From Scenedesmus sp. ARA3 (lineage: Eukaryota; Chlorophyta; Chlorophyceae; Sphaeropleales; Scenedesmaceae), in contig RWJK01001090.1 in the NCBI GenBank assembly GCA_004335835.1, positions 1-64,000 of the forward strand: a DNA stretch of 64,000 bases. The letters run 5' to 3'. This document shows positions 1 through 64,000 of the stretch, one piece after another. Numbering within the stretch: the first letter of the stretch is position 1; each line of letters starts with the position of its first letter. The position numbers were made by a program, and so were the translations under genes. The notes beneath the pieces were generated by a model. That model saw nothing but the letters and a program-made list of their open reading frames with translations. It ran no database searches and was not told where the DNA came from.

Positions 1-221
1 GGGGCGCGGGGCCGATGGCGTTGATGCTATGGCTTGATGAGTAACATGATGATGATGATGAGCAGGACATGGCCTCATGTGTCAGATAAACGCAACACCG
101 TGTGTCACAGACAGCATGTGCCAGCACTGATGCAAATGCAGCGGCAGCCACACGTGACACACGTTATGAAGCTTAAGGTGGCGATACTGACTTGGTTTGC
201 CAGCTACTGCATCTTTAGCAG
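1..221. other. Downstream flank of the ZIP4-like gene
   Basis: No gene is visible here; this is 3' flank of the minus-strand gene that ends at 222. The first 60 bases resemble a stretch inside the nucleotidase gene (about 26117-26180): both contain GATGGCGTTGATG and CTATGGCTTGATG followed by a GTAAC/GATGATG-rich segment. I see no polyadenylation-type TGTAA on the minus strand. Confidence 0.4.
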
Positions 222-1041
222 CTACAGGTGTTCCTGCGAGCCATCAGACAGCAGCAACTCACCAAGCTGCTGGCTGGCAGCAAAGTACGCCTGCGTACAC
301 TGCTGCCGCAGCTGGCAGCCAGCAGCAGCAGCAGCAGCAGCCAGGGAGGGCTGGCTGCTGCAGCTTCCGCCGGTGATATGCGACTCTACCTGACTGTCCT
401 GCTGGCTGCGGTGTTTAGCAGTCATGGGCTCTGCATCTGGGGCATTCAGGGAAGCCCCCTCCCTAGCACTGCTGCTGCGTGCTGGCACCTGCTGGGATCC
501 TGCAACCGCAGTGGGAGCTGCCTGCACGCTGGCTGCTGCGCCGCAGCCGTCCTGCGATGCTGCCTCAGCCGCCTGCTCGCCACCGTCCTCTGCACTGCAA
601 GCTCCCGCACGCTGCTGTGCTTTGCTTGCGCCTGCGGCTGCTGCTGCCGCCGTCACTGCTTCATCCATGCTAACAGGCCTGGGCAGAGCCCCATCTGCGC
701 CAATGTTCCCTGCAACCGCTGGCACCTGCTGCAGGGGCCCTGCTGGCAGCTCTGCCACTGGCATTGATGGCGCTGCAGCATCCAACTGCTGGCTGCACGG
801 CACAACATCGACTGCGCCCGTCGCTGCTGCGGCTGCTGAAGCAGCAGCTGGCCCCATGTCACTGGCATACTGCCGACTATCGCCCTGCTTCACAGCTGCA
901 GAGGGCTGCATATGCAGACTGTCCTGGCTGGCTGCAGCATGCTTAGCTGTGTCAGTGGCAGAAGATTGCTCGTTGCTTGCTGGCTGCTGCCCCTCCTGCA
1001 ACAGCTGCTCTTGACTGCATAAGATACGTTGCTGGTGCTGG

Positions 1042-1073
<32 letters not shown>

Positions 1074-4000
1074 CGGCAGGCTTGTTGCAGTAGTTGCTGC
1101 GCACTGCATAGCTTCTGCACTTGCACTCCTTGCTGCAGCATGACCTGCTGCTGGTGCCTGCGCCACTTCCTCATGGTCATCAGCAGGATCTGCTGCTGCT
1201 GCTGCTGCTTCTGCCAGTTTGTCATCCTCATCACCTGCTGCTGCTGCTGCTGCTGCCAGCTCTTCATCCTCATCATCTGCTGCTGCTGCTGCTGCCAGCT
1301 CTTCACCCTCAATACCTGCTGCTGCCAGCTCTTCATCCTCAATACCTGCTGCTGCCAGCTCTTCATCCTTGGCACCTGCTGCTGCTGCTGTTGCCAGTTC
1401 TTCATCGTCATCATCTGCTGCTGCTGCTGCCAGCTCTTCACCCTCAATACCTGCTGCTGCCAGCTCTTCATCCTTAGCACCTGCTGCTGCTGCTGTTGCC
1501 AGTTCTTCATCGTCATCTGCTGCTGCTGCTGCTGCTGCCAGATCTTCAATCTGATCACCTGCTGCTGCCATTGGATAACCTGCTGCTGCCAAAGAATCAC
1601 CTGCTGCTGCCAAAACATCTCCGCATGCTTCACCACCCTGGGCTGCATTGGCACTCTGCGCCCTGCCAAAACCATGCAGCACCTGACTGCTGGAGCCTGT
1701 CTGGATGCTGCATCCACCTGCTGCAGATACAGGCTGTGCTACTCCTTTGTGCACCATGGCAGCTTGATCTGGTGACTTGCGCACCTGTTGGCTGCTGTGC
1801 CGCTGCGAGCTCTGCTGCTGCTCTGACTGCTGGCTAGCTGTAGGTGCAGCAGCAACTGCTTGCTCTAACATGCCAGCGATGGCCCAAGGCTGCGTGGTCA
1901 ACTGCCTACGCTGCTGCTGGGTATCCTGTTGCTGGCTGCCTGGTTGGCTGCAGTGCTCGATGCTTGTGGATGCAGCAGCCTGGGGCGTAGCGGCGCTTGG
2001 GGTGGCTGAAATGCACTGCTGCTGCTGCTGCTGCTGGCTTGTGTTCAGAGAGTCAGCTAGAACTGCATCTTTTGGGGCTGCATCAGCAGGTGAATGTGGT
2101 GAGCTGCACTGCTGACTAGGCTGCTGCAGGCTGCCCCGCTGCTGGGAGTGGGCTTGCCCCTGGCTGGCATCCACCAGGGAGGCAGCTGCCCTGTGCTGCG
2201 TGCTGGGGATGTGTTGTGGCTGCTGCAGGCTGACCCACTGCTGGGAGTAGGCTTGCCCCTGGCTGGCCAGGGAGGCAGCTGCCGTGTGCTGTGTGCTGGG
2301 GGAGTGTTGTGGCTGCTGCTGCTGCTGCTGCTGCTGCTGCAGCAGCTGTTGCGAGCTTTGCGGCATTGAACCGTGACTCTGCTGCTTGCAGTGCTGCTGC
2401 GACGCATGGTAGGGTGGCTGCTGCTGGCTGCCGGGAAGTGAAGCAGCTACAGCTGCAGCATCTACTTGGGAGCCTCCTGCTGATGCCTGCCGCCGCTGCT
2501 GCTGCTGCTGCTGCTGCTGTGTCTGGTGGGAATCAGACGCAGAGGGATGCTGCTCATTTGCGTGGCAGCTTGGCGAGTGCAGTTGCCTGGGTAGGGGCAA
2601 TGAGGCATCGGCAGAGGCTGGTGGCGCGGCTTGCCCTGGTGTGCTGCGCTGCTGCTGGCTGCACTGCTGCCTGCTGGATGCTGGTGTGCTACGCTGCTGC
2701 TGGCTGCACTGCTGCTTGTTGAATGCTGAGGTGCTGTGCTGCTGCTGGCTGCACTGCTGCTCGTTGTATGCTGGGCTGTTGTGCTGCTGCTGGCTGCGCT
2801 GCTGCCTGCTAGATTTTGTTGTGCTGTATAGCTGCTGGCTGCATTGCTGTGATGCTCGTGCAGCATGCTGTGCGTACGCCGGCTTATCACAGCCCTGATC
2901 TGGCTGGCCCTGAGTATCCGTGCTGCTGTGCTGCCTTGGGCTGGTGTCCTGCAAAGGTTCTGTACTCAGCACTGCGTGACCCGCCAGTTTTTCTGCTGCT
3001 GAATCCTCTGCCACTTCTGTTTCTGCCTCGGCTGCTGCCTGGCCCTCCGCACATGATGCGCTCCCTGCTGCGTCCTCCACTGCGCCTGCTGTATCAGCTG
3101 CTGGTGCTGCTGCGGCAGCGCTGCTGGGCACTGCCTGCTGATCAGCAGCAGCTGCCCTGCGCACCGCCCCTGCAGCGGCAGCAGTCTCACTGCTGGCCTT
3201 CTTTTTGGCAAGCAGCGCCTTAAATGCTGCCAGCTGCTTTGACTGCAGCAGCCAGTGCTGCCGCGGGTGTGCCTGCTGCTGCTGCTGCTGCTGGCAGCCT
3301 GCCAGCAGCGCCAGCTGCTCAGCACAGTCCAGGTACTGCTGTGCAAGCGTGGTGCTGCTGCTATTGCTTGCATGCGCTACTGCTGCATTCCAGCAGGTGC
3401 TCATGAGCCACTGCAGCTTGCTCTGGACTGTGTGGTCCCAAGCAGACACTGCTGCTGCTGTTGCTGCTGCTGGCCCCGCCGCTATTTCCGCTCGACCGCT
3501 GCCAGCTGCAGCTCCTTGTGCTGCTGAGCTACCACCAACCTGCTGCTGCTGCCGCTGCTGCTGCACAACATCGTGCAGCACTGCTGCCACCTTGCTGCAG
3601 ACCCGCACCTTCACGCCATGTGACACGCGAGCATCCAGCCCAACAATGCCAACACCGGCAGCTACTGCAGCACCAGCATTAGGAGGCTCTGCTGCAGCAG
3701 CCAGCCTCAGCATGAAGCCATAAGCCAGAGCAGCAAGGGTCTCACTCCTCCAGATCTGGCCAGCCTGCAAGCATTCTGCTGCTGCTGCCTGTAGGTCGTC
3801 TGTGCTGGTGCGTGGGTGCTCCACAAGAGCCTGTAGGCAGCGCTTGGCTTCGGCTTCTTTCTGCTCCCTGCATGCCACCACGAAGCTGAGCCTGAGCAGC
3901 TGATGCTGCAAGCCTGCTGCTGCTGCTGCTGCTGCCGGTGCTGCTGCATCTGCGGCACCCTCAATCGCAGCAGCAGCGGCAGTTGCATCCAGCTGCCGCA

Positions 4001-7000
4001 TCTGCAACATGCCAGCATCCAGCAGCTGCCTCGCCTGCTGCAGCAGCTGCTGCTGCTGCCCGTGAGATGGCTGGCTGGTGTGGGCACGCAGCAGCAGCGG
4101 CACTGCCACTGCTACAGCGGAAGCCAAGCTCAGAGCCAGGTGCTTGCCTGCTGCTTCAGACAGCTGTGGAACACCATCCTCTGTTGCTGCAGGCTCTTCA
4201 TCTTGCAGCTCTGCCACTGCTGCTGCTGCTGCTGCTTGTGCGTCTCGCTGCAGCGGCTGCTGAGCTGGTGCAGGCTGCAGGGTGCAGCACATTGCAGCAG
4301 CGGCCTTCATTGTCTGCAGGCATTGCTCATGCAGCCCTGCTGCTGCAGCAGACACACCCAACTGCAGCCCAAGTGCTGCCAGCCACATACTCTGCTCATG
4401 AGTGTAAGGCGAGGGTGTCTGCTGCTGCTGCTGCTGCTGCTGCTCTGCAGCTGCTGTGGCAACTGATGCTGCTGGTGCTGCCAGCTGGTGCAGGCCAATG
4501 CAGCTGCAGTAGATACTGCACAGGTCAGTCAGCCTGGCTGTTTCAGAGCCAGTTGCAGCTGATGGGTGTGTGGCTGCAGCATGCTCTTGCTGGTACATGC
4601 TGTGCATGAATGATAGCGCTTGCAGCAGCCTGCTGCTGTGCCCTATGCCTTGATCAGAGTCAAAGGCTCTGCCATGTGCTGTCACTTTATCTCCTGCTGC
4701 CGCTGTTCTGCTCCAGCACTTGAGGACATGCCAAGCTGCGCTGCTGTTGCCTGCTTGCATGCACATCAGAAACGCAGCCTACAAGCAGTCAGGGAAGCAG
4801 CGCAGCAGCAGCAGCAGCAGCAGAATGAGCCATTGATTGTGACAATTTGGTCAGTTTCATAGCTCTTTCACTGCTGACGGCTGCATGCCGCCCCCACAGC
4901 AACACATTCAGCGCAGTTATATCCTCGCAAGCAACGCGAATAAGTCAAAGGGCAGGCGCTGCTAGTTAGCATGCTGCCACAATGTGCTCTGTACAGTAGA
5001 CGAGGCTGAAGGGGTGTCCTGCAAGAGGCTGCCCACCTGCATGGCCTCATTGTCAAAGTCCGTGCAGCTGCTCAGGGCATCAACAGCAGTTATACAATCC
5101 GCCGCCGCTGCTGCCGCTGCTGCTGCCGCTTCTGACCCGTTGCCCGTGCTGCCTGGCGGTGCTGCTGCTTCTGCAGTCCTGCGCATCTTGCCCTGCCCCT
5201 TCTTCGGCTGCTGCTGCTGCTGCCCCAGCTGTACCTGCAGCCTGATCAAGCACCCCAGCGCAGAGCAGCACCCTTCCTGCTGCTCTGCCAGGCCGATATA
5301 CTGCAGCGCTTTCTGCAGCTGCTGTGCCTTTGCGAGGCTCATTGCCAGCAGCCGTGCAGACCTGCCCACAGTGAGGCTGGTGCTGAAGAACACTGCTGGC
5401 GTGAGCAGGGCTATGGCTGGGGTGAAAGAATGGCGCTCGTAGTGGCACTGGCCGCGCTGGTGCAGCAGCGCGTGGCAGCGCTGGCAATCCTCCGGCCTCT
5501 GGGGTGGAGCAGAGTGGAGTGGTGGAGGGAGAGAGACAGGTGTGTTGTGTGTGTTGTGTGGTGGCACAGCTAAGTAGTTGGGCAGATGCAGGCACTCGAA
5601 TATGTCATATTTGAAATGAGAGCTGCTGCATGCTGTATGCAGCTACTGGGAATGGGCAGCAGATAGATGTGTGATTCGGCTTTGCAGAACAGGAGCAGAA
5701 GCTGCAGTTCAACAGCTGCTGCGCGTACCTGCAGCAGGTGCTGCGAGACTTCTTCAATGCTCAGCAGCTGCAGCACCAGCTGCTCCTGGCTGCTGCTGTG
5801 GCTGCTGCTGCACGCCTGCGGGGCGGGATGCGCAGGCAGGGCCACAGCAGCAGCGGGGCAGGGTCAGCAGCACGTGCCGTGATCAGTGTAAGCAGCATTG
5901 GTGAATGTGGATATTGACACCCGTGACCGGAGATGTGAAGCAAGGTGTAGCAAAAACCATCTGGCGCTGGAATGGCCACATTCCAACACTGCAGGGGATG
6001 CAAAAAAATTCACAAATCGAAGCGACTACCCTGCCTGTGCCGCAGAACCACCCTGCACAGTATCTTCACTGCAAACCAGACAGTACCTGATGTTCCAGCA
6101 GTCGCAGCGCCAGAGCCACAGCCACGCCATACGTGCTCCTACCAAAACAACGATGCTCCATCCACTTAGCTACTGAGAGCTAAGCTTACCTGATGTTCCA
6201 GCAGCCGCAGCGCCACAGCCACAGCCACGCCAGGCTGCCCCTGGCAGCGCTCCGCAGCAGCACCCGCCACCTGCTGCACCAGCTGCTGCACATCAACGCC
6301 AGCAGCGGCAACAGCACTGCTGCCTCCAGCAAGGACTCCTCCTGCTGCTGCTGCTGCTGCATGCATGCTGTCTGCTCGGCCTGCATGCACATGCAGTGCT
6401 TGCAGGGAAGCATCCACTACCGCACACGCTTCTGCTGTCGACTTCTGCTGCTGCTCTTGAGTGTGCTGGTCCTGGCCTGCCGCTGCTGCAGCAGCAGCAA
6501 GCTGGCTGCCCTGCTTCAGCCAGGCCACCAGCTCTGCTGCAGCTGCCACCAGCTTATTTTGACCAATCAGGGCACGGATTGACAGCTGCACAACAGCATC
6601 AGGGGAGGCGATGCAACCGCCTGACAAGTCCTGTAGGGTGCTGACACATTCCAGAGCTTTCGCATGCTGCTGAGTGGCTAGGTAGGCCTGACCCAGCCGC
6701 AGCAGCACCTGCTGCTGCACCCCAACGATATGCTGCACAACCGGAGACTGCGCTGCTGGCGCTGCTGCTGCAGCAGGAGAATCCACTGGTGCTTGCTGCT
6801 GTGCCAGCTGCAGAGCCTGCTGCCTGCAGTACTGTGTGAGTTGCGCCGCAAGCTCCAGCAGCTGGCATGCGCTGCTAACAGAGACGCCTGCTGCTGCAGT
6901 GCTGGTGCCAGCAGTGTTGCTGTCAGCAGCACCAGCTGCTGCAGTGCTGCTGTCCTTCTCCTCAGTCTTGCTGCTGCTGTTTGTGGTAAAATTGGCTTGG

Positions 7001-9209
7001 TCTGCCAGTGCGCCTGCCATAGACAGGCTCATGCTGATCGCCACCTCAGTTTCTAGCAGAGTATCTGCCAGCAGCTGCTGCAGCATGCTCGAGAGGTTGG
7101 CCCACAGAGCCTGCACAGGGGAAGAAACGGCATGCAGGGCACACACAGTGTGGGCAGCAGATAAGACCATTCCTGCAGCGCAGCTGTTACATCCTTTCAC
7201 AAAAGGAGGCAGCATGCACACACCTTGCTTGCAGTCACTGCAGGGGGAGCACTGGTTTAAAGCCGCGCTTGCAGAGTGACAGCATCACGGTCCTCCATCA
7301 TGCACATGCCCCCCAAGCCTGCTTGAATTCACGCGGTGGCACACACAGTTCAACAAGCACCACTCACACACCTGGTGCCCCTGTCGAGCCGCCATGCAGA
7401 TGCTGCCCTGCAGCACGCCAAACTGCAGCGCCTGCAGCCGCCGCTGCTGCGCCAGGCCCAGGCACTCGTCCCTGCCTGCTGCGCTGATGGCTGGCAGGTG
7501 CCGCCGCAGCTGCAAGTAGCACCAGCCGGAGGCGGCCCTGTTGCCTACGGCTGCCCAGCTGGCCGCAACCTGGGGCAGCAGCAAGCAACACGACAGAGCA
7601 GAGCGCAGCTCAGTTGTTGGCTGTGCTGTGACAAGTTGCGAGTAGTCACGTTCAAGGTAAGCGCTGCCCAGCCGCAGCAAGTGAAGAGAAAAACAAATGC
7701 CAGCCGTGTCGCTGCCGGCAGAACACAAGAAATGCCATAGCACATACACATAGTGCTATGTTTGTGGTGTATTCAACAAGAAGAAGTTGCCATCCTACCT
7801 CAGCAAGCGCTGACCAGCTGCCAAGTGTTGCATCTGTCAGCTGCCAACCTGCAGCAGCCTCGTCAGCATCTCCTGCTGTTGCACCACCTGCTGCTGCTGC
7901 TGCTGCTGCTGGCCAGCCTGAGTTTCCTGCACAGCTGGCTTGCAGGGCCTCACAGGCCTCCCACAGGGGCTGTGCTGCTTCGTGGAACTGCTGTGCCTGG
8001 CGTGCTGTGTTTTGGGGCTCGGCTGCGTGGTGGTGGCTCAGCAGCAGAGTGATCACTTCCTGCAAGCAGCACCAGTACAGGCAGGCAAAATACAGCATGT
8101 TACTGTGCTCGAAGTGCCTTGTTACAGGAGCTGGTGCTGCAACAGCTATGAAAGGCTTGCAGGAGAAGCAGCATGCGACTTGCAGGACATGTACCGCTCT
8201 GTCCTGCAGGACTTGCGCTACACCCTCAGCAGGTTGCGTCGTATTGAGTATGATATACAAATCACAGGCTGACCTGCTTCACCCATACGGCTGATTTGTT
8301 TTATAGCTGCAGTCCACAGCTGGCGCATACTCTCGCCTGCCTTGTGCATGGAGCGGCCCAATAACTCACCCAGATAGAACAGCAGACGCTCTGCAGAGCT
8401 TTAGCTGCATCCGCTGCTGCAGCATTAGCGTCCAACCCACCACCAGCAGCTTCATCCAGCCCAGCAGCAGCACATAGCTGCAGGAGAGCTGGCACAGGCT
8501 CACCAGCAGCTGCTGTGCCTGTAGCTAGCCGTGTGTTGAGTGCTGCCACAGCATCATGTGCTGCTTGCAAAAGGCCATCTATCTGGTACAGGTAGGTGTG
8601 TGTGCAGGACTGCAGCTGCTGCTGCAAGCTCTGTAACGTTTTGACTGTGCGCTGCAGCAGCTGGCTTGGGGTTCCTGCAGGCGCTGCTGCAGCTGCGCCT
8701 GCTGCCGCTTGAGGCGGCCTGCTGCTCGCTGCTAGTGGCTGCGCTTGCGGCTGGCTGTGGAGCCCACCAGCAGCAGCAGCAGTAGTGGGTGGCTGCGCAG
8801 CATTTGTCTGAAGATCTGTGCTGCCAGGGCCATTGGCCAGCATGGTGCTTGGGGCAACCGCAGCGCCTTCCTGCTGCTGCTCCTGCAGCCCCACTCGGGC
8901 CCTTGAAGCGCCCTCTACTGCACTATGAAATGCGGCAAGCGCCTGGGACTTGCTGCTCACTCTGTTGCGGCCTGCTGCAAGTGGTGGTGCAGCTGCTGCT
9001 GGCCTTTTGTTGCCTGAAAGTTCAGCTGCCTGTGGCCTGCTGCTGGGGTGCTGTCTGCTGTCCAAGGGAACCCCTGGCATCGACCATCTCAGGCGTGTTG
9101 CGTCTTGAGCGCCAGAGGCACCTCCTACCGATAGAATGTCAGTAGGATCGCGGATAGGGTCGTCCGCACCCCCCAGCCTGCGAACGCTTGATACCTTTGC
9201 TTTGAACAT
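222..9209 (-). CDS. ZIP4/SPO22/TEX11-like meiotic TPR protein with giant Q/A-rich tail
   Basis: Seven phase-0 exons join to about 2,441 residues: 9209-8370, 8059-7799, 7569-7372, 7110-6190, 5815-5729, 5498-5037, 4778-222. The start is the ATG at 9209; the longer open frame begins at a GTG. The central part (about residues 360-1440) is helical and TPR-like. It carries blocks that resemble the ZIP4/SPO22/TEX11 family: a 'VAASWAAVGNRAASGW' helix pair, a segment around 'FTPAIALLTPAVFF...RSARLLAMSLAKAQQLQKAL', and 'WLMSTCWNAAVAHA' near the end of the conserved region. Family members promote class I meiotic crossovers at the synaptonemal complex. The last ~1,000 residues are Gln/Ala/Ser-rich tandem repeats, making the protein over twice the usual family length. 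Exon 1 is also low in complexity, and a small exon could be missing between exons 1 and 2. Family assignment is by eye and moderate; splice phases are consistent. Confidence 0.55.
1186..1560 (-). repeat. Coding minisatellite: acidic-alanine repeats in ZIP4-like tail
   Basis: On the coding (minus) strand this stretch encodes repeated modules of the form EELAAAG-I-E-(G/D) and DDDEELATAAAAG, alternating short acidic clusters with poly-Ala. Module length varies through CTG-unit expansion. It sits in an otherwise Gln-rich tail. No known domain is recognised. Confidence 0.7.
2641..2865 (-). repeat. 45-bp coding minisatellite, five units, in ZIP4-like tail
   Basis: Five 45-bp units start at about 2641, 2686, 2731, 2776 and 2821 on the plus strand. 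Each encodes on the minus strand a 15-residue unit close to 'NEQQCSQQQHSTSAF', with a conserved Cys. The reading frame is preserved through all units. Confidence 0.75.
6089..6131 (-). repeat. Exon-edge echo of ZIP4-like exon 4 (donor side)
   Basis: This intronic segment repeats the last ~43 bases of exon 4, encoding 'GVAVALALRLLEHQ' and followed by GTACTG. The real exon ends at 6190 with 'VAVALRLLEHQ' and GTAAGC. The copies are about 100 bp apart. Confidence 0.75.
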
Positions 9210-9802
9210 GGTTAACGCTGGCTTAACATAATGATCGTTGTTAATGTTCACTTGACTCGGCTAGAGCGCACGACTTGGTAAAGAGCAAGTGGAAAAGAGG
9301 CGTCACACGGAGGTGTACGGAATTTGAACTGCAGCACCCTGAACCCAGGACAACCCTGCCGTGACCTGGTCAGAATGCGTGAGGGAGACAGAGGTCGAGG
9401 AAGATACGGTGCAGCAAGCTTGCAAAATCAATTCTGGTCAGCCCTGCAAGCACAGCAGTGTTTGCTTTGAGCAAACTTGGCAACATGTTCAGGCAGCCCA
9501 AGGTGGCCACAACACTGATGTAACATGGCTGACGCATGACAATTACATTTTCCATATCTCGGACACACCGAATCAATGGTGCTCCCCACACAAAGCGTGC
9601 ATGCAGCCATACACGAGCCGGCACATGATGTATGCACATGGCCCACTCTGCAGACACAAGCACAGTGCCCACGCCTGACCACAGCAGGCGCACACAAGCT
9701 GACCACAGCAGCTAGATTGTCAACAAAATGTAAAGAGTTACAGCATCTCGCCGTGCTTCACACTGCTACACTGCCACTGCCTGCCCGCCTGCCTCGCAGC
9801 GC
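9210..9802. other. Intergenic: ZIP4-like promoter side and RBR gene 3' flank
   Basis: This lies between two minus-strand genes. It should hold the 5' flank of the ZIP4-like gene and the 3' UTR of the RBR ligase. Apart from the TGTAA near 9740 I see no motif I can support. Confidence 0.4.
9738..9742 (-). terminator. TGTAA polyadenylation-type signal for the RBR gene
   Basis: TGTAA, the polyadenylation signal commonly used in chlorophyte nuclear genes, lies on the minus strand 61 bases past the stop codon at 9803. The pentamer is short and could occur by chance. Confidence 0.4.
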
Positions 9803-10931
9803 TCAGTCTCCGTGCTGCCTGCAGGCGGCCTTGCCAATGAAGTGCTGCCCCACGCGGCCCCGCAGCCACTGCCGGCAGCTGTAGCAGAAGTGGCAGTTGC
9901 AGGACCAGCAGCGCAGCAGGTTGTTGCGGCCCTCTCGCAGGTTCTCCTGCCCGCAAACGGGGCAGCGGCACAGCTGCACGCCTGGCGCGTTGCCGCGCAC
10001 CTACACCAGACATCAACAAAAAGCGGCAGGCATGCAGCAACCCCCAGGGTCAGCAGAAGCATGTGCGCAAACCATCGCTCAGCACAAACCGGCAGTGCAG
10101 CCTCGCACAATAAGTTGATGGTATGCATATGTACGCACCTGGCTCTCCAAGTTCATGAACACCTGCACAGGCGCCTTGCTCACCACGGACAACGCCACAA
10201 CAACAAAGTGCATGAAGTACATGCACTACACAAAGCAACACACAGTTGGCTGATGCCCGCCTCCGCACCTGCAGCATGACCTGGCCCGCCTCCACCTCCT
10301 GTGCGCGCTCGCCGCCCCACATCATCATCGCGTTCCAGCGGTTGATCTCCTCCTGGTCAAACATGTTGCAGTGCGACTCCTTGAAGTGGTCGTAGCCGCT
10401 GATGACCTGCAAAAAGTGTGTATGTGGTCATGGCAGGCAGAGCAGAAAAAGCAGTTGCAAAGCATCATCTGCGTTTGATCTCCTCCTGGTCAAAGATGCT
10501 GCTGGGGGAGTAGATGAATTTGTTGTATCCGGTGATTACCTGGCGAGCGGCAGGTTGTGAATGTATGGTCGTGGCAGGCAGAGCAGGAGGAGCAGTTGCA
10601 GAGCAAGAGCACTGGTCTGACTCCTCATAGTCAGTCAACATGTTGCAGCGGCTCTCGCAGACGGTGATGACCTCGCGGGCAGCGCCACGGCATGTGCAGC
10701 TCCTCAGCAGCCAGCAACCAAACCAGGCACGTCTGCAGCAATGTCAGCGGACAACCACTTCTGCAGCTGGTTCCCTGGCCCCCGCCCTCCCACCTGCTGG
10801 CACTTCCAGCACCAGGCAGCCCTGCAGTAGCCGCAGGTCATCTTGTTGCAGCCCTCGTTCTTGATGGTGGCCATGCCGCAGCCGGGGCACTTGCGGCTGG
10901 CGCCAGCCAGGTACTTTAAGCTCATGGCCTG

Positions 10932-10973
<42 letters not shown>

Positions 10974-11687
10974 ACCCACTGCCAATCAATGCTGCCCCTG
11001 GGTGACAGGCGGAAGTGAGCTCTAGCCAAGTCCATTGTTCTGAGCATCCCAAAGGCAACTGCGCGTGAAACAGGTACAGGTGCAATGGGCGTGATGGCAA
11101 AGGCAGCGCCATGCAGAGACACCAGTGCATAGGGCAGAAGATACATCACCTGCCACCTGGTTCACAAGGTCCATCTGCTCCCCAGCCGTGAGTGAGCAAA
11201 CCCTGTGATCTCAGCCCATGCTGCAGGCAGCAATCAACCCCCACCTGGTTCACAAGGTCCATGTCATGCCGCCTGTCACCAGGCCCACCCTTGCCCTTGC
11301 GCCGCTCCAGCACCCGCAGCCGCTGCAGCACAGCAGGACAGCCAGCAGGGTGTCAGGGCACACAGCAGTACCTTAGAGCTGCAGAGATGCCTGTGGACTG
11401 CAGCAAAGCACCTTCAACCCAACCCCGTACCCTGATTGAATGTCACCCTAGAAACAGCAGGACAAGGTGCACAAGACCCAGACCAGCACCTTAGCGCAAC
11501 AAACCGCTAGCATCAAACTGCCAGGCAACTTGCCGCCTCACCTCGTGGGGGTCCAGGCACTCACTGCCAGGGTGCCAGGAGTCCTGGCAGAAGGAGCAGA
11601 ACACGTAGAGGCAGCTGGCGCACTGTGCGCAGTGGTCTGCGTCCTCAATGCACACCGCCTCGCATCGGGGGCAGTACACCACGTCCT

Positions 11688-11719
<32 letters not shown>

Positions 11720-11980
11720 TGTAAAATCTGAGAGCCTAGCAAGCAGGTCATGGCAGAACTTCAGGTTTTAATCACATGCTGCTCTGACGGCAATTGCACG
11801 CTGGAAAGCAAAAAGCGCAGTAGGCATGAACGTCCATGAAGCTGAGCAGCAGAGTGCAACGCTTGCCGGACTATAGGATACTTGCAGTGCTGTTGAAGTG
11901 CTTGCAAATGCTGCTGCTGCTGCGCTGGTGCGCACCTCCATGCGGTCCAGCGTGCGCTGCAGCAGAAGCTCCTCCCACCT

Positions 11981-12014
<34 letters not shown>

Positions 12015-12969
12015 GCCGCATACAGCAGTCAGCATCAGTTCCACCCCCCATCAAGCGTGACGAGCGCAAGGCACCCCAAACAACGCCATCGCAGCTCAAA
12101 ACTTTCCGAAAAAGCATGTCCAGCTGGTGAGCCGCAACACACCGCAGCTCAATTACCGACTGACATCCCCCAACTGCCAACCCAACCACCTCAATGGGCA
12201 ATTGCCAACGGCCAACCGCCAACACAACATAGCGCCCACCTCGCATAGCCGGCCTCTCCAAGCAGCTCCCGCACCACGTAGGCCGGCAGCGGCCGCCTGC
12301 AGCCAGGCTCGGGGCAGCGGATGTTTTCCAGCGCCCCCAGCTCCACCTGCGCTGCTGCTGCAGAGCGCAGGCAGGCGTTGCAGTAGTAGTGGCCGCAGTC
12401 GGGCAGCCGCAGGCAGTCCGAGCCAGGCACCTGCACACATACAGACGTGATGTGTTAAGACTGCTGCCTTGACCCCAGATGCCATCTGTTCTGTTGACAC
12501 CGACTTCTTTTGCGCACGTGCTGCAGGGCTAGCAGGCCTGGACTGCGTTGATTCAAAGGGCATCACAACGGACTGATGCTGAAACCAGAAACATATATTC
12601 TCAGAACAAAGCATACAGTAACATGTCACCAGTGCAGCTGACCAGCTGCGGCCGCAACCACCCACCTGGTCAAAGCAGATGTGGCAGGGCCAGCTGGCAG
12701 CCTAAGAATGCAGAGTAACACATAACAACCATGTTTGACCGTCAGTCAACGTCACCCACCTGGTCAAAGCAGATGTGGCAGGCCCAGCTCGCAGCCTCAA
12801 AGGCCTCAGCCTCAGAATGCACAGTGAAACACAACAACCATGTTTGACCGTTGGTCAACGCCACCCACCTGGTCAAAGCAGATGTTGCAGGTCCAGCTGG
12901 CAGCCTCGAAGGCCTCAGCCTCACGCGCAGCGCTGTAGCGCAGCAGCTGCACAGCCAGCTGCTCAACAC

Positions 12970-13007
<38 letters not shown>

Positions 13008-13233
13008 GTATCCATGCCCTGCAGCTGCGCCTGCTGCTTCGCTGGTCCAGCCTGTGGTTGCTGTGGCTGCTTGTCCTGCAGCGGCTGTGGGCGCTGCTGA
13101 GGCTGCTGTTTTTGGATCTGCTGCTGTTGCTGCCCAGCCGGCTGGTTGCGCTGCTGCTGCTGCTGCTGCTTTCTGCTCTGCTGGGTGCTTCTTTGCTGCT
13201 GCCTGTCTTGCTGCCTGTCTTGCTGCCTGCGCT

Positions 13234-13267
<34 letters not shown>

Positions 13268-13561
13268 CAGCGGGTGTGCCGACGTGCTATTGCACAGCTG
13301 CTGCAGCTGCTGCTTCAGGTCCTGAGGCTGCCTGGGCTGCTGCTTCTGCTTGCTCTTTTGCTGCCTTGGCTGTTTGCACTGCAGCTGCTGCAGCTCTTGC
13401 TGCATCTGTGACTGCAGTGGCTGCTTTGGCTGCTGCTGCTGCTGCTGCTGAAACGGCTGCCGCTGTGCACAGCTATCTGAGGGCTTGAACGGCAAAGCTC
13501 CCACTGAAAGTTTCAACCCTGCTTGGCTGCCTGATGCTACCACCCTAGCCTTGTTGGCTGC

Positions 13562-13606
<45 letters not shown>

Positions 13607-14103
13607 ACCCTCAACCGGTGGCTGCTGCTCGCTATGCTGCTGCTCTTGCTCCCAATCATGCTCGTGCTGCTGCTGCTGCTGCTGCCGCTCACCCTGCTGC
13701 TGCTGCCGCAGCTGCTGTTGTCCTACGGCTGCTGCTGCTGGCGCATGCAGCACTAGCTCAGTCTCTATGCCTAGCTGCTGCATCGCACCCTCTCTCAGAA
13801 ACTCAAGCCAGCTGAAGCACACTGGGCCAGGGCCCTGCTCCTGCCACAGCTGCTGCAGCTGCTGCTGCAGCTGCTGCACATGCTTGCAGGACAACCAGCA
13901 GGCCTGCAGCTGAGCCTTAGGAGGCGCATCAGCTGCACTGGGGTAAGCTGCTGGCAGAGACAGCCTCACACAGATGGGAGGTAGAAAGGACACTGGCGGC
14001 CCAAAAGGAACCAGGCTGCTACCAGCACATCCGCTGCTGCTGCTGCAGGCATGCTCTGCTGCTTGCTCGGCCTCTGTAGGTGTAGGTGCATCTGCTGGGC
14101 TGC

Positions 14104-14143
<40 letters not shown>

Positions 14144-14806
14144 CATGTCTAGCAGCAGCCGCAGCTGCCCTGCAGGGAGCTCCACATGCACCAAGGCCTC
14201 TACTGACAGCAGGCCTGCTGCTGCTGCTGCTGCTGCTGGCGGCTCGCTGCCTAGCAGGGACTGCAGCTGCTCCTCTACTTGCTGGACCTCTGGGTAGCTG
14301 TGACTGCTGCTGCTGTGGACGCCCTGGCTGCCGTTGACACCATCGCTGCTGCTGCTGCCTGCCAGTTCATGACCTGGGATGTGAGTGACCCTGCAATCAG
14401 GCAAGCAGGCAACACATGGACAGCCCTGTGTGGTGCGACCCTGCACATAACAGCGACGATGCATACATGCAGCAGGCACATGCAGCTGCGTGCGCTGCTG
14501 TTGCGCAGCACCGGAAAATCCTGAAGTGTTGCTGGCTGCAACCGCCCTCTTAGGCAACCAATGCATGGTGCAGCACGCACGGCAGCTGCTGTGCATGGAA
14601 GCAGCTGCCAAAACCCCTGCTGCATTCCAGATGTGAGCTGTGAAAATACATAATGACAAAACAAAAGCAGGTGTATTGCATGTTCAGCCACACCTGAAGT
14701 CCTCTGCAAAGATAGATTGCAGCGCCAGCACCTCCTCCAGCTGGGCCTGCCAGTCATCAGCGCTGTACTGACAGCACTGCTGCTCAGCAGCTGCGGCAGC
14801 TGCCAT
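9803..14806 (-). CDS. RWD + RING-between-RING E3 ubiquitin ligase, RNF14-like
   Basis: Nine exons join in phase to 853 residues: 14806-14694, 14390-12869, 12430-12240, 11978-11936, 11685-11542, 11322-11245, 10928-10794, 10406-10269, 10000-9803. Exon 1 plus the start of exon 2 form an RWD-type N-terminus ('LEEVLALQSIF'). A long poly-Gln/Ala insert (about residues 270-530) follows. RING1 is split across exons 2/3 ('CNICFDQ' then 'DCGHYYCNACL'), then comes the helix 'LLLQRTLDRM'. The IBR begins 'DVVYCPRCEAVC'. RING2 is 'CPGCGMATIKNEGCNKMTC..C', residues about 710-742; its Cys in GCNKMTC is the expected catalytic Cys. The C-terminus has a further Cys-rich module ('CPVCGQENLREGRNN'...'CYSCRQW') typical of plant RNF14-like proteins. 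Family role: transfer of ubiquitin from E2 through the RING2 Cys. The gene starts 155 bp from the stop of DPM2 on the same strand. Confidence 0.88.
10475..10671 (-). repeat. Two exon-edge echoes of RBR exon 8 (acceptor side)
   Basis: Real exon 8 starts at 10406 with 'VISGYDHFKESHCNMFDQEEI'. Upstream in the intron are an AG-preceded copy starting at 10541 ('VITGYNKFIYSPSSIFDQEE') and a more degenerate one starting at 10671 ('VITVCESRCNMLTDYEES'). Spacing is 135 and 130 bp. Only the last copy reads into the rest of the exon. Confidence 0.8.
11157..11174 (-). repeat. Exon-edge echo of RBR exon 6 (donor side)
   Basis: Eighteen bases encoding 'MDLVNQ' and the following GTGG donor recur here, 88 bp past the real exon 6 end at 11245. 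Similarity stops just upstream of the 18-mer. Confidence 0.65.
12666..12820 (-). repeat. Two exon-edge echoes of RBR exon 2 (RING1 zinc knuckle, donor side)
   Basis: The end of exon 2 encodes 'EAFEAASWTCNICFDQ' before GTGGGT at 12868. Copies follow at 12760-12820 ('AEAFEAASWACHICFDQ', donor kept) and 12666-12702 ('WPCHICFDQ', donor kept). Each copy retains the C-x2-C zinc ligand pair. Spacing is 109 and 94 bp. Confidence 0.85.
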
Positions 14807-14960
14807 CCCTGCTGCCTTGCTGCACTAAAAATACAGCAGAAGGTGCAGGCGGCGCTTCCTGCAAGCTGTGCTTGCTGCCACTGCAGTTGGCTGCTGCTCC
14901 AGGCAGGCAGCAGGATGCTGCTGCTACTCCTGTAAAACAGCCTGAGCAGGGAGTGTGCTG

Positions 14961-15323
14961 CTAGTCCTCCTTGAAAACAGCAGGCGTTGGCTCTATTATG
15001 ATTAACCAGCCCACGTAGGCCAAGATTGAGCCGAGTGTGGCCAGCAACAGTGCTGACAGTGGCAGGTACAGATGCCTGGTGTCTGGCAGCAGAGCCAGTA
15101 TCGGCTGATCACTGTCGATGAACGGCTGCAGTCAACCGTACCAAGACATAAACATATATCATAATATCAGTCGATGTGCCTGCATGCATACGTTGGGATG
15201 GCATTGCACGAGCCTCGGTGTGTCTGGTGCAAGCCTCACCTTCACAAGAAGCCACAGGCTGATGTAAGCGAAACTTGCCACAGTGGAGATCAGAAGTACT
15301 TTTCCGGCTACAGCGTGTTGCAT
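14961..15323 (-). CDS. DPM2: DPM2, dolichol-phosphate mannose synthase regulatory subunit
   Basis: Two exons (15323-15240 and 15125-14961) join in phase 0 to 82 residues, the usual DPM2 length. The first exon encodes 'MQHAVAGKVLLISTVASFAY' and ends 'ISLWLLVK'. The second begins 'PFIDSDQPI' and ends 'VFKED' plus stop. Two membrane segments are visible, residues about 8-26 and 48-72, separated by the family's 'LP-F-(V/I)-D-S' type loop. DPM2 is an ER membrane protein that stabilises the DPM1 catalytic subunit making dolichol-P-mannose for N-glycans and GPI anchors. It is too short per exon to stand out as an open frame. It lies between SWSAP1-like (265 bp upstream) and the RBR gene. Confidence 0.82.
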
Positions 15324-15561
15324 TACAGCATTACGAAGGTGGATAGCGGTCGCTGTGCCAACAGGTGCTGGTGGGCAATGATGTGCCAAAAGGTGTAGCA
15401 ATGGCCAAGCTAGTGAATGATCAGCATAAAATCAGTGTACAACCATTGCAAGGCATCAGACACAAAAGGACCTGTGAAGTGCTGCGGTGATCAAGCCACC
15501 TACAGCCTATTTAATAGGAAGGAAGGTCACACCCACAACCCTAGAAGCACTGGCAGTTGTG

Positions 15562-15566
15562 TTACA
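15562..15566 (-). terminator. TGTAA polyadenylation-type signal for the SWSAP1-like gene
   Basis: TGTAA on the minus strand, 22 bases past the stop at 15588. Position is plausible but close; weak evidence. Confidence 0.3.
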
Positions 15567-15587
15567 CTGGGTTCAGGGTCCAATCCC

Positions 15588-15736
15588 TCAAAGCTGCACA
15601 TGCTCCACATTCAGGTAGCTCTGCGTCATCGTGTAGTTCACGGCAGCTCTTGCTGCAGCTGCAGGCACGCTCTGCTTGCAGGCCTGCGCTACAGCCAGCG
15701 TCAAGACGCGCCCAGCAACATGCGGGGGAGGGCCTG

Positions 15737-15773
<37 letters not shown>

Positions 15774-16107
15774 CAGCCAGGCAGCACCCAATGACAACAT
15801 GACTGAAGCTACGATGGCAGCATGTCGAGTCCCGCTGCTGCAACGTCAATGCAGCTTGCAGCGCTAGAGGCATGCATCTCATCTTCATACAGCCTTTCCA
15901 GCACAGCCTCAACACATCAACACGACATCACTTCGCTGTCCTTGCCAGCAGTTTCTGCTACGCTGCTGCGCGCACCTGTCACTTGCAGCATGAGGGGGAA
16001 CCAGCGCTGCAGCAGGTACAGGTTGTGGGGGCCCTCCTCGGAGCACGTGTCACACGCCAGCAGCAGCACGCTGAGCCCGCGCTGCTCCCTGCAGGCAAAC
16101 ACATGTT

Positions 16108-16164
<57 letters not shown>

Positions 16165-18694
16165 TGCGTCTCTGCTAGGCAACATGTTCCTGTCAGGAGT
16201 GATCTCAGTGTCGTCTGCACGCAGGACAAAAGTTCAGCTGCCTGGAGCTGTCAGAAACCTGCTGGCAAAGCTTAGCGCAAAACCAGGCAGCCTGCTCCTG
16301 CTGCTGCTGCTGCTGTTGCTGTTGCTGCTGCTGCTGGCCCACCTGAGCTGGTCCAGGCCATCTGCTAGATAGGCCAGCGCACGTGTCACTTCGGTGTCGC
16401 GGGCACGCTTGTCAGGCAGCCTGCAGGAACAGTGTAACGCTGCAAATGTCACATATGACTTTTGCACCCGGCTGGCTCTCAGTCACACATGCAGATGATA
16501 GCGCGGGGCTGCCGGCACTTGTCGGCACCCTTGTCGGCACACTTGTCGGCAGCCTGCAGGAGCACAACATGCCTAACTGTGTCCTTGGTTTGCTGTCAGA
16601 CACACAGCCAATGTCGAGCACGTATGTGTGTTGCTTCGCCAGCCATCCCAAACCCGGGCTGGCTGCATGTTGGCCAGTAGGTGCGCCACGTCATGTACGA
16701 TGCTTGCTTGTCAGCAGCATATGCACCATTCAACCCTAAACCCCTTAGTAATGACTCTACTCTGCAAGAACCTTTGCACCCACCGCGTGTTGGCGAGCAG
16801 GTGGGCCACGTCATGTACGATACTTGCTTGTCAGCAGCATATGCACCATTCAACCCTAAACCTCTTAGTAATGACTCTACTCTGCAAGAACCTTTGCACC
16901 CACCGCGTGTTGGCGAGCAGGTGCGCCACGTCATGTACGATACTTGCTTGTCAGCAGCATATGCACAATAAAACCCTAAACCCCTTAGTAATGACTCTAC
17001 GCTGCAGAACCTTTGCACCCACCGCGTGTTGGCCAGGAGGCGTGCCACGTCATCAACAATGACCGATGCTCTGCAGCAAAGCCATTAAGCACCACACCAA
17101 ATGTGACACCCCGCACCCACCGCATGTTGGCGAGCAGGTGTGCCACGTCATCAACAATGATTGCTGCTGGCGGCTGCTGCAGCAGGTGCAGGCAGGCGCC
17201 GTACTTGCGCAGTTGGTGCAGGTCGCTCACATACCTGCAGTGGCGAAATTGGTTTGCAGCGCGCAGCAGCATGCAGCATCGTGCAGCAGTGTGCATGTTG
17301 GGCATGGATCATGGGGCATTGCGCAGCGTTTGCTGTGTATCGCTGTCATCACTAATTTGTGAGCCATAAACGCAGCGCAGTATGCAGTAGAGCCCGCATT
17401 AACTTAAATAACATGAAACGCTGAAGAGTAAATGCCGTGCAGCTGGCAGTTGCATGCACATATATAGTGCTGCTTGACAGCCCCTTATGTTACTTATACT
17501 AAAACAGCTGCAAGAGCTGCATCATACTGGGCCCCTGCTCACTTGAAGTGGATCCTGCTGAATGCCGCATGCTGCTGTGACGCCCCAAATGGCAGCAGCA
17601 ACGCTACCGGCACATAAACTGCACAGCAACTTGTATTGCAACAGCAGTCGCACCCAGCCCTGCTGACATGTGAAGCTGAGCTCATCAGGCATTGCGAGCT
17701 GCGCTTCATTGCACATGCCATGCTCGATTCGACAACCCAACAAAAGCCAGTGACAGGAAGTTTCACGCGTACTTGCGCTAGTCCCCTGCTCACTTGAAGT
17801 GGATCCTGCTGAATGCCGCATGCTGCTGTGACGCCCCGAATGGCAGCAGCGGCGGCGCCTGGTCCAGCTGCGCCCTGTCACACATGAACACCACCTCTTG
17901 GCCGCTGCAGGCCAGCTGGAAAGCATACTGGAACAGCAGCGAGGTCTTGCCGCTGTATGATAAGATAAGAACAGCAGCCAGAAGAGGCGGCAGGCACGGC
18001 AGCAAGTAGAATGGTGGCTTCTGGGTTGGTGGTTGGTGTGCTGCTATACAGTGTGCTGCTATGAGGCATATGGTTATGGTAAGGTTGCAGTAATAGAAAG
18101 CAGATCTGGAAGAAGCAGCCAGAAGAGGCGGCAGGCACGGGAGCAAGTAGCATGGTGGGGTGTGTGCTGCGGTGCAGTGTGCGGCACAGTGTGCTGTATA
18201 CTGGAACAGCAACGAGGTCTTGCCGCTGTGTTGTAAGAACAGCAGCCGGGAGGGGTGGCAGGTGTGGGAGGAGGTGGACTGATGGTGGGTGTGCAGCATT
18301 GCAGTGTGCTGCAGATGTGGCATGTGGCTGTGGGAAAGTGGCAGTGATGGGCAGCAGGGATGCTAGGGCCACTTCACTGGGTGCTGTGTTGTGTACGCGA
18401 CACATGCAGACATGATAATTATGCAACAGGATATGCCAAAATCTCTGTTGTGACTACTCCAGGTCGAATCAGCTGCTGTTGGTCTGCTGGCGCTGCTGCT
18501 GGTGCTGCCATGCCCTGCAGCTGCAACCTAACCACTGGCACTGATTCCACAGGCATGGCTAACCGCCCTCACCTCCGCTGTGGCCCCAGCAGCAGGCACC
18601 TTGGTGTTGTCAGCTGTATGTGGGGCAGGGCATTGATGGCCAGCTGCTGCGAGGGCTGCTGCACAAACTGCCCCAGGCTGATGCTGCAGGACAT
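15588..18694 (-). CDS. SWSAP1-like RecA-fold ATPase (recombination mediator)
   Basis: Six exons join in phase to 243 residues: 18694-18573, 17952-17794, 17234-17121, 16420-16343, 16088-15976, 15733-15588. Exons 1/2 create a Walker A, GPQRSGKT at residues 37-44, split inside the Ser codon. Exon 3 carries a Walker B, 'AAIIVDD' at residues 117-123. Between them 'FSRIHFKYVSDLHQL' resembles the SWSAP1 segment just before its Walker B. Length matches SWSAP1 (about 230 residues). In animals SWSAP1 pairs with the SWIM protein SWS1/ZSWIM7 to support RAD51 loading, including in meiosis. The protein could instead be another small RAD51-paralog-like ATPase. Exons 2 and 3 are flanked by multiple echoes of themselves. 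The gene is divergent from the nucleotidase gene across about 510 bp. Confidence 0.62.
16664..17060 (-). repeat. Array of four exon-edge echoes of SWSAP1-like exon 3 (donor side)
   Basis: Real exon 3 ends 'DVAHLLANMR' at 17121 before GTGGGT. Copies end at 17033 ('DVARLLANTR', donor kept), 16914 and 16794 ('VAHLLANTR', donor kept) and about 16666 (donor lost). The two units 16681-16800 and 16801-16920 differ at about three of 120 positions, so at least part of the array is recent. Each unit also contains one ACCCTAAACC, which is not a telomeric array. Confidence 0.9.
17543..17604 (-). repeat. Exon-edge echo of SWSAP1-like exon 2 (donor side)
   Basis: About 61 bases, nearly identical to the end of exon 2 (17794-17854), encode 'ASQQHAAFSRIHFK' and carry the same AAGTGAGC donor. 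The copies are 251 bp apart. Confidence 0.88.
18198..18231 (-). repeat. Exon-edge echo of the Walker A exon (acceptor side)
   Basis: An extra copy of the start of exon 2, ACACAG followed by bases for 'SGKTSLLFQY', lies about 280 bp upstream of the real one (17952). It keeps its acceptor AG but runs into non-coding sequence. Confidence 0.85.
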
Positions 18695-19203
18695 GCCACT
18701 GAACCAGCTGAATACCACTGCTGGCAAGCGCTGTAGCAGCTAAACTACATGACTGTACGCTAAAGATGCTGTACTTAGAATGCTGGGTTCAGGATGGCGG
18801 GCCTAGGCCTGGCTGGGTGCGCAGCAGATACAGTCAAAACAGCAGCAGGAAGGGTGCAGGCACAACAGCAGCGGGGCCCTGGTTACAGAAAGCCCTGGGT
18901 CGTGATGGAACAGCAGAGCAGGCATCAGGCGGGTTTATCTGGCATGACTTGTTTGTGTGGAATCAGGTTTGGCCGATCAAAGACTGAGCTGCAATGGCAA
19001 CGCAACCAGCATCAGCATCGTCACAGCGTCATGGCGTGGAAGATGGATCGTCAACGGTTGATACACTGGCGTAACGCGTATACACAGACACATGCACCCG
19101 ATGCAGTTACGCAGATGTTTCTGTAAGAGCTCTGAGCCTGTAGCTATACACGAGGCCTCAGCCTGAGAGCTCGGACTTGGATGACAGGCAGCTGCTAGCG
19201 ACG
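18695..19203. promoter_or_regulatory. Shared divergent promoter region
   Basis: 509 bp separate the start codons of the SWSAP1-like gene (minus) and the nucleotidase gene (plus), so both promoters must lie here. I see no convincing TATA box or other element. The assignment is positional only. Confidence 0.45.
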
Positions 19204-21223
19204 ATGGCTCCTCGTAAACTCACCATCATTCATTTCAACGACGTTTACAACATCGAACCTTGTGCCAATGAGCCAGTGGGAGGAGCTGCACGGCTCGTAC
19301 ACAAGGTGACCATCAGGACAGCAACAAGCAGCAGCAGGAACAACAGCTTCGTGGCACATGCGTCAGTCCTGCAAGCTATCATTTGCAGCAAGCAGATCAA
19401 CAAAATTACCTCCTTGCTGAATCAAGGCAGAAGCCTGCAGGCAATGTGCCAGCAACATGCGCCCGTGAATGCGGTTGCAAGAGCAAGCAAGCACATGTGC
19501 ATGTACATGCCTTGCACCTGGCTAGGCAATGGCGCATCACAGCACGCTGCCAGAGCACGCCCTGAGAACAGCAGCCCAGCGCTTTTCACTCATTGTGTCT
19601 CACCTATTACCTCGCCATCTTGGTCACACAGTAGCAGCGGCAGCAGCAGTTTGACCATGCATATGCCTGCAGCGATGAGGTCTCTTGCCAGCGTGCCAGT
19701 CCCAGATGCCTACAGCAGCCTAATTTCAAGGCTGCTGGGGTTGCAGCGAGCTCGTTTCAACGACGTGTATGTTGGCAGGTTCACAACCGTACGTGTGACA
19801 GGTCAGTCTGCAGCTGTGCCTGTAACTCCTTCTCGACTTGGTTTGTCGGGCCGTGACTGTGCTGCGCTGCGACTTATAAGACCATCTGTCACTGCCCGCT
19901 GCAGGTCAAGCAGCTCGTGTCTGATGCTGGCGGCGCTGATGCCTGCCTGGTACTGTTCAGCGGTGACGCCTTCAACCCCAGCCTCATGAGCACCATGACG
20001 CTGGGCAAGCAGATGGTGCGTACCTTGAAAGTGACGCTTTGCTAAGCAGCTGGCGCGTGGGCACATGCACCCCGATAAGCATATTGACTCTGAACGACCA
20101 GGTGGTGCACATGTGTGGGCACACATGCGTCATGTCTTAGGGCAGCGGCAGCGCAGCAAAAGCAGGGCTTGCTCCCTGTTCTGCGTAACTTCTTGACTGG
20201 GGTCCGCCCTGTGGGTTTGCAGATTACACCAGCATGCCATACTATGCAGGACAGCATGCACAAGACTTCTGCAACATCCGTACTAGCAGCATCCAACCAT
20301 GTCGGCCAACCCTGTGCTGCTGCACACTCTGCAGGTGCCAGTGCTGAAAGCAGCAGGCGTGGCAGTGGCATGTGTTGGCAACCATGACTTTGACTTTGGC
20401 ATCAAGAACTTCAGGTGCGGCTCGTAACACATTACATACACTTGAGTTCTTTTCTGTGTGTTGGTTCTATCTACTTTAGGCTTATTCTATTGCAAGTGAT
20501 TTGGGCATGACACGACTCTGGACTCAGCTACCCAACACATGCAGGCCAGCGTAGTGCAGCTGCCTGCGCTGCAGCTATGACGGCAGCTGCTTCCGCTTTG
20601 CAGTCAGGTTCAAGGTTTAGGCACTTTAAACCCCAAAAACTTCAGAATACTTAAAGCATCGCATCCAGGTGTGCCTCGCTGACCTCCTTCCTTATTTTGT
20701 ACTGTATCTGATGCTGCAGGGACCTGGCAGCAGAGTGCGGCTTTCCTTGGCTGATGGCCAACGTGCTGGATGTTGAAACAGGTGTGAATGCAGCGCGAGC
20801 TGCAGCACCTAACACATTGCAAGGCAGGCCTGCAGTGTATAGCAGGCCTGCAGTGTACAGCTGTTCACAGTTGAAGCAGCACATCAACACAGTTGTGCAG
20901 CCACTGTGTGTTGGTTGCCCCTGCTGCACAGGAGCCACTAGAAGGACATGCTTGAACTGTCAAGCTGAAACAACGATAGCGGGGCCCAGAACTTTTGGAT
21001 GTGTGTATGCAACTGTGTGGTGATTGCTTCGTTGCAGGGGAGCCGCTGGGAGGCGTAGGCCGCACGCTGCTGCTGCAGCACCCCTCAGGCATCAAAGTGG
21101 GTGTCATCGGGCTGGTAGAAGGCGACTGGTGAGCTGGCAGCAGCAGCAGCAGCAGCAGCATTCCGCACCCTTCAGGCATCAGTGTGGGAGTCATCGGGCT
21201 GGTGGAGGGTGGCTGGTTAGACC

Positions 21224-21279
<56 letters not shown>

Positions 21280-24200
21280 CGCAGCAGCAGCAGTCATGAG
21301 CAGCCAAGCTGCTATGCACCTAGGTGTAAGTATACTGTTGAGGTTGGCACAGCAGCGACTAATTTATGGCACATTGGCGTGCACATGTTGATAGCACTCC
21401 TTTGCACGCCTGGCACAGCAGTCCTGCGACGTGCTGCGAGACATGTCCAGTGTTTCCCTCTACTGACAACCTTGTAGGCGAGCTGCACAGGTCTATGGGT
21501 GTTCAACGCCTGCCTGGTGAACACAGAGTCTATCACACATTTGTTACATGTGCTAAAATAATAACACAATGAGCTCCAACCGCATCTCCTTGCTGCCGTT
21601 TTTAATTCAGGGTGGAGACGCTGGCATGTGTGGAGCCGGAGGAAGTACAGTACCTGGACTTTGTGACTGAGGGGCAAAAGCTGGCGCGCGAGCTGCGGGT
21701 AAGATGCAGCAAACACAGGCTGTTCATTGTGATGGCGATGAGTTGCCTGCCTGGACTTTGTGATGGAGGTGAAGCAACAGAAGATGACTGCTGAGCCCGC
21801 GTTTAACTTGCACACAAGCAAAGGCCAAGCCGCCTGCCCAGACTGAGTGCGGGAGGGGCAACGTGCTGCGTGCGATTGCTGACAAGCCGGATCAGTCGCT
21901 GCACAAGATGCCTTGTAACCTCTTCACGCAGTGCAAGCGGCTGGCGCGCGGTGGTGGCGCTGATGCCATGCAGCAATGGGTGCAGCATTGCTTGAAGGCC
22001 TGCCAGTTGCAGCAAATCATGGTTTCTGCTGTGCAGGCGGCTGGTGCTGAGCTGGTGGTGGCGCTGACGCACATGCGCATGCTGCTGCATTTGAATAGAA
22101 TGCTGACGGGCCTGGTTCAAAAGCTGCATAACACACCTTGTTTTTTTATCATGTGGTGCAGGCAGCTGGCGCTGAGCTTGTGGTGGCGCTGACGCACATG
22201 CGCGTGCCCAATGACATCAAGCTGGTGCAGTCAGTACCGGAGATAGACGCTGTGCTGGGCGGGCACGATCACCACGTGCAGGTGTGGCTCAGTGCTAGAT
22301 AGATAGAGGGGTTACACGGTGTGTTCATGCGGCATACGCCACCACATACATTTCTTATGCATTACAACAGCACAGCTGGCTTAGCACTGTTGTACATTGT
22401 CTAAAGATGTACAACACGGTAAAATGTCTAAGAGCTAAGTAGGCTTGGCTCTACTCATGGGCAGTTGCGGTGTGGGTTGTTGCTCCAGCATGCAAACTCA
22501 TTGGTTGAGCATCACGTGTTTAATGGTGCACGTGTGCGCTTGCGTGTGTGGTGTGTCTGCCCTGCAGATAGAGTTGGTGCAGCCGCACGGCAACCTGCTG
22601 TGCAAGTCAGGCACGGACTTCAAGAACGTCACTGCAATTGAAGTGACAATGCCAGAAGCAGCAGCGGCAGATGGGGACAGCACGACTGCCAACGGCAGCA
22701 GCAGCCAACCTGCCAATGGCGCAGCAGCAGCAGCAGGCCGGCCATCATTCAGCTGGCAGGAGCATGCCATGACTTCAGATGTGCCGGAAGATCCAGACAT
22801 AAAACAGGTGGGGGCTGGGGGCCAGCCCTGGCACTGCTATGCGGGCATGCTGGTATGTAGTCTGACAGGCAGTAGCAATGAAGTATGGCGCTGCTGTTGC
22901 ACATCCAGCCTTGTCACAACAAACAAGTTGATGGTGTTTGCCTGTCAAGTACACCAATTGGATCCAAGCACTTGAACAACCACACCACCTTATGCTACCC
23001 AGCATCCGCCTGACCACCACCGGTGGTTCCGTCTATGCCTGCTGTTGTGGCTGCACTAACCAGGTGGTTGAAGACTTTGCATCTTCGACAACTGCCGGCC
23101 TGGATGGAGAGCTAGGCCACACACTAACAGACCTGGATGGTAGATTTGCAACAGTGCGCATGGCAGAGTCCAACCTGTGCAACCTGCTGGGCGACGTGTT
23201 CCGGCGCGCGTGCAGCGCTGACGTGTGCATCCTGAACAGCGGCACCTTCAGGTGGATTTTTGTTTTGGATTGTTTGGTTTGGATGGGGGTAATGTGTGCA
23301 TCCTCAACAGCGACACTTGCAGGTGTGGTGTGTTTCTGCCTGTTTTGAATTCGTTGTGCTGACGTGTGCATCCTCGACAGCGGCACCTTCAGGTGGGATT
23401 TTCTTTTGTTTGGTTGTGACTGTCCTGACGTGAGCATCCTCAACAGCGGTACCTGCAGGTGGGTTTGTTTCGGATTGTCTGGTTTGGATCAGGTAATGTG
23501 TGCATCCTCAACAGCGACACCTGCAGGTGTGGTTTGTTTCTGCTTGTTTGTAACTTGTTGTGCTGACGTGTGCATCCTCGACAGCGGCACCTTCAGGTGG
23601 GATTTTCTATTGATTGGTTGTGACTGTCCTGACGTGAGCATCCACAACAGTGGCACCTGCAGGCGGGGTTTTGTTTTGGGTTGTTTGGTTTTGACTGTGT
23701 TGATGTGTGCATCAACAGCTACACCTTCAGGTGAAGTTTGTTTCTGATTATCTGGTTGTTGCTGTGCTGACGTGTGTATCTTGAACAGCGGCACAATCAG
23801 GTCGGGTTCATTCCTGAAGTTGTTGTGGCCCTGCTGGCGCGTGCATTGTGGTATAGCCGCACTGCTTACAATGAATGCTGCCGTCCAGCCGCTCACGCCG
23901 CCCTATCACTGTGCTGCCATGCACGTCTGACGCGGTGCACCCCGCAGGCGCGCTCACGCACCGCGACCTGGCCTGCATCCTGCAGATTTGATGCATCGCA
24001 CTCAGCAGGCGCGCAAACTCAACTCAAACCGACCTGCTACCTTGCTGCATTGCAGGTCTGACGCGGTGCACCCCGCAGGTGCGCTGACGCACCGCGACCT
24101 GGCCTGCATCCTGCAGATTTGATGCATCGCACTCAGCAGGTGCACCAAATCACCTTGACCTGCTACCTTGCTGCATTGCAGGTCTGATGCCATTCACCCC

Positions 24201-25743
24201 GCAGGTGCGCTGACGCACCGCGACCTGGCCTGCATCTGTCAACTTTGCTGCTCACAATGCCACATGTGCACGTGTATTTTATATATGCCCAATGCTGCAC
24301 TGTCATCGTGTGGCATGCAGGTCTGATGCCATTCACCCCGCAGGTGCGCTCACGCACCGCGACCTGGCAACCATCCTGCCCATGATCGATGACACGGTGG
24401 TGCTGCAGGCCAGCGGGCAGCAGCTGCTTGAGGCGCTGGAGAACGGCGTCAGCTGCTACCCCAAGCTGGAGGGCCGCTTCCCACAGGTGACACCCATTTT
24501 AGGTATAAATTATAACTTTGATTTGATGTTTCAAAGGCCAACTGCACGTGTCACTGACATGTCACAAAGCTGCAAATTTGAATGGTATCAGCTGCTACCC
24601 CAAGCTGGAGGGGCGCTTCCCGCAGGTGACATCAACTTCAAGTATAATCTCGATTAGTTATTTGATGTTTTTTTTACAAAGTGCACGTGTCACTGACATG
24701 TCACACTGTTTCAAAGAGAACGGCGACAGCTGCTACCCCAAGCTGGAGAGGCGCTTCCCGCAGGTGACGCCAGCTTCATGAACATATCTGAATCGGACTT
24801 TTGATGCCAGCTGCACTATTCAATGAAATGTCACGTCACTTCAGAACTCTCACAGCCACGCTCAGCAAAAGGCACTCCAGCCTGACGTCAGTGTCTATGT
24901 TTGCCAGCTGTTTGCCAGCTGTCTTCATTGACAAAGACTAAGCAAGCATAACGCCACCGCCTGCAGGTCAGCGGCATCAGCTTTGCCTTTGACCCATCGC
25001 AGCCGCCCGGCTCAGGCAGCCACACTGCTGTGCTTCATAATATTTGTCATTAGCCCGTTGCTGCCTGCAGGTCAGCGGCATCCGCTTCACCTTCGACCCC
25101 TCAAAGCCGCCAGGCAGCCGTGTGCTGCACGACTCAGTCACAGTCGGCAGCGAGCGGGCACCCCTGGATCCTGCTAAAACCTACACCCTGGCAACCAAGG
25201 CCTACCTGGCAGCGGGCAAGGATGGCTATGACGTGCTGCAGGTGTGTTGTTAGCAGGCTTGAGCTGTGTGCATATCTCAAGACATCTCCCCTGGCAACCA
25301 AGGCCTACCTGGCAGAGGGCAAGGACGACTACGATGTGCTGCAGGTGTGTTGCTAGCAGGCTTGAGCTGTGTGAATATCTCAAGACATCTCCCCTGGCAA
25401 CCAAGGCCTACTTGGCAAAGGGAAAGGACGGCTACGATGTGCTGCAGGTGCAAGTAAGACTGGTTGTGCACATATGCGTGTTTAGAAACATGCGCCGTGG
25501 CCACCAAGGCCTACCTGGCAGAGGGCCAGGGCGGCTGCAATGTGCTGCAGGCGAGCAGCAGGCCTGCACTGTGCACATGTTGAGATACATGTGTCCTTTT
25601 CTGTGGTCTGACACAACATAATGAATGGCGGTGGACTCCTGACTGCTTGATCCTGGTCTGGTGCATAATTGCGCGGGCAACAGTTTGTTTGTGAACGCTG
25701 TGTGACTGCTGCACCACATGCCTGCCTCTCTGCCTTGCTGCTG

Positions 25744-25802
<59 letters not shown>

Positions 25803-25852
25803 NNNNNNNNNNNNNNNNNNNNNNNNNNNNNNNNNNNNNNNNNNNNNNNNNN

Positions 25853-25910
<58 letters not shown>

Positions 25911-26940
25911 AACACCCAGGGCTGCCGTGTGCTGATGGATGCGGAGGTGTGCCCGGTCATGCCCAGCGTGCTGCGCAACTTCTTTGCCATGCTGGAGGTG
26001 GGGTTCTGATAGGTTACTGTTGTCTAGGATCATTGCTGGTTTCCTTGAAAAGGCTTGGAGTGTGCGTGATATTTGCAAAACATAAAGGAGCAGTGCTCCC
26101 TCCTGTTGCCGCTCCAGTGGGGCGCAGGGGCGATGGCGTTGATGTAAGGTAAGCTATGGCTTGATGGGTAACGTGATGATGGTGCCATGCTGGAGGTGTG
26201 GGCTCCCACTGAGGCAGATGTGGAGACAAAAGTGGCTGCTGCAGCCTCGTGCTCACAGCACAAAGCTGGCTGGCTGGCTGATGGCAGGCAGATAGGACAT
26301 ACGCATTTGTGCTCCTTGCTGCACCCTTGGATGCGCTGGAAGCTGTTGCTGCTTTATTGATTGTGCTGGTGGACCCCTGCTGCTGGACCCCAACGATCAA
26401 GGTTCTGCATTTACGCACACCCCAGCATCAGCATAAGGGCATCTAACACCGTGGCTGCTGTGTTCCCCATGCAGGTGCTCAACCTGCTGGCAGCCAACGA
26501 TCAAGGTTCTGCATTTGGGCACCCCCCAGCACCAGCATAAGGGCATCTAACACCGTGGCTGCTGTGTTCCCCATGCAGGTGCCCAACCTGCTGGACCCCA
26601 AAGTCAACATCAGGGACACAGACAGCTGCATTTGTGCACCCTCAGCACCCTTGACCGCGCCAACAGCTGTTGCTGCTGTTTTGCCCATGCAGGTGCTCAA
26701 CCTGCGGGATCCCAAGATCACTACCAACTGCACATTGGCGCCTTTTCATGTGACTTCAATCTCTGCCTGCTGCTGGCTCATATTACCTTGCAGGTTCTCA
26801 ACCTGCTGAATCCCAAGGTCATGGTATAGACTCTTGCCAAGCGCTGGACGCAAGCGCATGCCTGCGCAGGCAGCCCAGACACATGCACCTGGGAACCTAT
26901 CAGCACCCTTGAGGTCTCAAACTGCTGCTGCTGCTGTGGC

Positions 26941-26973
<33 letters not shown>

Positions 26974-27291
26974 ATAATTCTTCACCTGCAGGTGCTCAAC
27001 CTGCTTGACCCCAAGGTCAAGGTACAGACCTTCGCCAAGCGCTGGACGCAGGCCATAAAGCACAAGGGCCGCGACAGGCAGACAGACCTCATCACAACCG
27101 GCGGCTGCGTGAAGTGCCCGCAGACGGGGCGCTATGTAGTGGCCCCCAAGCTTGATGGCCGCATCACGTGTGTGGGCCAGCAGCAGCAGCAGCAGGAAGA
27201 GCGGGAGCAGCAGCAGCAGCAGCAGGCCCCTGCCTGTGAGGCGCTTGCTGGTGCTGGCAAGGGGTCCGCAGCGAAGAAGCAGAAGCAGTAG
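19204..27291 (+). CDS. 5'-nucleotidase / cyclic phosphodiesterase-family metallophosphatase
   Basis: Thirteen exons join in phase to 598 residues: 19204-19305, 19905-20015, 20335-20414, 20720-20781, 21038-21128, 21611-21698, 22162-22281, 22568-22807, 23064-23251, 24321-24486, 25071-25241, 25920-25997, 26992-27291. An in-frame ATG at 19177 could add nine residues. Metal-site motifs of the calcineurin-like phosphoesterase fold are in order: 'HFNDVY' (residues 10-15), 'SGDAFNPS', 'GNHDFDFG', 'THMR' (about 189) and 'GGHDHH' (about 211). The C-terminal nucleotide-binding domain starts near 'NSGTFRSDAI' (exons 9/10). No signal peptide is seen, so it is probably cytosolic. The final exon ends in a Gln/Lys-rich tail. 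Expected activity is hydrolysis of nucleoside monophosphates or related phosphoesters; substrate unknown. Its introns hold most of the echoes in this window. Confidence 0.88.
21168..21215 (+). repeat. Exon-edge echo of nucleotidase exon 5 (donor side)
   Basis: Copy of the exon 5 end: 'HPSGISVGVIGLVEGGW' followed by GTTAG, against the real 'HPSGIKVGVIGLVEGDW' followed by GTGAGC. A CAG run joins the two; spacing 87 bp. Confidence 0.85.
21750..21955 (+). repeat. Degenerate echoes of nucleotidase exon 6
   Basis: At 21750-21785 the DNA repeats CTGGACTTTGTGA and the following A/G-rich stretch of exon 6. At about 21935-21955 only GGCTGGCGCGCG is shared. These are old or weak copies; the second is uncertain. 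Confidence 0.45.
22036..22092 (+). repeat. Exon-edge echo of nucleotidase exon 7 (acceptor side)
   Basis: A GTGCAG-preceded copy encodes 'AAGAELVVALTHMR' and then diverges, 126 bp upstream of the real exon 7 at 22162. It includes the conserved THMR motif. Confidence 0.88.
23291..23800 (+). repeat. Array of eight exon-edge echoes of nucleotidase exon 9 (donor side)
   Basis: Real exon 9 ends at 23251 with bases for 'ADVCILNSGTFR' before GTGG. Eight further copies end at 23322, 23392, 23458, 23526, 23596, 23662, 23730 and 23800 (steps of 66-71 bp). Seven of eight keep GT after the AG; the sixth has GC. Copies 1/4, 2/5 and 3/6 match best, so the array looks like a three-unit (about 204 bp) block that was itself duplicated. 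The spacers between copies are T/G-rich. Confidence 0.95.
23924..24240 (+). repeat. Array of three exon-edge echoes of nucleotidase exon 10 (acceptor side)
   Basis: Copies start at 23924 (AG lost), 24056 and 24182 (AG kept) before the real exon 10 at 24321. Each encodes 'SDA(V/I)HPAGALTHRDLA' and then diverges. Steps are 132, 126 and 139 bp. Confidence 0.93.
24580..24763 (+). repeat. Two exon-edge echoes of nucleotidase exon 10 (donor side)
   Basis: The end of exon 10, encoding 'SCYPKLEGRFPQ' before GTGACA (24486), recurs ending at 24625 and 24763, both with GTGAC donors. Steps are 139 and 138 bp. Exon 10 is thus echoed on both sides. Confidence 0.93.
24968..25020 (+). repeat. Exon-edge echo of nucleotidase exon 11 (acceptor side)
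   Basis: A CTGCAG-preceded copy encodes 'VSGISFAFDPSQPPGS', against the real 'VSGIRFTFDPSKPPGS' starting at 25071. Spacing 103 bp, the same as the donor-side array of this exon. Confidence 0.9.
25287..25550 (+). repeat. Array of three exon-edge echoes of nucleotidase exon 11 (donor side), exact 103-bp period
   Basis: Real exon 11 ends at 25241 with 'LATKAYLAAGKDGYDVLQ'. Copies end at 25344, 25447 and 25550, exactly 103 bp apart. The first two keep GT; the last has GC. Each copy preserves an open frame across its exon-derived part. Confidence 0.95.
25738..25909. repeat. CTG microsatellite containing the assembly gap
   Basis: A pure CTG run flanks the block of Ns on both sides, immediately before exon 12 of the nucleotidase gene. 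The assembler evidently could not size the repeat. Confidence 0.95.
25803..25852. other. Assembly gap, 50 N
   Basis: Exactly 50 N lie inside the CTG run of intron 11. The round number suggests a placeholder, so the true repeat length is unknown. Confidence 0.98.
26184..26197 (+). repeat. Short echo of nucleotidase exon 12 (donor side)
   Basis: TGCCATGCTGGAG followed by GTGTGG repeats the end of exon 12 (25997, GTGGGG). Short, but in the same position pattern as the other echoes. Confidence 0.5.
26475..26830 (+). repeat. Array of four exon-edge echoes of nucleotidase exon 13 (acceptor side)
   Basis: Copies of the exon 13 start ('VLNLLDPKV') begin at 26475, 26579, 26693 and 26794, each after CAG; the real one begins at 26992. 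Steps are about 104, 114, 101 and 198 bp. The first two units also share a long intronic stretch around CATAAGGGCATCTAACACC. Confidence 0.93.
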
Positions 27292-27937
27292 CTGAGGGCG
27301 TTTTTAGGGTGTTGTTTGGACAGCAGATGCCCTGGGTGGTGTGCTGCTCTGTTTTTACAGTTGTTGACAGAGGTTTGACGATCAATTGCATGCAAGCAGG
27401 CTAGTGTTACATCTAGTACGTTAGTTGTGTACTGCGCCGCAGTTGCTGCAGGGATGCCGGTTGGCATCTGCAGATGCTGACACCCGCCAGCAGTTGTGGC
27501 CTTGCTGTTGCAGAACGATGCTGTGCAGTGGCTATTAGCTTGTGCTCTGATAAGCAGAGCGGGCTGATCTACGAGAAGTTAGATGAGGGGTGCTTGCCAG
27601 TGTGCAGATTGCAGGTGCGCCAGGGTGGTGGGCTGACTCCCGGTGATGTTGGAAGGTGTTACCCATTCAGCCTGTGAGTGAGCCCGTGAGTGACTGAGTG
27701 GTTGAGCGAGTGACTACCGAGGCCGCTCTGCAGCCCCTGCAGCTCTTGACAGAAGCGAAAGCTTCGGCCTGATGGGGTGTAGGTCTAGGGTTGTCTTGGT
27801 GTATGTAATGGTGGGCACGAATGCAAGGCGCGTTGCAGCTGGACTTATCATGAGCGTTTTGACCAGGATGATTCCTGTACTTGTATCACCGGTAGCTCGC
27901 AACTTGTAGCCGCGGGCCCACCTCAGGTGACCTGCTG
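27292..27937. other. Intergenic between nucleotidase and coiled-coil genes
   Basis: No gene is visible. It should hold the nucleotidase 3' UTR and the promoter of the next plus-strand gene. TGTAA occurs at 27804-27808. Confidence 0.4.
27804..27808 (+). terminator. TGTAA polyadenylation-type signal, candidate
   Basis: TGTAA 513 bases past the nucleotidase stop and 130 bases before the next start codon. Long algal 3' UTRs make this possible; chance occurrence is also possible. Confidence 0.3.
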
Positions 27938-28779
27938 ATGTCTGCAAGTGCTGGAGGTGGCATTGCAGATGAGAGCGAACGTTTTAGAGGTCTAGATGAT
28001 TTAGTTGCTCTACTCAACGATCATGGGGAAGTGCTTCTGGGACTGCCCGGACCGGGCGCGCACCACCCCATCGCAAAGGCTGCAGGCCCGTCTGCACACC
28101 CCTGCACGGTGGCAGCGGGGTCAGCGAACCTTGCAACAGCGAAGGCAATAGCAAACTCAGCTGTTGGTCAGCGGGCAGCGGCCACAAAAGCAGCTGCTAA
28201 GCCACAGCAAGGAGGACGTGCAAGGAAGACCAAGCTTTCTTCAGGAGCAAAGTTGAAGCTGCAGCTGGAGAACCTGGCAAAGGAGCACCAAAACGTGTGC
28301 CTGCACTTGCAGTCCTTGCAGTTGGACAACCACCGGTTGCGGTTGAAGCAGGCTCTGCTGCAAGCCATCAACCAGGCCAAGCAGCAGGTGCTAGACGTGC
28401 TATGGCGACAGCGTGCAACTACTGGCAGCAGCAACAGCAGCACGTGCAACGACCGCACCATAGCAGCGCTGCAGGAGCTCGAGCAGCAGGTGCAGCAGCT
28501 GCTGCAGGCTTCAGGCAGCATTGCCGGGGCATCAGATGACAGCAGCAGCTCTGCAACAAACGGCACCAGTGGCGACACGCAACGCAGTTGGCACATCAGC
28601 TCCTGCAACAGTGGCAATCTGGATGTGCCTTCAAGCGAAGCAACAGCAGCAGCACCGCTACAGCAGCAGCCACAGCAGGGCGCAGTCGCGGCAGCTCTGC
28701 CTTCCAGCTTGCAGGAACAGCAGCAGCAGGGAACCCAGCAAGACTCGCAACCCCCATGTGACAACCATACGCAAGGCGC

Positions 28780-28811
<32 letters not shown>

Positions 28812-30597
28812 GAACCCAGCAAGACTGGCAACCCCCATGTGACAACCCCCATGTGACAACCATACGCAAGGCGCAGAGCAGCTGCAGCAGCAGCAGCAGC
28901 AGCAGCAGCCAGATGATGGCGATGGCTGGTGCCCTGACCCACTGCAGGACCCCCTGTGGCTGCTAAAGCGCGGCATGGCCCACCTGGACCTGTCTGCTGC
29001 TGTGGCAGCCAGCAGGGAGGAGCGGCTGGCCGCATGGCAGCAGGTGCAGGGCCGGCTGTCGCTGCTGCTGCGATTGAGGGCGGTGCAGGTTTGAGAGGAG
29101 CAACGGGAGATGACCTGCACCTGTCAGCACAGCTTTTGATCCTGCCAATTCTTTTGGGTAGTTGCATTGTGGCGTTGTATCTTTGGAGCAGCACTGGCAG
29201 TCGTTGTGTCTTGGCACCTCACCCCTACTTGATTGCCAGTTGAAGTTGCTCTGTGCTGCTGTCCCTGTGCTGTCTGTCTGTCATCACCTCTGCATCAAAA
29301 AGCTGGCATGGCACCGCCGCCTGGCGGCCGCAGCGCTGCTGCAGCCAGGCATCAGCTCAAGGCGCTGATCAGCAGCTGGGCGGGACACGTCATCTCAGCA
29401 CACATTGTGTCACCCTACGAGCACATGGTGAGCCTGCAGCAGCGGCAGTGGAAGGCAGTAGAACAGCAGCAGCCGCAGCAGGCAGAGCAGGCAGACCAGC
29501 GTCTTTGGCTGCAGGATGGCGCGCACCGTGCTGAGCTGCCATGTGTTAGCTGTTGAATGTCAACTTATGCCCGGCAAGGCACAGGCAGGAGCAGGCACTG
29601 GCATCAGAGTTGCAGCCGTGGATGTCTATCTGACAAGTGCCTCAGGTGCAAGCTGCAGCGCTGCTCTCCGAGTTGCTCAGCTACTGCCGGTAGGTGTGAG
29701 CAGCGGCATTGCACTGTACCCCAATCAGGCACAATGGCTGATAAATTGCACACCCCCTCATTCTGTTGCTGCTGCCTGTCTGATGTGGCTGTGGCTGCCG
29801 CCTGCCGCTCAACCGCCGCACTCTTTTTTCAATGCAGAGCTGGAGTGTGACCAACATGGAGGACATGTCGCAGCGCCACGCGCCGCCGGAGCACTACCGC
29901 CACATCATTGGCCTGCTGCGCCTGACAGCAGCGCAGCAGCAGACCATCGCGCAGGGCCTCACAGTCTTCCATGAGCTGCTGCTCAGCCTCAAGGAGGAGC
30001 AGACGCGCCTGCAGCAGCAGCTGCTGCAGCTGCAGGCGGCGCACGCGCCCCCTGGGGCGCCAGCAGGCGCGGCGGCTGGCTTGCAGGAACAACAGCAGCA
30101 GCAGCAGCTGCAGGCACTGCTGGCGAGGCAGGACGACTTGACCTGGCTGCAGCCAGGATCAGCACAGATGCAAGAGCTGCAGCTAGGAGCAGCAGCTGCA
30201 TCTGGTGCTGCTGCTCCTGCTGTGGGCTCACCAGCAGCAGCAGCAGCAGCAGTCGATGGCGTGGGCCTGCTGCCACTGCTGGGCCAGGGAAGCCTGTCTA
30301 GGTTTGCTGCTACTGCTGCTGCTGCTGCTGCTGCTGTGGAGCCACCGAAAGCAGCAGCAGCAGGCAGCAGCGAGGCGCTGGGTGGAGGCCTGCCTGGGCT
30401 TGGGCTTGGGCTTGCTGCGCAGCACTCGCTGCTGCAGCGCGTGGAGACCAACAACTGGCAGCTGAGCTGGATGATCTGCCTGCTCAACTTCTTCATCAGC
30501 GGCGTGCTGGACCTGCCGCAGCTGTGCAAGTGTGCGGTGCACTCCTACCCCTGGCCCTGGTGGCCGGGGCCCTTCGCAGAGGAGGTGCTGCACATGT

Positions 30598-30648
<51 letters not shown>

Positions 30649-30668
30649 TTGTGAATGGCCAGGCTTGA
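27938..30668 (+). CDS. Q-rich coiled-coil (bZIP-like) protein, frameshifted in this assembly
   Basis: Four exons: 27938-29088, 29356-29427, 29646-29689, 29840-30668. Phases fit only if the 14-bp duplication at 28848-28861 is discounted, giving about 693 residues. Residues about 100-150 ('LKLQLENLAKEHQNVCLHL'...) are a leucine-zipper-like coiled coil without an obvious basic region. The middle is poly-Gln with two copies of a 'GTQQD(S/W)QPPCDN' module. Exons 2-4 ('LSYCRWSVTNMEDMSQ', 'HYRHIIGLLRLTAAQQQ') resemble conserved parts of a coiled-coil family that, to my knowledge, is expanded in chlorophyte algae. The end ('DLPQLCKCAVHSYPWPWWPG') is followed by poly-Gln and LVNGQA. A transcription-related role is a guess. 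Exon 2's acceptor was picked by phase and is the least certain. As sequenced, the frame would stop at 28966. Confidence 0.6.
28834..28861 (+). repeat. 14-bp tandem duplication causing a frameshift
   Basis: CCCATGTGACAACC occurs twice in tandem (28834-28847, 28848-28861). An upstream copy of the same coding module has it once. Removing one unit restores a frame that runs on through 'DPLWLLKRGMAHLDLSAAV' to the exon end at 29088. Confidence 0.85.
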
Positions 30669-30819
30669 GCAAACTTCATCACTATTGCTGTCGTTTGATC
30701 AATGCACAGGAGCATGCTTTGGACACCGTGTGCTGCTACGACCAGGGCTGAGGATAAGTTGTGCTTGCGCTGCAGCTGCTGGTGTGCTGCCTAGCTGATG
30801 TATGCATGCTGGGACCGTC

Positions 30820-30985
30820 GCCCTGGTGGCCGGGGCACATGTACCAGCAGCAGCAGCAGCAGCAGCAGCAGCTTTTGAATGGCCAGTCGTGACACAGCTT
30901 CAGCAGTGCACACGAGTGCGCTTTCTTCATCATTTTGTGCTACTGCTTCAACCAGGGCTGAGATGGGTTGTGCAACCGCTGATAG
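30820..30985 (+). repeat. Echo of the coiled-coil gene's 3' end
   Basis: Downstream of the stop, CCCTGGTGGCCGGGG, CACATGTACCAGCAG..., a CAG run, and TGAATGGCCAG recur, followed by an ACCAGGGCTGAG block that also matches 30741-30752. The unit is about 240-270 bp and contains the last coding bases and the 3' UTR start. The copied stop region is altered. Confidence 0.8.
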
Positions 30986-33900
30986 ATTGTGCTACCGCTG
31001 CTGCTGCTGCTGGTATGCATTCTGGGGGAGCAGTGTTATGCAACAGTGCCAGATGCGTGTCATACGCGCTAGTTTGTCTGCATCTTATAGATCCCGCCTG
31101 GCAGTTGCTGCATAATGTGGGTTGAAGGTGCATCGGGCGCTTGCTGTTGCAACGCACGCCAGTTGTGCAGCCTGTTACGCATGTGCGCACATTGCACCTG
31201 AAACACATGGGACGTATCTGTCGCACACGCATCCACAGCGGTTGTGGCCGATGATGTGGCACACTCATTGAGGTGTCGGTTGTCAGGATGCTGGAACTAG
31301 TGTTCAGTCCAAGTCCCTCATACATACATATCTGGCAGTTCAAGATTGCGATTGATGAAGATTGCAGTTGAGGCAGCAATCCTACCGGTCAGATCCGCAT
31401 CAGAAGAGCGTTGCAGGATCATGCAGGGCTAAGCGTGCGCAGTGTGTGTGGTTTGGTTGTGGCTTGTCCTCCTCATCTGTGTGAGATATTTGTTGTGACG
31501 GCATGTCTACTGCTCTGCGTAAATTCAGGTTCATGTGCATATGTCCTGCTCTTCATACATGTACTGCTATGCATGTGCATGTAGTGATACTTGTGGCTTC
31601 TGATCATGGCTGTCTTGCCTTCAGGTCTCGTGGTATCAGTGTGACAATGTTTGTGCTTGCATACGTACTGCTCTACATGCATATGTACTGCTGTGCGTGT
31701 GCGTGTAGGATTGAAAGCCTCTATTGTGGCGTATCTTTTCCGGCATGGCAACTTCGTGAAATTTTTGTGGACCTAGCCTGTCTTGTGCAGCAAGTTTGGC
31801 ATGGCTGCTAAGGAAGGAATGTGAGGCATCTGACAACGCATGCAGATATGGTGATGATTTGATTCATGAATGGGGTGGCTGTTTGGAGGTTTCATCAATG
31901 AGGCCGTGCCATGGCCCAGGGGGCGCTTTGAAAGATTCTCCTGGAGGCAAGGCTCCCGCTGTAGTGGGTGTGCATGAGTGCAGTGCATGCCGCCTGGACA
32001 GCCTGTGCTTGCACTGCAGGGTTTGCTCAGTGTGATACTATGCACGTGCTGCGTCAACAGACCCCGTGCACCACTGCGTACATCTGGGAATGGTTAGAAA
32101 CGTTCTTATTTGGCTCAAGGAACGAGGCGGAAACAGACGAGATGAGAAACATGTGCACGAAACAGCATGAGGTGCACTTTGAGCTTGGCTTGTGCAGACG
32201 TTGCTTCTGTGTGGTTGCTGGCCCTGATCAGTGTGACAGTGGCAGGTGAAGCAGGACTGCCACACTTTGCAAAGGATGCATCTTGATGATAGGAGGGGCG
32301 GCGCTCTCAGCTCAGACATGAGCATTTGTTGTGCTGCTGTGCGTGCCTTGGCTTGCAACCATGCTGGGGTTGGGATGCCACTGACTGCACAGCTGCTAGA
32401 CTGATTCTTGTGGCAGACGCTCGCCATCTCTGCAGTTGGCTGGGCTGTTTGGCGGCAGGGCGTTGTGATGAGCATGCTGGTTTGGCTGATGAATTTTCAC
32501 TCCCGATGCTGTTATGTATTCGGACGCTTGCGGCCGTGCCACCTGTGCGACGCCATGATGCATTGGAGCTGGAGCCGCAGGCATGTGTGGACAGATGCTT
32601 CTCGGCTGATTGGTTTGCTGGTGTCTAAGGTGTATTGTGCCAGTAATCCCGCATGGCGTGTATCCCGCGTGGCTGTTACCATTGGCACATGTTCCGTGTA
32701 TAACCATGGTGTTGCTCACACATCCACGCTGCTCACAGGTGGTTCCCAATGGCCAATGGAGGTTCACAGCTGCCTCGACGGGGGCATGTGCTCACGGGTC
32801 TGTGCAGCGGTGTGCAAATGCCTGCCTGGCAGCAGCAGCAGCAGCAGCTGTGCAACTGGGTTGCTGCTCCGCATGCAATGCATGCAACCCTGTTGGGCTG
32901 TGTTGTTGCACTGCTCCGCTGCTGCTGCTGTATGTGTTGTGTCCCGCTGCTCACGCTGTGGCAGGATCCAGCAGCAGTCATTGTGCTTCCTGCCAGCCTG
33001 CCGACCTGTCGGGCAATCGGCAGGGTTGTGCCAGCCAACAAATGTGAAGCTGTGTTTGTGTGCTTGTGGGTGTTGCAAGTAAAGCACTTGAAGGCATGCC
33101 GGGCCAGTGCAGCCGTGGTGCTGACGAGGTGCACACAGCATGCGCCGACAGCCAACACATGTGAAGCAGGTTGCTGCACTCCACGCATGCAGCTGTGTTT
33201 TGTGAGCTTGTGAATATCGTAAGAAAGGCTTTTGAAGGCATGCCAGGCCAGTACAGCCGTGGTGCACACAGGATGCCTCGACAGTCAACACTTGTGAAGC
33301 AGATTGTTGAACTAAACGCATGACAATCTTTGAGGCTGGACCTGGACCCAGCCCTGGAACAGCATCGGCTACTTTGCAGCAGATCTGTTTTGCGACCCCA
33401 TATGCACCTTCTATGTGCAAGCGGTGGCAATGGCAGCATTCGACTACACTGCTGTTGCTGTGCGTGCGTGGTGTGGGAATGCATTCAGGCATCTGCAGCT
33501 TTCTCAACTTGCTGTTGGTTGTGTGGCGCTTGCCGCGCCTGCATAGATCCTGATCACTGCCATTGCAACGTGTGCGTGGCGCTGTTTGCTTGCAGCTGCG
33601 TGTGATGCTACCTTGCTGAGCCACCTGCGGCAGTGTTTATGAGACGACGAGCATATTGTTGGTTGCGTATGTCTGAAGTTGATTATCCACCCCTGTGTGA
33701 CAGTAGTAGTTTGGGTGCTGGTGCTGCGCCAGGCACTGCCTGCAACGGCTGCAGCGGCCTGTCATATCGGCAGGCGAGTTTTTGCCTGCGTTGAATTGCT
33801 GGTGTTGTTTGGCTGGATGAGCCTGCCATTGCCTCCTCAAACAGGCGATGTCACCTCTGATTGTGCATCTGTGAACTGGACGATCTCTGACAGCGTCATC

Positions 33901-34756
33901 GGTGCTGTAGTTGTGCTGCCACTCAGCTCCATGGATTCGGGTGTTGGAGCATGGATCGCGGTGCCGATGCGGTTGAGGGACACAACAGCATGGTACGCGG
34001 TGCCGATGCGATTGAGGGACACAACAGCACAGCCATGAGCGCGCCGAAGTGTTGAATGCATGCTTCGTTTTGACGGCTTGTATGCCATGCTGCGTACCAG
34101 AACCCAGCAAATCATTTGCAGTGCATGACCATGAATGAGACCTGCGCTTGTTGGGCTGGATTGATGCTGCCTGTGGTTGCCTTATGGTTGCACAGCATGC
34201 TCGACGTTGTGCATTTGCACAGATGCCATCTGTGGTGAGGTAGAGTACGACTTGGTTCAGGCCAGTGCCAGTTAGTGACGTGTGCCATGTGCCATGTGTG
34301 ATGTGGTGTAAACGCCAGATGGTGCATCCTCCCACCCATTTGATGTCAACCCAAGTTCTGACACTTCTTGCTGGTTGTGTTTTGAAGTTCAGCGACAGCT
34401 GGATTGATTGCAGCAGTACTAGTGGCACCGCTAGGACCTGAGGCCTCCCACCTAAAGCACCCTACTAACCCTATACTACTACTTCGCACTTCTGCACAGA
34501 TATTTGTTCAGTGCTTGACGTGTGATCGTGATTGCGTACCTGCAAGCTCTGCTACCGTCTATGGCTGCATGTTCCGGAACTAGCCTGAGGAACGGGTGTC
34601 CAGAGCATCCCGCCTGTCACGGCTGAACTAGCGCACGCTTTCGAACGCTCTTTTATTATCGTTCTTGTAAACGTAGTAGCTACAGCGATGACCAGCAAGT
34701 GCAGCAGCACTATCCGCGTCATCTAGCGTGCTGCTTCTCTGGTCGTGTACCGTGTC
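30986..34756. other. Gene-poor interval, 3.8 kb
   Basis: No exon chain could be supported on either strand. Open frames of up to 286 codons on the minus strand (around 32764-33624 and 33637-34428) show no family motif and read through repeats. Local direct repeats occur at about 33010-33300 (GGCATGCC..GGCCAGT..AGCCGTGGTG, about 130-145 bp units) and 33960-34032 (a roughly 40-bp unit with GCGGTGCCGATGCG twice). The right end should hold the TRAPPC12 promoter. Confidence 0.5.
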
Positions 34757-35377
34757 ATGGATGCTTGCCTAGCCAGAGATGTGCAGCTCAAGCTCCAGAA
34801 GCTGACTGAGTATGCTGATGAGGTGAACTGCCGTGGCTCCTCGCTACCCTTGGCAATTGCAGCAGTAGCAGCAGCAGCAAGCAGCGGTGCTGCATGCATT
34901 GGTGCGTGGAGCATACTTCCTTTGCAGGTTGCTGGCTCCTTACAGCCTGGTATGGACTAATTGTGGTAAATTGTTCCGTTGTATCATCATCTGGTAAATT
35001 TTTCCGTTGTATCATCATCTGAACAGCCTCGCCGCAAACTATGCATGCACGACCTGTCTGCACACCCATGCTGCTGCAGGGCAAGTGGCACAACGTACTA
35101 GAGTTTGCAGGACACTACAAGGCAGCGGCAGCAGCAGCAGCAGCAGCTGCAGCCGCTGCAGTCAATAACACAGCCAGTCAACCACAGCACCAGCCGCACT
35201 TGCAGGAACAGGGCCATCAGCTGCATGAGCAGCAGCAGCAGCAGGAGCAGCAGCAGCAGCGGGATGCTGAGCTGGCGTTTGCCACTTTCAAGGTGCATGC
35301 TTTGATGCGGTTGCGTAAGTTTGAAGCAGCAGTGCGTGAGCTGGCGCAGCTGGGGCGGGCCTGCTGGAACTTGCCAG

Positions 35378-35422
<45 letters not shown>

Positions 35423-35862
35423 GACCAGGTGAGGGGGGCATGCTTCAGCATGAAGCATGCCAGGCCGGCTGCAGCTGCCTCGCCCTCAGAGCATGCCTGG
35501 CTGCTTGCTTGCGCTGTGATGATGGCACATGTTCGGCAGCCTCCACCAATTGCAGCTCCTGCTGCAATTCTGCCCGCGCGAGCGCCAGATTCCTTATGCA
35601 CATGCCACAGTGCAGTCGCCGCATGTTTGCTGCTGAGCACGAATCACTGCTGTGCACTACGCCACCTTCTGCAGGCGTTGCATGTGCTGGCAGTTCATGC
35701 GCTGGTGTGCCGTTTGGCCTGCTGTACCTGAGGGCCCAGCTGCCAGCCTGCCAGGGCGACAGCAGCCTGTCAGCAGACCTGCTGCATGCGCTGCGACACT
35801 ACTGCCAGCAGCAGCTGCAGCAGGCTGCAGCTCAGCAGCAAGGGCACGCTCAGAAGCACGCT

Positions 35863-35895
<33 letters not shown>

Positions 35896-36933
35896 GTGGC
35901 AGTGCAGTCCGATGTTGCCTTCAGCAAAGCAGATCAACAGCTGCAGCAGAAGCCTGGCAGTACATCACAACCAGCAGCAGCAGCAGCGGCAGCGGCGGCA
36001 TTATGGCGGCATCGGCTTTGTGGAGTGACCTGCAGCCTAGTGCTGCACTACTGGAAAGGTGGCTCAGTAGCTGCTGCGCTGCAGCTGCTGGATGGTCAGC
36101 TGCTGCTGCAGCCTGCAGACTGTCAGCTGTGGAGCCTTGCAGGACGGCTGTTCCTGCAGCTGAATGTGCTGCAGCAGGCACACCGCTGCTTCACCAAAGT
36201 AGCGGAGCTGGTGCAGCAGCAGCAGCAGCAGCAGCAGCAGGGTGAGGCGGCCGATGTGATGCGGCTGCGGCAGCTGGTGCATCACAACTGGGGCTGCTAC
36301 CACGCGTTGACCAACAACATGACTGCTGCACTGCATGAGTTCGACTCAGCGCAGCAGCTGGCAGCAGCAGCAGCAGCAGCAGCCAGCGCCGTCAGCGATG
36401 ACGCCAACACCAACATACAAGCAGCAGCACTGCCTGCAGTTGATGGCGTGGCGCTGTCCAACAGTGCTGTGTGTCTGCTGCACATGGGTCAGCTCACTGA
36501 GGCCATCAGCTGCCTGGAAGCAGGGCTGCAGCAGCACCCAGCAGACACAGCACAGGTGGGAGACAAGCTCAAGCTCATAGCGTTCCTGCAAGCAGTGCTG
36601 CTGCTGCTGTGCTGCATGGATGAGCGCTTTTTGGTCCGTCTGGCGTACTCAACTGGCCGGCCTGCCCTGACCAGCTCTATTGTGCTGTGCAGTAGCGCCC
36701 CTTGTTTAATCAAGTGAATGTAACACACAGCATGCTGTTTGTACCGAAATGATGTCATCATGTGCGCCGCTGCCCTGCAGGAATGCACGCTGCTCAACCT
36801 GGGTATCATGTTTGACCTGGCCTACAGGACCAGCAGCGCGCAGCAGGCGCGGCGCCACATCGCCAGCAGCCTCATGCGCAGCGTGCCTGACGACTTTGAC
36901 CTGGCAGTGATGGCGCCGGAGCATGGCAGCTGA
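34757..36933 (+). CDS. TRAPPC12: TRAPPC12 homolog, TRAPP complex TPR subunit
   Basis: Four exons (34757-34822, 35080-35428, 35675-36555, 36781-36933) join in phase to 482 residues. After an Ala/Gln-rich N-terminus, conserved blocks match the TRAPPC12 C-terminal half in order: 'VPFGLLYLRAQLPA', 'LWRHRLCGVTCSLVL', a TPR array 'LWSLAGRLFLQLNVLQQA', 'NWGCYHALTNNMTAAL', 'ALSNSAVCLLHMGQLTEA', and the terminal exon 'LLNLGIMFDLAYRTSSAQQ'. TRAPPC12 is a subunit of metazoan TRAPPIII, which acts in ER-Golgi traffic and autophagy. The human protein is longer (about 735 residues), so an upstream exon may be missing, though its N-terminus is poorly conserved. Poly-Gln and poly-Ala inserts separate the blocks. 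An internal 28-bp repeat (GTAAATT.TTCCGTTGTATCA) lies in intron 1. Confidence 0.82.
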
Positions 36934-36984
36934 TGTTTTGGTTTCTTTGGACATCCCAGGCAGCTTCCTGCGCAGCATGCCCGG

Positions 36985-37060
36985 CCATCACTGCTAGGTC
37001 AAAGTCATCGGGCACTTTGACCTAGCAGTGATGGCGCCAGAGCATGGCAGCTAATTGTTA
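36985..37060 (+). repeat. Fold-back echo of the TRAPPC12 3' end, perfect 21-bp hairpin
   Basis: Arms at 36985-37005 and 37014-37034 are perfect reverse complements (21 bp), with the 8-base loop CATCGGGC. The right arm continues as a direct copy of the last coding bases and stop region (36893-36935): ACTTTGACCT.GCAGTGATGGCGCC..AGCATGGCAGC. So the gene end is present in sense, inverted and sense orientation within about 170 bp. Confidence 0.95.
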
Positions 37061-37765
37061 TGGATGTTTGGAGCCTGTTATGGCTCGTATGCTGTCGCAG
37101 TGTGTATGCTACAGCGGTTGTTTGGTTGGCAGCTACTGCCAGGCCGCTCGCAGTACCACGGCTGTCGATGCATTGCTTCATTACGTCATTGTTATAGCTG
37201 TTTTGTGATTTGCAAGCAAATCCACTTGCCGCCTGCTGAAGATCACATGACACGGGCACGAATGTCCGTGGTGTCTTTCCCCACCCACGCAGTCTATCTG
37301 TCTCGTACGTTTGATATATACAGTCAGTTTCGACCAACTTCAAATGATGTTGCTGCACGTCTGAATGATCTTCCAGGCGCTCGGCTGTGCACAAAGTGTA
37401 CACGCCAGCAGAGTAAGTTGTTTGTATGAAAGCCGGTTTGAATGTGCCTGTTCCTTCGCATGTCACATATTAGTCTGTATTATTCGTCATACCTAAATGG
37501 TCGTAACCATCAGCAAGGCATGTTTCTAACTCAGCGCACACTTTCCCTCGCATTCCTCACCTTGACAAGACAAGCCTGCCTGGTTGCCAGCAGCCAACGT
37601 TGATCATAAAATAACTTATTTCTTGACCTATCACGGTTCAGTAGTTGCTGAGCTGTGCATCGACAGCCACGCTCTATTGGCGCCAGCGCTGGCGCCCAAT
37701 TGCTGGTTGCTGAGGGCTTCCTCGATAATAAATACATTTTCCTGATATCAATCTTACCATTCACA
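37061..37765. other. Intergenic before the alginate-lyase-like gene
   Basis: No coding exons seen. It should contain the TRAPPC12 3' UTR end and the promoter of the next gene. Nothing else could be supported. Confidence 0.4.
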
Positions 37766-38790
37766 ATGAAGCATTTGTGTTTAGTTCTTGGACTGTTGCT
37801 GGCGTCACACTTAGCAGCAGCAGCAGGTGCCCGTCGCGCTCGTGTTAGCAGGGACCACCAGTGCAACAGCGACATGCAGATCGTCATGTGCGGACAGATC
37901 CCGCTTTCATCGATTTCAGAACGCAGGGCGTGCTGCAGAACCTTCAGGTCTCCTGTGGCTTCTGCAGCAGCAGATCCTGCAGCAGCAGCCCCAGCAGCAG
38001 CAGGTGCACAGCCCATGCAGGAGCCCCAAATCCGTCCATACCGAGCTGACTTGGATACTAATGATGGCATGCGGTCACCCCCTCTTGACTGGCAGTACAG
38101 TAGTGGCTGCACAGCCGCCATCAAGGTAAGGGTTCCGGCTGCAAACCCGTTGGCGGCAGCAACATGCAGGCCAGCACGACCGCAGCAGAACTGCTGTGGA
38201 CCAGGACAGCGTTAGCCACAGTTGCTGCATACCCCACCACATCACCATATCTTGAGCGCAAAGTTCCGATGATGTTGTTATGTATGCTGCTGCTTCGGTT
38301 CTTTCAGGTCGACGTGCCAGTCTTCCTGAATGGTGGCAAAGTGCAGATCGTACAGCAGACAGTGCCGCAGCTCACCAAAGACGCCGTGCAGAAGATCCAG
38401 CAAGCAGCACTTGCTGCCACACCATCAGATGTGCAGCAGGCAGCTGCCAGGCTTCGCACAGTCAGCAAGGCCAGTGGCTTTTTGCATCCAGGCACATGCA
38501 TGGGCCCCGTTGAGGTAGCAACGATGCAGTACAGAGTGAGGAATAGAGTGGAGCCACAGGCGACAGCAAAAGATGCACTGCTGTCAGGTGCGTGGCGCTA
38601 GGGTGCCGGCAGTTGCGATGCTCGACAGCCTTACTTGCAGGCAGTGCTGCAGTGCTGCAACCCAGCACAGCAGCTGCAGCTGCAGCTGCTTGTAACCATC
38701 AGCAAATGAGCATGTAGTATGCATGTTCAAGAAGCAGCCAAAGAAAGAGAGTCAAAGAATGCTAGTGAGCAGGTACATATATGTGTCAGG

Positions 38791-38844
<54 letters not shown>

Positions 38845-39000
38845 TCCTGAATCTTGCGGCATTAATTGCAGCCTCTGAAGAGAGACTATTGCAGCTGTAA
38901 CAGGCTGCACTCTATGTCTTGACAACAAAAGGCACTAATGGCACTCTCTTGCCAACCTGGCTGCAGTCTCAGCAACAGCAGCCAGCATGTGCCTGCCTCA

Positions 39001-39047
<47 letters not shown>

Positions 39048-41843
39048 ATGCTTGCTGTGCAGGCGCCGGCGTGCCCCCCAAGCTGTACCCAGGCAACTGG
39101 TCTGTGCCGCAGGCCACCCCCCTGAGCTACTCGGGGCCATATGCCATGGAAACAATTGACATCAAGTGGTGAGCCGCCTCGCCAGAAGTGTGGCTGTTGT
39201 TTGTTCCTTGGTGTGATTGCACGCAGTACACGGTTGATTGACTTGTCTGCCAAGACGCAGTCCACTGCATGCTGCGTGATGCGGCACACTCCTTTCACAT
39301 TGTCTGTGCGTAACATAGTTGAACATAGTAGTACTCCCAGCATCTGTCAGCTCATGCTTGCATTGATCCTGCTGCTGCTGCCGCTGCTGTGCTTCTGCTG
39401 CTGCTGCTGCTGCCACCTTACCCACCCTGCAGGTCTGGCATCAACACCGACAAGGTGGTGTGCCCGCAGCACTACCCTGCAGCCGCCCCCAGCATCTTAT
39501 GTGGCCACATCTCCTTAGTAGAATTCGATGCAGAGCAGTCCCTGAAACAGGCAGTAGCATACCTGGCCACCGGGCAGCAAGCTTACATGGCCAATGCGCT
39601 GCGCATTGTTGACGCTTGGGCTGCCACAAACAAAGTGTGGGGCGTGAAGGAGCAGAACGGACCTCTGGAGGCTGGCTGGGGTGAGTCTGCATTGTAAGGT
39701 TGTGTAGGGGAGGATGTTGTGGGATGTTCCTTGCTGGCCGTATCTTAAGAGCGCACACATGCGTGTGGCTAGGCTTTGAAGTGAATGGCGCATAAGCTGT
39801 AGAGCCGAAGGGACAGCATGCAGCCAAGCACCATTGACGCCTGGGCTGCCACCAACATATGTGCCTGCTGCACGTGTGGCTGTGTATTGTTGTGTACAGC
39901 AAGTAGGCTGCATGCCTGCATGCTACTATGTCTGCGATTCAGTCTACTGCCTTGTGCCTGCTGCAGCGTGTGCCACCATGGCCAAGACCCTGGAGCTGCT
40001 GCGCGACCAGCCTGCTGCTGCGGGCGCACTGCAGCGCTTTGCGCGCTGGGTGGATGGCGTGATGATGCCGCAGATGGACTATTATGCGGATGAGGTCACG
40101 CCAGTCAACCTGGCCCTGGGCACCAAGCACCTCTACGGTGAGTCGTGGTTGAAACACAGTGCATTGTTCAAATGTAGAGGTCTGGCTGGCCGCTGCATGT
40201 ATGCTGAGTGTGTGATGTGGCATGGCAGTGGCAGGGTGTTTGCAGCAACACAAGTCCAGGCTGCTGCAGCCAAACAGTGTGCCTTCCGTGATGTGTGCTG
40301 GTTTGACACCGCAGTTGCTGCAAAACGCAGGGCTAATCGCCACGGGATGCAGGTAGCCGCACAAGATAAAAGCAGCCTTGTGCCTGCAGTACCTCAAATC
40401 AGTGTTGAGTGCATTGCGTTCACCGCTGCTGTGTGTCTGCAACACCTTGGCAAAAGAGTGCAACATGTTGCGCTCTTTGTTGCAGGCAACTGGCACTCCA
40501 CTGTGGCCGAGTGCTTCATGTCGTACGGCATCCTCAGAGACAACCGCTCCCGTTATGACAAAGGAGTCAAGCTGTTCCAGGAGACTCTGAAAGACTACCT
40601 CAAGTGGGGCAGGGGCGGCTTCATTGAGGGTGGCCGCATTATTGGCGAGTGCAGCGAGACACTGAGGGACATCTACCACTCACAGTTTGGGTTTGGTGAG
40701 TCTTGCAAGTACACTTGATATCAAGAGCTTGCAGAACTTAGAAGTGGCGGGTAGCTTAGTAGCGCAACACCTGTGGGATCAGGTGGTCCTGTCCCAGCGT
40801 TGCAGCGCATGGCATGCAGGCAAGGCGTGTTGTGAGGCTTCACATCGGCCCAGCAGGCTGCGCCTACTGCTGGCAGTGCAACCAACGCCAGCATGGTATG
40901 CAGATCTAGAGCCGATGACAATTGACGATAACCCTCCAGCTCTCCACTGCGGCACCAAACTGTTGCGGGCCTGTCAGCTGACTGGGTTTTTGCCGCTGCT
41001 GCTGCATGACCTGGCCAGGTGGTTTGATCCAGGCTGCAGAGATTGCCTGGCAGCAGGGAGAGGACCTGTACTCCAGCAGCAACTACGCACTGGTGCCAGC
41101 GCTGGAGTTACACGCGCGCATAATTCGCGCATACCAGTCGAACGACTCGTCGCTGCTGCCGAGCGGCTTCCGCTTCGGCGACGACATGCCGCCCGCGCCG
41201 GAAGGCACCACGTGGAAATTCGACATCCGGCAGCAAGCGTGGCAGGCCTTCAATATGACGACGATGCAGCCGGTTGCAAACCTAACGGACGGATATAAAT
41301 ACCTGATAGGTGTTATGTTTTTGCCGACTGGTTGGGAGGTGGCACACAACCACTTCGTGGGCAGGTTGGGCATGAAGATGCCCGAGACTGCAGCACTTTT
41401 GGCGGGAAACTGGCCAGAGTGGCAGGTGGGTGGCTGACAAGGTGGCAGCATGGCAGCAAGCAGCAGCAGCCTGGGCATGTGACTGAAGGATGTTTGGATG
41501 TTCCACGCATGCATGGCAAGTCGCTCGCTGCTTTGTTGCGCACACAGAGTGCGCTGCACTTCTCGCATTACTAGCATGCATCCAATGCAGTGGACCTTGA
41601 TGCTCAGTGTACCTCAATCAGACGCGCGCTGCAGAATCACTGCTGCTGCTGCTGCTGCAGTCCTTTCACGCGGGCCTGGGCAGCCTGAATGGGCAACGCA
41701 TGCAGGGCAGCCGCTGGTTGCTTGCTGCTTTGCTGTGCACACAGATTGCTCTGCGCTGCATGCGTGCATCAAGAAACTCAATGTACTTTGATCAACTGCG
41801 TGGTGATGACTCAAACTGCTGCTGTCACCGCTGCCGCCTGCGC

Positions 41844-41894
<51 letters not shown>

Positions 41895-42019
41895 AGTCCT
41901 TCCACTGGGGTCTGGGCAGCCTGAGCCATGCCGGCACTGCTGGCGAGCTGTGGAGGCCAGGGGTGCAGCATGCAGCACTGTGCAGCAGCCAGGCGTCAGC
42001 GCCAGCAAAGCGGGGCTGA
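37766..42019 (+). CDS. Secreted alginate-lyase-family (PF05426-like) polysaccharide lyase
   Basis: Eight exons join in phase to 634 residues: 37766-38125, 38308-38587, 39063-39168, 39433-39680, 39967-40137, 40486-40695, 41019-41425, 41897-42019. Residues 1-20 ('MKHLCLVLGLLLASHLAAAA') are a clear signal peptide. The catalytic region starts near 'VDVPVFLNGG' and runs to about residue 590. It shows the family blocks 'ALRIVDAWAATNK', 'NWHSTVAECFMSYGI', 'GECSETLRDIYHSQFGFG', 'AAEIAWQQGEDLYS' and 'LVPALELHARII', in the (alpha/alpha) toroid order of alginate lyases. Such enzymes cleave uronate polymers by beta-elimination. Green algae are not known for alginate, so the substrate may be another (glucur)uronan, perhaps of its own wall. 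Residues about 20-120 are not recognised. Exon 1's downstream half is the least certain. Confidence 0.8.
38793..38842. repeat. CAG microsatellite in intron 2 of the lyase gene
   Basis: About 16 uninterrupted CAG units. A CTG run in the opposite sense at 39001-39048 lies in the same intron, close to the exon 3 acceptor, so the pre-mRNA could form a CAG/CUG stem across about 160 bases. Confidence 0.9.
39834..39862 (+). repeat. Echo of lyase exon 4 (internal)
   Basis: TTGACGCCTGGGCTGCCACCAACA repeats the exon 4 bases for 'VDAWAATNK' (39609-39633), in intron 4. The donor end is not copied. Confidence 0.7.
41661..41707 (+). repeat. Exon-edge echo of lyase exon 8 (acceptor side)
   Basis: After CTGCTGCTGCTGCAG the copy reads TCCTTTCACGCGGGCCTGGG, against TCCTTCCACTGGGGTCTGGG at the real exon 8 start (41897). 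It includes the CTG tract and acceptor; spacing about 236 bp. Used as an exon it would give a different C-terminus. Confidence 0.85.
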
Positions 42020-43979
42020 CCCTGCCAACTTATCACGCCTGCTTGGTTTGACTGAAGAGAGAAATGCTGTTTGTGTGAGCTGACGGCACACCCGGATTGT
42101 GTGTGATTGGCTGCTTGAGCTCAGCCGCCTTAGGTGGTGGCCTGCTGCATTGCATGCCCTGGTGCTGCATTGCATGCATGCCGCGCTGCTGTTGACAGAG
42201 ATATTGCAATCTGCATATGAACGTTCTGCGAGCAGTCAGCCTGGGCTGAGATTGTGATGGCCCATCACACCACCCACCGGGTGCCCAGCTGCAGCAGCCT
42301 GCTGCATCATGCGGTTGTTGGGATCATAATATTGGGGTGCTTGGTGCCATGAACAGCACCGGCGCATGTGCGGGCTTGACTGTCGCAGGCAAACACGTTG
42401 TTAGCTTGCTTGCATGCCACTGATTGCAATCTATTTTATTGTGGCGTCACGTGCGGCTGCGTCACACAACCAACGTTTAACAACTCAACAACCGCTGCAG
42501 CAGCAGTGCTGCCGCAGCAAATGGCTGCGGCAGCCATGTCGCTGCTGGTGTCAGCTGGGGCCTGCGGATGGCAGCGGTAATGGATATACTGGAGTCAAAT
42601 TACTTTGTTGGCCGCTTGGGCATATGGGTCACACGTGCATTGCATGGACGCACTCAGCAACCTGCTGCAGCATGCACCGGTGACTGATACCAAGTATACA
42701 CCAAGGTTGGTGGATAGGGTAGTGCTTTCGTCATGACGGCACGCAAGTCCACATGCTGATGCGCCCTACTTGTGACTCAGTCATGCTACTCGACAGGAAA
42801 ACATCTGCTTTACATGTCTTTGTTGGACGTGACGACAGCCGAGAGTGTCACTGACAAGAGGCCGGCTGCGACCATCGCCAGCACTACAAAATTGTAGACT
42901 CCTTTTAAGGAGTCCGTCGAGTCGAAGACCGTCAGTGCTCACTCCCCTCTAGGGCATCGAGGCTACCGGGGACGGGCATTGACCAAGTTTTCTTTTGAAT
43001 GCAGGTAAAACTAGAACAAGACTAGAGCAGGAGAAGCACACCAGCAAACCTGAAGTTGAAGCAGCCAAGGTGCCTCTGGGGGGGCCCTTCTAGATATGTG
43101 AGTTAGCAATATGTTGCATGCTTTTGCGGAATGTATTGTATTCCAAGCAATTCTTTATACAGATACAAGACTAATGTGCTGCGAGCCGTATGTGGATGAG
43201 GCAGCCCAGCCCGGCTGCTGGCAACAGCAGGCTGCTCTTGTGCATGACATACCCTGCTTGCATTGTGAGACAGATCTGCGACCTGTATGCGGCTTAATTA
43301 TATCAGAATACTGTTGTAAGACGCATAGATGCGTTTTTGGTCTTGCTTGTGCCGATTGCTTCGCATGTCACCTTGACTGCTGGAGTCCGACCACATGACG
43401 TCATGTGGGTCGACCCACGGGGCCAGTGCCCTCGAAAGGGCACAGTTGATCGCGGGCGATTCACCAGCCGTCTCGTACGGTGTCAGTTGTCGACAATCGT
43501 TATTGAAGCTTGCTTGAAAGTGTTCCCGATACCTCAGGGGCAGCGCACATGTTGCTGTTATCCTGCCAGGCTGGCATTGACAATGTTAGCCTGCACAGTG
43601 GAAGTCACTTTCGACGGACAAACAAAGTCAAGATTGGCAGCAGCGCGATCCATGTACGCTTCTCGTAAACATATTTTAGCTTAACGTTGTCCATCTTAGC
43701 ATCGGGCTGCAATCTTGCCTCGTTTTTCAGGTGAGGTCGGGGTTACAGATCCAGCTTGGCTTCATCCGCAACTTACTCAGGGTATTGGTTACAAATTGAC
43801 CATCAATCTAGTACATGTACCATAATGCAGGCTGTGTTGTGCCCATGCGCCTCGTTTCGAAAGAGTCTAGGCGCGACTCCTCTGCGTGGTGCTTCAACCC
43901 GTTTCTACCTGCTGGCTGCCTTGCAGGCGCTCCTGTAACATCCAAACAACCTACAATCATCTACGAATACCATAGGCAC
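42020..43979. other. Intergenic with clustered palindromes upstream of paralog A
   Basis: No exon chain was found. Hairpin-forming elements include GACTCCTTTTAAGGAGTC near 42897 and the palindrome cluster at 43391-43443. The promoter and 5' UTR of paralog A should lie at the right end. Confidence 0.5.
43391..43443. promoter_or_regulatory. Cluster of three adjacent palindromes with a TGACGTCA core
   Basis: CCACATGACGTCATGTGG (43391-43408) is a perfect 18-bp palindrome centred on TGACGTCA, the CRE/ATF-type bZIP site. It overlaps the perfect palindrome GTGGGTCGACCCAC (43405-43418). Next comes GTGCCCTCGAAAGGGCAC (43426-43443), a 7-bp stem with a CGAA loop. The cluster is about 540-590 bp upstream of paralog A's start. 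Function is inferred only. Confidence 0.6.
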
Positions 43980-45306
43980 ATGAATAACTTCAACAGCAGT
44001 CTGAACAGCCCCGACATTGGCTGTGGCTTCCGTCCATGGCTTGGCGGTGGCATTGGAGCCTTCTGCTCGATTCCGAGCTCGACATACCCTGCAGATGCGT
44101 ACGCAACGTCTCAGCAAGCGGGCGTTTACCTTACGCGTTGCCCGGCAAGTGGCCTGCCGGGGGCCCTGTGGCAGCAGCAGCAGCAGCAGATGCAGATGCA
44201 GCAAATGCAGACTCAGGCTTGTCTGTCACAGCCGCAGCTGATGCTGTTTGAAGACCTTTCAGACGATGACCTGCTTCAGGACGATGCAGATGAGTGGAAT
44301 GGGGCCCCTGTCAGTGTTGATGATTGGCTGGCTGGCTTCTGCAATAGCAGCTCACTTGCAACACCCACTGGCACAGCAGCAGCAGCAGCAGCAGCAGCAG
44401 CACCTGGCATCTACAGCAGCCACTCTGGCCAGCTCAGCGTGGCAACCAGCAACAGCCACACCAGCAGCTGCAGCTTGCACACTGACAGTGCCCTGCTGTC
44501 AAACTGGCAGCAGTCATCACACAGCCCCCTGCAGCGGCAGCAGCAGCAGCAGTGGCAGGCACCCATGCTCAACATGTCTCCATCACCACTGCAGCAGCAG
44601 CAGCAGCAGGCATTGATGCTCGACCAGTCACAGCCACTGTACACCTTGCAGCAGCAGCGTCATCCGCAGCAGCTGCTGCAGTCCATTGCAGCAGCAGACA
44701 CAGCAGGCGCCCTGATCGCCTCCGTTGGCGCATATTTGGATGCTGCCGTTGCCGCTCACACGACACTTCCTGATGACAATGCAATGCTTGGTGGCAGCAG
44801 CAGCAGCTTAGAGGGTATGCTTACCAGTGCTTTGGAGGGTGCTGCCAGCCCTGATGCTGACTCAGCACCTGCTGTCACAGCTTTTAGCAGCAGCAACAGC
44901 ACACGCACAACAGCAGCTGCTGCACCTGCAATGCCAAGGCAGCAGCAGGTTGGACATAACCACAGCGCGCCTTTCAGAACAGCAGCAGCAGCAGGCAGCG
45001 GCAAGCCCCAACTTGCAGCAGCAGCAGCAGCAGCGGCGGCAGCTCCTAAGACTCTGTGCATGCAGCGCAGGGCCGCAGGCCTGCAGCAGCACCAGCAGCA
45101 GCAGCAGCAACAGCAGCAGCGGCAGCCCAAGCGCTGTGCCAGCGATGCATTGCATGGCAGCGCCAGCCACAAGAAAGCATGCATGACCCCAAAGCAGCAG
45201 CAGCAGCAGCAGCAGAAGCAGCAGCAGCGAGCAGGAAGGGCTGCAGCAGCTGTTGCAGCGGCCGCCGGCACAGGCGCCCGGGCTGGGCACGCCTTAGCAG
45301 GCCAGG

Positions 45307-45355
<49 letters not shown>

Positions 45356-45449
45356 GCAGAAGCGCATTGTGGAGCAGCTGCCGCAGCATATCTCGACGTG
45401 TGCTGGCAGCCGCGGATCTGGCAGTGGGGCGGACTGCAGGCAGCGCTGA
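43980..45449 (+). CDS. Unknown Q/A-rich nuclear-type protein, paralog A
   Basis: A single open exon of 489 residues from the ATG at 43980; the same frame is open further upstream to an ATG at 43815. The start was chosen because the convergent paralog B has a Met at the same aligned place (MNNFNSSLNSPDIG against MDYCTGSLASPDNG). I recognise no domain. Conserved with B are 'QPQLMLFEDL' followed by an acidic block, 'GAPVSVDDWLAG(F/Y)CNS', 'SHSGQLSVA' with 'SHTSSCSLHT', 'PQQLLQ(S/P)IAAA', 'QQQVGH' and 'ASHKK'. Gln, Ala and acidic blocks suggest a transcriptional co-regulator, but that is a guess. The C-terminus after poly-Ala ('AQKRIVEQL') diverges from B. Confidence 0.7.
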
Positions 45450-46394
45450 AATTCAACATGCTGCTGAGCTAAGGCACTGCTTGGCCAGTTGTGTCCGGTG
45501 ATGGATTTGATGTGGCTACAAGTGCAGTCTGCAGGATGCTCAGAAACAACCTTGAATATCACTTGGTTGCCTGATGGGTTGGTGATATATTGCAGGTTTT
45601 TTGCCGGTTGGTGTGCATGGCGCAGCTGCTTCTATGAGCCCCCGTTTGAGGGTGCCAGCTGCCCATGTGCCTGACCTGCTGTCTTGTTGCAAAGGCACAG
45701 TCGTTGATACTAAATGCACGGCACTTGTCATTGTACAGTGTGTATGCAATGCTCTTTATACGCTGCGGCTGCTTTTCGTGCAGCGCCAGAATCATGCTTG
45801 ACGGTTGTTGAAAGTGAAATTGCAGTTTGCAGTTCGTGCATGCAATGCTCAGCTTCACCACATAGCAGCGGCAGGTGTTCACCTGCAGCTGTGCATGCGC
45901 AATTGGCAGTTTCCTGCTGATACTTAGTGCTGCTTTGTGAAGGCAAGGTCCATCACTCTGTTGCAGACAACAAGGTGTCGTTTGTTTGCATAGCAGTTGC
46001 AGATGAAGATGTGTTGCTGTATGTGTATCAGGGAGCGGGGTTGCTTTTCTCGGTACAACGATGCAGCTACCCTGTTGGCACAGGGTTGGACTGCAGCAAG
46101 TTGTTGCATCCTGTGCCGCTTTTCCTGTCTCTGGTTTGATCCAGGCAAGCAGGCGCCGGTTTGGTGCTGCTGTATCGCCTCTATATGTGGCTATCGGCTT
46201 TCAGTCAATTCCCCCAATCTATGCCCTTCACTGGTGCATCCATCCTTGTCAGGAAACTCCATGCACCTATCTACATACCCAAAATAACGGCGTGTCCCAC
46301 CTGGTCTTGATCACATCGTGCTCAGGATCTGTGCGGTCACTGGCATTTTCAGATCTGATCTGGCATCTTCATACCATCCTTCTAGTGCTGCTGC

Positions 46395-46720
46395 ATGGGG
46401 CAGCTGCCGAGGGGCGTGCAGTGCTGCATGCCACCCTTGCCGCTGACTGGCCGCTGCTACTTGGCTGCTATTGTATACAGCCCGCTCTTTGTGCTGCTAT
46501 CAGGTGTCGCAGAGATGGGAGCCAGCTCTCAAGCATCTGCACAGCCTCAGCCAGGCATAGGCTATGGGGCTGCAGTGCTGCATGCCACCATCACCCCTGA
46601 CTGACCGGGGCTACATGGCTGCTTGATGCATACAGTCCACCCTTTGCACAGAGTTGCAGGCGTGGGCACCAACCCTTTGAAACATTTGCACAGCCTCAGT
46701 CAGGCAACGGTTGCTTTGCA
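46395..46720. repeat. Two-unit tandem repeat, about 160-165 bp
   Basis: Units starting about 46408 and 46568 share GCAGTGCTGCATGCCACC, CTGACTG, ATACAG(C/T)CC and GCACAGCCTCAG(C/T)CAGGCA in the same order, with small indels. Confidence 0.7.
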
Positions 46721-46849
46721 GTTGGTGCAGCTGTGGCGTGGTCAGCTAATCCCTGCAAGTTTACGTGGTGTAGGGGTCCACTGCTTTTGTGCACCCACAT
46801 GCACATCTGTGTCTGCGGAAGGCAATTAGAACACTGATGTTGGCGAGAT

Positions 46850-48180
46850 TTGGCTGTTTGTTTGTGAGGTCCAGTCGAGCTCCACGGCTCCAGTCGAACA
46901 AGAATTTCAGTGTTGTGGCCTGGCTGTTTGGGGAAGGGTCTGCAGCAACGTGCTGCTGCTTACAACGCACTGCTTCCATGTCTCAGGTTCTCGTGGAGTG
47001 AGAAGGTGTATTGAACTCCAGCCGTCTCTCGTCTGAGATCTGGCTGTTTGTTTGTGTGTTGTCAATGGCTCCACTCAGGCAAGAATTGCAGCGAGGTTGT
47101 TTGGCTGTTTGGTACGGTCTGAGCACTGTTGACATCGCCTTGCTGCTCCTTGGAACACACCCCTTTTTCTAAGGGGTGTGTCTCTGGCACTCGTTGGCTG
47201 AGAAGGTGCTTTGAATTTTGCCTTTTCCCCTCCTTGCACAACCATTTTGGGAGGTTTTGGACTCGCGCCGAGAGTTTGGTGTGCTGTCCATCCTCCATGG
47301 CACTGCAGCATGCCTGCATGCATAGCTTGTGTGCATGGGCGAGGGGCATTGTGCGTTGGGCATCGTGGTTGGCGTTGATGCATGCTGCTGCTGCTTTACA
47401 TACCGCACGCTGTGACAGCATGTCCCTTGCACTCATGAAATAGGTGCACTGAACTCTTATTTCTCCTCATCACGTCATCCATCGTGGGACCTCTGGAGCT
47501 GCTCCCTCCTAGCAGCAAAGAGTTGTTTGCTGTGCATCATCCTTCAGTCTTCAGCACCTGGTGTTTTGTGTGGATCCACAAGAATTTGCAGCGAGGGGCC
47601 GTTTTTGTACTGGGAGGGTTTGGGTCCGTGTGCTGCCTGTTTGTATGGGGCGGGGTTGGAAGCTGCGTGGTTTGTGGATTCAAAAAGGAAGTGCAGCGAG
47701 GGGCTGTGTTTGTACAGGAAGGGGTTTGGAGGTGTGTGGTTGGTGGATTCACAAGAATTTGCCGCGATGGGCTGTGTTTGTAGGGCTGGGAGGGCTTTGA
47801 AGCGTTGTGCTGCTCCTGGCATGCAGTGCTTCTTTTGTACTCGAGTAGAGCATGTCCCTGTCACTGGGTGGTTGATTGCACTAAACTCCATTTTCCCCTT
47901 TTATGTGTCCTAGGAGGCACTATAGTGGGTGGCTACTTTTTGCGGCACCGTGCTGTGTGCCAAAAACCCTTCAGCCTCTGATGTATCTGGGCCAGGTTGT
48001 TGACAGTGAGGTTGCTGTTTGCCTGTAGAGTTGTGTGCCTCTCAATGAACTTGCAGTGACAGGGGTAGTTTGTTGGGCAGGGAGGGGCTTGAAGCAGAGT
48101 GCTGCTCAATTGCACACGCTGCATTTGCAACACAGCATGTCCCGCGCACTCACTGATCAGGTGTACTGAACTCAACGTTG
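46850..48180. repeat. Degenerate long-unit tandem repeat region
   Basis: At least five units of about 200-430 bp recur. Landmarks: an opening with CTGGCTGTTTG or GGCTGTG; AAGAATTTGCAGCGAGG-like stretches (for example 47580 and 47750); GTGCTGCTCCTTG; and closings such as GGTGCACTGAACTC near 47016, 47213, 47450, 47885 and 48170. No protein is conserved across the units. Confidence 0.6.
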
Positions 48181-49829
48181 CCTTGTGTCATGAATCAGCA
48201 GTTTGAAAGGTGGTTCCTTGTTGCGTCAGCATGTTGTGTCCTGTGTTTTGTTTCAGCCTGCAGCATGGCTGGTATGCTTGGCTTGCGAGCCTGCCGTGCA
48301 AGAACACCATGCAGCATGTCTGTTGGCTGTTGCCACTCGAACTGTGCATGCCTGCCAGGCGCACACCCAAAAGTGCCTGGAGGGTGGGATCTAATAGCAC
48401 CGGGCTGTTTCAATGCCAGTGTTGTGAGGAACAGCAGTGCTGCATGTGCAGTGCGGGTAGCTTAACACGCTTTTGGTCTGAGTGTGGGTGCAAGTGTGGG
48501 TGTTTGGGGTCCAATGATAGACAGGGTTGGCAGTTGCGGTTCACAGCCAGTGGTCATGTTCGGCAAAGGACTTTGTCCCTGCCAGCCTGGCACAGCTGTT
48601 GCTGTACATGACGGGGCAGGTTCTAGGGCCGTGTCCTTGATGAAGTGTGAGGGTGCTGGTGAGGGTGCTGCCGCTGCACACGCACAGCTGCCAACAGCAG
48701 CAGCGGCAACACAGTCAGTGCAGTAGGTCCAGATGAAGGTGTCGGTGGGTGCTGTTGTGCATTTTGAGGCCATTAGTGCAGTGTCTGCAATAGCTGCATT
48801 GTATTCATTGTGTGCACTTTGTGCATGCATTGCATCATGCATGCATGCATGCGTGATGGCCGCGCTGGTTGCATCGGTTGCATATCAAAAGGCACCTGCA
48901 CAATGTCTGGGTGCTGCTACCGCAGCACTGCCGGCCATGTGCATGGTTGTCGATGAGGCGCCAACGTGTGCTGTGACGGCAGCAGTATGTTCAGCACCCT
49001 GCTTTTGCTGTTGCTGCCTGGCGCTCTGTCTGGCTAACATGTTGTTGACAAAGAGATTGCGTTGTGCTTGCAAGCAAGCATGCTGTGCACTCTGGCTGGC
49101 ATGCTGTGCTGCTCTGGCTCGGTTTTGTTAGTGGTGTATGTGAGCCGTGTGTTGGCTCCTGTCTGAGATATTCAAACCTTGTCGGGGGCAGCACTTGATA
49201 GCCGAGTGAGTGCGTCTGCTAAGTTTGCTATTGAAGGCAAACCCTGCCGCATGCACATGGCGCAAAGCTCCTACTGATTCTCCTGCCTGAAGTTACAAAA
49301 AGCATACTCGGAATCCCTTTTGAATGTGCGCCGTGACAACGATGCTCAGTGGCTGCAGGTGCACATGGGAGTGCCATTGCACATCACATTGGGATCGTAC
49401 ATTCAAGCTTTACATCATATTGTAACAGTAACACAACAGTACTTATATAGATTCAGCTGGTTTGATCTGCAGCCGCTTGCGGAGTGCTGCCTACACATGG
49501 ACAGCTGGCTTTCCTAGCTGCCGCCGTGCACTACTGCAGATCCGTCGAGCACGGCTGCTGGAAATGGGCACACACATCAGCGTCATCGTGTTACCAAGTC
49601 ATGACTGGCTGATCAGCCACAGTAATCTCATCACAAATCGTGACATGATGATTACGCTGGTAACGATGGTGGCGGCAAACTGATTGTCCGCATTCCAGAG
49701 TAGAAGGAGAGGGGGGGGGCGTGCGCAGAATGCAGGTGTAGCTACACTGTACAACACGTTTGTCGCTGACCATACATAAGGCAACAAACACAACATGTGA
49801 TGAAACCACAGCAACCACGAAAGAATGCA

Positions 49830-50300
49830 AATAACACAGCTCTTGCCTGCATCGTACGCAGTACAGACAAGCTGCATACAGGCTGCCGCGCAGTTGGGCC
49901 TGTTTCTGCTTCAGAGTAGGTACAAGCACAGTAGGTGCAAAGGGCACCAACAGCAGCTGCTGCTCAGCTGCTGTTGATGTTTTGGTGGCAGGAACAGCAC
50001 TGCGGCCTCACAGCAGCTGCCGTGGGCTGCAACCACCCAAGGATGCAAACAACACAGCTCTTGCCCGCATCGTATGCAGTACAGGCTTTCAAGATGCTGC
50101 TGCTCAGCTGCTGTTGACATGCACACACTGCACTGCACAGCAGCACCTGGAGCCCACAGCACAACAAGGTAGTTCCCGACCTCATTGGAGTCCAAGGATT
50201 GGAGTCAGTCCCGGCTGTTATGTACAGCCCACGGCAGCTGCTGTGCGGCTGGCAGTGCTGATCCTGCCACCAAAACATCAACCTTGGACATGGTAGTACG
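49830..50300. repeat. Diverged direct repeats with GCTCTTGCC landmark
   Basis: ACACAGCTCTTGCC(T/C)GCATCGTA(C/T)GCAGTACAG occurs at about 49836 and 50052. CAGCAGCTGCCGTGGGCT near 50010 matches CCACGGCAGCTGCTG near 50230 only loosely. Confidence 0.55.
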
Positions 50301-51130
50301 CTGGAAGACCAGCTGGTCTCCGCCCCTGCCCCCACGTATGCACGCATGCATTCAGCTAATATCACACACATACAGCAGCGCTGCTTCCAACAGCACCTGC
50401 GCTTTCCACATTTAAATCGCACAAACCCAGGCACTCACATTTCAAATACGCCTTGCAGGCCGGCACAGCGTTGCTGGCAGCAGCCAGGAGGCATTCTACG
50501 TGCAATCTGACACACAACAAGCAGCTTTTACAGCACTCCAGCTGTGCTGACATAATTGGATGTGATGGTGCGCCTTGAAGGCAGCCAAGAGGCATGACGC
50601 ATGCTGCATGCTGCAGGCCCACAGCGACACGGCAGTGAAGCTCAGCAACCATAACGAAGGGTGACGTACGGATGCTCGAGTAGCTTGTGTTGCCACAAGC
50701 AGGCTGAAGGTGATCAACGGTAACTGGTCTAGCACTTGGGTATGATTTGAACGTGTGAGACAGGTAGGCATGGAGGTAGGCATCAAAATGGAATGAAAAA
50801 GGTGAAAGGAGCTACCCACAGGCACAGACTGACACAATGCAGCGGCTACATGACGGCGCTGCTGTGCAGTGACACTGGTGATGATTTCTGGCAAATGTAT
50901 GGCGTGAGCTGCGACAAGTTTTCGCCATCATAGCCTGCAATGAGGAGCTGCATGCGGCACATGACAAGACAGAACCCACACACTTGATGCACACCATACA
51001 GCAGTGCTTTGAAAGGAACTGCCAAGGCATATGAAGAAAACAGGGATTGCTGGACAGTACTTGAAGGGGCAACGGGCAACAGTAGATTGCCCACTGCAGA
51101 AACGCGCAAATGCATGAAACCTGAGCAAAC

Positions 51131-51880
51131 GCACGGCAAGGGCTGCTGAGCCCCAGATGCACCTCCCTGTTGCACCACCTCAAGGCCAAGTGCTTGCCGA
51201 GCTGCAGCAACACGGCCGCGTGCAACCCTGTTGCTGCAGGTCCAGAGACATCTGCCATAGGCAGCCAATACGCAACATAACAACGTCAATGCTGGGGCGT
51301 GGGAAGTCCCACGTGCACAACAGCACCCACAATCCTGCCACACGCCAAGGGCTGCTGAGCCCCCGTTGCACGTCCCAAATGAATCCCCTCAACTCAAGTA
51401 CTTGCCAGCTGCAGCACCCCGGTCGCGAGCAACCTGGCTACTGCAGGTCCAGAGACATCTGCCGAAAAGCAGCCAACATGTATGTAACCCGTGTCTTCAA
51501 CGCATCAGAAATAACTTAAATCATGCTGGGGTGTGGGTCCCGCATGCCCCGCATGCTAAATTCGCCAGGCCTCGCTGGAAGCAGCAGCAGCAGCAGCTGC
51601 CACCAGCCAGGTGCTGCGCAGCAGGCCTCGAACACGTCACTGAGCCACAAAAATCCTGCCACACGCCAAGGGCTGCTGAGCCCAGATGCACCACCCTGTA
51701 AACACCCGCTGAACTCACAAGTACTTGCCAGCTGCAGCAACCAGGCCGCAAGCAACCTGGCTGCTGCAGGTCCAGAGACATCTGCCACAGGCAGCCAACA
51801 TGTAACACAATGTATGGAGCATAACAAGCACGATGCTGGGGTGTGGAAAGTCCCACATGCCCCGCATGCTGAAATAATAA
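51131..51880. repeat. Three-unit tandem repeat, about 215-320 bp
   Basis: Units near 51131, 51345 and 51662 share AAGGGCTGCTGAGCCC, TTGCC(A/G)GCTGCAGCA, and a nearly invariant CTGCAGGTCCAGAGACATCT. Between them CATGCTGGGG(C/T)GTGG recurs three times. On the minus strand one unit could encode 'QMSLDLQQ', but frames do not persist. Confidence 0.75.
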
Positions 51881-52605
51881 CCAGGACTCTTAAAAAAAAC
51901 CCAAGCAGCAGCAACCACCAGCCGGGTGCTGCCCAGCAGGCCTCAACACACGATGGCACGAGCATTGATTGGAGCACGCAGTGCCGACACCCGAAAGCAC
52001 CGTCACACACATATCATGGGATCATCCCATCATTGATGGAAGGGACACCTCACATTGCTGGGACGCAAAGCTGGAACGCACAGTTCTGGCAGGCCAGCTG
52101 GCAAGGCAGCGCAGCCCAAAGAGACACTAGATGCCAGCACAGGCCAGTTGCACAGGCATAAGTGGTGTGGATGGTGTGAAACATCAAGCACGAAAGCTGT
52201 ACAGCACTTCAATTACCAGCCCCAGTCAGGCCTGAGGATGCAGTACAAGCAGCCTCAGATTGTTTACGGTGTGAGAATTTCCACACGTTGCAATGCTTTT
52301 TGGGGTACACCCATATGAACACATAGTCTAGATAACAATAGGCAGCATGCATACAGTACTTGGTTCTTTGTCGTGCAGCAGCAGCGCCGCAGTTTGGCGC
52401 TTTTTGCACAGCCGGCCGCATCAAGGACGGCACCGAAGCAGCCAAACAACCACCTTTCAGGTCACTGCATCCCCTTCCAACAACAGATGAAACATCCTCG
52501 CCAATTTGATAATGTTTGAGCACCGTGTATGTGCAGCCGGCAATACGCAATGCCATGTATAGCAGATAGACACGCCAAGTGTCTATTGCTCTGCCTCAGC
52601 AGCAC

Positions 52606-52765
52606 TCAAGGCTGCCTGTTTACCCCTGCTTCTGCCAAGACTTGCAGCAGCAGCTGCTGCAAAGCACGCTTCTGCGCAGCAGAGGCAGCACCACTTATTG
52701 CCTGGCCTGCTGGCAGGTGCCCTGCCAGGCTGGCCTTGTCAGCTGCAGCTGCAGCAACAGCTGTG

Positions 52766-52814
<49 letters not shown>

Positions 52815-53574
52815 GCATAACATACTGTTTCTTATGGCTGGCATTGCGCAGCACTGCATCCTCTGCACTGCGCTTCAGCCGCCGCTGTGCCTGCTGCTGC
52901 TGCTCATCTCCAGCCCTGCACTGCATCAGCAGGGTCCTAATAGCTGCTGCTGCTGCTGTTGCTGCAAGCTGGGGGCTGCTGCTGCCAGCCGCTGACGTCG
53001 TAGCAAGTGGAGAGTTGTAGTGCCCCACCTGCTGCTGCTGCACTGCAGGCGCAGCTGCTGCTGAAATGCTGCTGCTGCTGCTGCTGCTGGAACCGGTCAG
53101 CAAACCACCTGGCACGACCTTGGCAGCGCGTGCTAAGGCATAAGGGCTGCTAATGGCTGCTACAGGCGGCTTGGCGTTGCTGCTGCTGCCACTGCTGCTG
53201 CAGCAAAAGCTGCTACGGGCAGCAGCAGCAGCATAGCCTGCATCAGGTGTAGCGCCAAAGACAGTAAATGCAGCGCTTCCGCTGTCAAAGCCTGATTCAA
53301 CTCTTGTGGTAGCAGTAACAGGGCCAGCTGGACCCTCTAGACCACCGAATGCGCTCTGCAGGCTGCAGTTGCTGCTATCACCCAGCACTGTGCTGTTGCC
53401 AGGTGATGTGCCTTGAGTGGCGATCGCAGCATTGAGGTACGCACTGATGGATTCAATGAGGTCGCCGGCTGTCTCTGCTGCTGCGATGGGCTGCAGCAGC
53501 TGCTGTGGTTGGCGTCGCTGCTGCTGCTGCGGCGGCAGCGGTGCGCTCCACAGCCCCTGGCTTGGCACCGCCCA

Positions 53575-53605
<31 letters not shown>

Positions 53606-53658
53606 ATTGTAGATGGCGACAGATTAGGCATTGGCACCTGCCACTGCAGCTGCCAGTG

Positions 53659-53698
<40 letters not shown>

Positions 53699-53838
53699 AG
53701 GGCGCTGTTTGTGGACTGCTGCCAACCTGGCAGCAGGGGTTCGGAGGTGTGCAGGCTGCAGCTGCTGGTGTGGCTGGTGCTGGCTGCCACGCTGAGCTGG
53801 CCAGAATGACTGTCATAGCCGCCAGGTGCCGCTGCAGC

Positions 53839-53869
<31 letters not shown>

Positions 53870-54294
53870 CCAGGGTGTGCTGCCATGGAGTTGCTGTTGC
53901 AATAGCCAGCTAGCCAATCATCGACACTGACAGGGGCCCCATCCAGGCCATCTACATCTTGCAAAAGATCATCGTTGTCAAAAAGGTCCTCAAAAAGCAT
54001 CAGCTGTGGCTCCGATTGTTGAGCCTGAGGCGGCACTAGCTGCAGCAGGTGGGAGGGAGTTGTGCTGCTCCCTCCTACCTGCTGCTGCTGCTGCTGCTGC
54101 TGCTGCCGCAACAGCTCAGCTGGCAGATGGCCAGCGGAGTAGCTGCTGTACGTAAGTGAATGTTGTTGTGATGGTGTGTCTGCGCACAGCATCGAGCTTG
54201 GAAGCCAGCAGAAGCCTCTCATGGCCTCGCCAGGCTGCGGAGTCAAGCTACAGCCGTTGTCTGGACTGGCGAGGCTGCCCGTGCAGTAGTCCAT
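52606..54294 (-). CDS. Unknown Q/A-rich nuclear-type protein, paralog B
   Basis: A single exon of 562 residues from the ATG at 54294; the frame is open 12 codons further to 54330. It is paralogous to the plus-strand gene at 43980-45449. Shared blocks, in the same order, are an acidic motif 'QPQLMLFEDL', 'GAPVSVDDWLAGYCNS', 'DSHSGQLSVAASTSHTSSC', 'PQQLLQPIAAAETAGDLI', 'QQQVGHYNS' and 'NASHKKQ'. It is longer than A through extra Gln runs and a segment 'AISSPYALARAAKVVPGGLL'. It ends 'LLLQVLAEAGVNRQP'. I cannot name the family. The two genes converge, separated by 7.2 kb of repeats, consistent with an inverted duplication. Unlike nearly all other genes here, neither copy has a visible intron or echoes. 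Confidence 0.72.
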
Positions 54295-55682
54295 GTATTT
54301 CAAGATGTGGGGTCGAAATGTTGTTTTCACCTTGCAGGAAAGGCTGCAAGGCAGCCAACAGGCAGCACCGGGGTCGAGTCACGTATGCACAAACAACTTC
54401 AATCGATGCCTAACGGCAATGTATAACAGAGGGTTTGCTGATATTGCTGTAAAGATTGCACGGTGGTGCAGGAGGCCCTTTGCAAGACGCGGATCAAGCC
54501 CAGCTGGCCTTGGAAGGGGCGCCTTAACCCTATCCTCACCTTAGACGCACGGCACAGTTGCAGTGTTCTGATACTTTAGGATGTTTGAAATTGCAGGACG
54601 TCTCGTAGAAGCTGAAATTGCACGTGCTGTCGCCAGTCTTGACCTTTTTGTGTGCGATGCAGCGGACTTTCACTGTGCAAGCTGGCAAAGTTGTGAACAG
54701 CGCCAGGTAACACGATGCAATAGTCAGAATAAAGACCTCGAACAGTTTGAGCCACCAAGCGGTGTGCGTGGGTGTGGTTGTAGACCTTATCAAACTCTGA
54801 TACCCGGGGGCACCCGGGGGTGCTCTCCACCACACGCAATCCTCCGACGATGCCTCCGGCGACGTGACCATGTCTTCCACAGCTGCATTTTGCATGTCAG
54901 AGGTACGGTTTCGCAAATAAGGCTCAAAGTGGTGGGGCTGAGGCCGTTTGGCAGCGTCCCGAGAACCACGTGGCAGCCACGTGGGAAGGGGTGTCAACCA
55001 GGCCCCAGTGGTGACGCAAATGAAAAGCAGCGGCATTCGCAATGCGAAAGCTGCAAAACTGCATAAACATAATTTTGTCACTCATTTCGAATCGTAAATC
55101 GCTTGCACACGCTCTGAGCTGCCATCCACAACCCTGCCTCCACAGCAAATGCAGAGTGACAGGTTGCACCAGGGCCCAACACACCATAGCCGGCAAAACG
55201 CGGTACATTCGTTAAGAAGCAGCAGATGAAAGACGCACTGCACGAACCTGCTACAGCAGGGAGCCTTGGCACCAGGTGTGCGCAAACACCAAATGCAAAT
55301 CTTACTGTTGCACAGGCTGCGGCCGCCGCCGCCGCCAAGTGCGGCACTTGAATGTCAGGGCCTCCCTCGAAGCGCACACTTCACGCTGCGCCACATAAAG
55401 AAAGTTGCCAATTGCATTCATTACAAGCATAAGCATGATGCAACATAATGCGTACTCACATGGCAAGAAGTGGTCCCCCGAAAGGCCACCATGGCTGCTG
55501 AACCTCAGATTAGCATGTGCAGCGCCACACAGAGCTTGCACACTGCAGCACCTTGCAGCTGTCAAACTGAAGTGCGCAGTGCTGGCAAGAAGCACGTAGG
55601 CAATACTGCAATGTGTGTTACCTGCAATTCTTTATACTAAAAATGGGGGCGCGGGCTGTGGTATGCAGCGTTGATGCAACGA
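54295..55682. other. Interval between paralog B and the OCP3-like 3' repeats
   Basis: It should hold paralog B's promoter. A 181-codon minus-strand open frame (54536-55081) contains one hydrophobic stretch ('FEVFILTIASCYLALFTTL') but no family motif. The plus strand carries an overlapping 161-codon frame. I do not call either a gene. Confidence 0.4.
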
Positions 55683-56360
55683 GTAACCACTACTGCAAGT
55701 CGAGACGCTGCGCCGGCAGCCCTCCGCAGCAAACGCACCACAGATGCACATTTCAAGACGCTGCAGCTGCACACCCAAAGTGCCCACCAGGTGTGACTAT
55801 GCCTGCCAAACAATGGGCGCTCTGAAACTGCATGTGCAGTGCCCAATAACCGAGGCACTCCAGCTCTGGCGTTCAAAGGGCAGTTTCTGACCAAAATCGG
55901 CAAAACGGCCTTTCCTACGCACACAGCCTGCCTTCCTGCCTCACAGAAACCACTGCTGGAAGTCCAGCGCTGCGCTGGCAGCCCCTCCGCAGAGCATATG
56001 CACCACCGCATTGCACATACTGCAGCTGCACACCTGAAGTGCCAGCTGTCTCTCCGCTTGCCAAACAGTGGGCGCTCTGCAGCCAATGGTGCAGCGTCAA
56101 AACCCAAGGCGCCCAGACTATGCAGAGCAGCCCACGTCCAAAACAGGCATCGCCTGTCACACACGAAGTGCCTGCCTTCCCGCCTCACAGGAACCACAGC
56201 TGGAAGTCCAGCTGCTGCGCCAGGCCTGCGTGGTCATGCTGCAATGCCCATGCGCCACACACCCTCAGCATGATGCCGTGTGCCGCACGAGGGTTGGATT
56301 GCACTGCACAACTGGAGCACCAACAACACGTGACGCGCTGCAGTGCACACACAAAAACAT
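55683..56360 (-). repeat. Three echoes of the OCP3-like gene's 3' end, stop codon included
   Basis: The coding end 'GLPAQRLDFQQWFL' plus TGA (56364) recurs downstream near 56185 ('AQQLDFQLWFL' plus TGA), 55941 ('RWTSSSG' frame; bases CTGGACTTCCAGCAGTGG, TGA kept) and about 55683-55715 (degenerate). Unit length is about 180-245 bp. Between copies the shared sequence includes GAGCGCCCA(C/T)TGTTTGGCA and GTGTGCAGCTGCAG. The same GTGAGG could be a donor, so the real end could continue in an unseen exon. Confidence 0.85.
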
Positions 56361-56363
56361 GCC

Positions 56364-57315
56364 TCACAGGAACCACTGCTGGAAGTCCAGCCGCTGCGCC
56401 GGCAGCCCCTCCGCAGCGCGGCGCCGCCGCCACGCGCCCCGCCACGCTTTGGCCCCGTCCCTCGCCACAAAGCTAATCCCGCTGATCTCCAATCCAGCAG
56501 GGCCCTTGCCAGCCTTATTACCATTTGTGATCTTTATGCCTAGATCTTCTGCCAGCTTTGCACCCTTGAACTTTTTCGGGCTTGGCAGTGCACTGCGCAG
56601 GGAAGCCAGCTCACGCGCAGTCAGCCGCGACACCGCCGGACCCGCTGCTGCTGCTGCTGCTGCTGCAGCTGCATTCTTGCCGGGTTCTTGCTGCTGCTGG
56701 GGCTGCTGTGTTGGTAATGCTGCTGCTGGAGCTTGCGCTGCTGCCGCTGCATTGCGTGCCAGCAGCTTGGCCTGGCGGGGGTTGTGTGGCGTGCCGTCCA
56801 TGTCGCGCCGCGCTTCAAACCAGTCCAGCACAATGTCCCTGCAGCAGCAGCAGCAGCAGTAGTGTCAGCGCACATTCGTGCAGCTCCCAGGCAGCCCAAT
56901 ACCTGTCCAGCAACCTCCTTGCTGGCCCAGGGGCCAACACAAAGGGGCTAAGAACAAACAGCCGTATAACATCTGGTCAACGTCTGGTCAACATCTAGTC
57001 AACAGCTGGTCAAACGCACCTGGGCAGCCGGTGCAGGTCAAACAGCCCCGCCACCACCTCCTTGCTGGGCCAGGGGCTGCGGCTGTACACTCCCTCCAGC
57101 GTGCGCAGCACCTCAGCAGGAAGCCGCCGGCCCTTGCGGCTGCTGCCGCCAGCAGCAGCAGCAGCGTCGCGGCGCGCAGCAAAGGGGATGTATCCCGTGT
57201 CTGGATTAGGGTCGCTGAAGGGGAGCGCAGCAGGTGCAGCTGCTGCTGCACCGGCCCTGCTGCTGCTACTTGGAGATGACCAGAACGGATCTGCTGCTTC
57301 CTGCTGCTGCTTTGA

Positions 57316-57355
<40 letters not shown>

Positions 57356-58826
57356 ATCTGCTGCTGCAAGGGTGCCAGCAGTCGTGCCTGCTCCTGCTTG
57401 GGCCTGCCCCTGAAGGCTGCCACCCAGGCCAGCACCTGTGACCTGTCTAGGCCCAGGTCTGTCGCAAGCGCCTGCACCTGCAGCACAACAGTACGATGCA
57501 TCACATGACAGCACACAAAGTCAATGACAAAAGATCAGCAGCAATAAGAAAGGGCCTCCTGAAACTTTCCTTTGGCTATTCAACTACCTTGGTCACGCAA
57601 CGCGTGGCTTCCACACGACATTGCCGCCGCCGCTGCTGCTGCTGCTGCTGCTAGCTGGGGTATGGCAAGGATCGCTCATTACAGTGCATCATACTACTAT
57701 GAATACTACTATTCATAGTATATATATATACCACTGCTAGGCCTTCTTAAGCAAGCCACTTGCTGTGCCCTTGTTGGCAATTGCCACCGTCCCACTCAAC
57801 AGTTATCTGTTCGTATAGCCTCAGCCAGCCTGCAGCTGTTCCTGCTTAGAGCTTTGTTGTTGTTGCTGCTGCTGCGAGCTCCAGGGCGCCTTTGATCAGC
57901 AGTGCATCAGACAACTGCGCCACTGCCAGTTGACCACAAGCAAGCCCATGCAGTGCAACCTGCTGGACTTCTCTGAGCTCGCCACCACTACAACACCATC
58001 CAGCCTCAGCCAAAAGCAGCGCAAGCCTCACCTGCATCTTCTTCTTGCTGCCTGCAGCAGCCAGCAGCAGCCGCTCCTCCTGCCAAGGCAGCAGGTCCAT
58101 ATCATCGCTGCTGCCTGCTGCTGCTGCCGCCTGCTGCTGCTGCTGCTGCTGGGTCCTTCTCACTTCACGTGGCACTTCCCACCAGCCTGGCCCGTTTTCA
58201 TCATCTTGATGGTCTTCTTCATGGTCATTTTCTCTGTTATTTTGATACCGCGGACGGCTTGATGGTGCCGTTTCACTGCCATGCTTGCCACGCTTAGGAG
58301 TTGTGTCATAGTAATGCCTGCTGCGTTGGCGCTGCTGCTTGTCGCCGCCAGTGCCGCTGCTGCTGCCGCTGTTTGAGCCAGAGCCGCCGCTGCTACTGCT
58401 GCTGCGTGATGTAGACTGCTCGTACCAGCTGCTGCTGTTTGGCGCAGCAGCAACATGCACGCACCTGCAGGAACACAGCAACGGCAGCAGCAAGATGCAT
58501 GAATAAGCGCACGTGGCAAGAACAGTACAACACGCAGCTGCTTCATTGGCTATGAAATAACGGCATCCAACGACCAACGTGCAAGGACCGGACGTTGCTG
58601 GTGTCGGCAGTAACGTTGGCCACAACATACCTGCTGGTGTGCTGCAGGGTTGTGGTGGGCCTGAGCTGAGGCCTACATGTTGAAGTGCTGCTGGCAGCCT
58701 TGTAACCAGCCTGTCAGAAAACAAAGAACATTAGTTCTAATTTGACCTCTGCTTTGTCTAGAGCATTGCGTGCTTCATGGTACTCACTGCAGTCTTTCGG
58801 GACAACAAGCTGTGGCAGCTCGTCAT
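56364..58826 (-). CDS. OCP3-like homeodomain-type protein with plastid-type leader
   Basis: Five exons (58826-58788, 58710-58631, 58464-58032, 57477-57020, 56838-56364) join in phase to 494 residues. The N-terminus ('MTSCHSLLSRKTAAGYKAAS' then Ser/Thr-rich) looks like a chloroplast transit peptide and is assembled only after splicing. Residues about 165-210 ('LPWQEERLLLAAAGSKKKMQ', 'LATDLGLDRSQVLAWVA') and the homeodomain-like block 302-348 ('VLRTLEGVYSRSPWPSKEVV', 'IVLDWFEARRDMDG') match the two conserved regions of Arabidopsis OCP3, a regulator of plant defence and drought responses reported in plastids. Gln-rich inserts separate them. The end 'LDFQQWFL' is set by an in-frame TGA that overlaps a possible GTGAGG donor. 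Intron 3 contains a 57-58 kb AT-rich hairpin. Confidence 0.75.
57695..57720. repeat. Perfect 11-bp inverted repeat followed by TA run
   Basis: TACTATGAATA, loop CTAC, TATTCATAGTA, then TATATATATA. It lies in intron 3 of the OCP3-like gene and is one of the few AT-rich islands in the window. Could be a remnant of a small palindromic mobile element; no target duplication was identified. Confidence 0.8.
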
Positions 58827-61800
58827 CGTTAGGGCGGAAGCCTAGTCAAACTGAATATTGTCTAGCTAGCGTACATGATGCTTTCGACCTTTATAAGCCT
58901 ATGTATGAAAAGCACGAAAGGCTGTGTGCCGGCAACTCTTCTCTGTGCAGTCCACGGCGGGGCTAACATATCGATGCTTCTTAGCGGCATCCAAAGGATG
59001 GCGATGGTGTTCAAGTATCGTACGCACTTCCTTCACACGCTGTCACATGTCTGTCAGTGACAGTCACTGACCAACTGGGTCGGCAGTTGCAGTGCAACCA
59101 CCAATTCCCTGACGGCAAGGCCAACGGCGCTGCTGCTGTTGCTGCCTTCTATTACTGCAATGGAGGCCAACGTTTGAGGCCGCTTTTCACCACCCCTGTA
59201 GCATGGGTAGCATAAACAAAACTGACCACCACACTGGTGTTACACGACGGGAACACAGCCCGTGTTTGCGCCAGTGACAGGCTCATTGAGCAAGCACCGA
59301 ATTCACCATGCGAAGCACGAAAATACGCAGTAGCTACACAGCTGTGCATTTACAAGCAAAGCTGGACGAGGAGACCCTTATGTCATGTCATGCCATGCAC
59401 GGCGCCCTGCCATCCACAAGGAATGCATCATGATGCAGTCATGGTCGTGATAGCCATTGCGATGCCAGGACACTTCTGCTGACCAGCTCAGAATGTGGAT
59501 GATGGCACGACACGATACTGCAAGCTTTTGATCATCGGCATGAGCATGCAGCAGGGTCCCATGGACATCAAAATCTCGGCACTTTGATGCACAAGCTGCG
59601 GACACCTGGTGCTGACACACCCGCCTGTCACCTGCCATGTGCCAAACCAGGTGACACCCACAACTGGCAGTGATGCACATGTTATGGACTATATCTGTCA
59701 GCAGCAGCTGCTGCTCCGCACAACATTACGCACATGATGACCAGCATGGTATGTGCACCGCTGGCACATGACGCCTGGCACTCTGCACTCGGCGGTTCGG
59801 CAATGCACTTCTGCAGTAATCGATCAACTTGCCAGCTGCCAATGCAGACTCTGCAGGAATCCTGCAAGCTGAACACTGGCGCGCTCAATTCATCCATCCT
59901 TGCAAGGCGCTGGCCTCAACATGCCGCAGAAGGCAATCAATAGGCAGCGATCGTAAACCCATCACAACCGATCCCTTCAAGGAGCACACCCAGACTAGCT
60001 GCTGCTTGATCACCAGCCAAACATATGGCTGATCAAGCAGACAGTCCAGTGCGCCTGCCGCATAATATCAACATTTCCAATAGCTGCCATGGAACACGAG
60101 TGTCCAAGCAACTCCCAAGCATGTCACCCGTTTCCTCGAAGTGTGGGCCAGGCGGCCAATGGCAGAGCCACTGCAGCTGTGCAGACCGGCACACCTGCAA
60201 CCTCTTTTGCGTTGAGCCTGCCACTCCCTCCCTATCACCACGAAGACAACACATGCATATTTTGTCCCTTTGTCAAGAGTGTGCAATGGCCTGCCAGCCT
60301 GCATCTCGTACAATGCAGCAGGCAGAGGGCGCTGAGCCCAGAACACGGTCAAGCCATCGGCCTGACTGCTAAACCCGTGCTTTGGCACTGCAGGCGTGCA
60401 CAGCGACGCACGGCGTTAAAATCGTGGTGGCATCAAATGCTACACAGCGGCTGCCGCTGATCAGCAAGGCTGAAAGACTTACTCTCAGGCCAGCTGCAAA
60501 ATCTATCAGCCTTCGCAGCAGCAGTTGCTGGCTGCTGACTCAAGGCCTCCTCGTCGAGATGCATTGACAACCAATGCATCAATTAAGTATGTCTGCCATT
60601 GGCACGCACAACACAGGCTGTGTCAACATCGTTATTGCCTTCCATGCATTTGCCCATGCATCAGCAATGCCAGACAGCAGCTGGCCCGTTCAATGCAATG
60701 CAATTCCCCGGTCCACAGCCAAACAACACATCTGAAGGGGTTGTTGCTGGCATGATAACAGTGCTGCACACCTCGACAGCAGCAGGCCTGCTAGCCCCGC
60801 CGTGCATGGTGCGCAGCATGTACGTGCTTGCACCCCTTCCCATACCACATATGTGCGGCTATGACAAGTACATTCACTGCTGTTGCTGTTGCTGCTGCCA
60901 CGATGATGATGACAGCAGCTGCTGGAGATGATGCAGTCAACCAGAGATCTAGGCCAAAGTAAGCAACATAGAGCGCCGTCGTGTACGAACAAAGGCGCGT
61001 CCACTCCTGCTCAGCATGATGCACAACACCGTAACAGAACATCACTCGTCAGGCAATCAAGCCACCATCGTATGCATGTGAGCCGAACAGAAGCAACACC
61101 CCACAGCAAAACCTCCAGGCAAAACCTTCAGGCGATCAAGCCCCCACGTGCATGGATCAAGCAGCATCACCCTGCGCAACAACCCCTGAGCAATCAAGCC
61201 ACCAAATGCATAACTTCTGAAGCAGCACGACACACAATGCATGACGCCCGGCGATGAAGCCGCCATATGCATGGGTCAAGCAGCAGCACGCTTTGTAAGA
61301 ACGTCTGGGCAATCAAGCCATGAAATGTTACGAGCTCTAAAGCAGCACGTCAGCACAACAACCCCTGAGACACCCCTGGGCGATGAAGCCTCCATACGCA
61401 TGAATTAAACAGCAGCTCGCTGTGTAAGAACCGCTGGGCAATCAAGCCATGAAATGTACGAGATCTGAAGCACAGCACGTCAGCACAACAACCCATGGAA
61501 CACCCCTGGGCGATCAAGCCGCCATGTGCATGTATCAAACAGCAGCACGCTTTGCAACCAACCTCTGGGCAATGCAGCCAAATGCACGGGCCCTGAACAG
61601 CATGCTGGCACAATAACGCATGACACACAGCTGGGCAAGTAATCCAACATATGCAATCAAGCAGCGCAGCAGGCTTTGTAACAGCTGTTGGCGGTCGAGC
61701 CATGAAATGAGCAAGCCCGGCAGCAGACGCCGGCGGAACAACACACGACAAAACACAACCCTGGGCAATAAAGCCGCCATACGCGTGCATCAAGAAGCAG

Positions 61801-63133
61801 CACGCATGTATCAGCGCTTGGCATTCAAGCCACCAAATGCAAGAGCCCTGAAGCAGCACTGAGGCGCGCAAAAATGCATGACAAAGCGCGCCAATATATG
61901 CATGGATCAAGCAGCAACATTCCCTGGCGATAACGCCGCCATATGCATGACAACAAATCTGCCAGCACGCAACCAGTGGCAGCCCAGCTGTTATAAACCT
62001 GTGTTATGCAGCAGGCACGCCGCCTGCTGCTCACAGCAGCCTCAGGCTTTTGCGTCAAGCCTGCCCGCAACGCCCACGATCCAGCTGCAATCCTATCAAA
62101 ACATGGGCTTTGACCCCAAAAGCGAACGCTTGCAGAAACACCAGCAGCACAAAAAGGCCGCACATTCTGCATGCCTGTATAAAGCTGTAAACAACAGCAA
62201 AGCTCACATTCTGCACGGCCACGCACGGCAGCTGCCGTTGCACACCCCCTGTTGCTATGGTGTAGGCACCTAAGCACCACGTCAAGGCGCAGGGCAGCAG
62301 TGCTGGCATGCACTGTTGCTCGACATAGTGTGCAGCTGCTGTGATGCACATGCACAACTGTTATGCACATGCTGCGATCCAAGCATGCATATTCTGGTGC
62401 AGCATGGTCAGCTGGTGGTAGCATGGTGGGTGCTTGCTGCAGCATTTCAGCGTTGATTCCTGCCAAGCAGAGCGTACACGGCAGAACCAATGTTCACATT
62501 CCTGAGCTCTGCCATGTTCAATCATGAACAGGCCAGATAAATCACCTCTTGCGCTGTGATACCGCCACACACATGCAGGGTGTGACAGCTGCCCTACAGA
62601 GAGGGAATCTGCACCGCTGCAACATTGGAAGCGATGCTTGTTTGAATAAAATGCTGTGTACATAAGCACAGCTGTGTACTGAAATCCTGAAAACCGAATC
62701 TGTTGTGGGTGTAATGCAGTCCATGCTGTACATGCAAAAAACAATTGCCCATGGTGCCTGCTGGTGAACAGGCGATGCAGGCTCACCCTGAAGCTTCACA
62801 CTGGCACATGTTACTGCTGTGCAGATGCAGGGACAAACTCATGTCATAGTACGGGTTATGACAGCATAATATGGAACATGCGCAACCGTTCATGTGCACC
62901 AGACAAATGCATAAATGCATGACGAAATAGTAGTAGTGTATTGCATAGTAGTAGCAGCAGCAACACGGACAAAGACCAACTGTAGAAGACCACCAGCAGC
63001 ACAACAGCTGCAGCACATTTCCATGAGGGCAGTTTCAGTGGGTGCTGTCGGCAAGCCAACCACCGCTTGAGCTGCAGGATTCGTCCATGTTGTTTTGAGG
63101 CGCTTGCCACGTGTCATCAAATAGCCGGCTATG
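58827..63133. other. Gene-poor interval between OCP3-like and M43 genes, 4.3 kb
   Basis: The left end is the OCP3-like promoter; the right end is the M43 gene's 3' flank. No exon chain is visible on either strand between 59 and 63 kb. The main structured content is the alternating satellite at about 61050-61955. Confidence 0.5.
61050..61955. repeat. Alternating two-type satellite, about 15 half-units
   Basis: Half-units of about 57-73 bp alternate. Type A begins CGAT(C/G)AAGCC(G/C)CCAT(A/G)(T/C)GCATG and includes TCAA(G/A)CAGCAGCAC. Type B begins CAATCAAGCCA..AAATG and includes (C/T)TGAAGCAGCAC..GCATGAC. Starts are near 61051, 61132, 61191, 61252, 61310, 61381, 61439, 61511, 61570, 61635, 61692, 61766, 61822, 61889 and 61928. 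It forms a roughly 130-bp dimer with an ATGCAT core and shows strong drift. Confidence 0.85.
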
Positions 63134-63866
63134 TCAGCGCGCTCGGTAAGCGCGCCACTGCTGCACCATGCGCCTCTTCTGCCCGGGCGTGAATGAGTTG
63201 ACGCACCTGTAGGCACACATGGGCGACATGCAGCAGGTCAGCACAGCATACACAGCATGCAGCCGCTGATGCACAGCATATACAGCATGCAGCACGTCAC
63301 CACAGCAAGCACAGCATGCAGCAGGTCAGCACAGCACACCCAGCATGCAGCCGCTGATGCACTACTGCAGCATGTGCTGTAGCTGTCAGGTGGCTGGCAC
63401 TTCTCTTGCAGGCTCCTTGCTTGCGCTGGCATGCAGCTTGCAGGAACCTGCTATTGCTGGCTTGCAGGAAAGGGGCTTGCAAGAAAGCGGCTTCCAGAAA
63501 GGCGACTTGCAGGAAAGTGGCTTGCAGGAAAGCGGCTTGCAGGATACCAGCAGCCGGCGCACCTGTCATCTGTGTAGTCCTGTGGTGGGGCCAGCAGCAA
63601 CAGCAGCGGCAGCAGGGCATGGGCACAGCCGCAGCAGAGAGCATCAGCAGACGTATAAAAGCGAGTGCTGGAAAAAGCAACACATCTGTCAGTCAAGTGC
63701 CTGCAAAAGGCTCCTGCTTCTCTGCGCAAAGCTGCTTGGCAGTGCTGCAGGCAAGGCTCATAACACGCCAGCAGCAGGCAGGGTGTGTCGCATCACATTC
63801 GCTGCACCACTTCAAACCTAGGCAGCTTCAAGCACAGCGCAACCTCCGGAGCCTCGTCCCACACAT

Positions 63867-63927
<61 letters not shown>

Positions 63928-64000
63928 CACCATGTAGTTCTTCACCAGATCTGTGCCAGGCAGGTTGGGGCAGGAGTCCACGCGCACACACTTGAAGTTG
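63134..64000 (-). CDS. M43-type zinc metalloprotease, C-terminal end (partial at window edge)
   Basis: Three exons are visible, and the gene continues past 64000: up to 63931, 63579-63563 (a 17-nt microexon) and 63206-63134. They join in phase to 'CVRVDSCPNLPGTDLVKNYM', then 'DYTDDR', then 'CVNSFTPGQKRRMVQQW' and 'RAYRAR' plus stop. 'NYMDYTDDRC' is the Met-turn with the following Asp/Cys pattern seen in pappalysin/cytophagalysin (M43) metalloproteases, and 'FTPGQ..RM..QW' is their usual end. The zinc-binding HExxH exon must lie beyond the window. Family members are secreted endopeptidases. The Met codon of the Met-turn is the last codon before a GTGAGA donor that runs straight into a CAG tract. 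Confidence 0.8.
63459..63548. repeat. 15-bp minisatellite, six units, next to the M43 microexon
   Basis: Six tandem 15-mers close to GGCTTGCAGGAAAGC lie in the last intron, just downstream of the microexon's donor (63562). On the plus strand they read GLQES repeats, without an independent gene. Confidence 0.85.
63870..63923. repeat. CTG microsatellite abutting the M43 donor
   Basis: About 18 CTG units (CAG on the gene's strand) begin within a few bases of the donor at 63930. It is the mirror of the many CTG runs placed just before acceptors elsewhere in the window. Confidence 0.9.

Follow-up and report, generated by a model that had tools for sequence, protein, structure and literature searches.

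Exon-edge sequences are repeated in the same orientation within the adjoining introns of Scenedesmus genes

Segments that span exon-intron junctions in the green alga Scenedesmus sp. ARA3 are repeated, on the same strand, within the adjoining introns. The initial annotation described these repeats (here called echoes) in a 64 kb window, which is the whole stretch of DNA first analyzed and constitutes the beginning of contig C774 (164 kb) in an assembly of 87.3 Mb and 1567 contigs. We confirmed the observation and found that echoes are widespread beyond the window. On balance, and with moderate confidence, we regard them as the surviving products of undirected local tandem duplication that have passed through a coding filter, and in which the exon-derived part has been preferentially retained or refreshed.

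Extent, strand, and polarity of the echoes

We enlarged the sample to 17 pieces of the same genome (316 kb in total, about 296 kb without N) and modeled genes with a gene finder trained on the sample itself, which yielded 30 genes and 446 exons. The predicted donors are mostly CAG/GTG and the acceptors mostly TGCAG/G (slash at the junction). Sixty bases from each well-supported exon edge were compared with the exon's own intron at a score of at least 40. A same-strand copy was present for 34 of 263 donor edges and 31 of 270 acceptor edges in the 316 kb sample, and control searches of reverse-complemented, foreign, and shuffled introns gave 0 of 263 donors and 0 of 270 acceptors. The initial annotation had named enrichment over shuffled introns as the check on its claim, and in this sample that enrichment is clear.

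The strand bias is also evident without gene models. Self-BLAST of the window (E ≤ 1e-4) gave 58 same-strand pairs and 1 reverse-strand pair less than 3 kb apart, versus 4 of each kind farther apart. Among local pairs in the sample with a score of at least 60, 264 were same-strand and 7 were reverse-strand; 48 of the 264 are coding repeats of contig C1000, and because those repeats are coding, C1000 was omitted from the pair analyses. One segment of that contig (C1000:10001-20000, at 1-4163) carries long arrays of about 78-base units lying wholly in predicted coding sequence, probably a repetitive protein. C1000 also differs in codon usage, with a correlation to the window contig of 0.55, the odd one among 12 contigs with more than 400 codons; the other 11 of the 12 gave r of 0.90-0.99, and the idea that the assembly combines two organisms was not supported.

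A search with exon sequence only identified 131 echo copies in the sample without C1000, some of them around mis-modeled exons. In the window we count about 38 echoes, comprising 27 from this list and a further 8 (23.29-23.81 kb) and 3 (26.47-26.72 kb) read by eye directly in the sequence, so that the earlier estimate of about 45 copies was of the right size. The window features are as follows.

6187..6232, minus strand: coding donor edge; pairs with 6084-6129 at 95.7% over 46 bases
6084..6129, minus strand: echo of donor edge 6187-6232 (pairwise alignment)
10338..10464, minus strand: acceptor edge of predicted exon 10269-10406 with adjoining intron; pairs with 10471-10605 at 74.8% over 135 columns
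10471..10605, minus strand: echo of acceptor edge 10338..10464 (self-BLAST pair)
12869..12923, minus strand: coding donor edge of exon 12869-12976 (gene model, array analysis)
12658..12814, minus strand: echoes of donor edge 12869..12923, unit 109 bases (tandem array)
17113..17165, minus strand: coding donor edge of predicted exon 17117-17234 (gene model, local pairs)
16668..17053, minus strand: echo array of donor edge 17113..17165, unit 120 bases, 94% match, 0% indels
17783..17850, minus strand: coding donor edge of exon 17794-17952 (gene model)
17532..17599, minus strand: echo of donor edge 17783..17850, 67 of 68 bases identical, intron-side homology not found
20400..27290, plus strand: gene richest in window echoes, putatively 5'-nucleotidase-like by its motifs (sequence reading, gene model, predicted protein)
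21078..21128, plus strand: coding donor edge (gene model, local pairs)
21165..21247, plus strand: echo of donor edge 21078..21128 (self-BLAST)
22156..22207, plus strand: coding acceptor edge (gene model, local pairs)
22031..22082, plus strand: echo of acceptor edge 22156..22207 (local pairs)
23218..23253, plus strand: coding donor edge of an exon missed by the gene finder (read from sequence)
23293..23808, plus strand: array of 8 echoes of donor edge 23218..23253 (sequence reading, self-BLAST)
24344..24379, plus strand: coding acceptor edge (sequence reading, gene model)
23912..24236, plus strand: echoes of acceptor edge 24344..24379 with part of the intron tail, unit 131 bases
24439..24486, plus strand: coding donor edge (sequence reading, gene model)
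24580..24778, plus strand: two echoes of donor edge 24439..24486, unit 139 bases
25071..25115, plus strand: coding acceptor edge (sequence reading, gene model)
24959..25011, plus strand: echo of acceptor edge 25071..25115 (self-BLAST, local pairs)
25186..25241, plus strand: coding donor edge (sequence reading, gene model)
25289..25560, plus strand: three echoes of donor edge 25186..25241, unit 103 bases
26987..27053, plus strand: coding acceptor edge (sequence reading, self-BLAST, gene model)
26461..26855, plus strand: four echoes of acceptor edge 26987..27053 (sequence reading, self-BLAST)
36893..36951, plus strand: predicted gene end, stop codon side (gene model, local pairs)
37014..37072, plus strand: downstream copy of gene end 36893..36951, 86.7% (local pairs)
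56361..56419, minus strand: coding donor edge of predicted exon 56368-56838 (gene model, local pairs)
55682..56221, minus strand: three echoes of donor edge 56361..56419 (at 55682-55730, 55937-55995, and 56182-56221)

The single protein predicted at 9803-18694 (minus strand) probably merges two genes; one end carries putative cysteine-rich, ring-type motifs and the opposite end a putative RecA-like nucleotide-binding stretch.

Polarity is nearly invariant. In 68 of 95 exon-overlapping pairs the echo lies on the intron side of the splice edge that it includes, which corresponds to 68 of the 70 pairs classified as splice-edge pairs and agrees with the proposal that the outermost copy is the coding one. 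The two wrong-side echoes (2 of 95) both occur at exons that are probably mispredicted. Both copies fall in predicted exons in 19 of the remaining pairs, 3 pairs are whole-exon copies, 2 lie within an exon, and 1 lies past a stop codon. That last pair (36893/37014) is the single stop-codon-side repeat classified; the initial annotation had spoken of gene ends being repeated downstream. The gene finder is imperfect and at times calls echoes as exons; with both copies called in 19 of 95 pairs, exon-edge echoes are a practical trap for gene prediction.

The clearest case is the CCT-alpha gene on contig C1492 (locus L035, C1492:1501-11500), for one exon of which TIGR02340 is the best family. All nine of the introns read (9 of 9, 1.4-9.4 kb of the locus) contain a copy of a neighboring exon edge, and often several copies, at a spacing of about 100-180 bases, and the nucleotidase-like gene at 20.4-27.3 kb of the window has the same echo anatomy. 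Near three CCT-alpha exons (at about 3898-4030, 5491-5581, and 7108-7239 of the locus), the parts copied on the acceptor side and on the donor side nearly abut, as if the exon were split mid-way.

Contiguous arrays and exon-limited pairs

Some arrays are contiguous, with exon and intron parts alike (units of 103, 104, 109, and 120 bases; 89-95% match, 0% indels), and these demonstrate tandem duplication of whole units. Offsets to the nearest copy peak at 100-140 bases (46 of 125). In 85 exon-edge pairs, the exon part has a median length of 52 nt and the similarity extends into the intron by 8 nt (45 donor pairs) or 10 nt (40 acceptor pairs), which is roughly as long as a splice motif. The ends of these exon-limited pairs are thus not random, which we explain by retention rather than by placement.

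Intron-side homology was present in 7 of 15 pairs with at least 95% identity, 5 of 28 at 90-95%, 5 of 18 at 85-90%, and 11 of 14 at 80-85%, a group rich in long alignments. These counts include one hand-added pair (90158/90279) and supersede a test of 50-base flanks, in which 11 of 16 pairs with at least 95% identity had no homology, compared with 8 of 15 in the wider test. Among the 43 pairs with at least 90% identity, 31 had no homology past the splice motif; the pair 6277/6458 of the CCT-alpha locus is identical at 73 of 73 bases, with intron-side homology absent. This class counts against plain tandem duplication, and it also fits copying of the exon edge alone.

Exon parts outlast spacers. 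When CCT-alpha echoes were compared with one another, identity was 90% in the exon part (0.7 gaps per 100) and 78% in the next 45 intron bases (10 gaps per 100), the latter not far from what shuffled sequence gives. In 15 contiguous arrays, mismatches amounted to 9.1% in the exon part versus 13.2% in the intron part, and there were 14 gaps in 1478 columns versus 74 in 1711. If exon part and spacer decayed neutrally at the same rate, neither the CCT-alpha contrast nor the 31 of 43 close pairs would be expected; the conflict with the 15 contiguous arrays is less clear. That the exon part survives longer suggests that it is re-copied from its coding counterpart. On one reading the coding exon, as the sole stable template, refreshes the exon part; on the other, certain events copy the exon edge alone. 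Intermediates such as C774:90158/90279, with 39 identical bases and spacers that are related but much changed, favor refreshing. The intron part has diverged no further than the exon part in 4 of these 15 arrays, indicating that refreshing is not universal. No direct conversion tract was seen, mismatches being distributed rather uniformly over the copied sequence (0.07-0.115 per bin).

We also analyzed whether the junctions attract duplication. Of 39 non-simple tandem arrays, 21 cross a junction, 9 are intronic, 4 lie within exons (3 on C1000 and 1 on C1100), and 5 are outside gene models, two of which (89380 and 90841) look like exon edges of an unmodeled gene. In the window, tandem arrays outside gene models occupy 61131-61919 (about 130 bases) and 51132-51949 (about 200-530 bases). 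Junction-crossing arrays thus make up 21 of 30 genic arrays (70%). We simulated this share by placing a hand-compiled list of 25 unit lengths at random on echo-free gene structures and scoring tolerated events, which gave 58.3%. The two values are not clearly different, and contiguous arrays therefore need no targeting of junctions.

These results suggest the following sequence of events. Frequent direct tandem duplications, with offsets mostly of about 100-145 bp, would hit genes at more or less random positions. Those falling inside an exon would alter the protein and be lost. A duplication across a junction would leave the coding copy outside and the extra exon piece within the intron; judging from the reading frames, the echo would be spliced out and the protein kept, allowing the event to survive. 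Such a coding filter would by itself account for the polarity and for the outermost copy being the coding one, since the protein is preserved in no other arrangement. The spacer would later drift, and the exon-derived part would stay similar because its exon partner is held by selection and the echo is occasionally re-copied by local gene conversion. The duplications might arise by fill-in and joining of staggered breaks, or by end joining after aborted synthesis.

The initial annotation proposed an ongoing, lineage-specific process that expands introns from their edges. Copy identities ranging from about 75% to 100% are in keeping with an ongoing process, and in echo-rich contigs introns with echoes are longer (median 434 nt) than those without (274 nt); a mechanism directed at exon edges is not required. 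Should the process operate across the genome, introns can grow from their edges and accumulate cryptic splice sites without being selected to do so. Very local gene conversion would become measurable through the contrast between exon part and spacer, with echoes as dated snapshots of exons.

A different account of the same observations is that each event inserts the exon edge only, up to the splice motif, for example from a pre-mRNA or splicing-intermediate template during break repair. The short intron overhang and the close pairs that end at the splice motif are what it predicts, and we nevertheless consider it rather doubtful, because contiguous whole-unit arrays exist and certain spacers are related though decayed. 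Copies of exon-exon junctions did not come to notice incidentally, and a spliced template is at odds with the copying of GT or AG and a few intron bases. A broader version, in which exon edges are standing templates and gene conversion or RNA-templated repair keeps copying them into the neighboring introns as far as the splice motif, seems to us a tentative possibility, slightly easier to accept; each intron would then preserve a series of snapshots, taken at different times, of the ends of its own exons.

Splice sites, reading frame, and other origins

The initial annotation noted that most echoes keep GT or AG and described them as stacks of decoy splice sites. The dinucleotide is indeed kept in 117 of 131 echoes, and this is not special, since the identity of the remaining sequence predicts 110. 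A first count of 76 of 78 was biased, because copies had to reach the junction to be included, and special retention did not survive the recount. As GT or AG is lost about as fast as the other bases of an echo, the notion of decoy sites kept for use is not supported.

In 90 pairs (5292 columns), 18 of 19 gap runs break the reading frame, and mismatches at codon positions 1, 2, and 3 number 106, 95, and 274. We also compared 8 CCT-alpha arrays. Changes private to echoes (23 lineages) were distributed 16, 17, and 36 over the three codon positions and changes private to the coding copy (8 lineages) 2, 1, and 12. Per site, the change in echoes was about 7.5% at third and 3.4% at other positions, versus about 7.2% and 0.9% in coding copies. 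Echoes are thus hit at every codon position, though less at the first two than at the third, as though they had been coding sequence for some of their past. Such a bias fits copying from an exon that was itself evolving, at various times; partial constraint on the echoes might also produce the third-position excess.

Selection of echoes as alternative or decoy splice sites would account for the longer survival of exon-like parts, for the third-position excess among echo-private changes (36 of 69), and for the presence of GT or AG in most copies. We judge it improbable, as the remaining 33 of 69 echo-private changes fall at first or second positions, GT and AG decay about as fast as their surroundings, and many genes have no echoes at all. 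Protein-level constraint does not fit the frame-breaking gaps. Alternative or mutually exclusive exons, which would have a selected frame and selected splice sites, are likewise not indicated in these pairs and echoes, in view of the frame-breaking gaps (18 of 19) and the ordinary GT/AG retention (117 of 131 versus 110 expected). From their sequence, the echoes look non-functional.

Wrongly stacked haplotypes or repeats could in principle generate exon-limited similarity with synonymous-biased differences in an assembly of 1567 contigs with N runs in its repeats, and we consider such an artifact very unlikely, because the copies are of many ages, end mid-exon, are frameshifted, and have a fixed polarity, and because two searched spacers are single in the assembly. 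Least probable of the explanations considered is intron birth, by the AGGT tandem-duplication model or by insertion of an introner-like element: duplicated AG/GT junctions abound, but none of 177 introns had at least 20 of 30 matching bases when exon end was compared with intron end and intron start with next exon start (an ungapped 30-base test that misses weak traces). Three echo spacers searched against the genome also gave no repeat family of the kind expected of introners or mobile elements: two have no match other than themselves, and the third has local copies plus matches to three short stretches (33-39 bases) elsewhere.

Related systems and regional distribution

The nearest parallel that we found is the potato RdRp gene, where a direct tandem duplication across an intron-exon boundary (acceptor junction) is attributed to tandem genomic duplication (PMC4974935). 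Intron tail and exon start are duplicated there with the same geometry as in an acceptor echo. The potato duplication is a single case, which produced a new spliced intron and an extra exon piece (PMC4974935); in Scenedesmus, arrays occur on both sides of introns in many genes and are predicted to be spliced out inside existing introns. Same-strand adjacent copies with both exon and intron sequence, as in potato, are found here in the 21 of 30 genic arrays, and the intron part is invisible in the 31 of 43 close pairs. The AGGT model of intron gain is similar in that tandem duplication supplies an extra AG and GT, and differs in that the duplicated exon segment becomes the intron, of which the 177 introns bear no signature.

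Direct duplications also arise in break repair. Worms with the helq-1 mutation acquire small tandem duplications of about 100 bp to 10 kb, with a median of about 1 kb (PMC8654963), and mouse cells acquire them by joining of protruding ends (PMC5730883). Compared with the worm median (PMC8654963), offsets here are shorter, near 100-145 bp, and the arrays are multicopy, although such sizes are not direct evidence on the pathway.

Minisatellites within introns form direct arrays with units of tens to hundreds of bases. The echoes resemble them in orientation and unit size; they differ in that their units straddle splice junctions, are locus-specific, and have spacers that decay faster than the exon parts. 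Among the titles and abstract openings surveyed, none describes arrays of exon edges at both ends of introns, a weak negative given the partial coverage. What is unusual is the density of echoes and the similarity that stops at the splice motif, within a known kind of mutation, tandem duplication.

Echo density differs strongly among regions (P about 4e-9 over 11 contigs). Edges with echoes number 31 of 147 on C774 (94 kb used), 9 of 28 on C50, and 9 of 23 on C1492, a share of 20-40% in this group, and 0 of 83 on C200, 0 of 25 on C300, 1 of 42 on C1, and 1 of 48 on C100, or 0-1 per contig. The statement that echoes occur across most genes therefore fits the window and does not extend to every region. 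The echo-free C200 includes a gene with 38 predicted exons that is putatively P4-ATPase-like by its motifs. Echo rate tracks simple-repeat content over the 11 contigs (rho 0.65, P 0.03). CTG/CAG tracts were rejected as a trigger, as in echo-rich contigs they occur in 14 of 49 echo introns versus 64 of 153 echo-free introns.

In genome-wide tables of family matches, we looked by eye for neighboring same-strand matches whose model ranges share at least 20 residues. This insensitive survey, which had no control, gave 3 overlaps among 59 CCT/TCP-1 matches (C1492 twice, C1032) and 4 among 145 kinesin matches (C1467, C1127, C899, and C577).

Telomere-like words (TTTAGGG/CCCTAAA and rotations) occur 60 times on the CCT-alpha locus, compared with 2.4 in shuffled sequence. 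When all introns of the sample are divided into fifths, the G-rich form numbers 23, 14, 6, 11, and 1 and is found mainly in the donor half, and the C-rich form numbers 1, 1, 9, 15, and 12 and is found mainly in the acceptor half.
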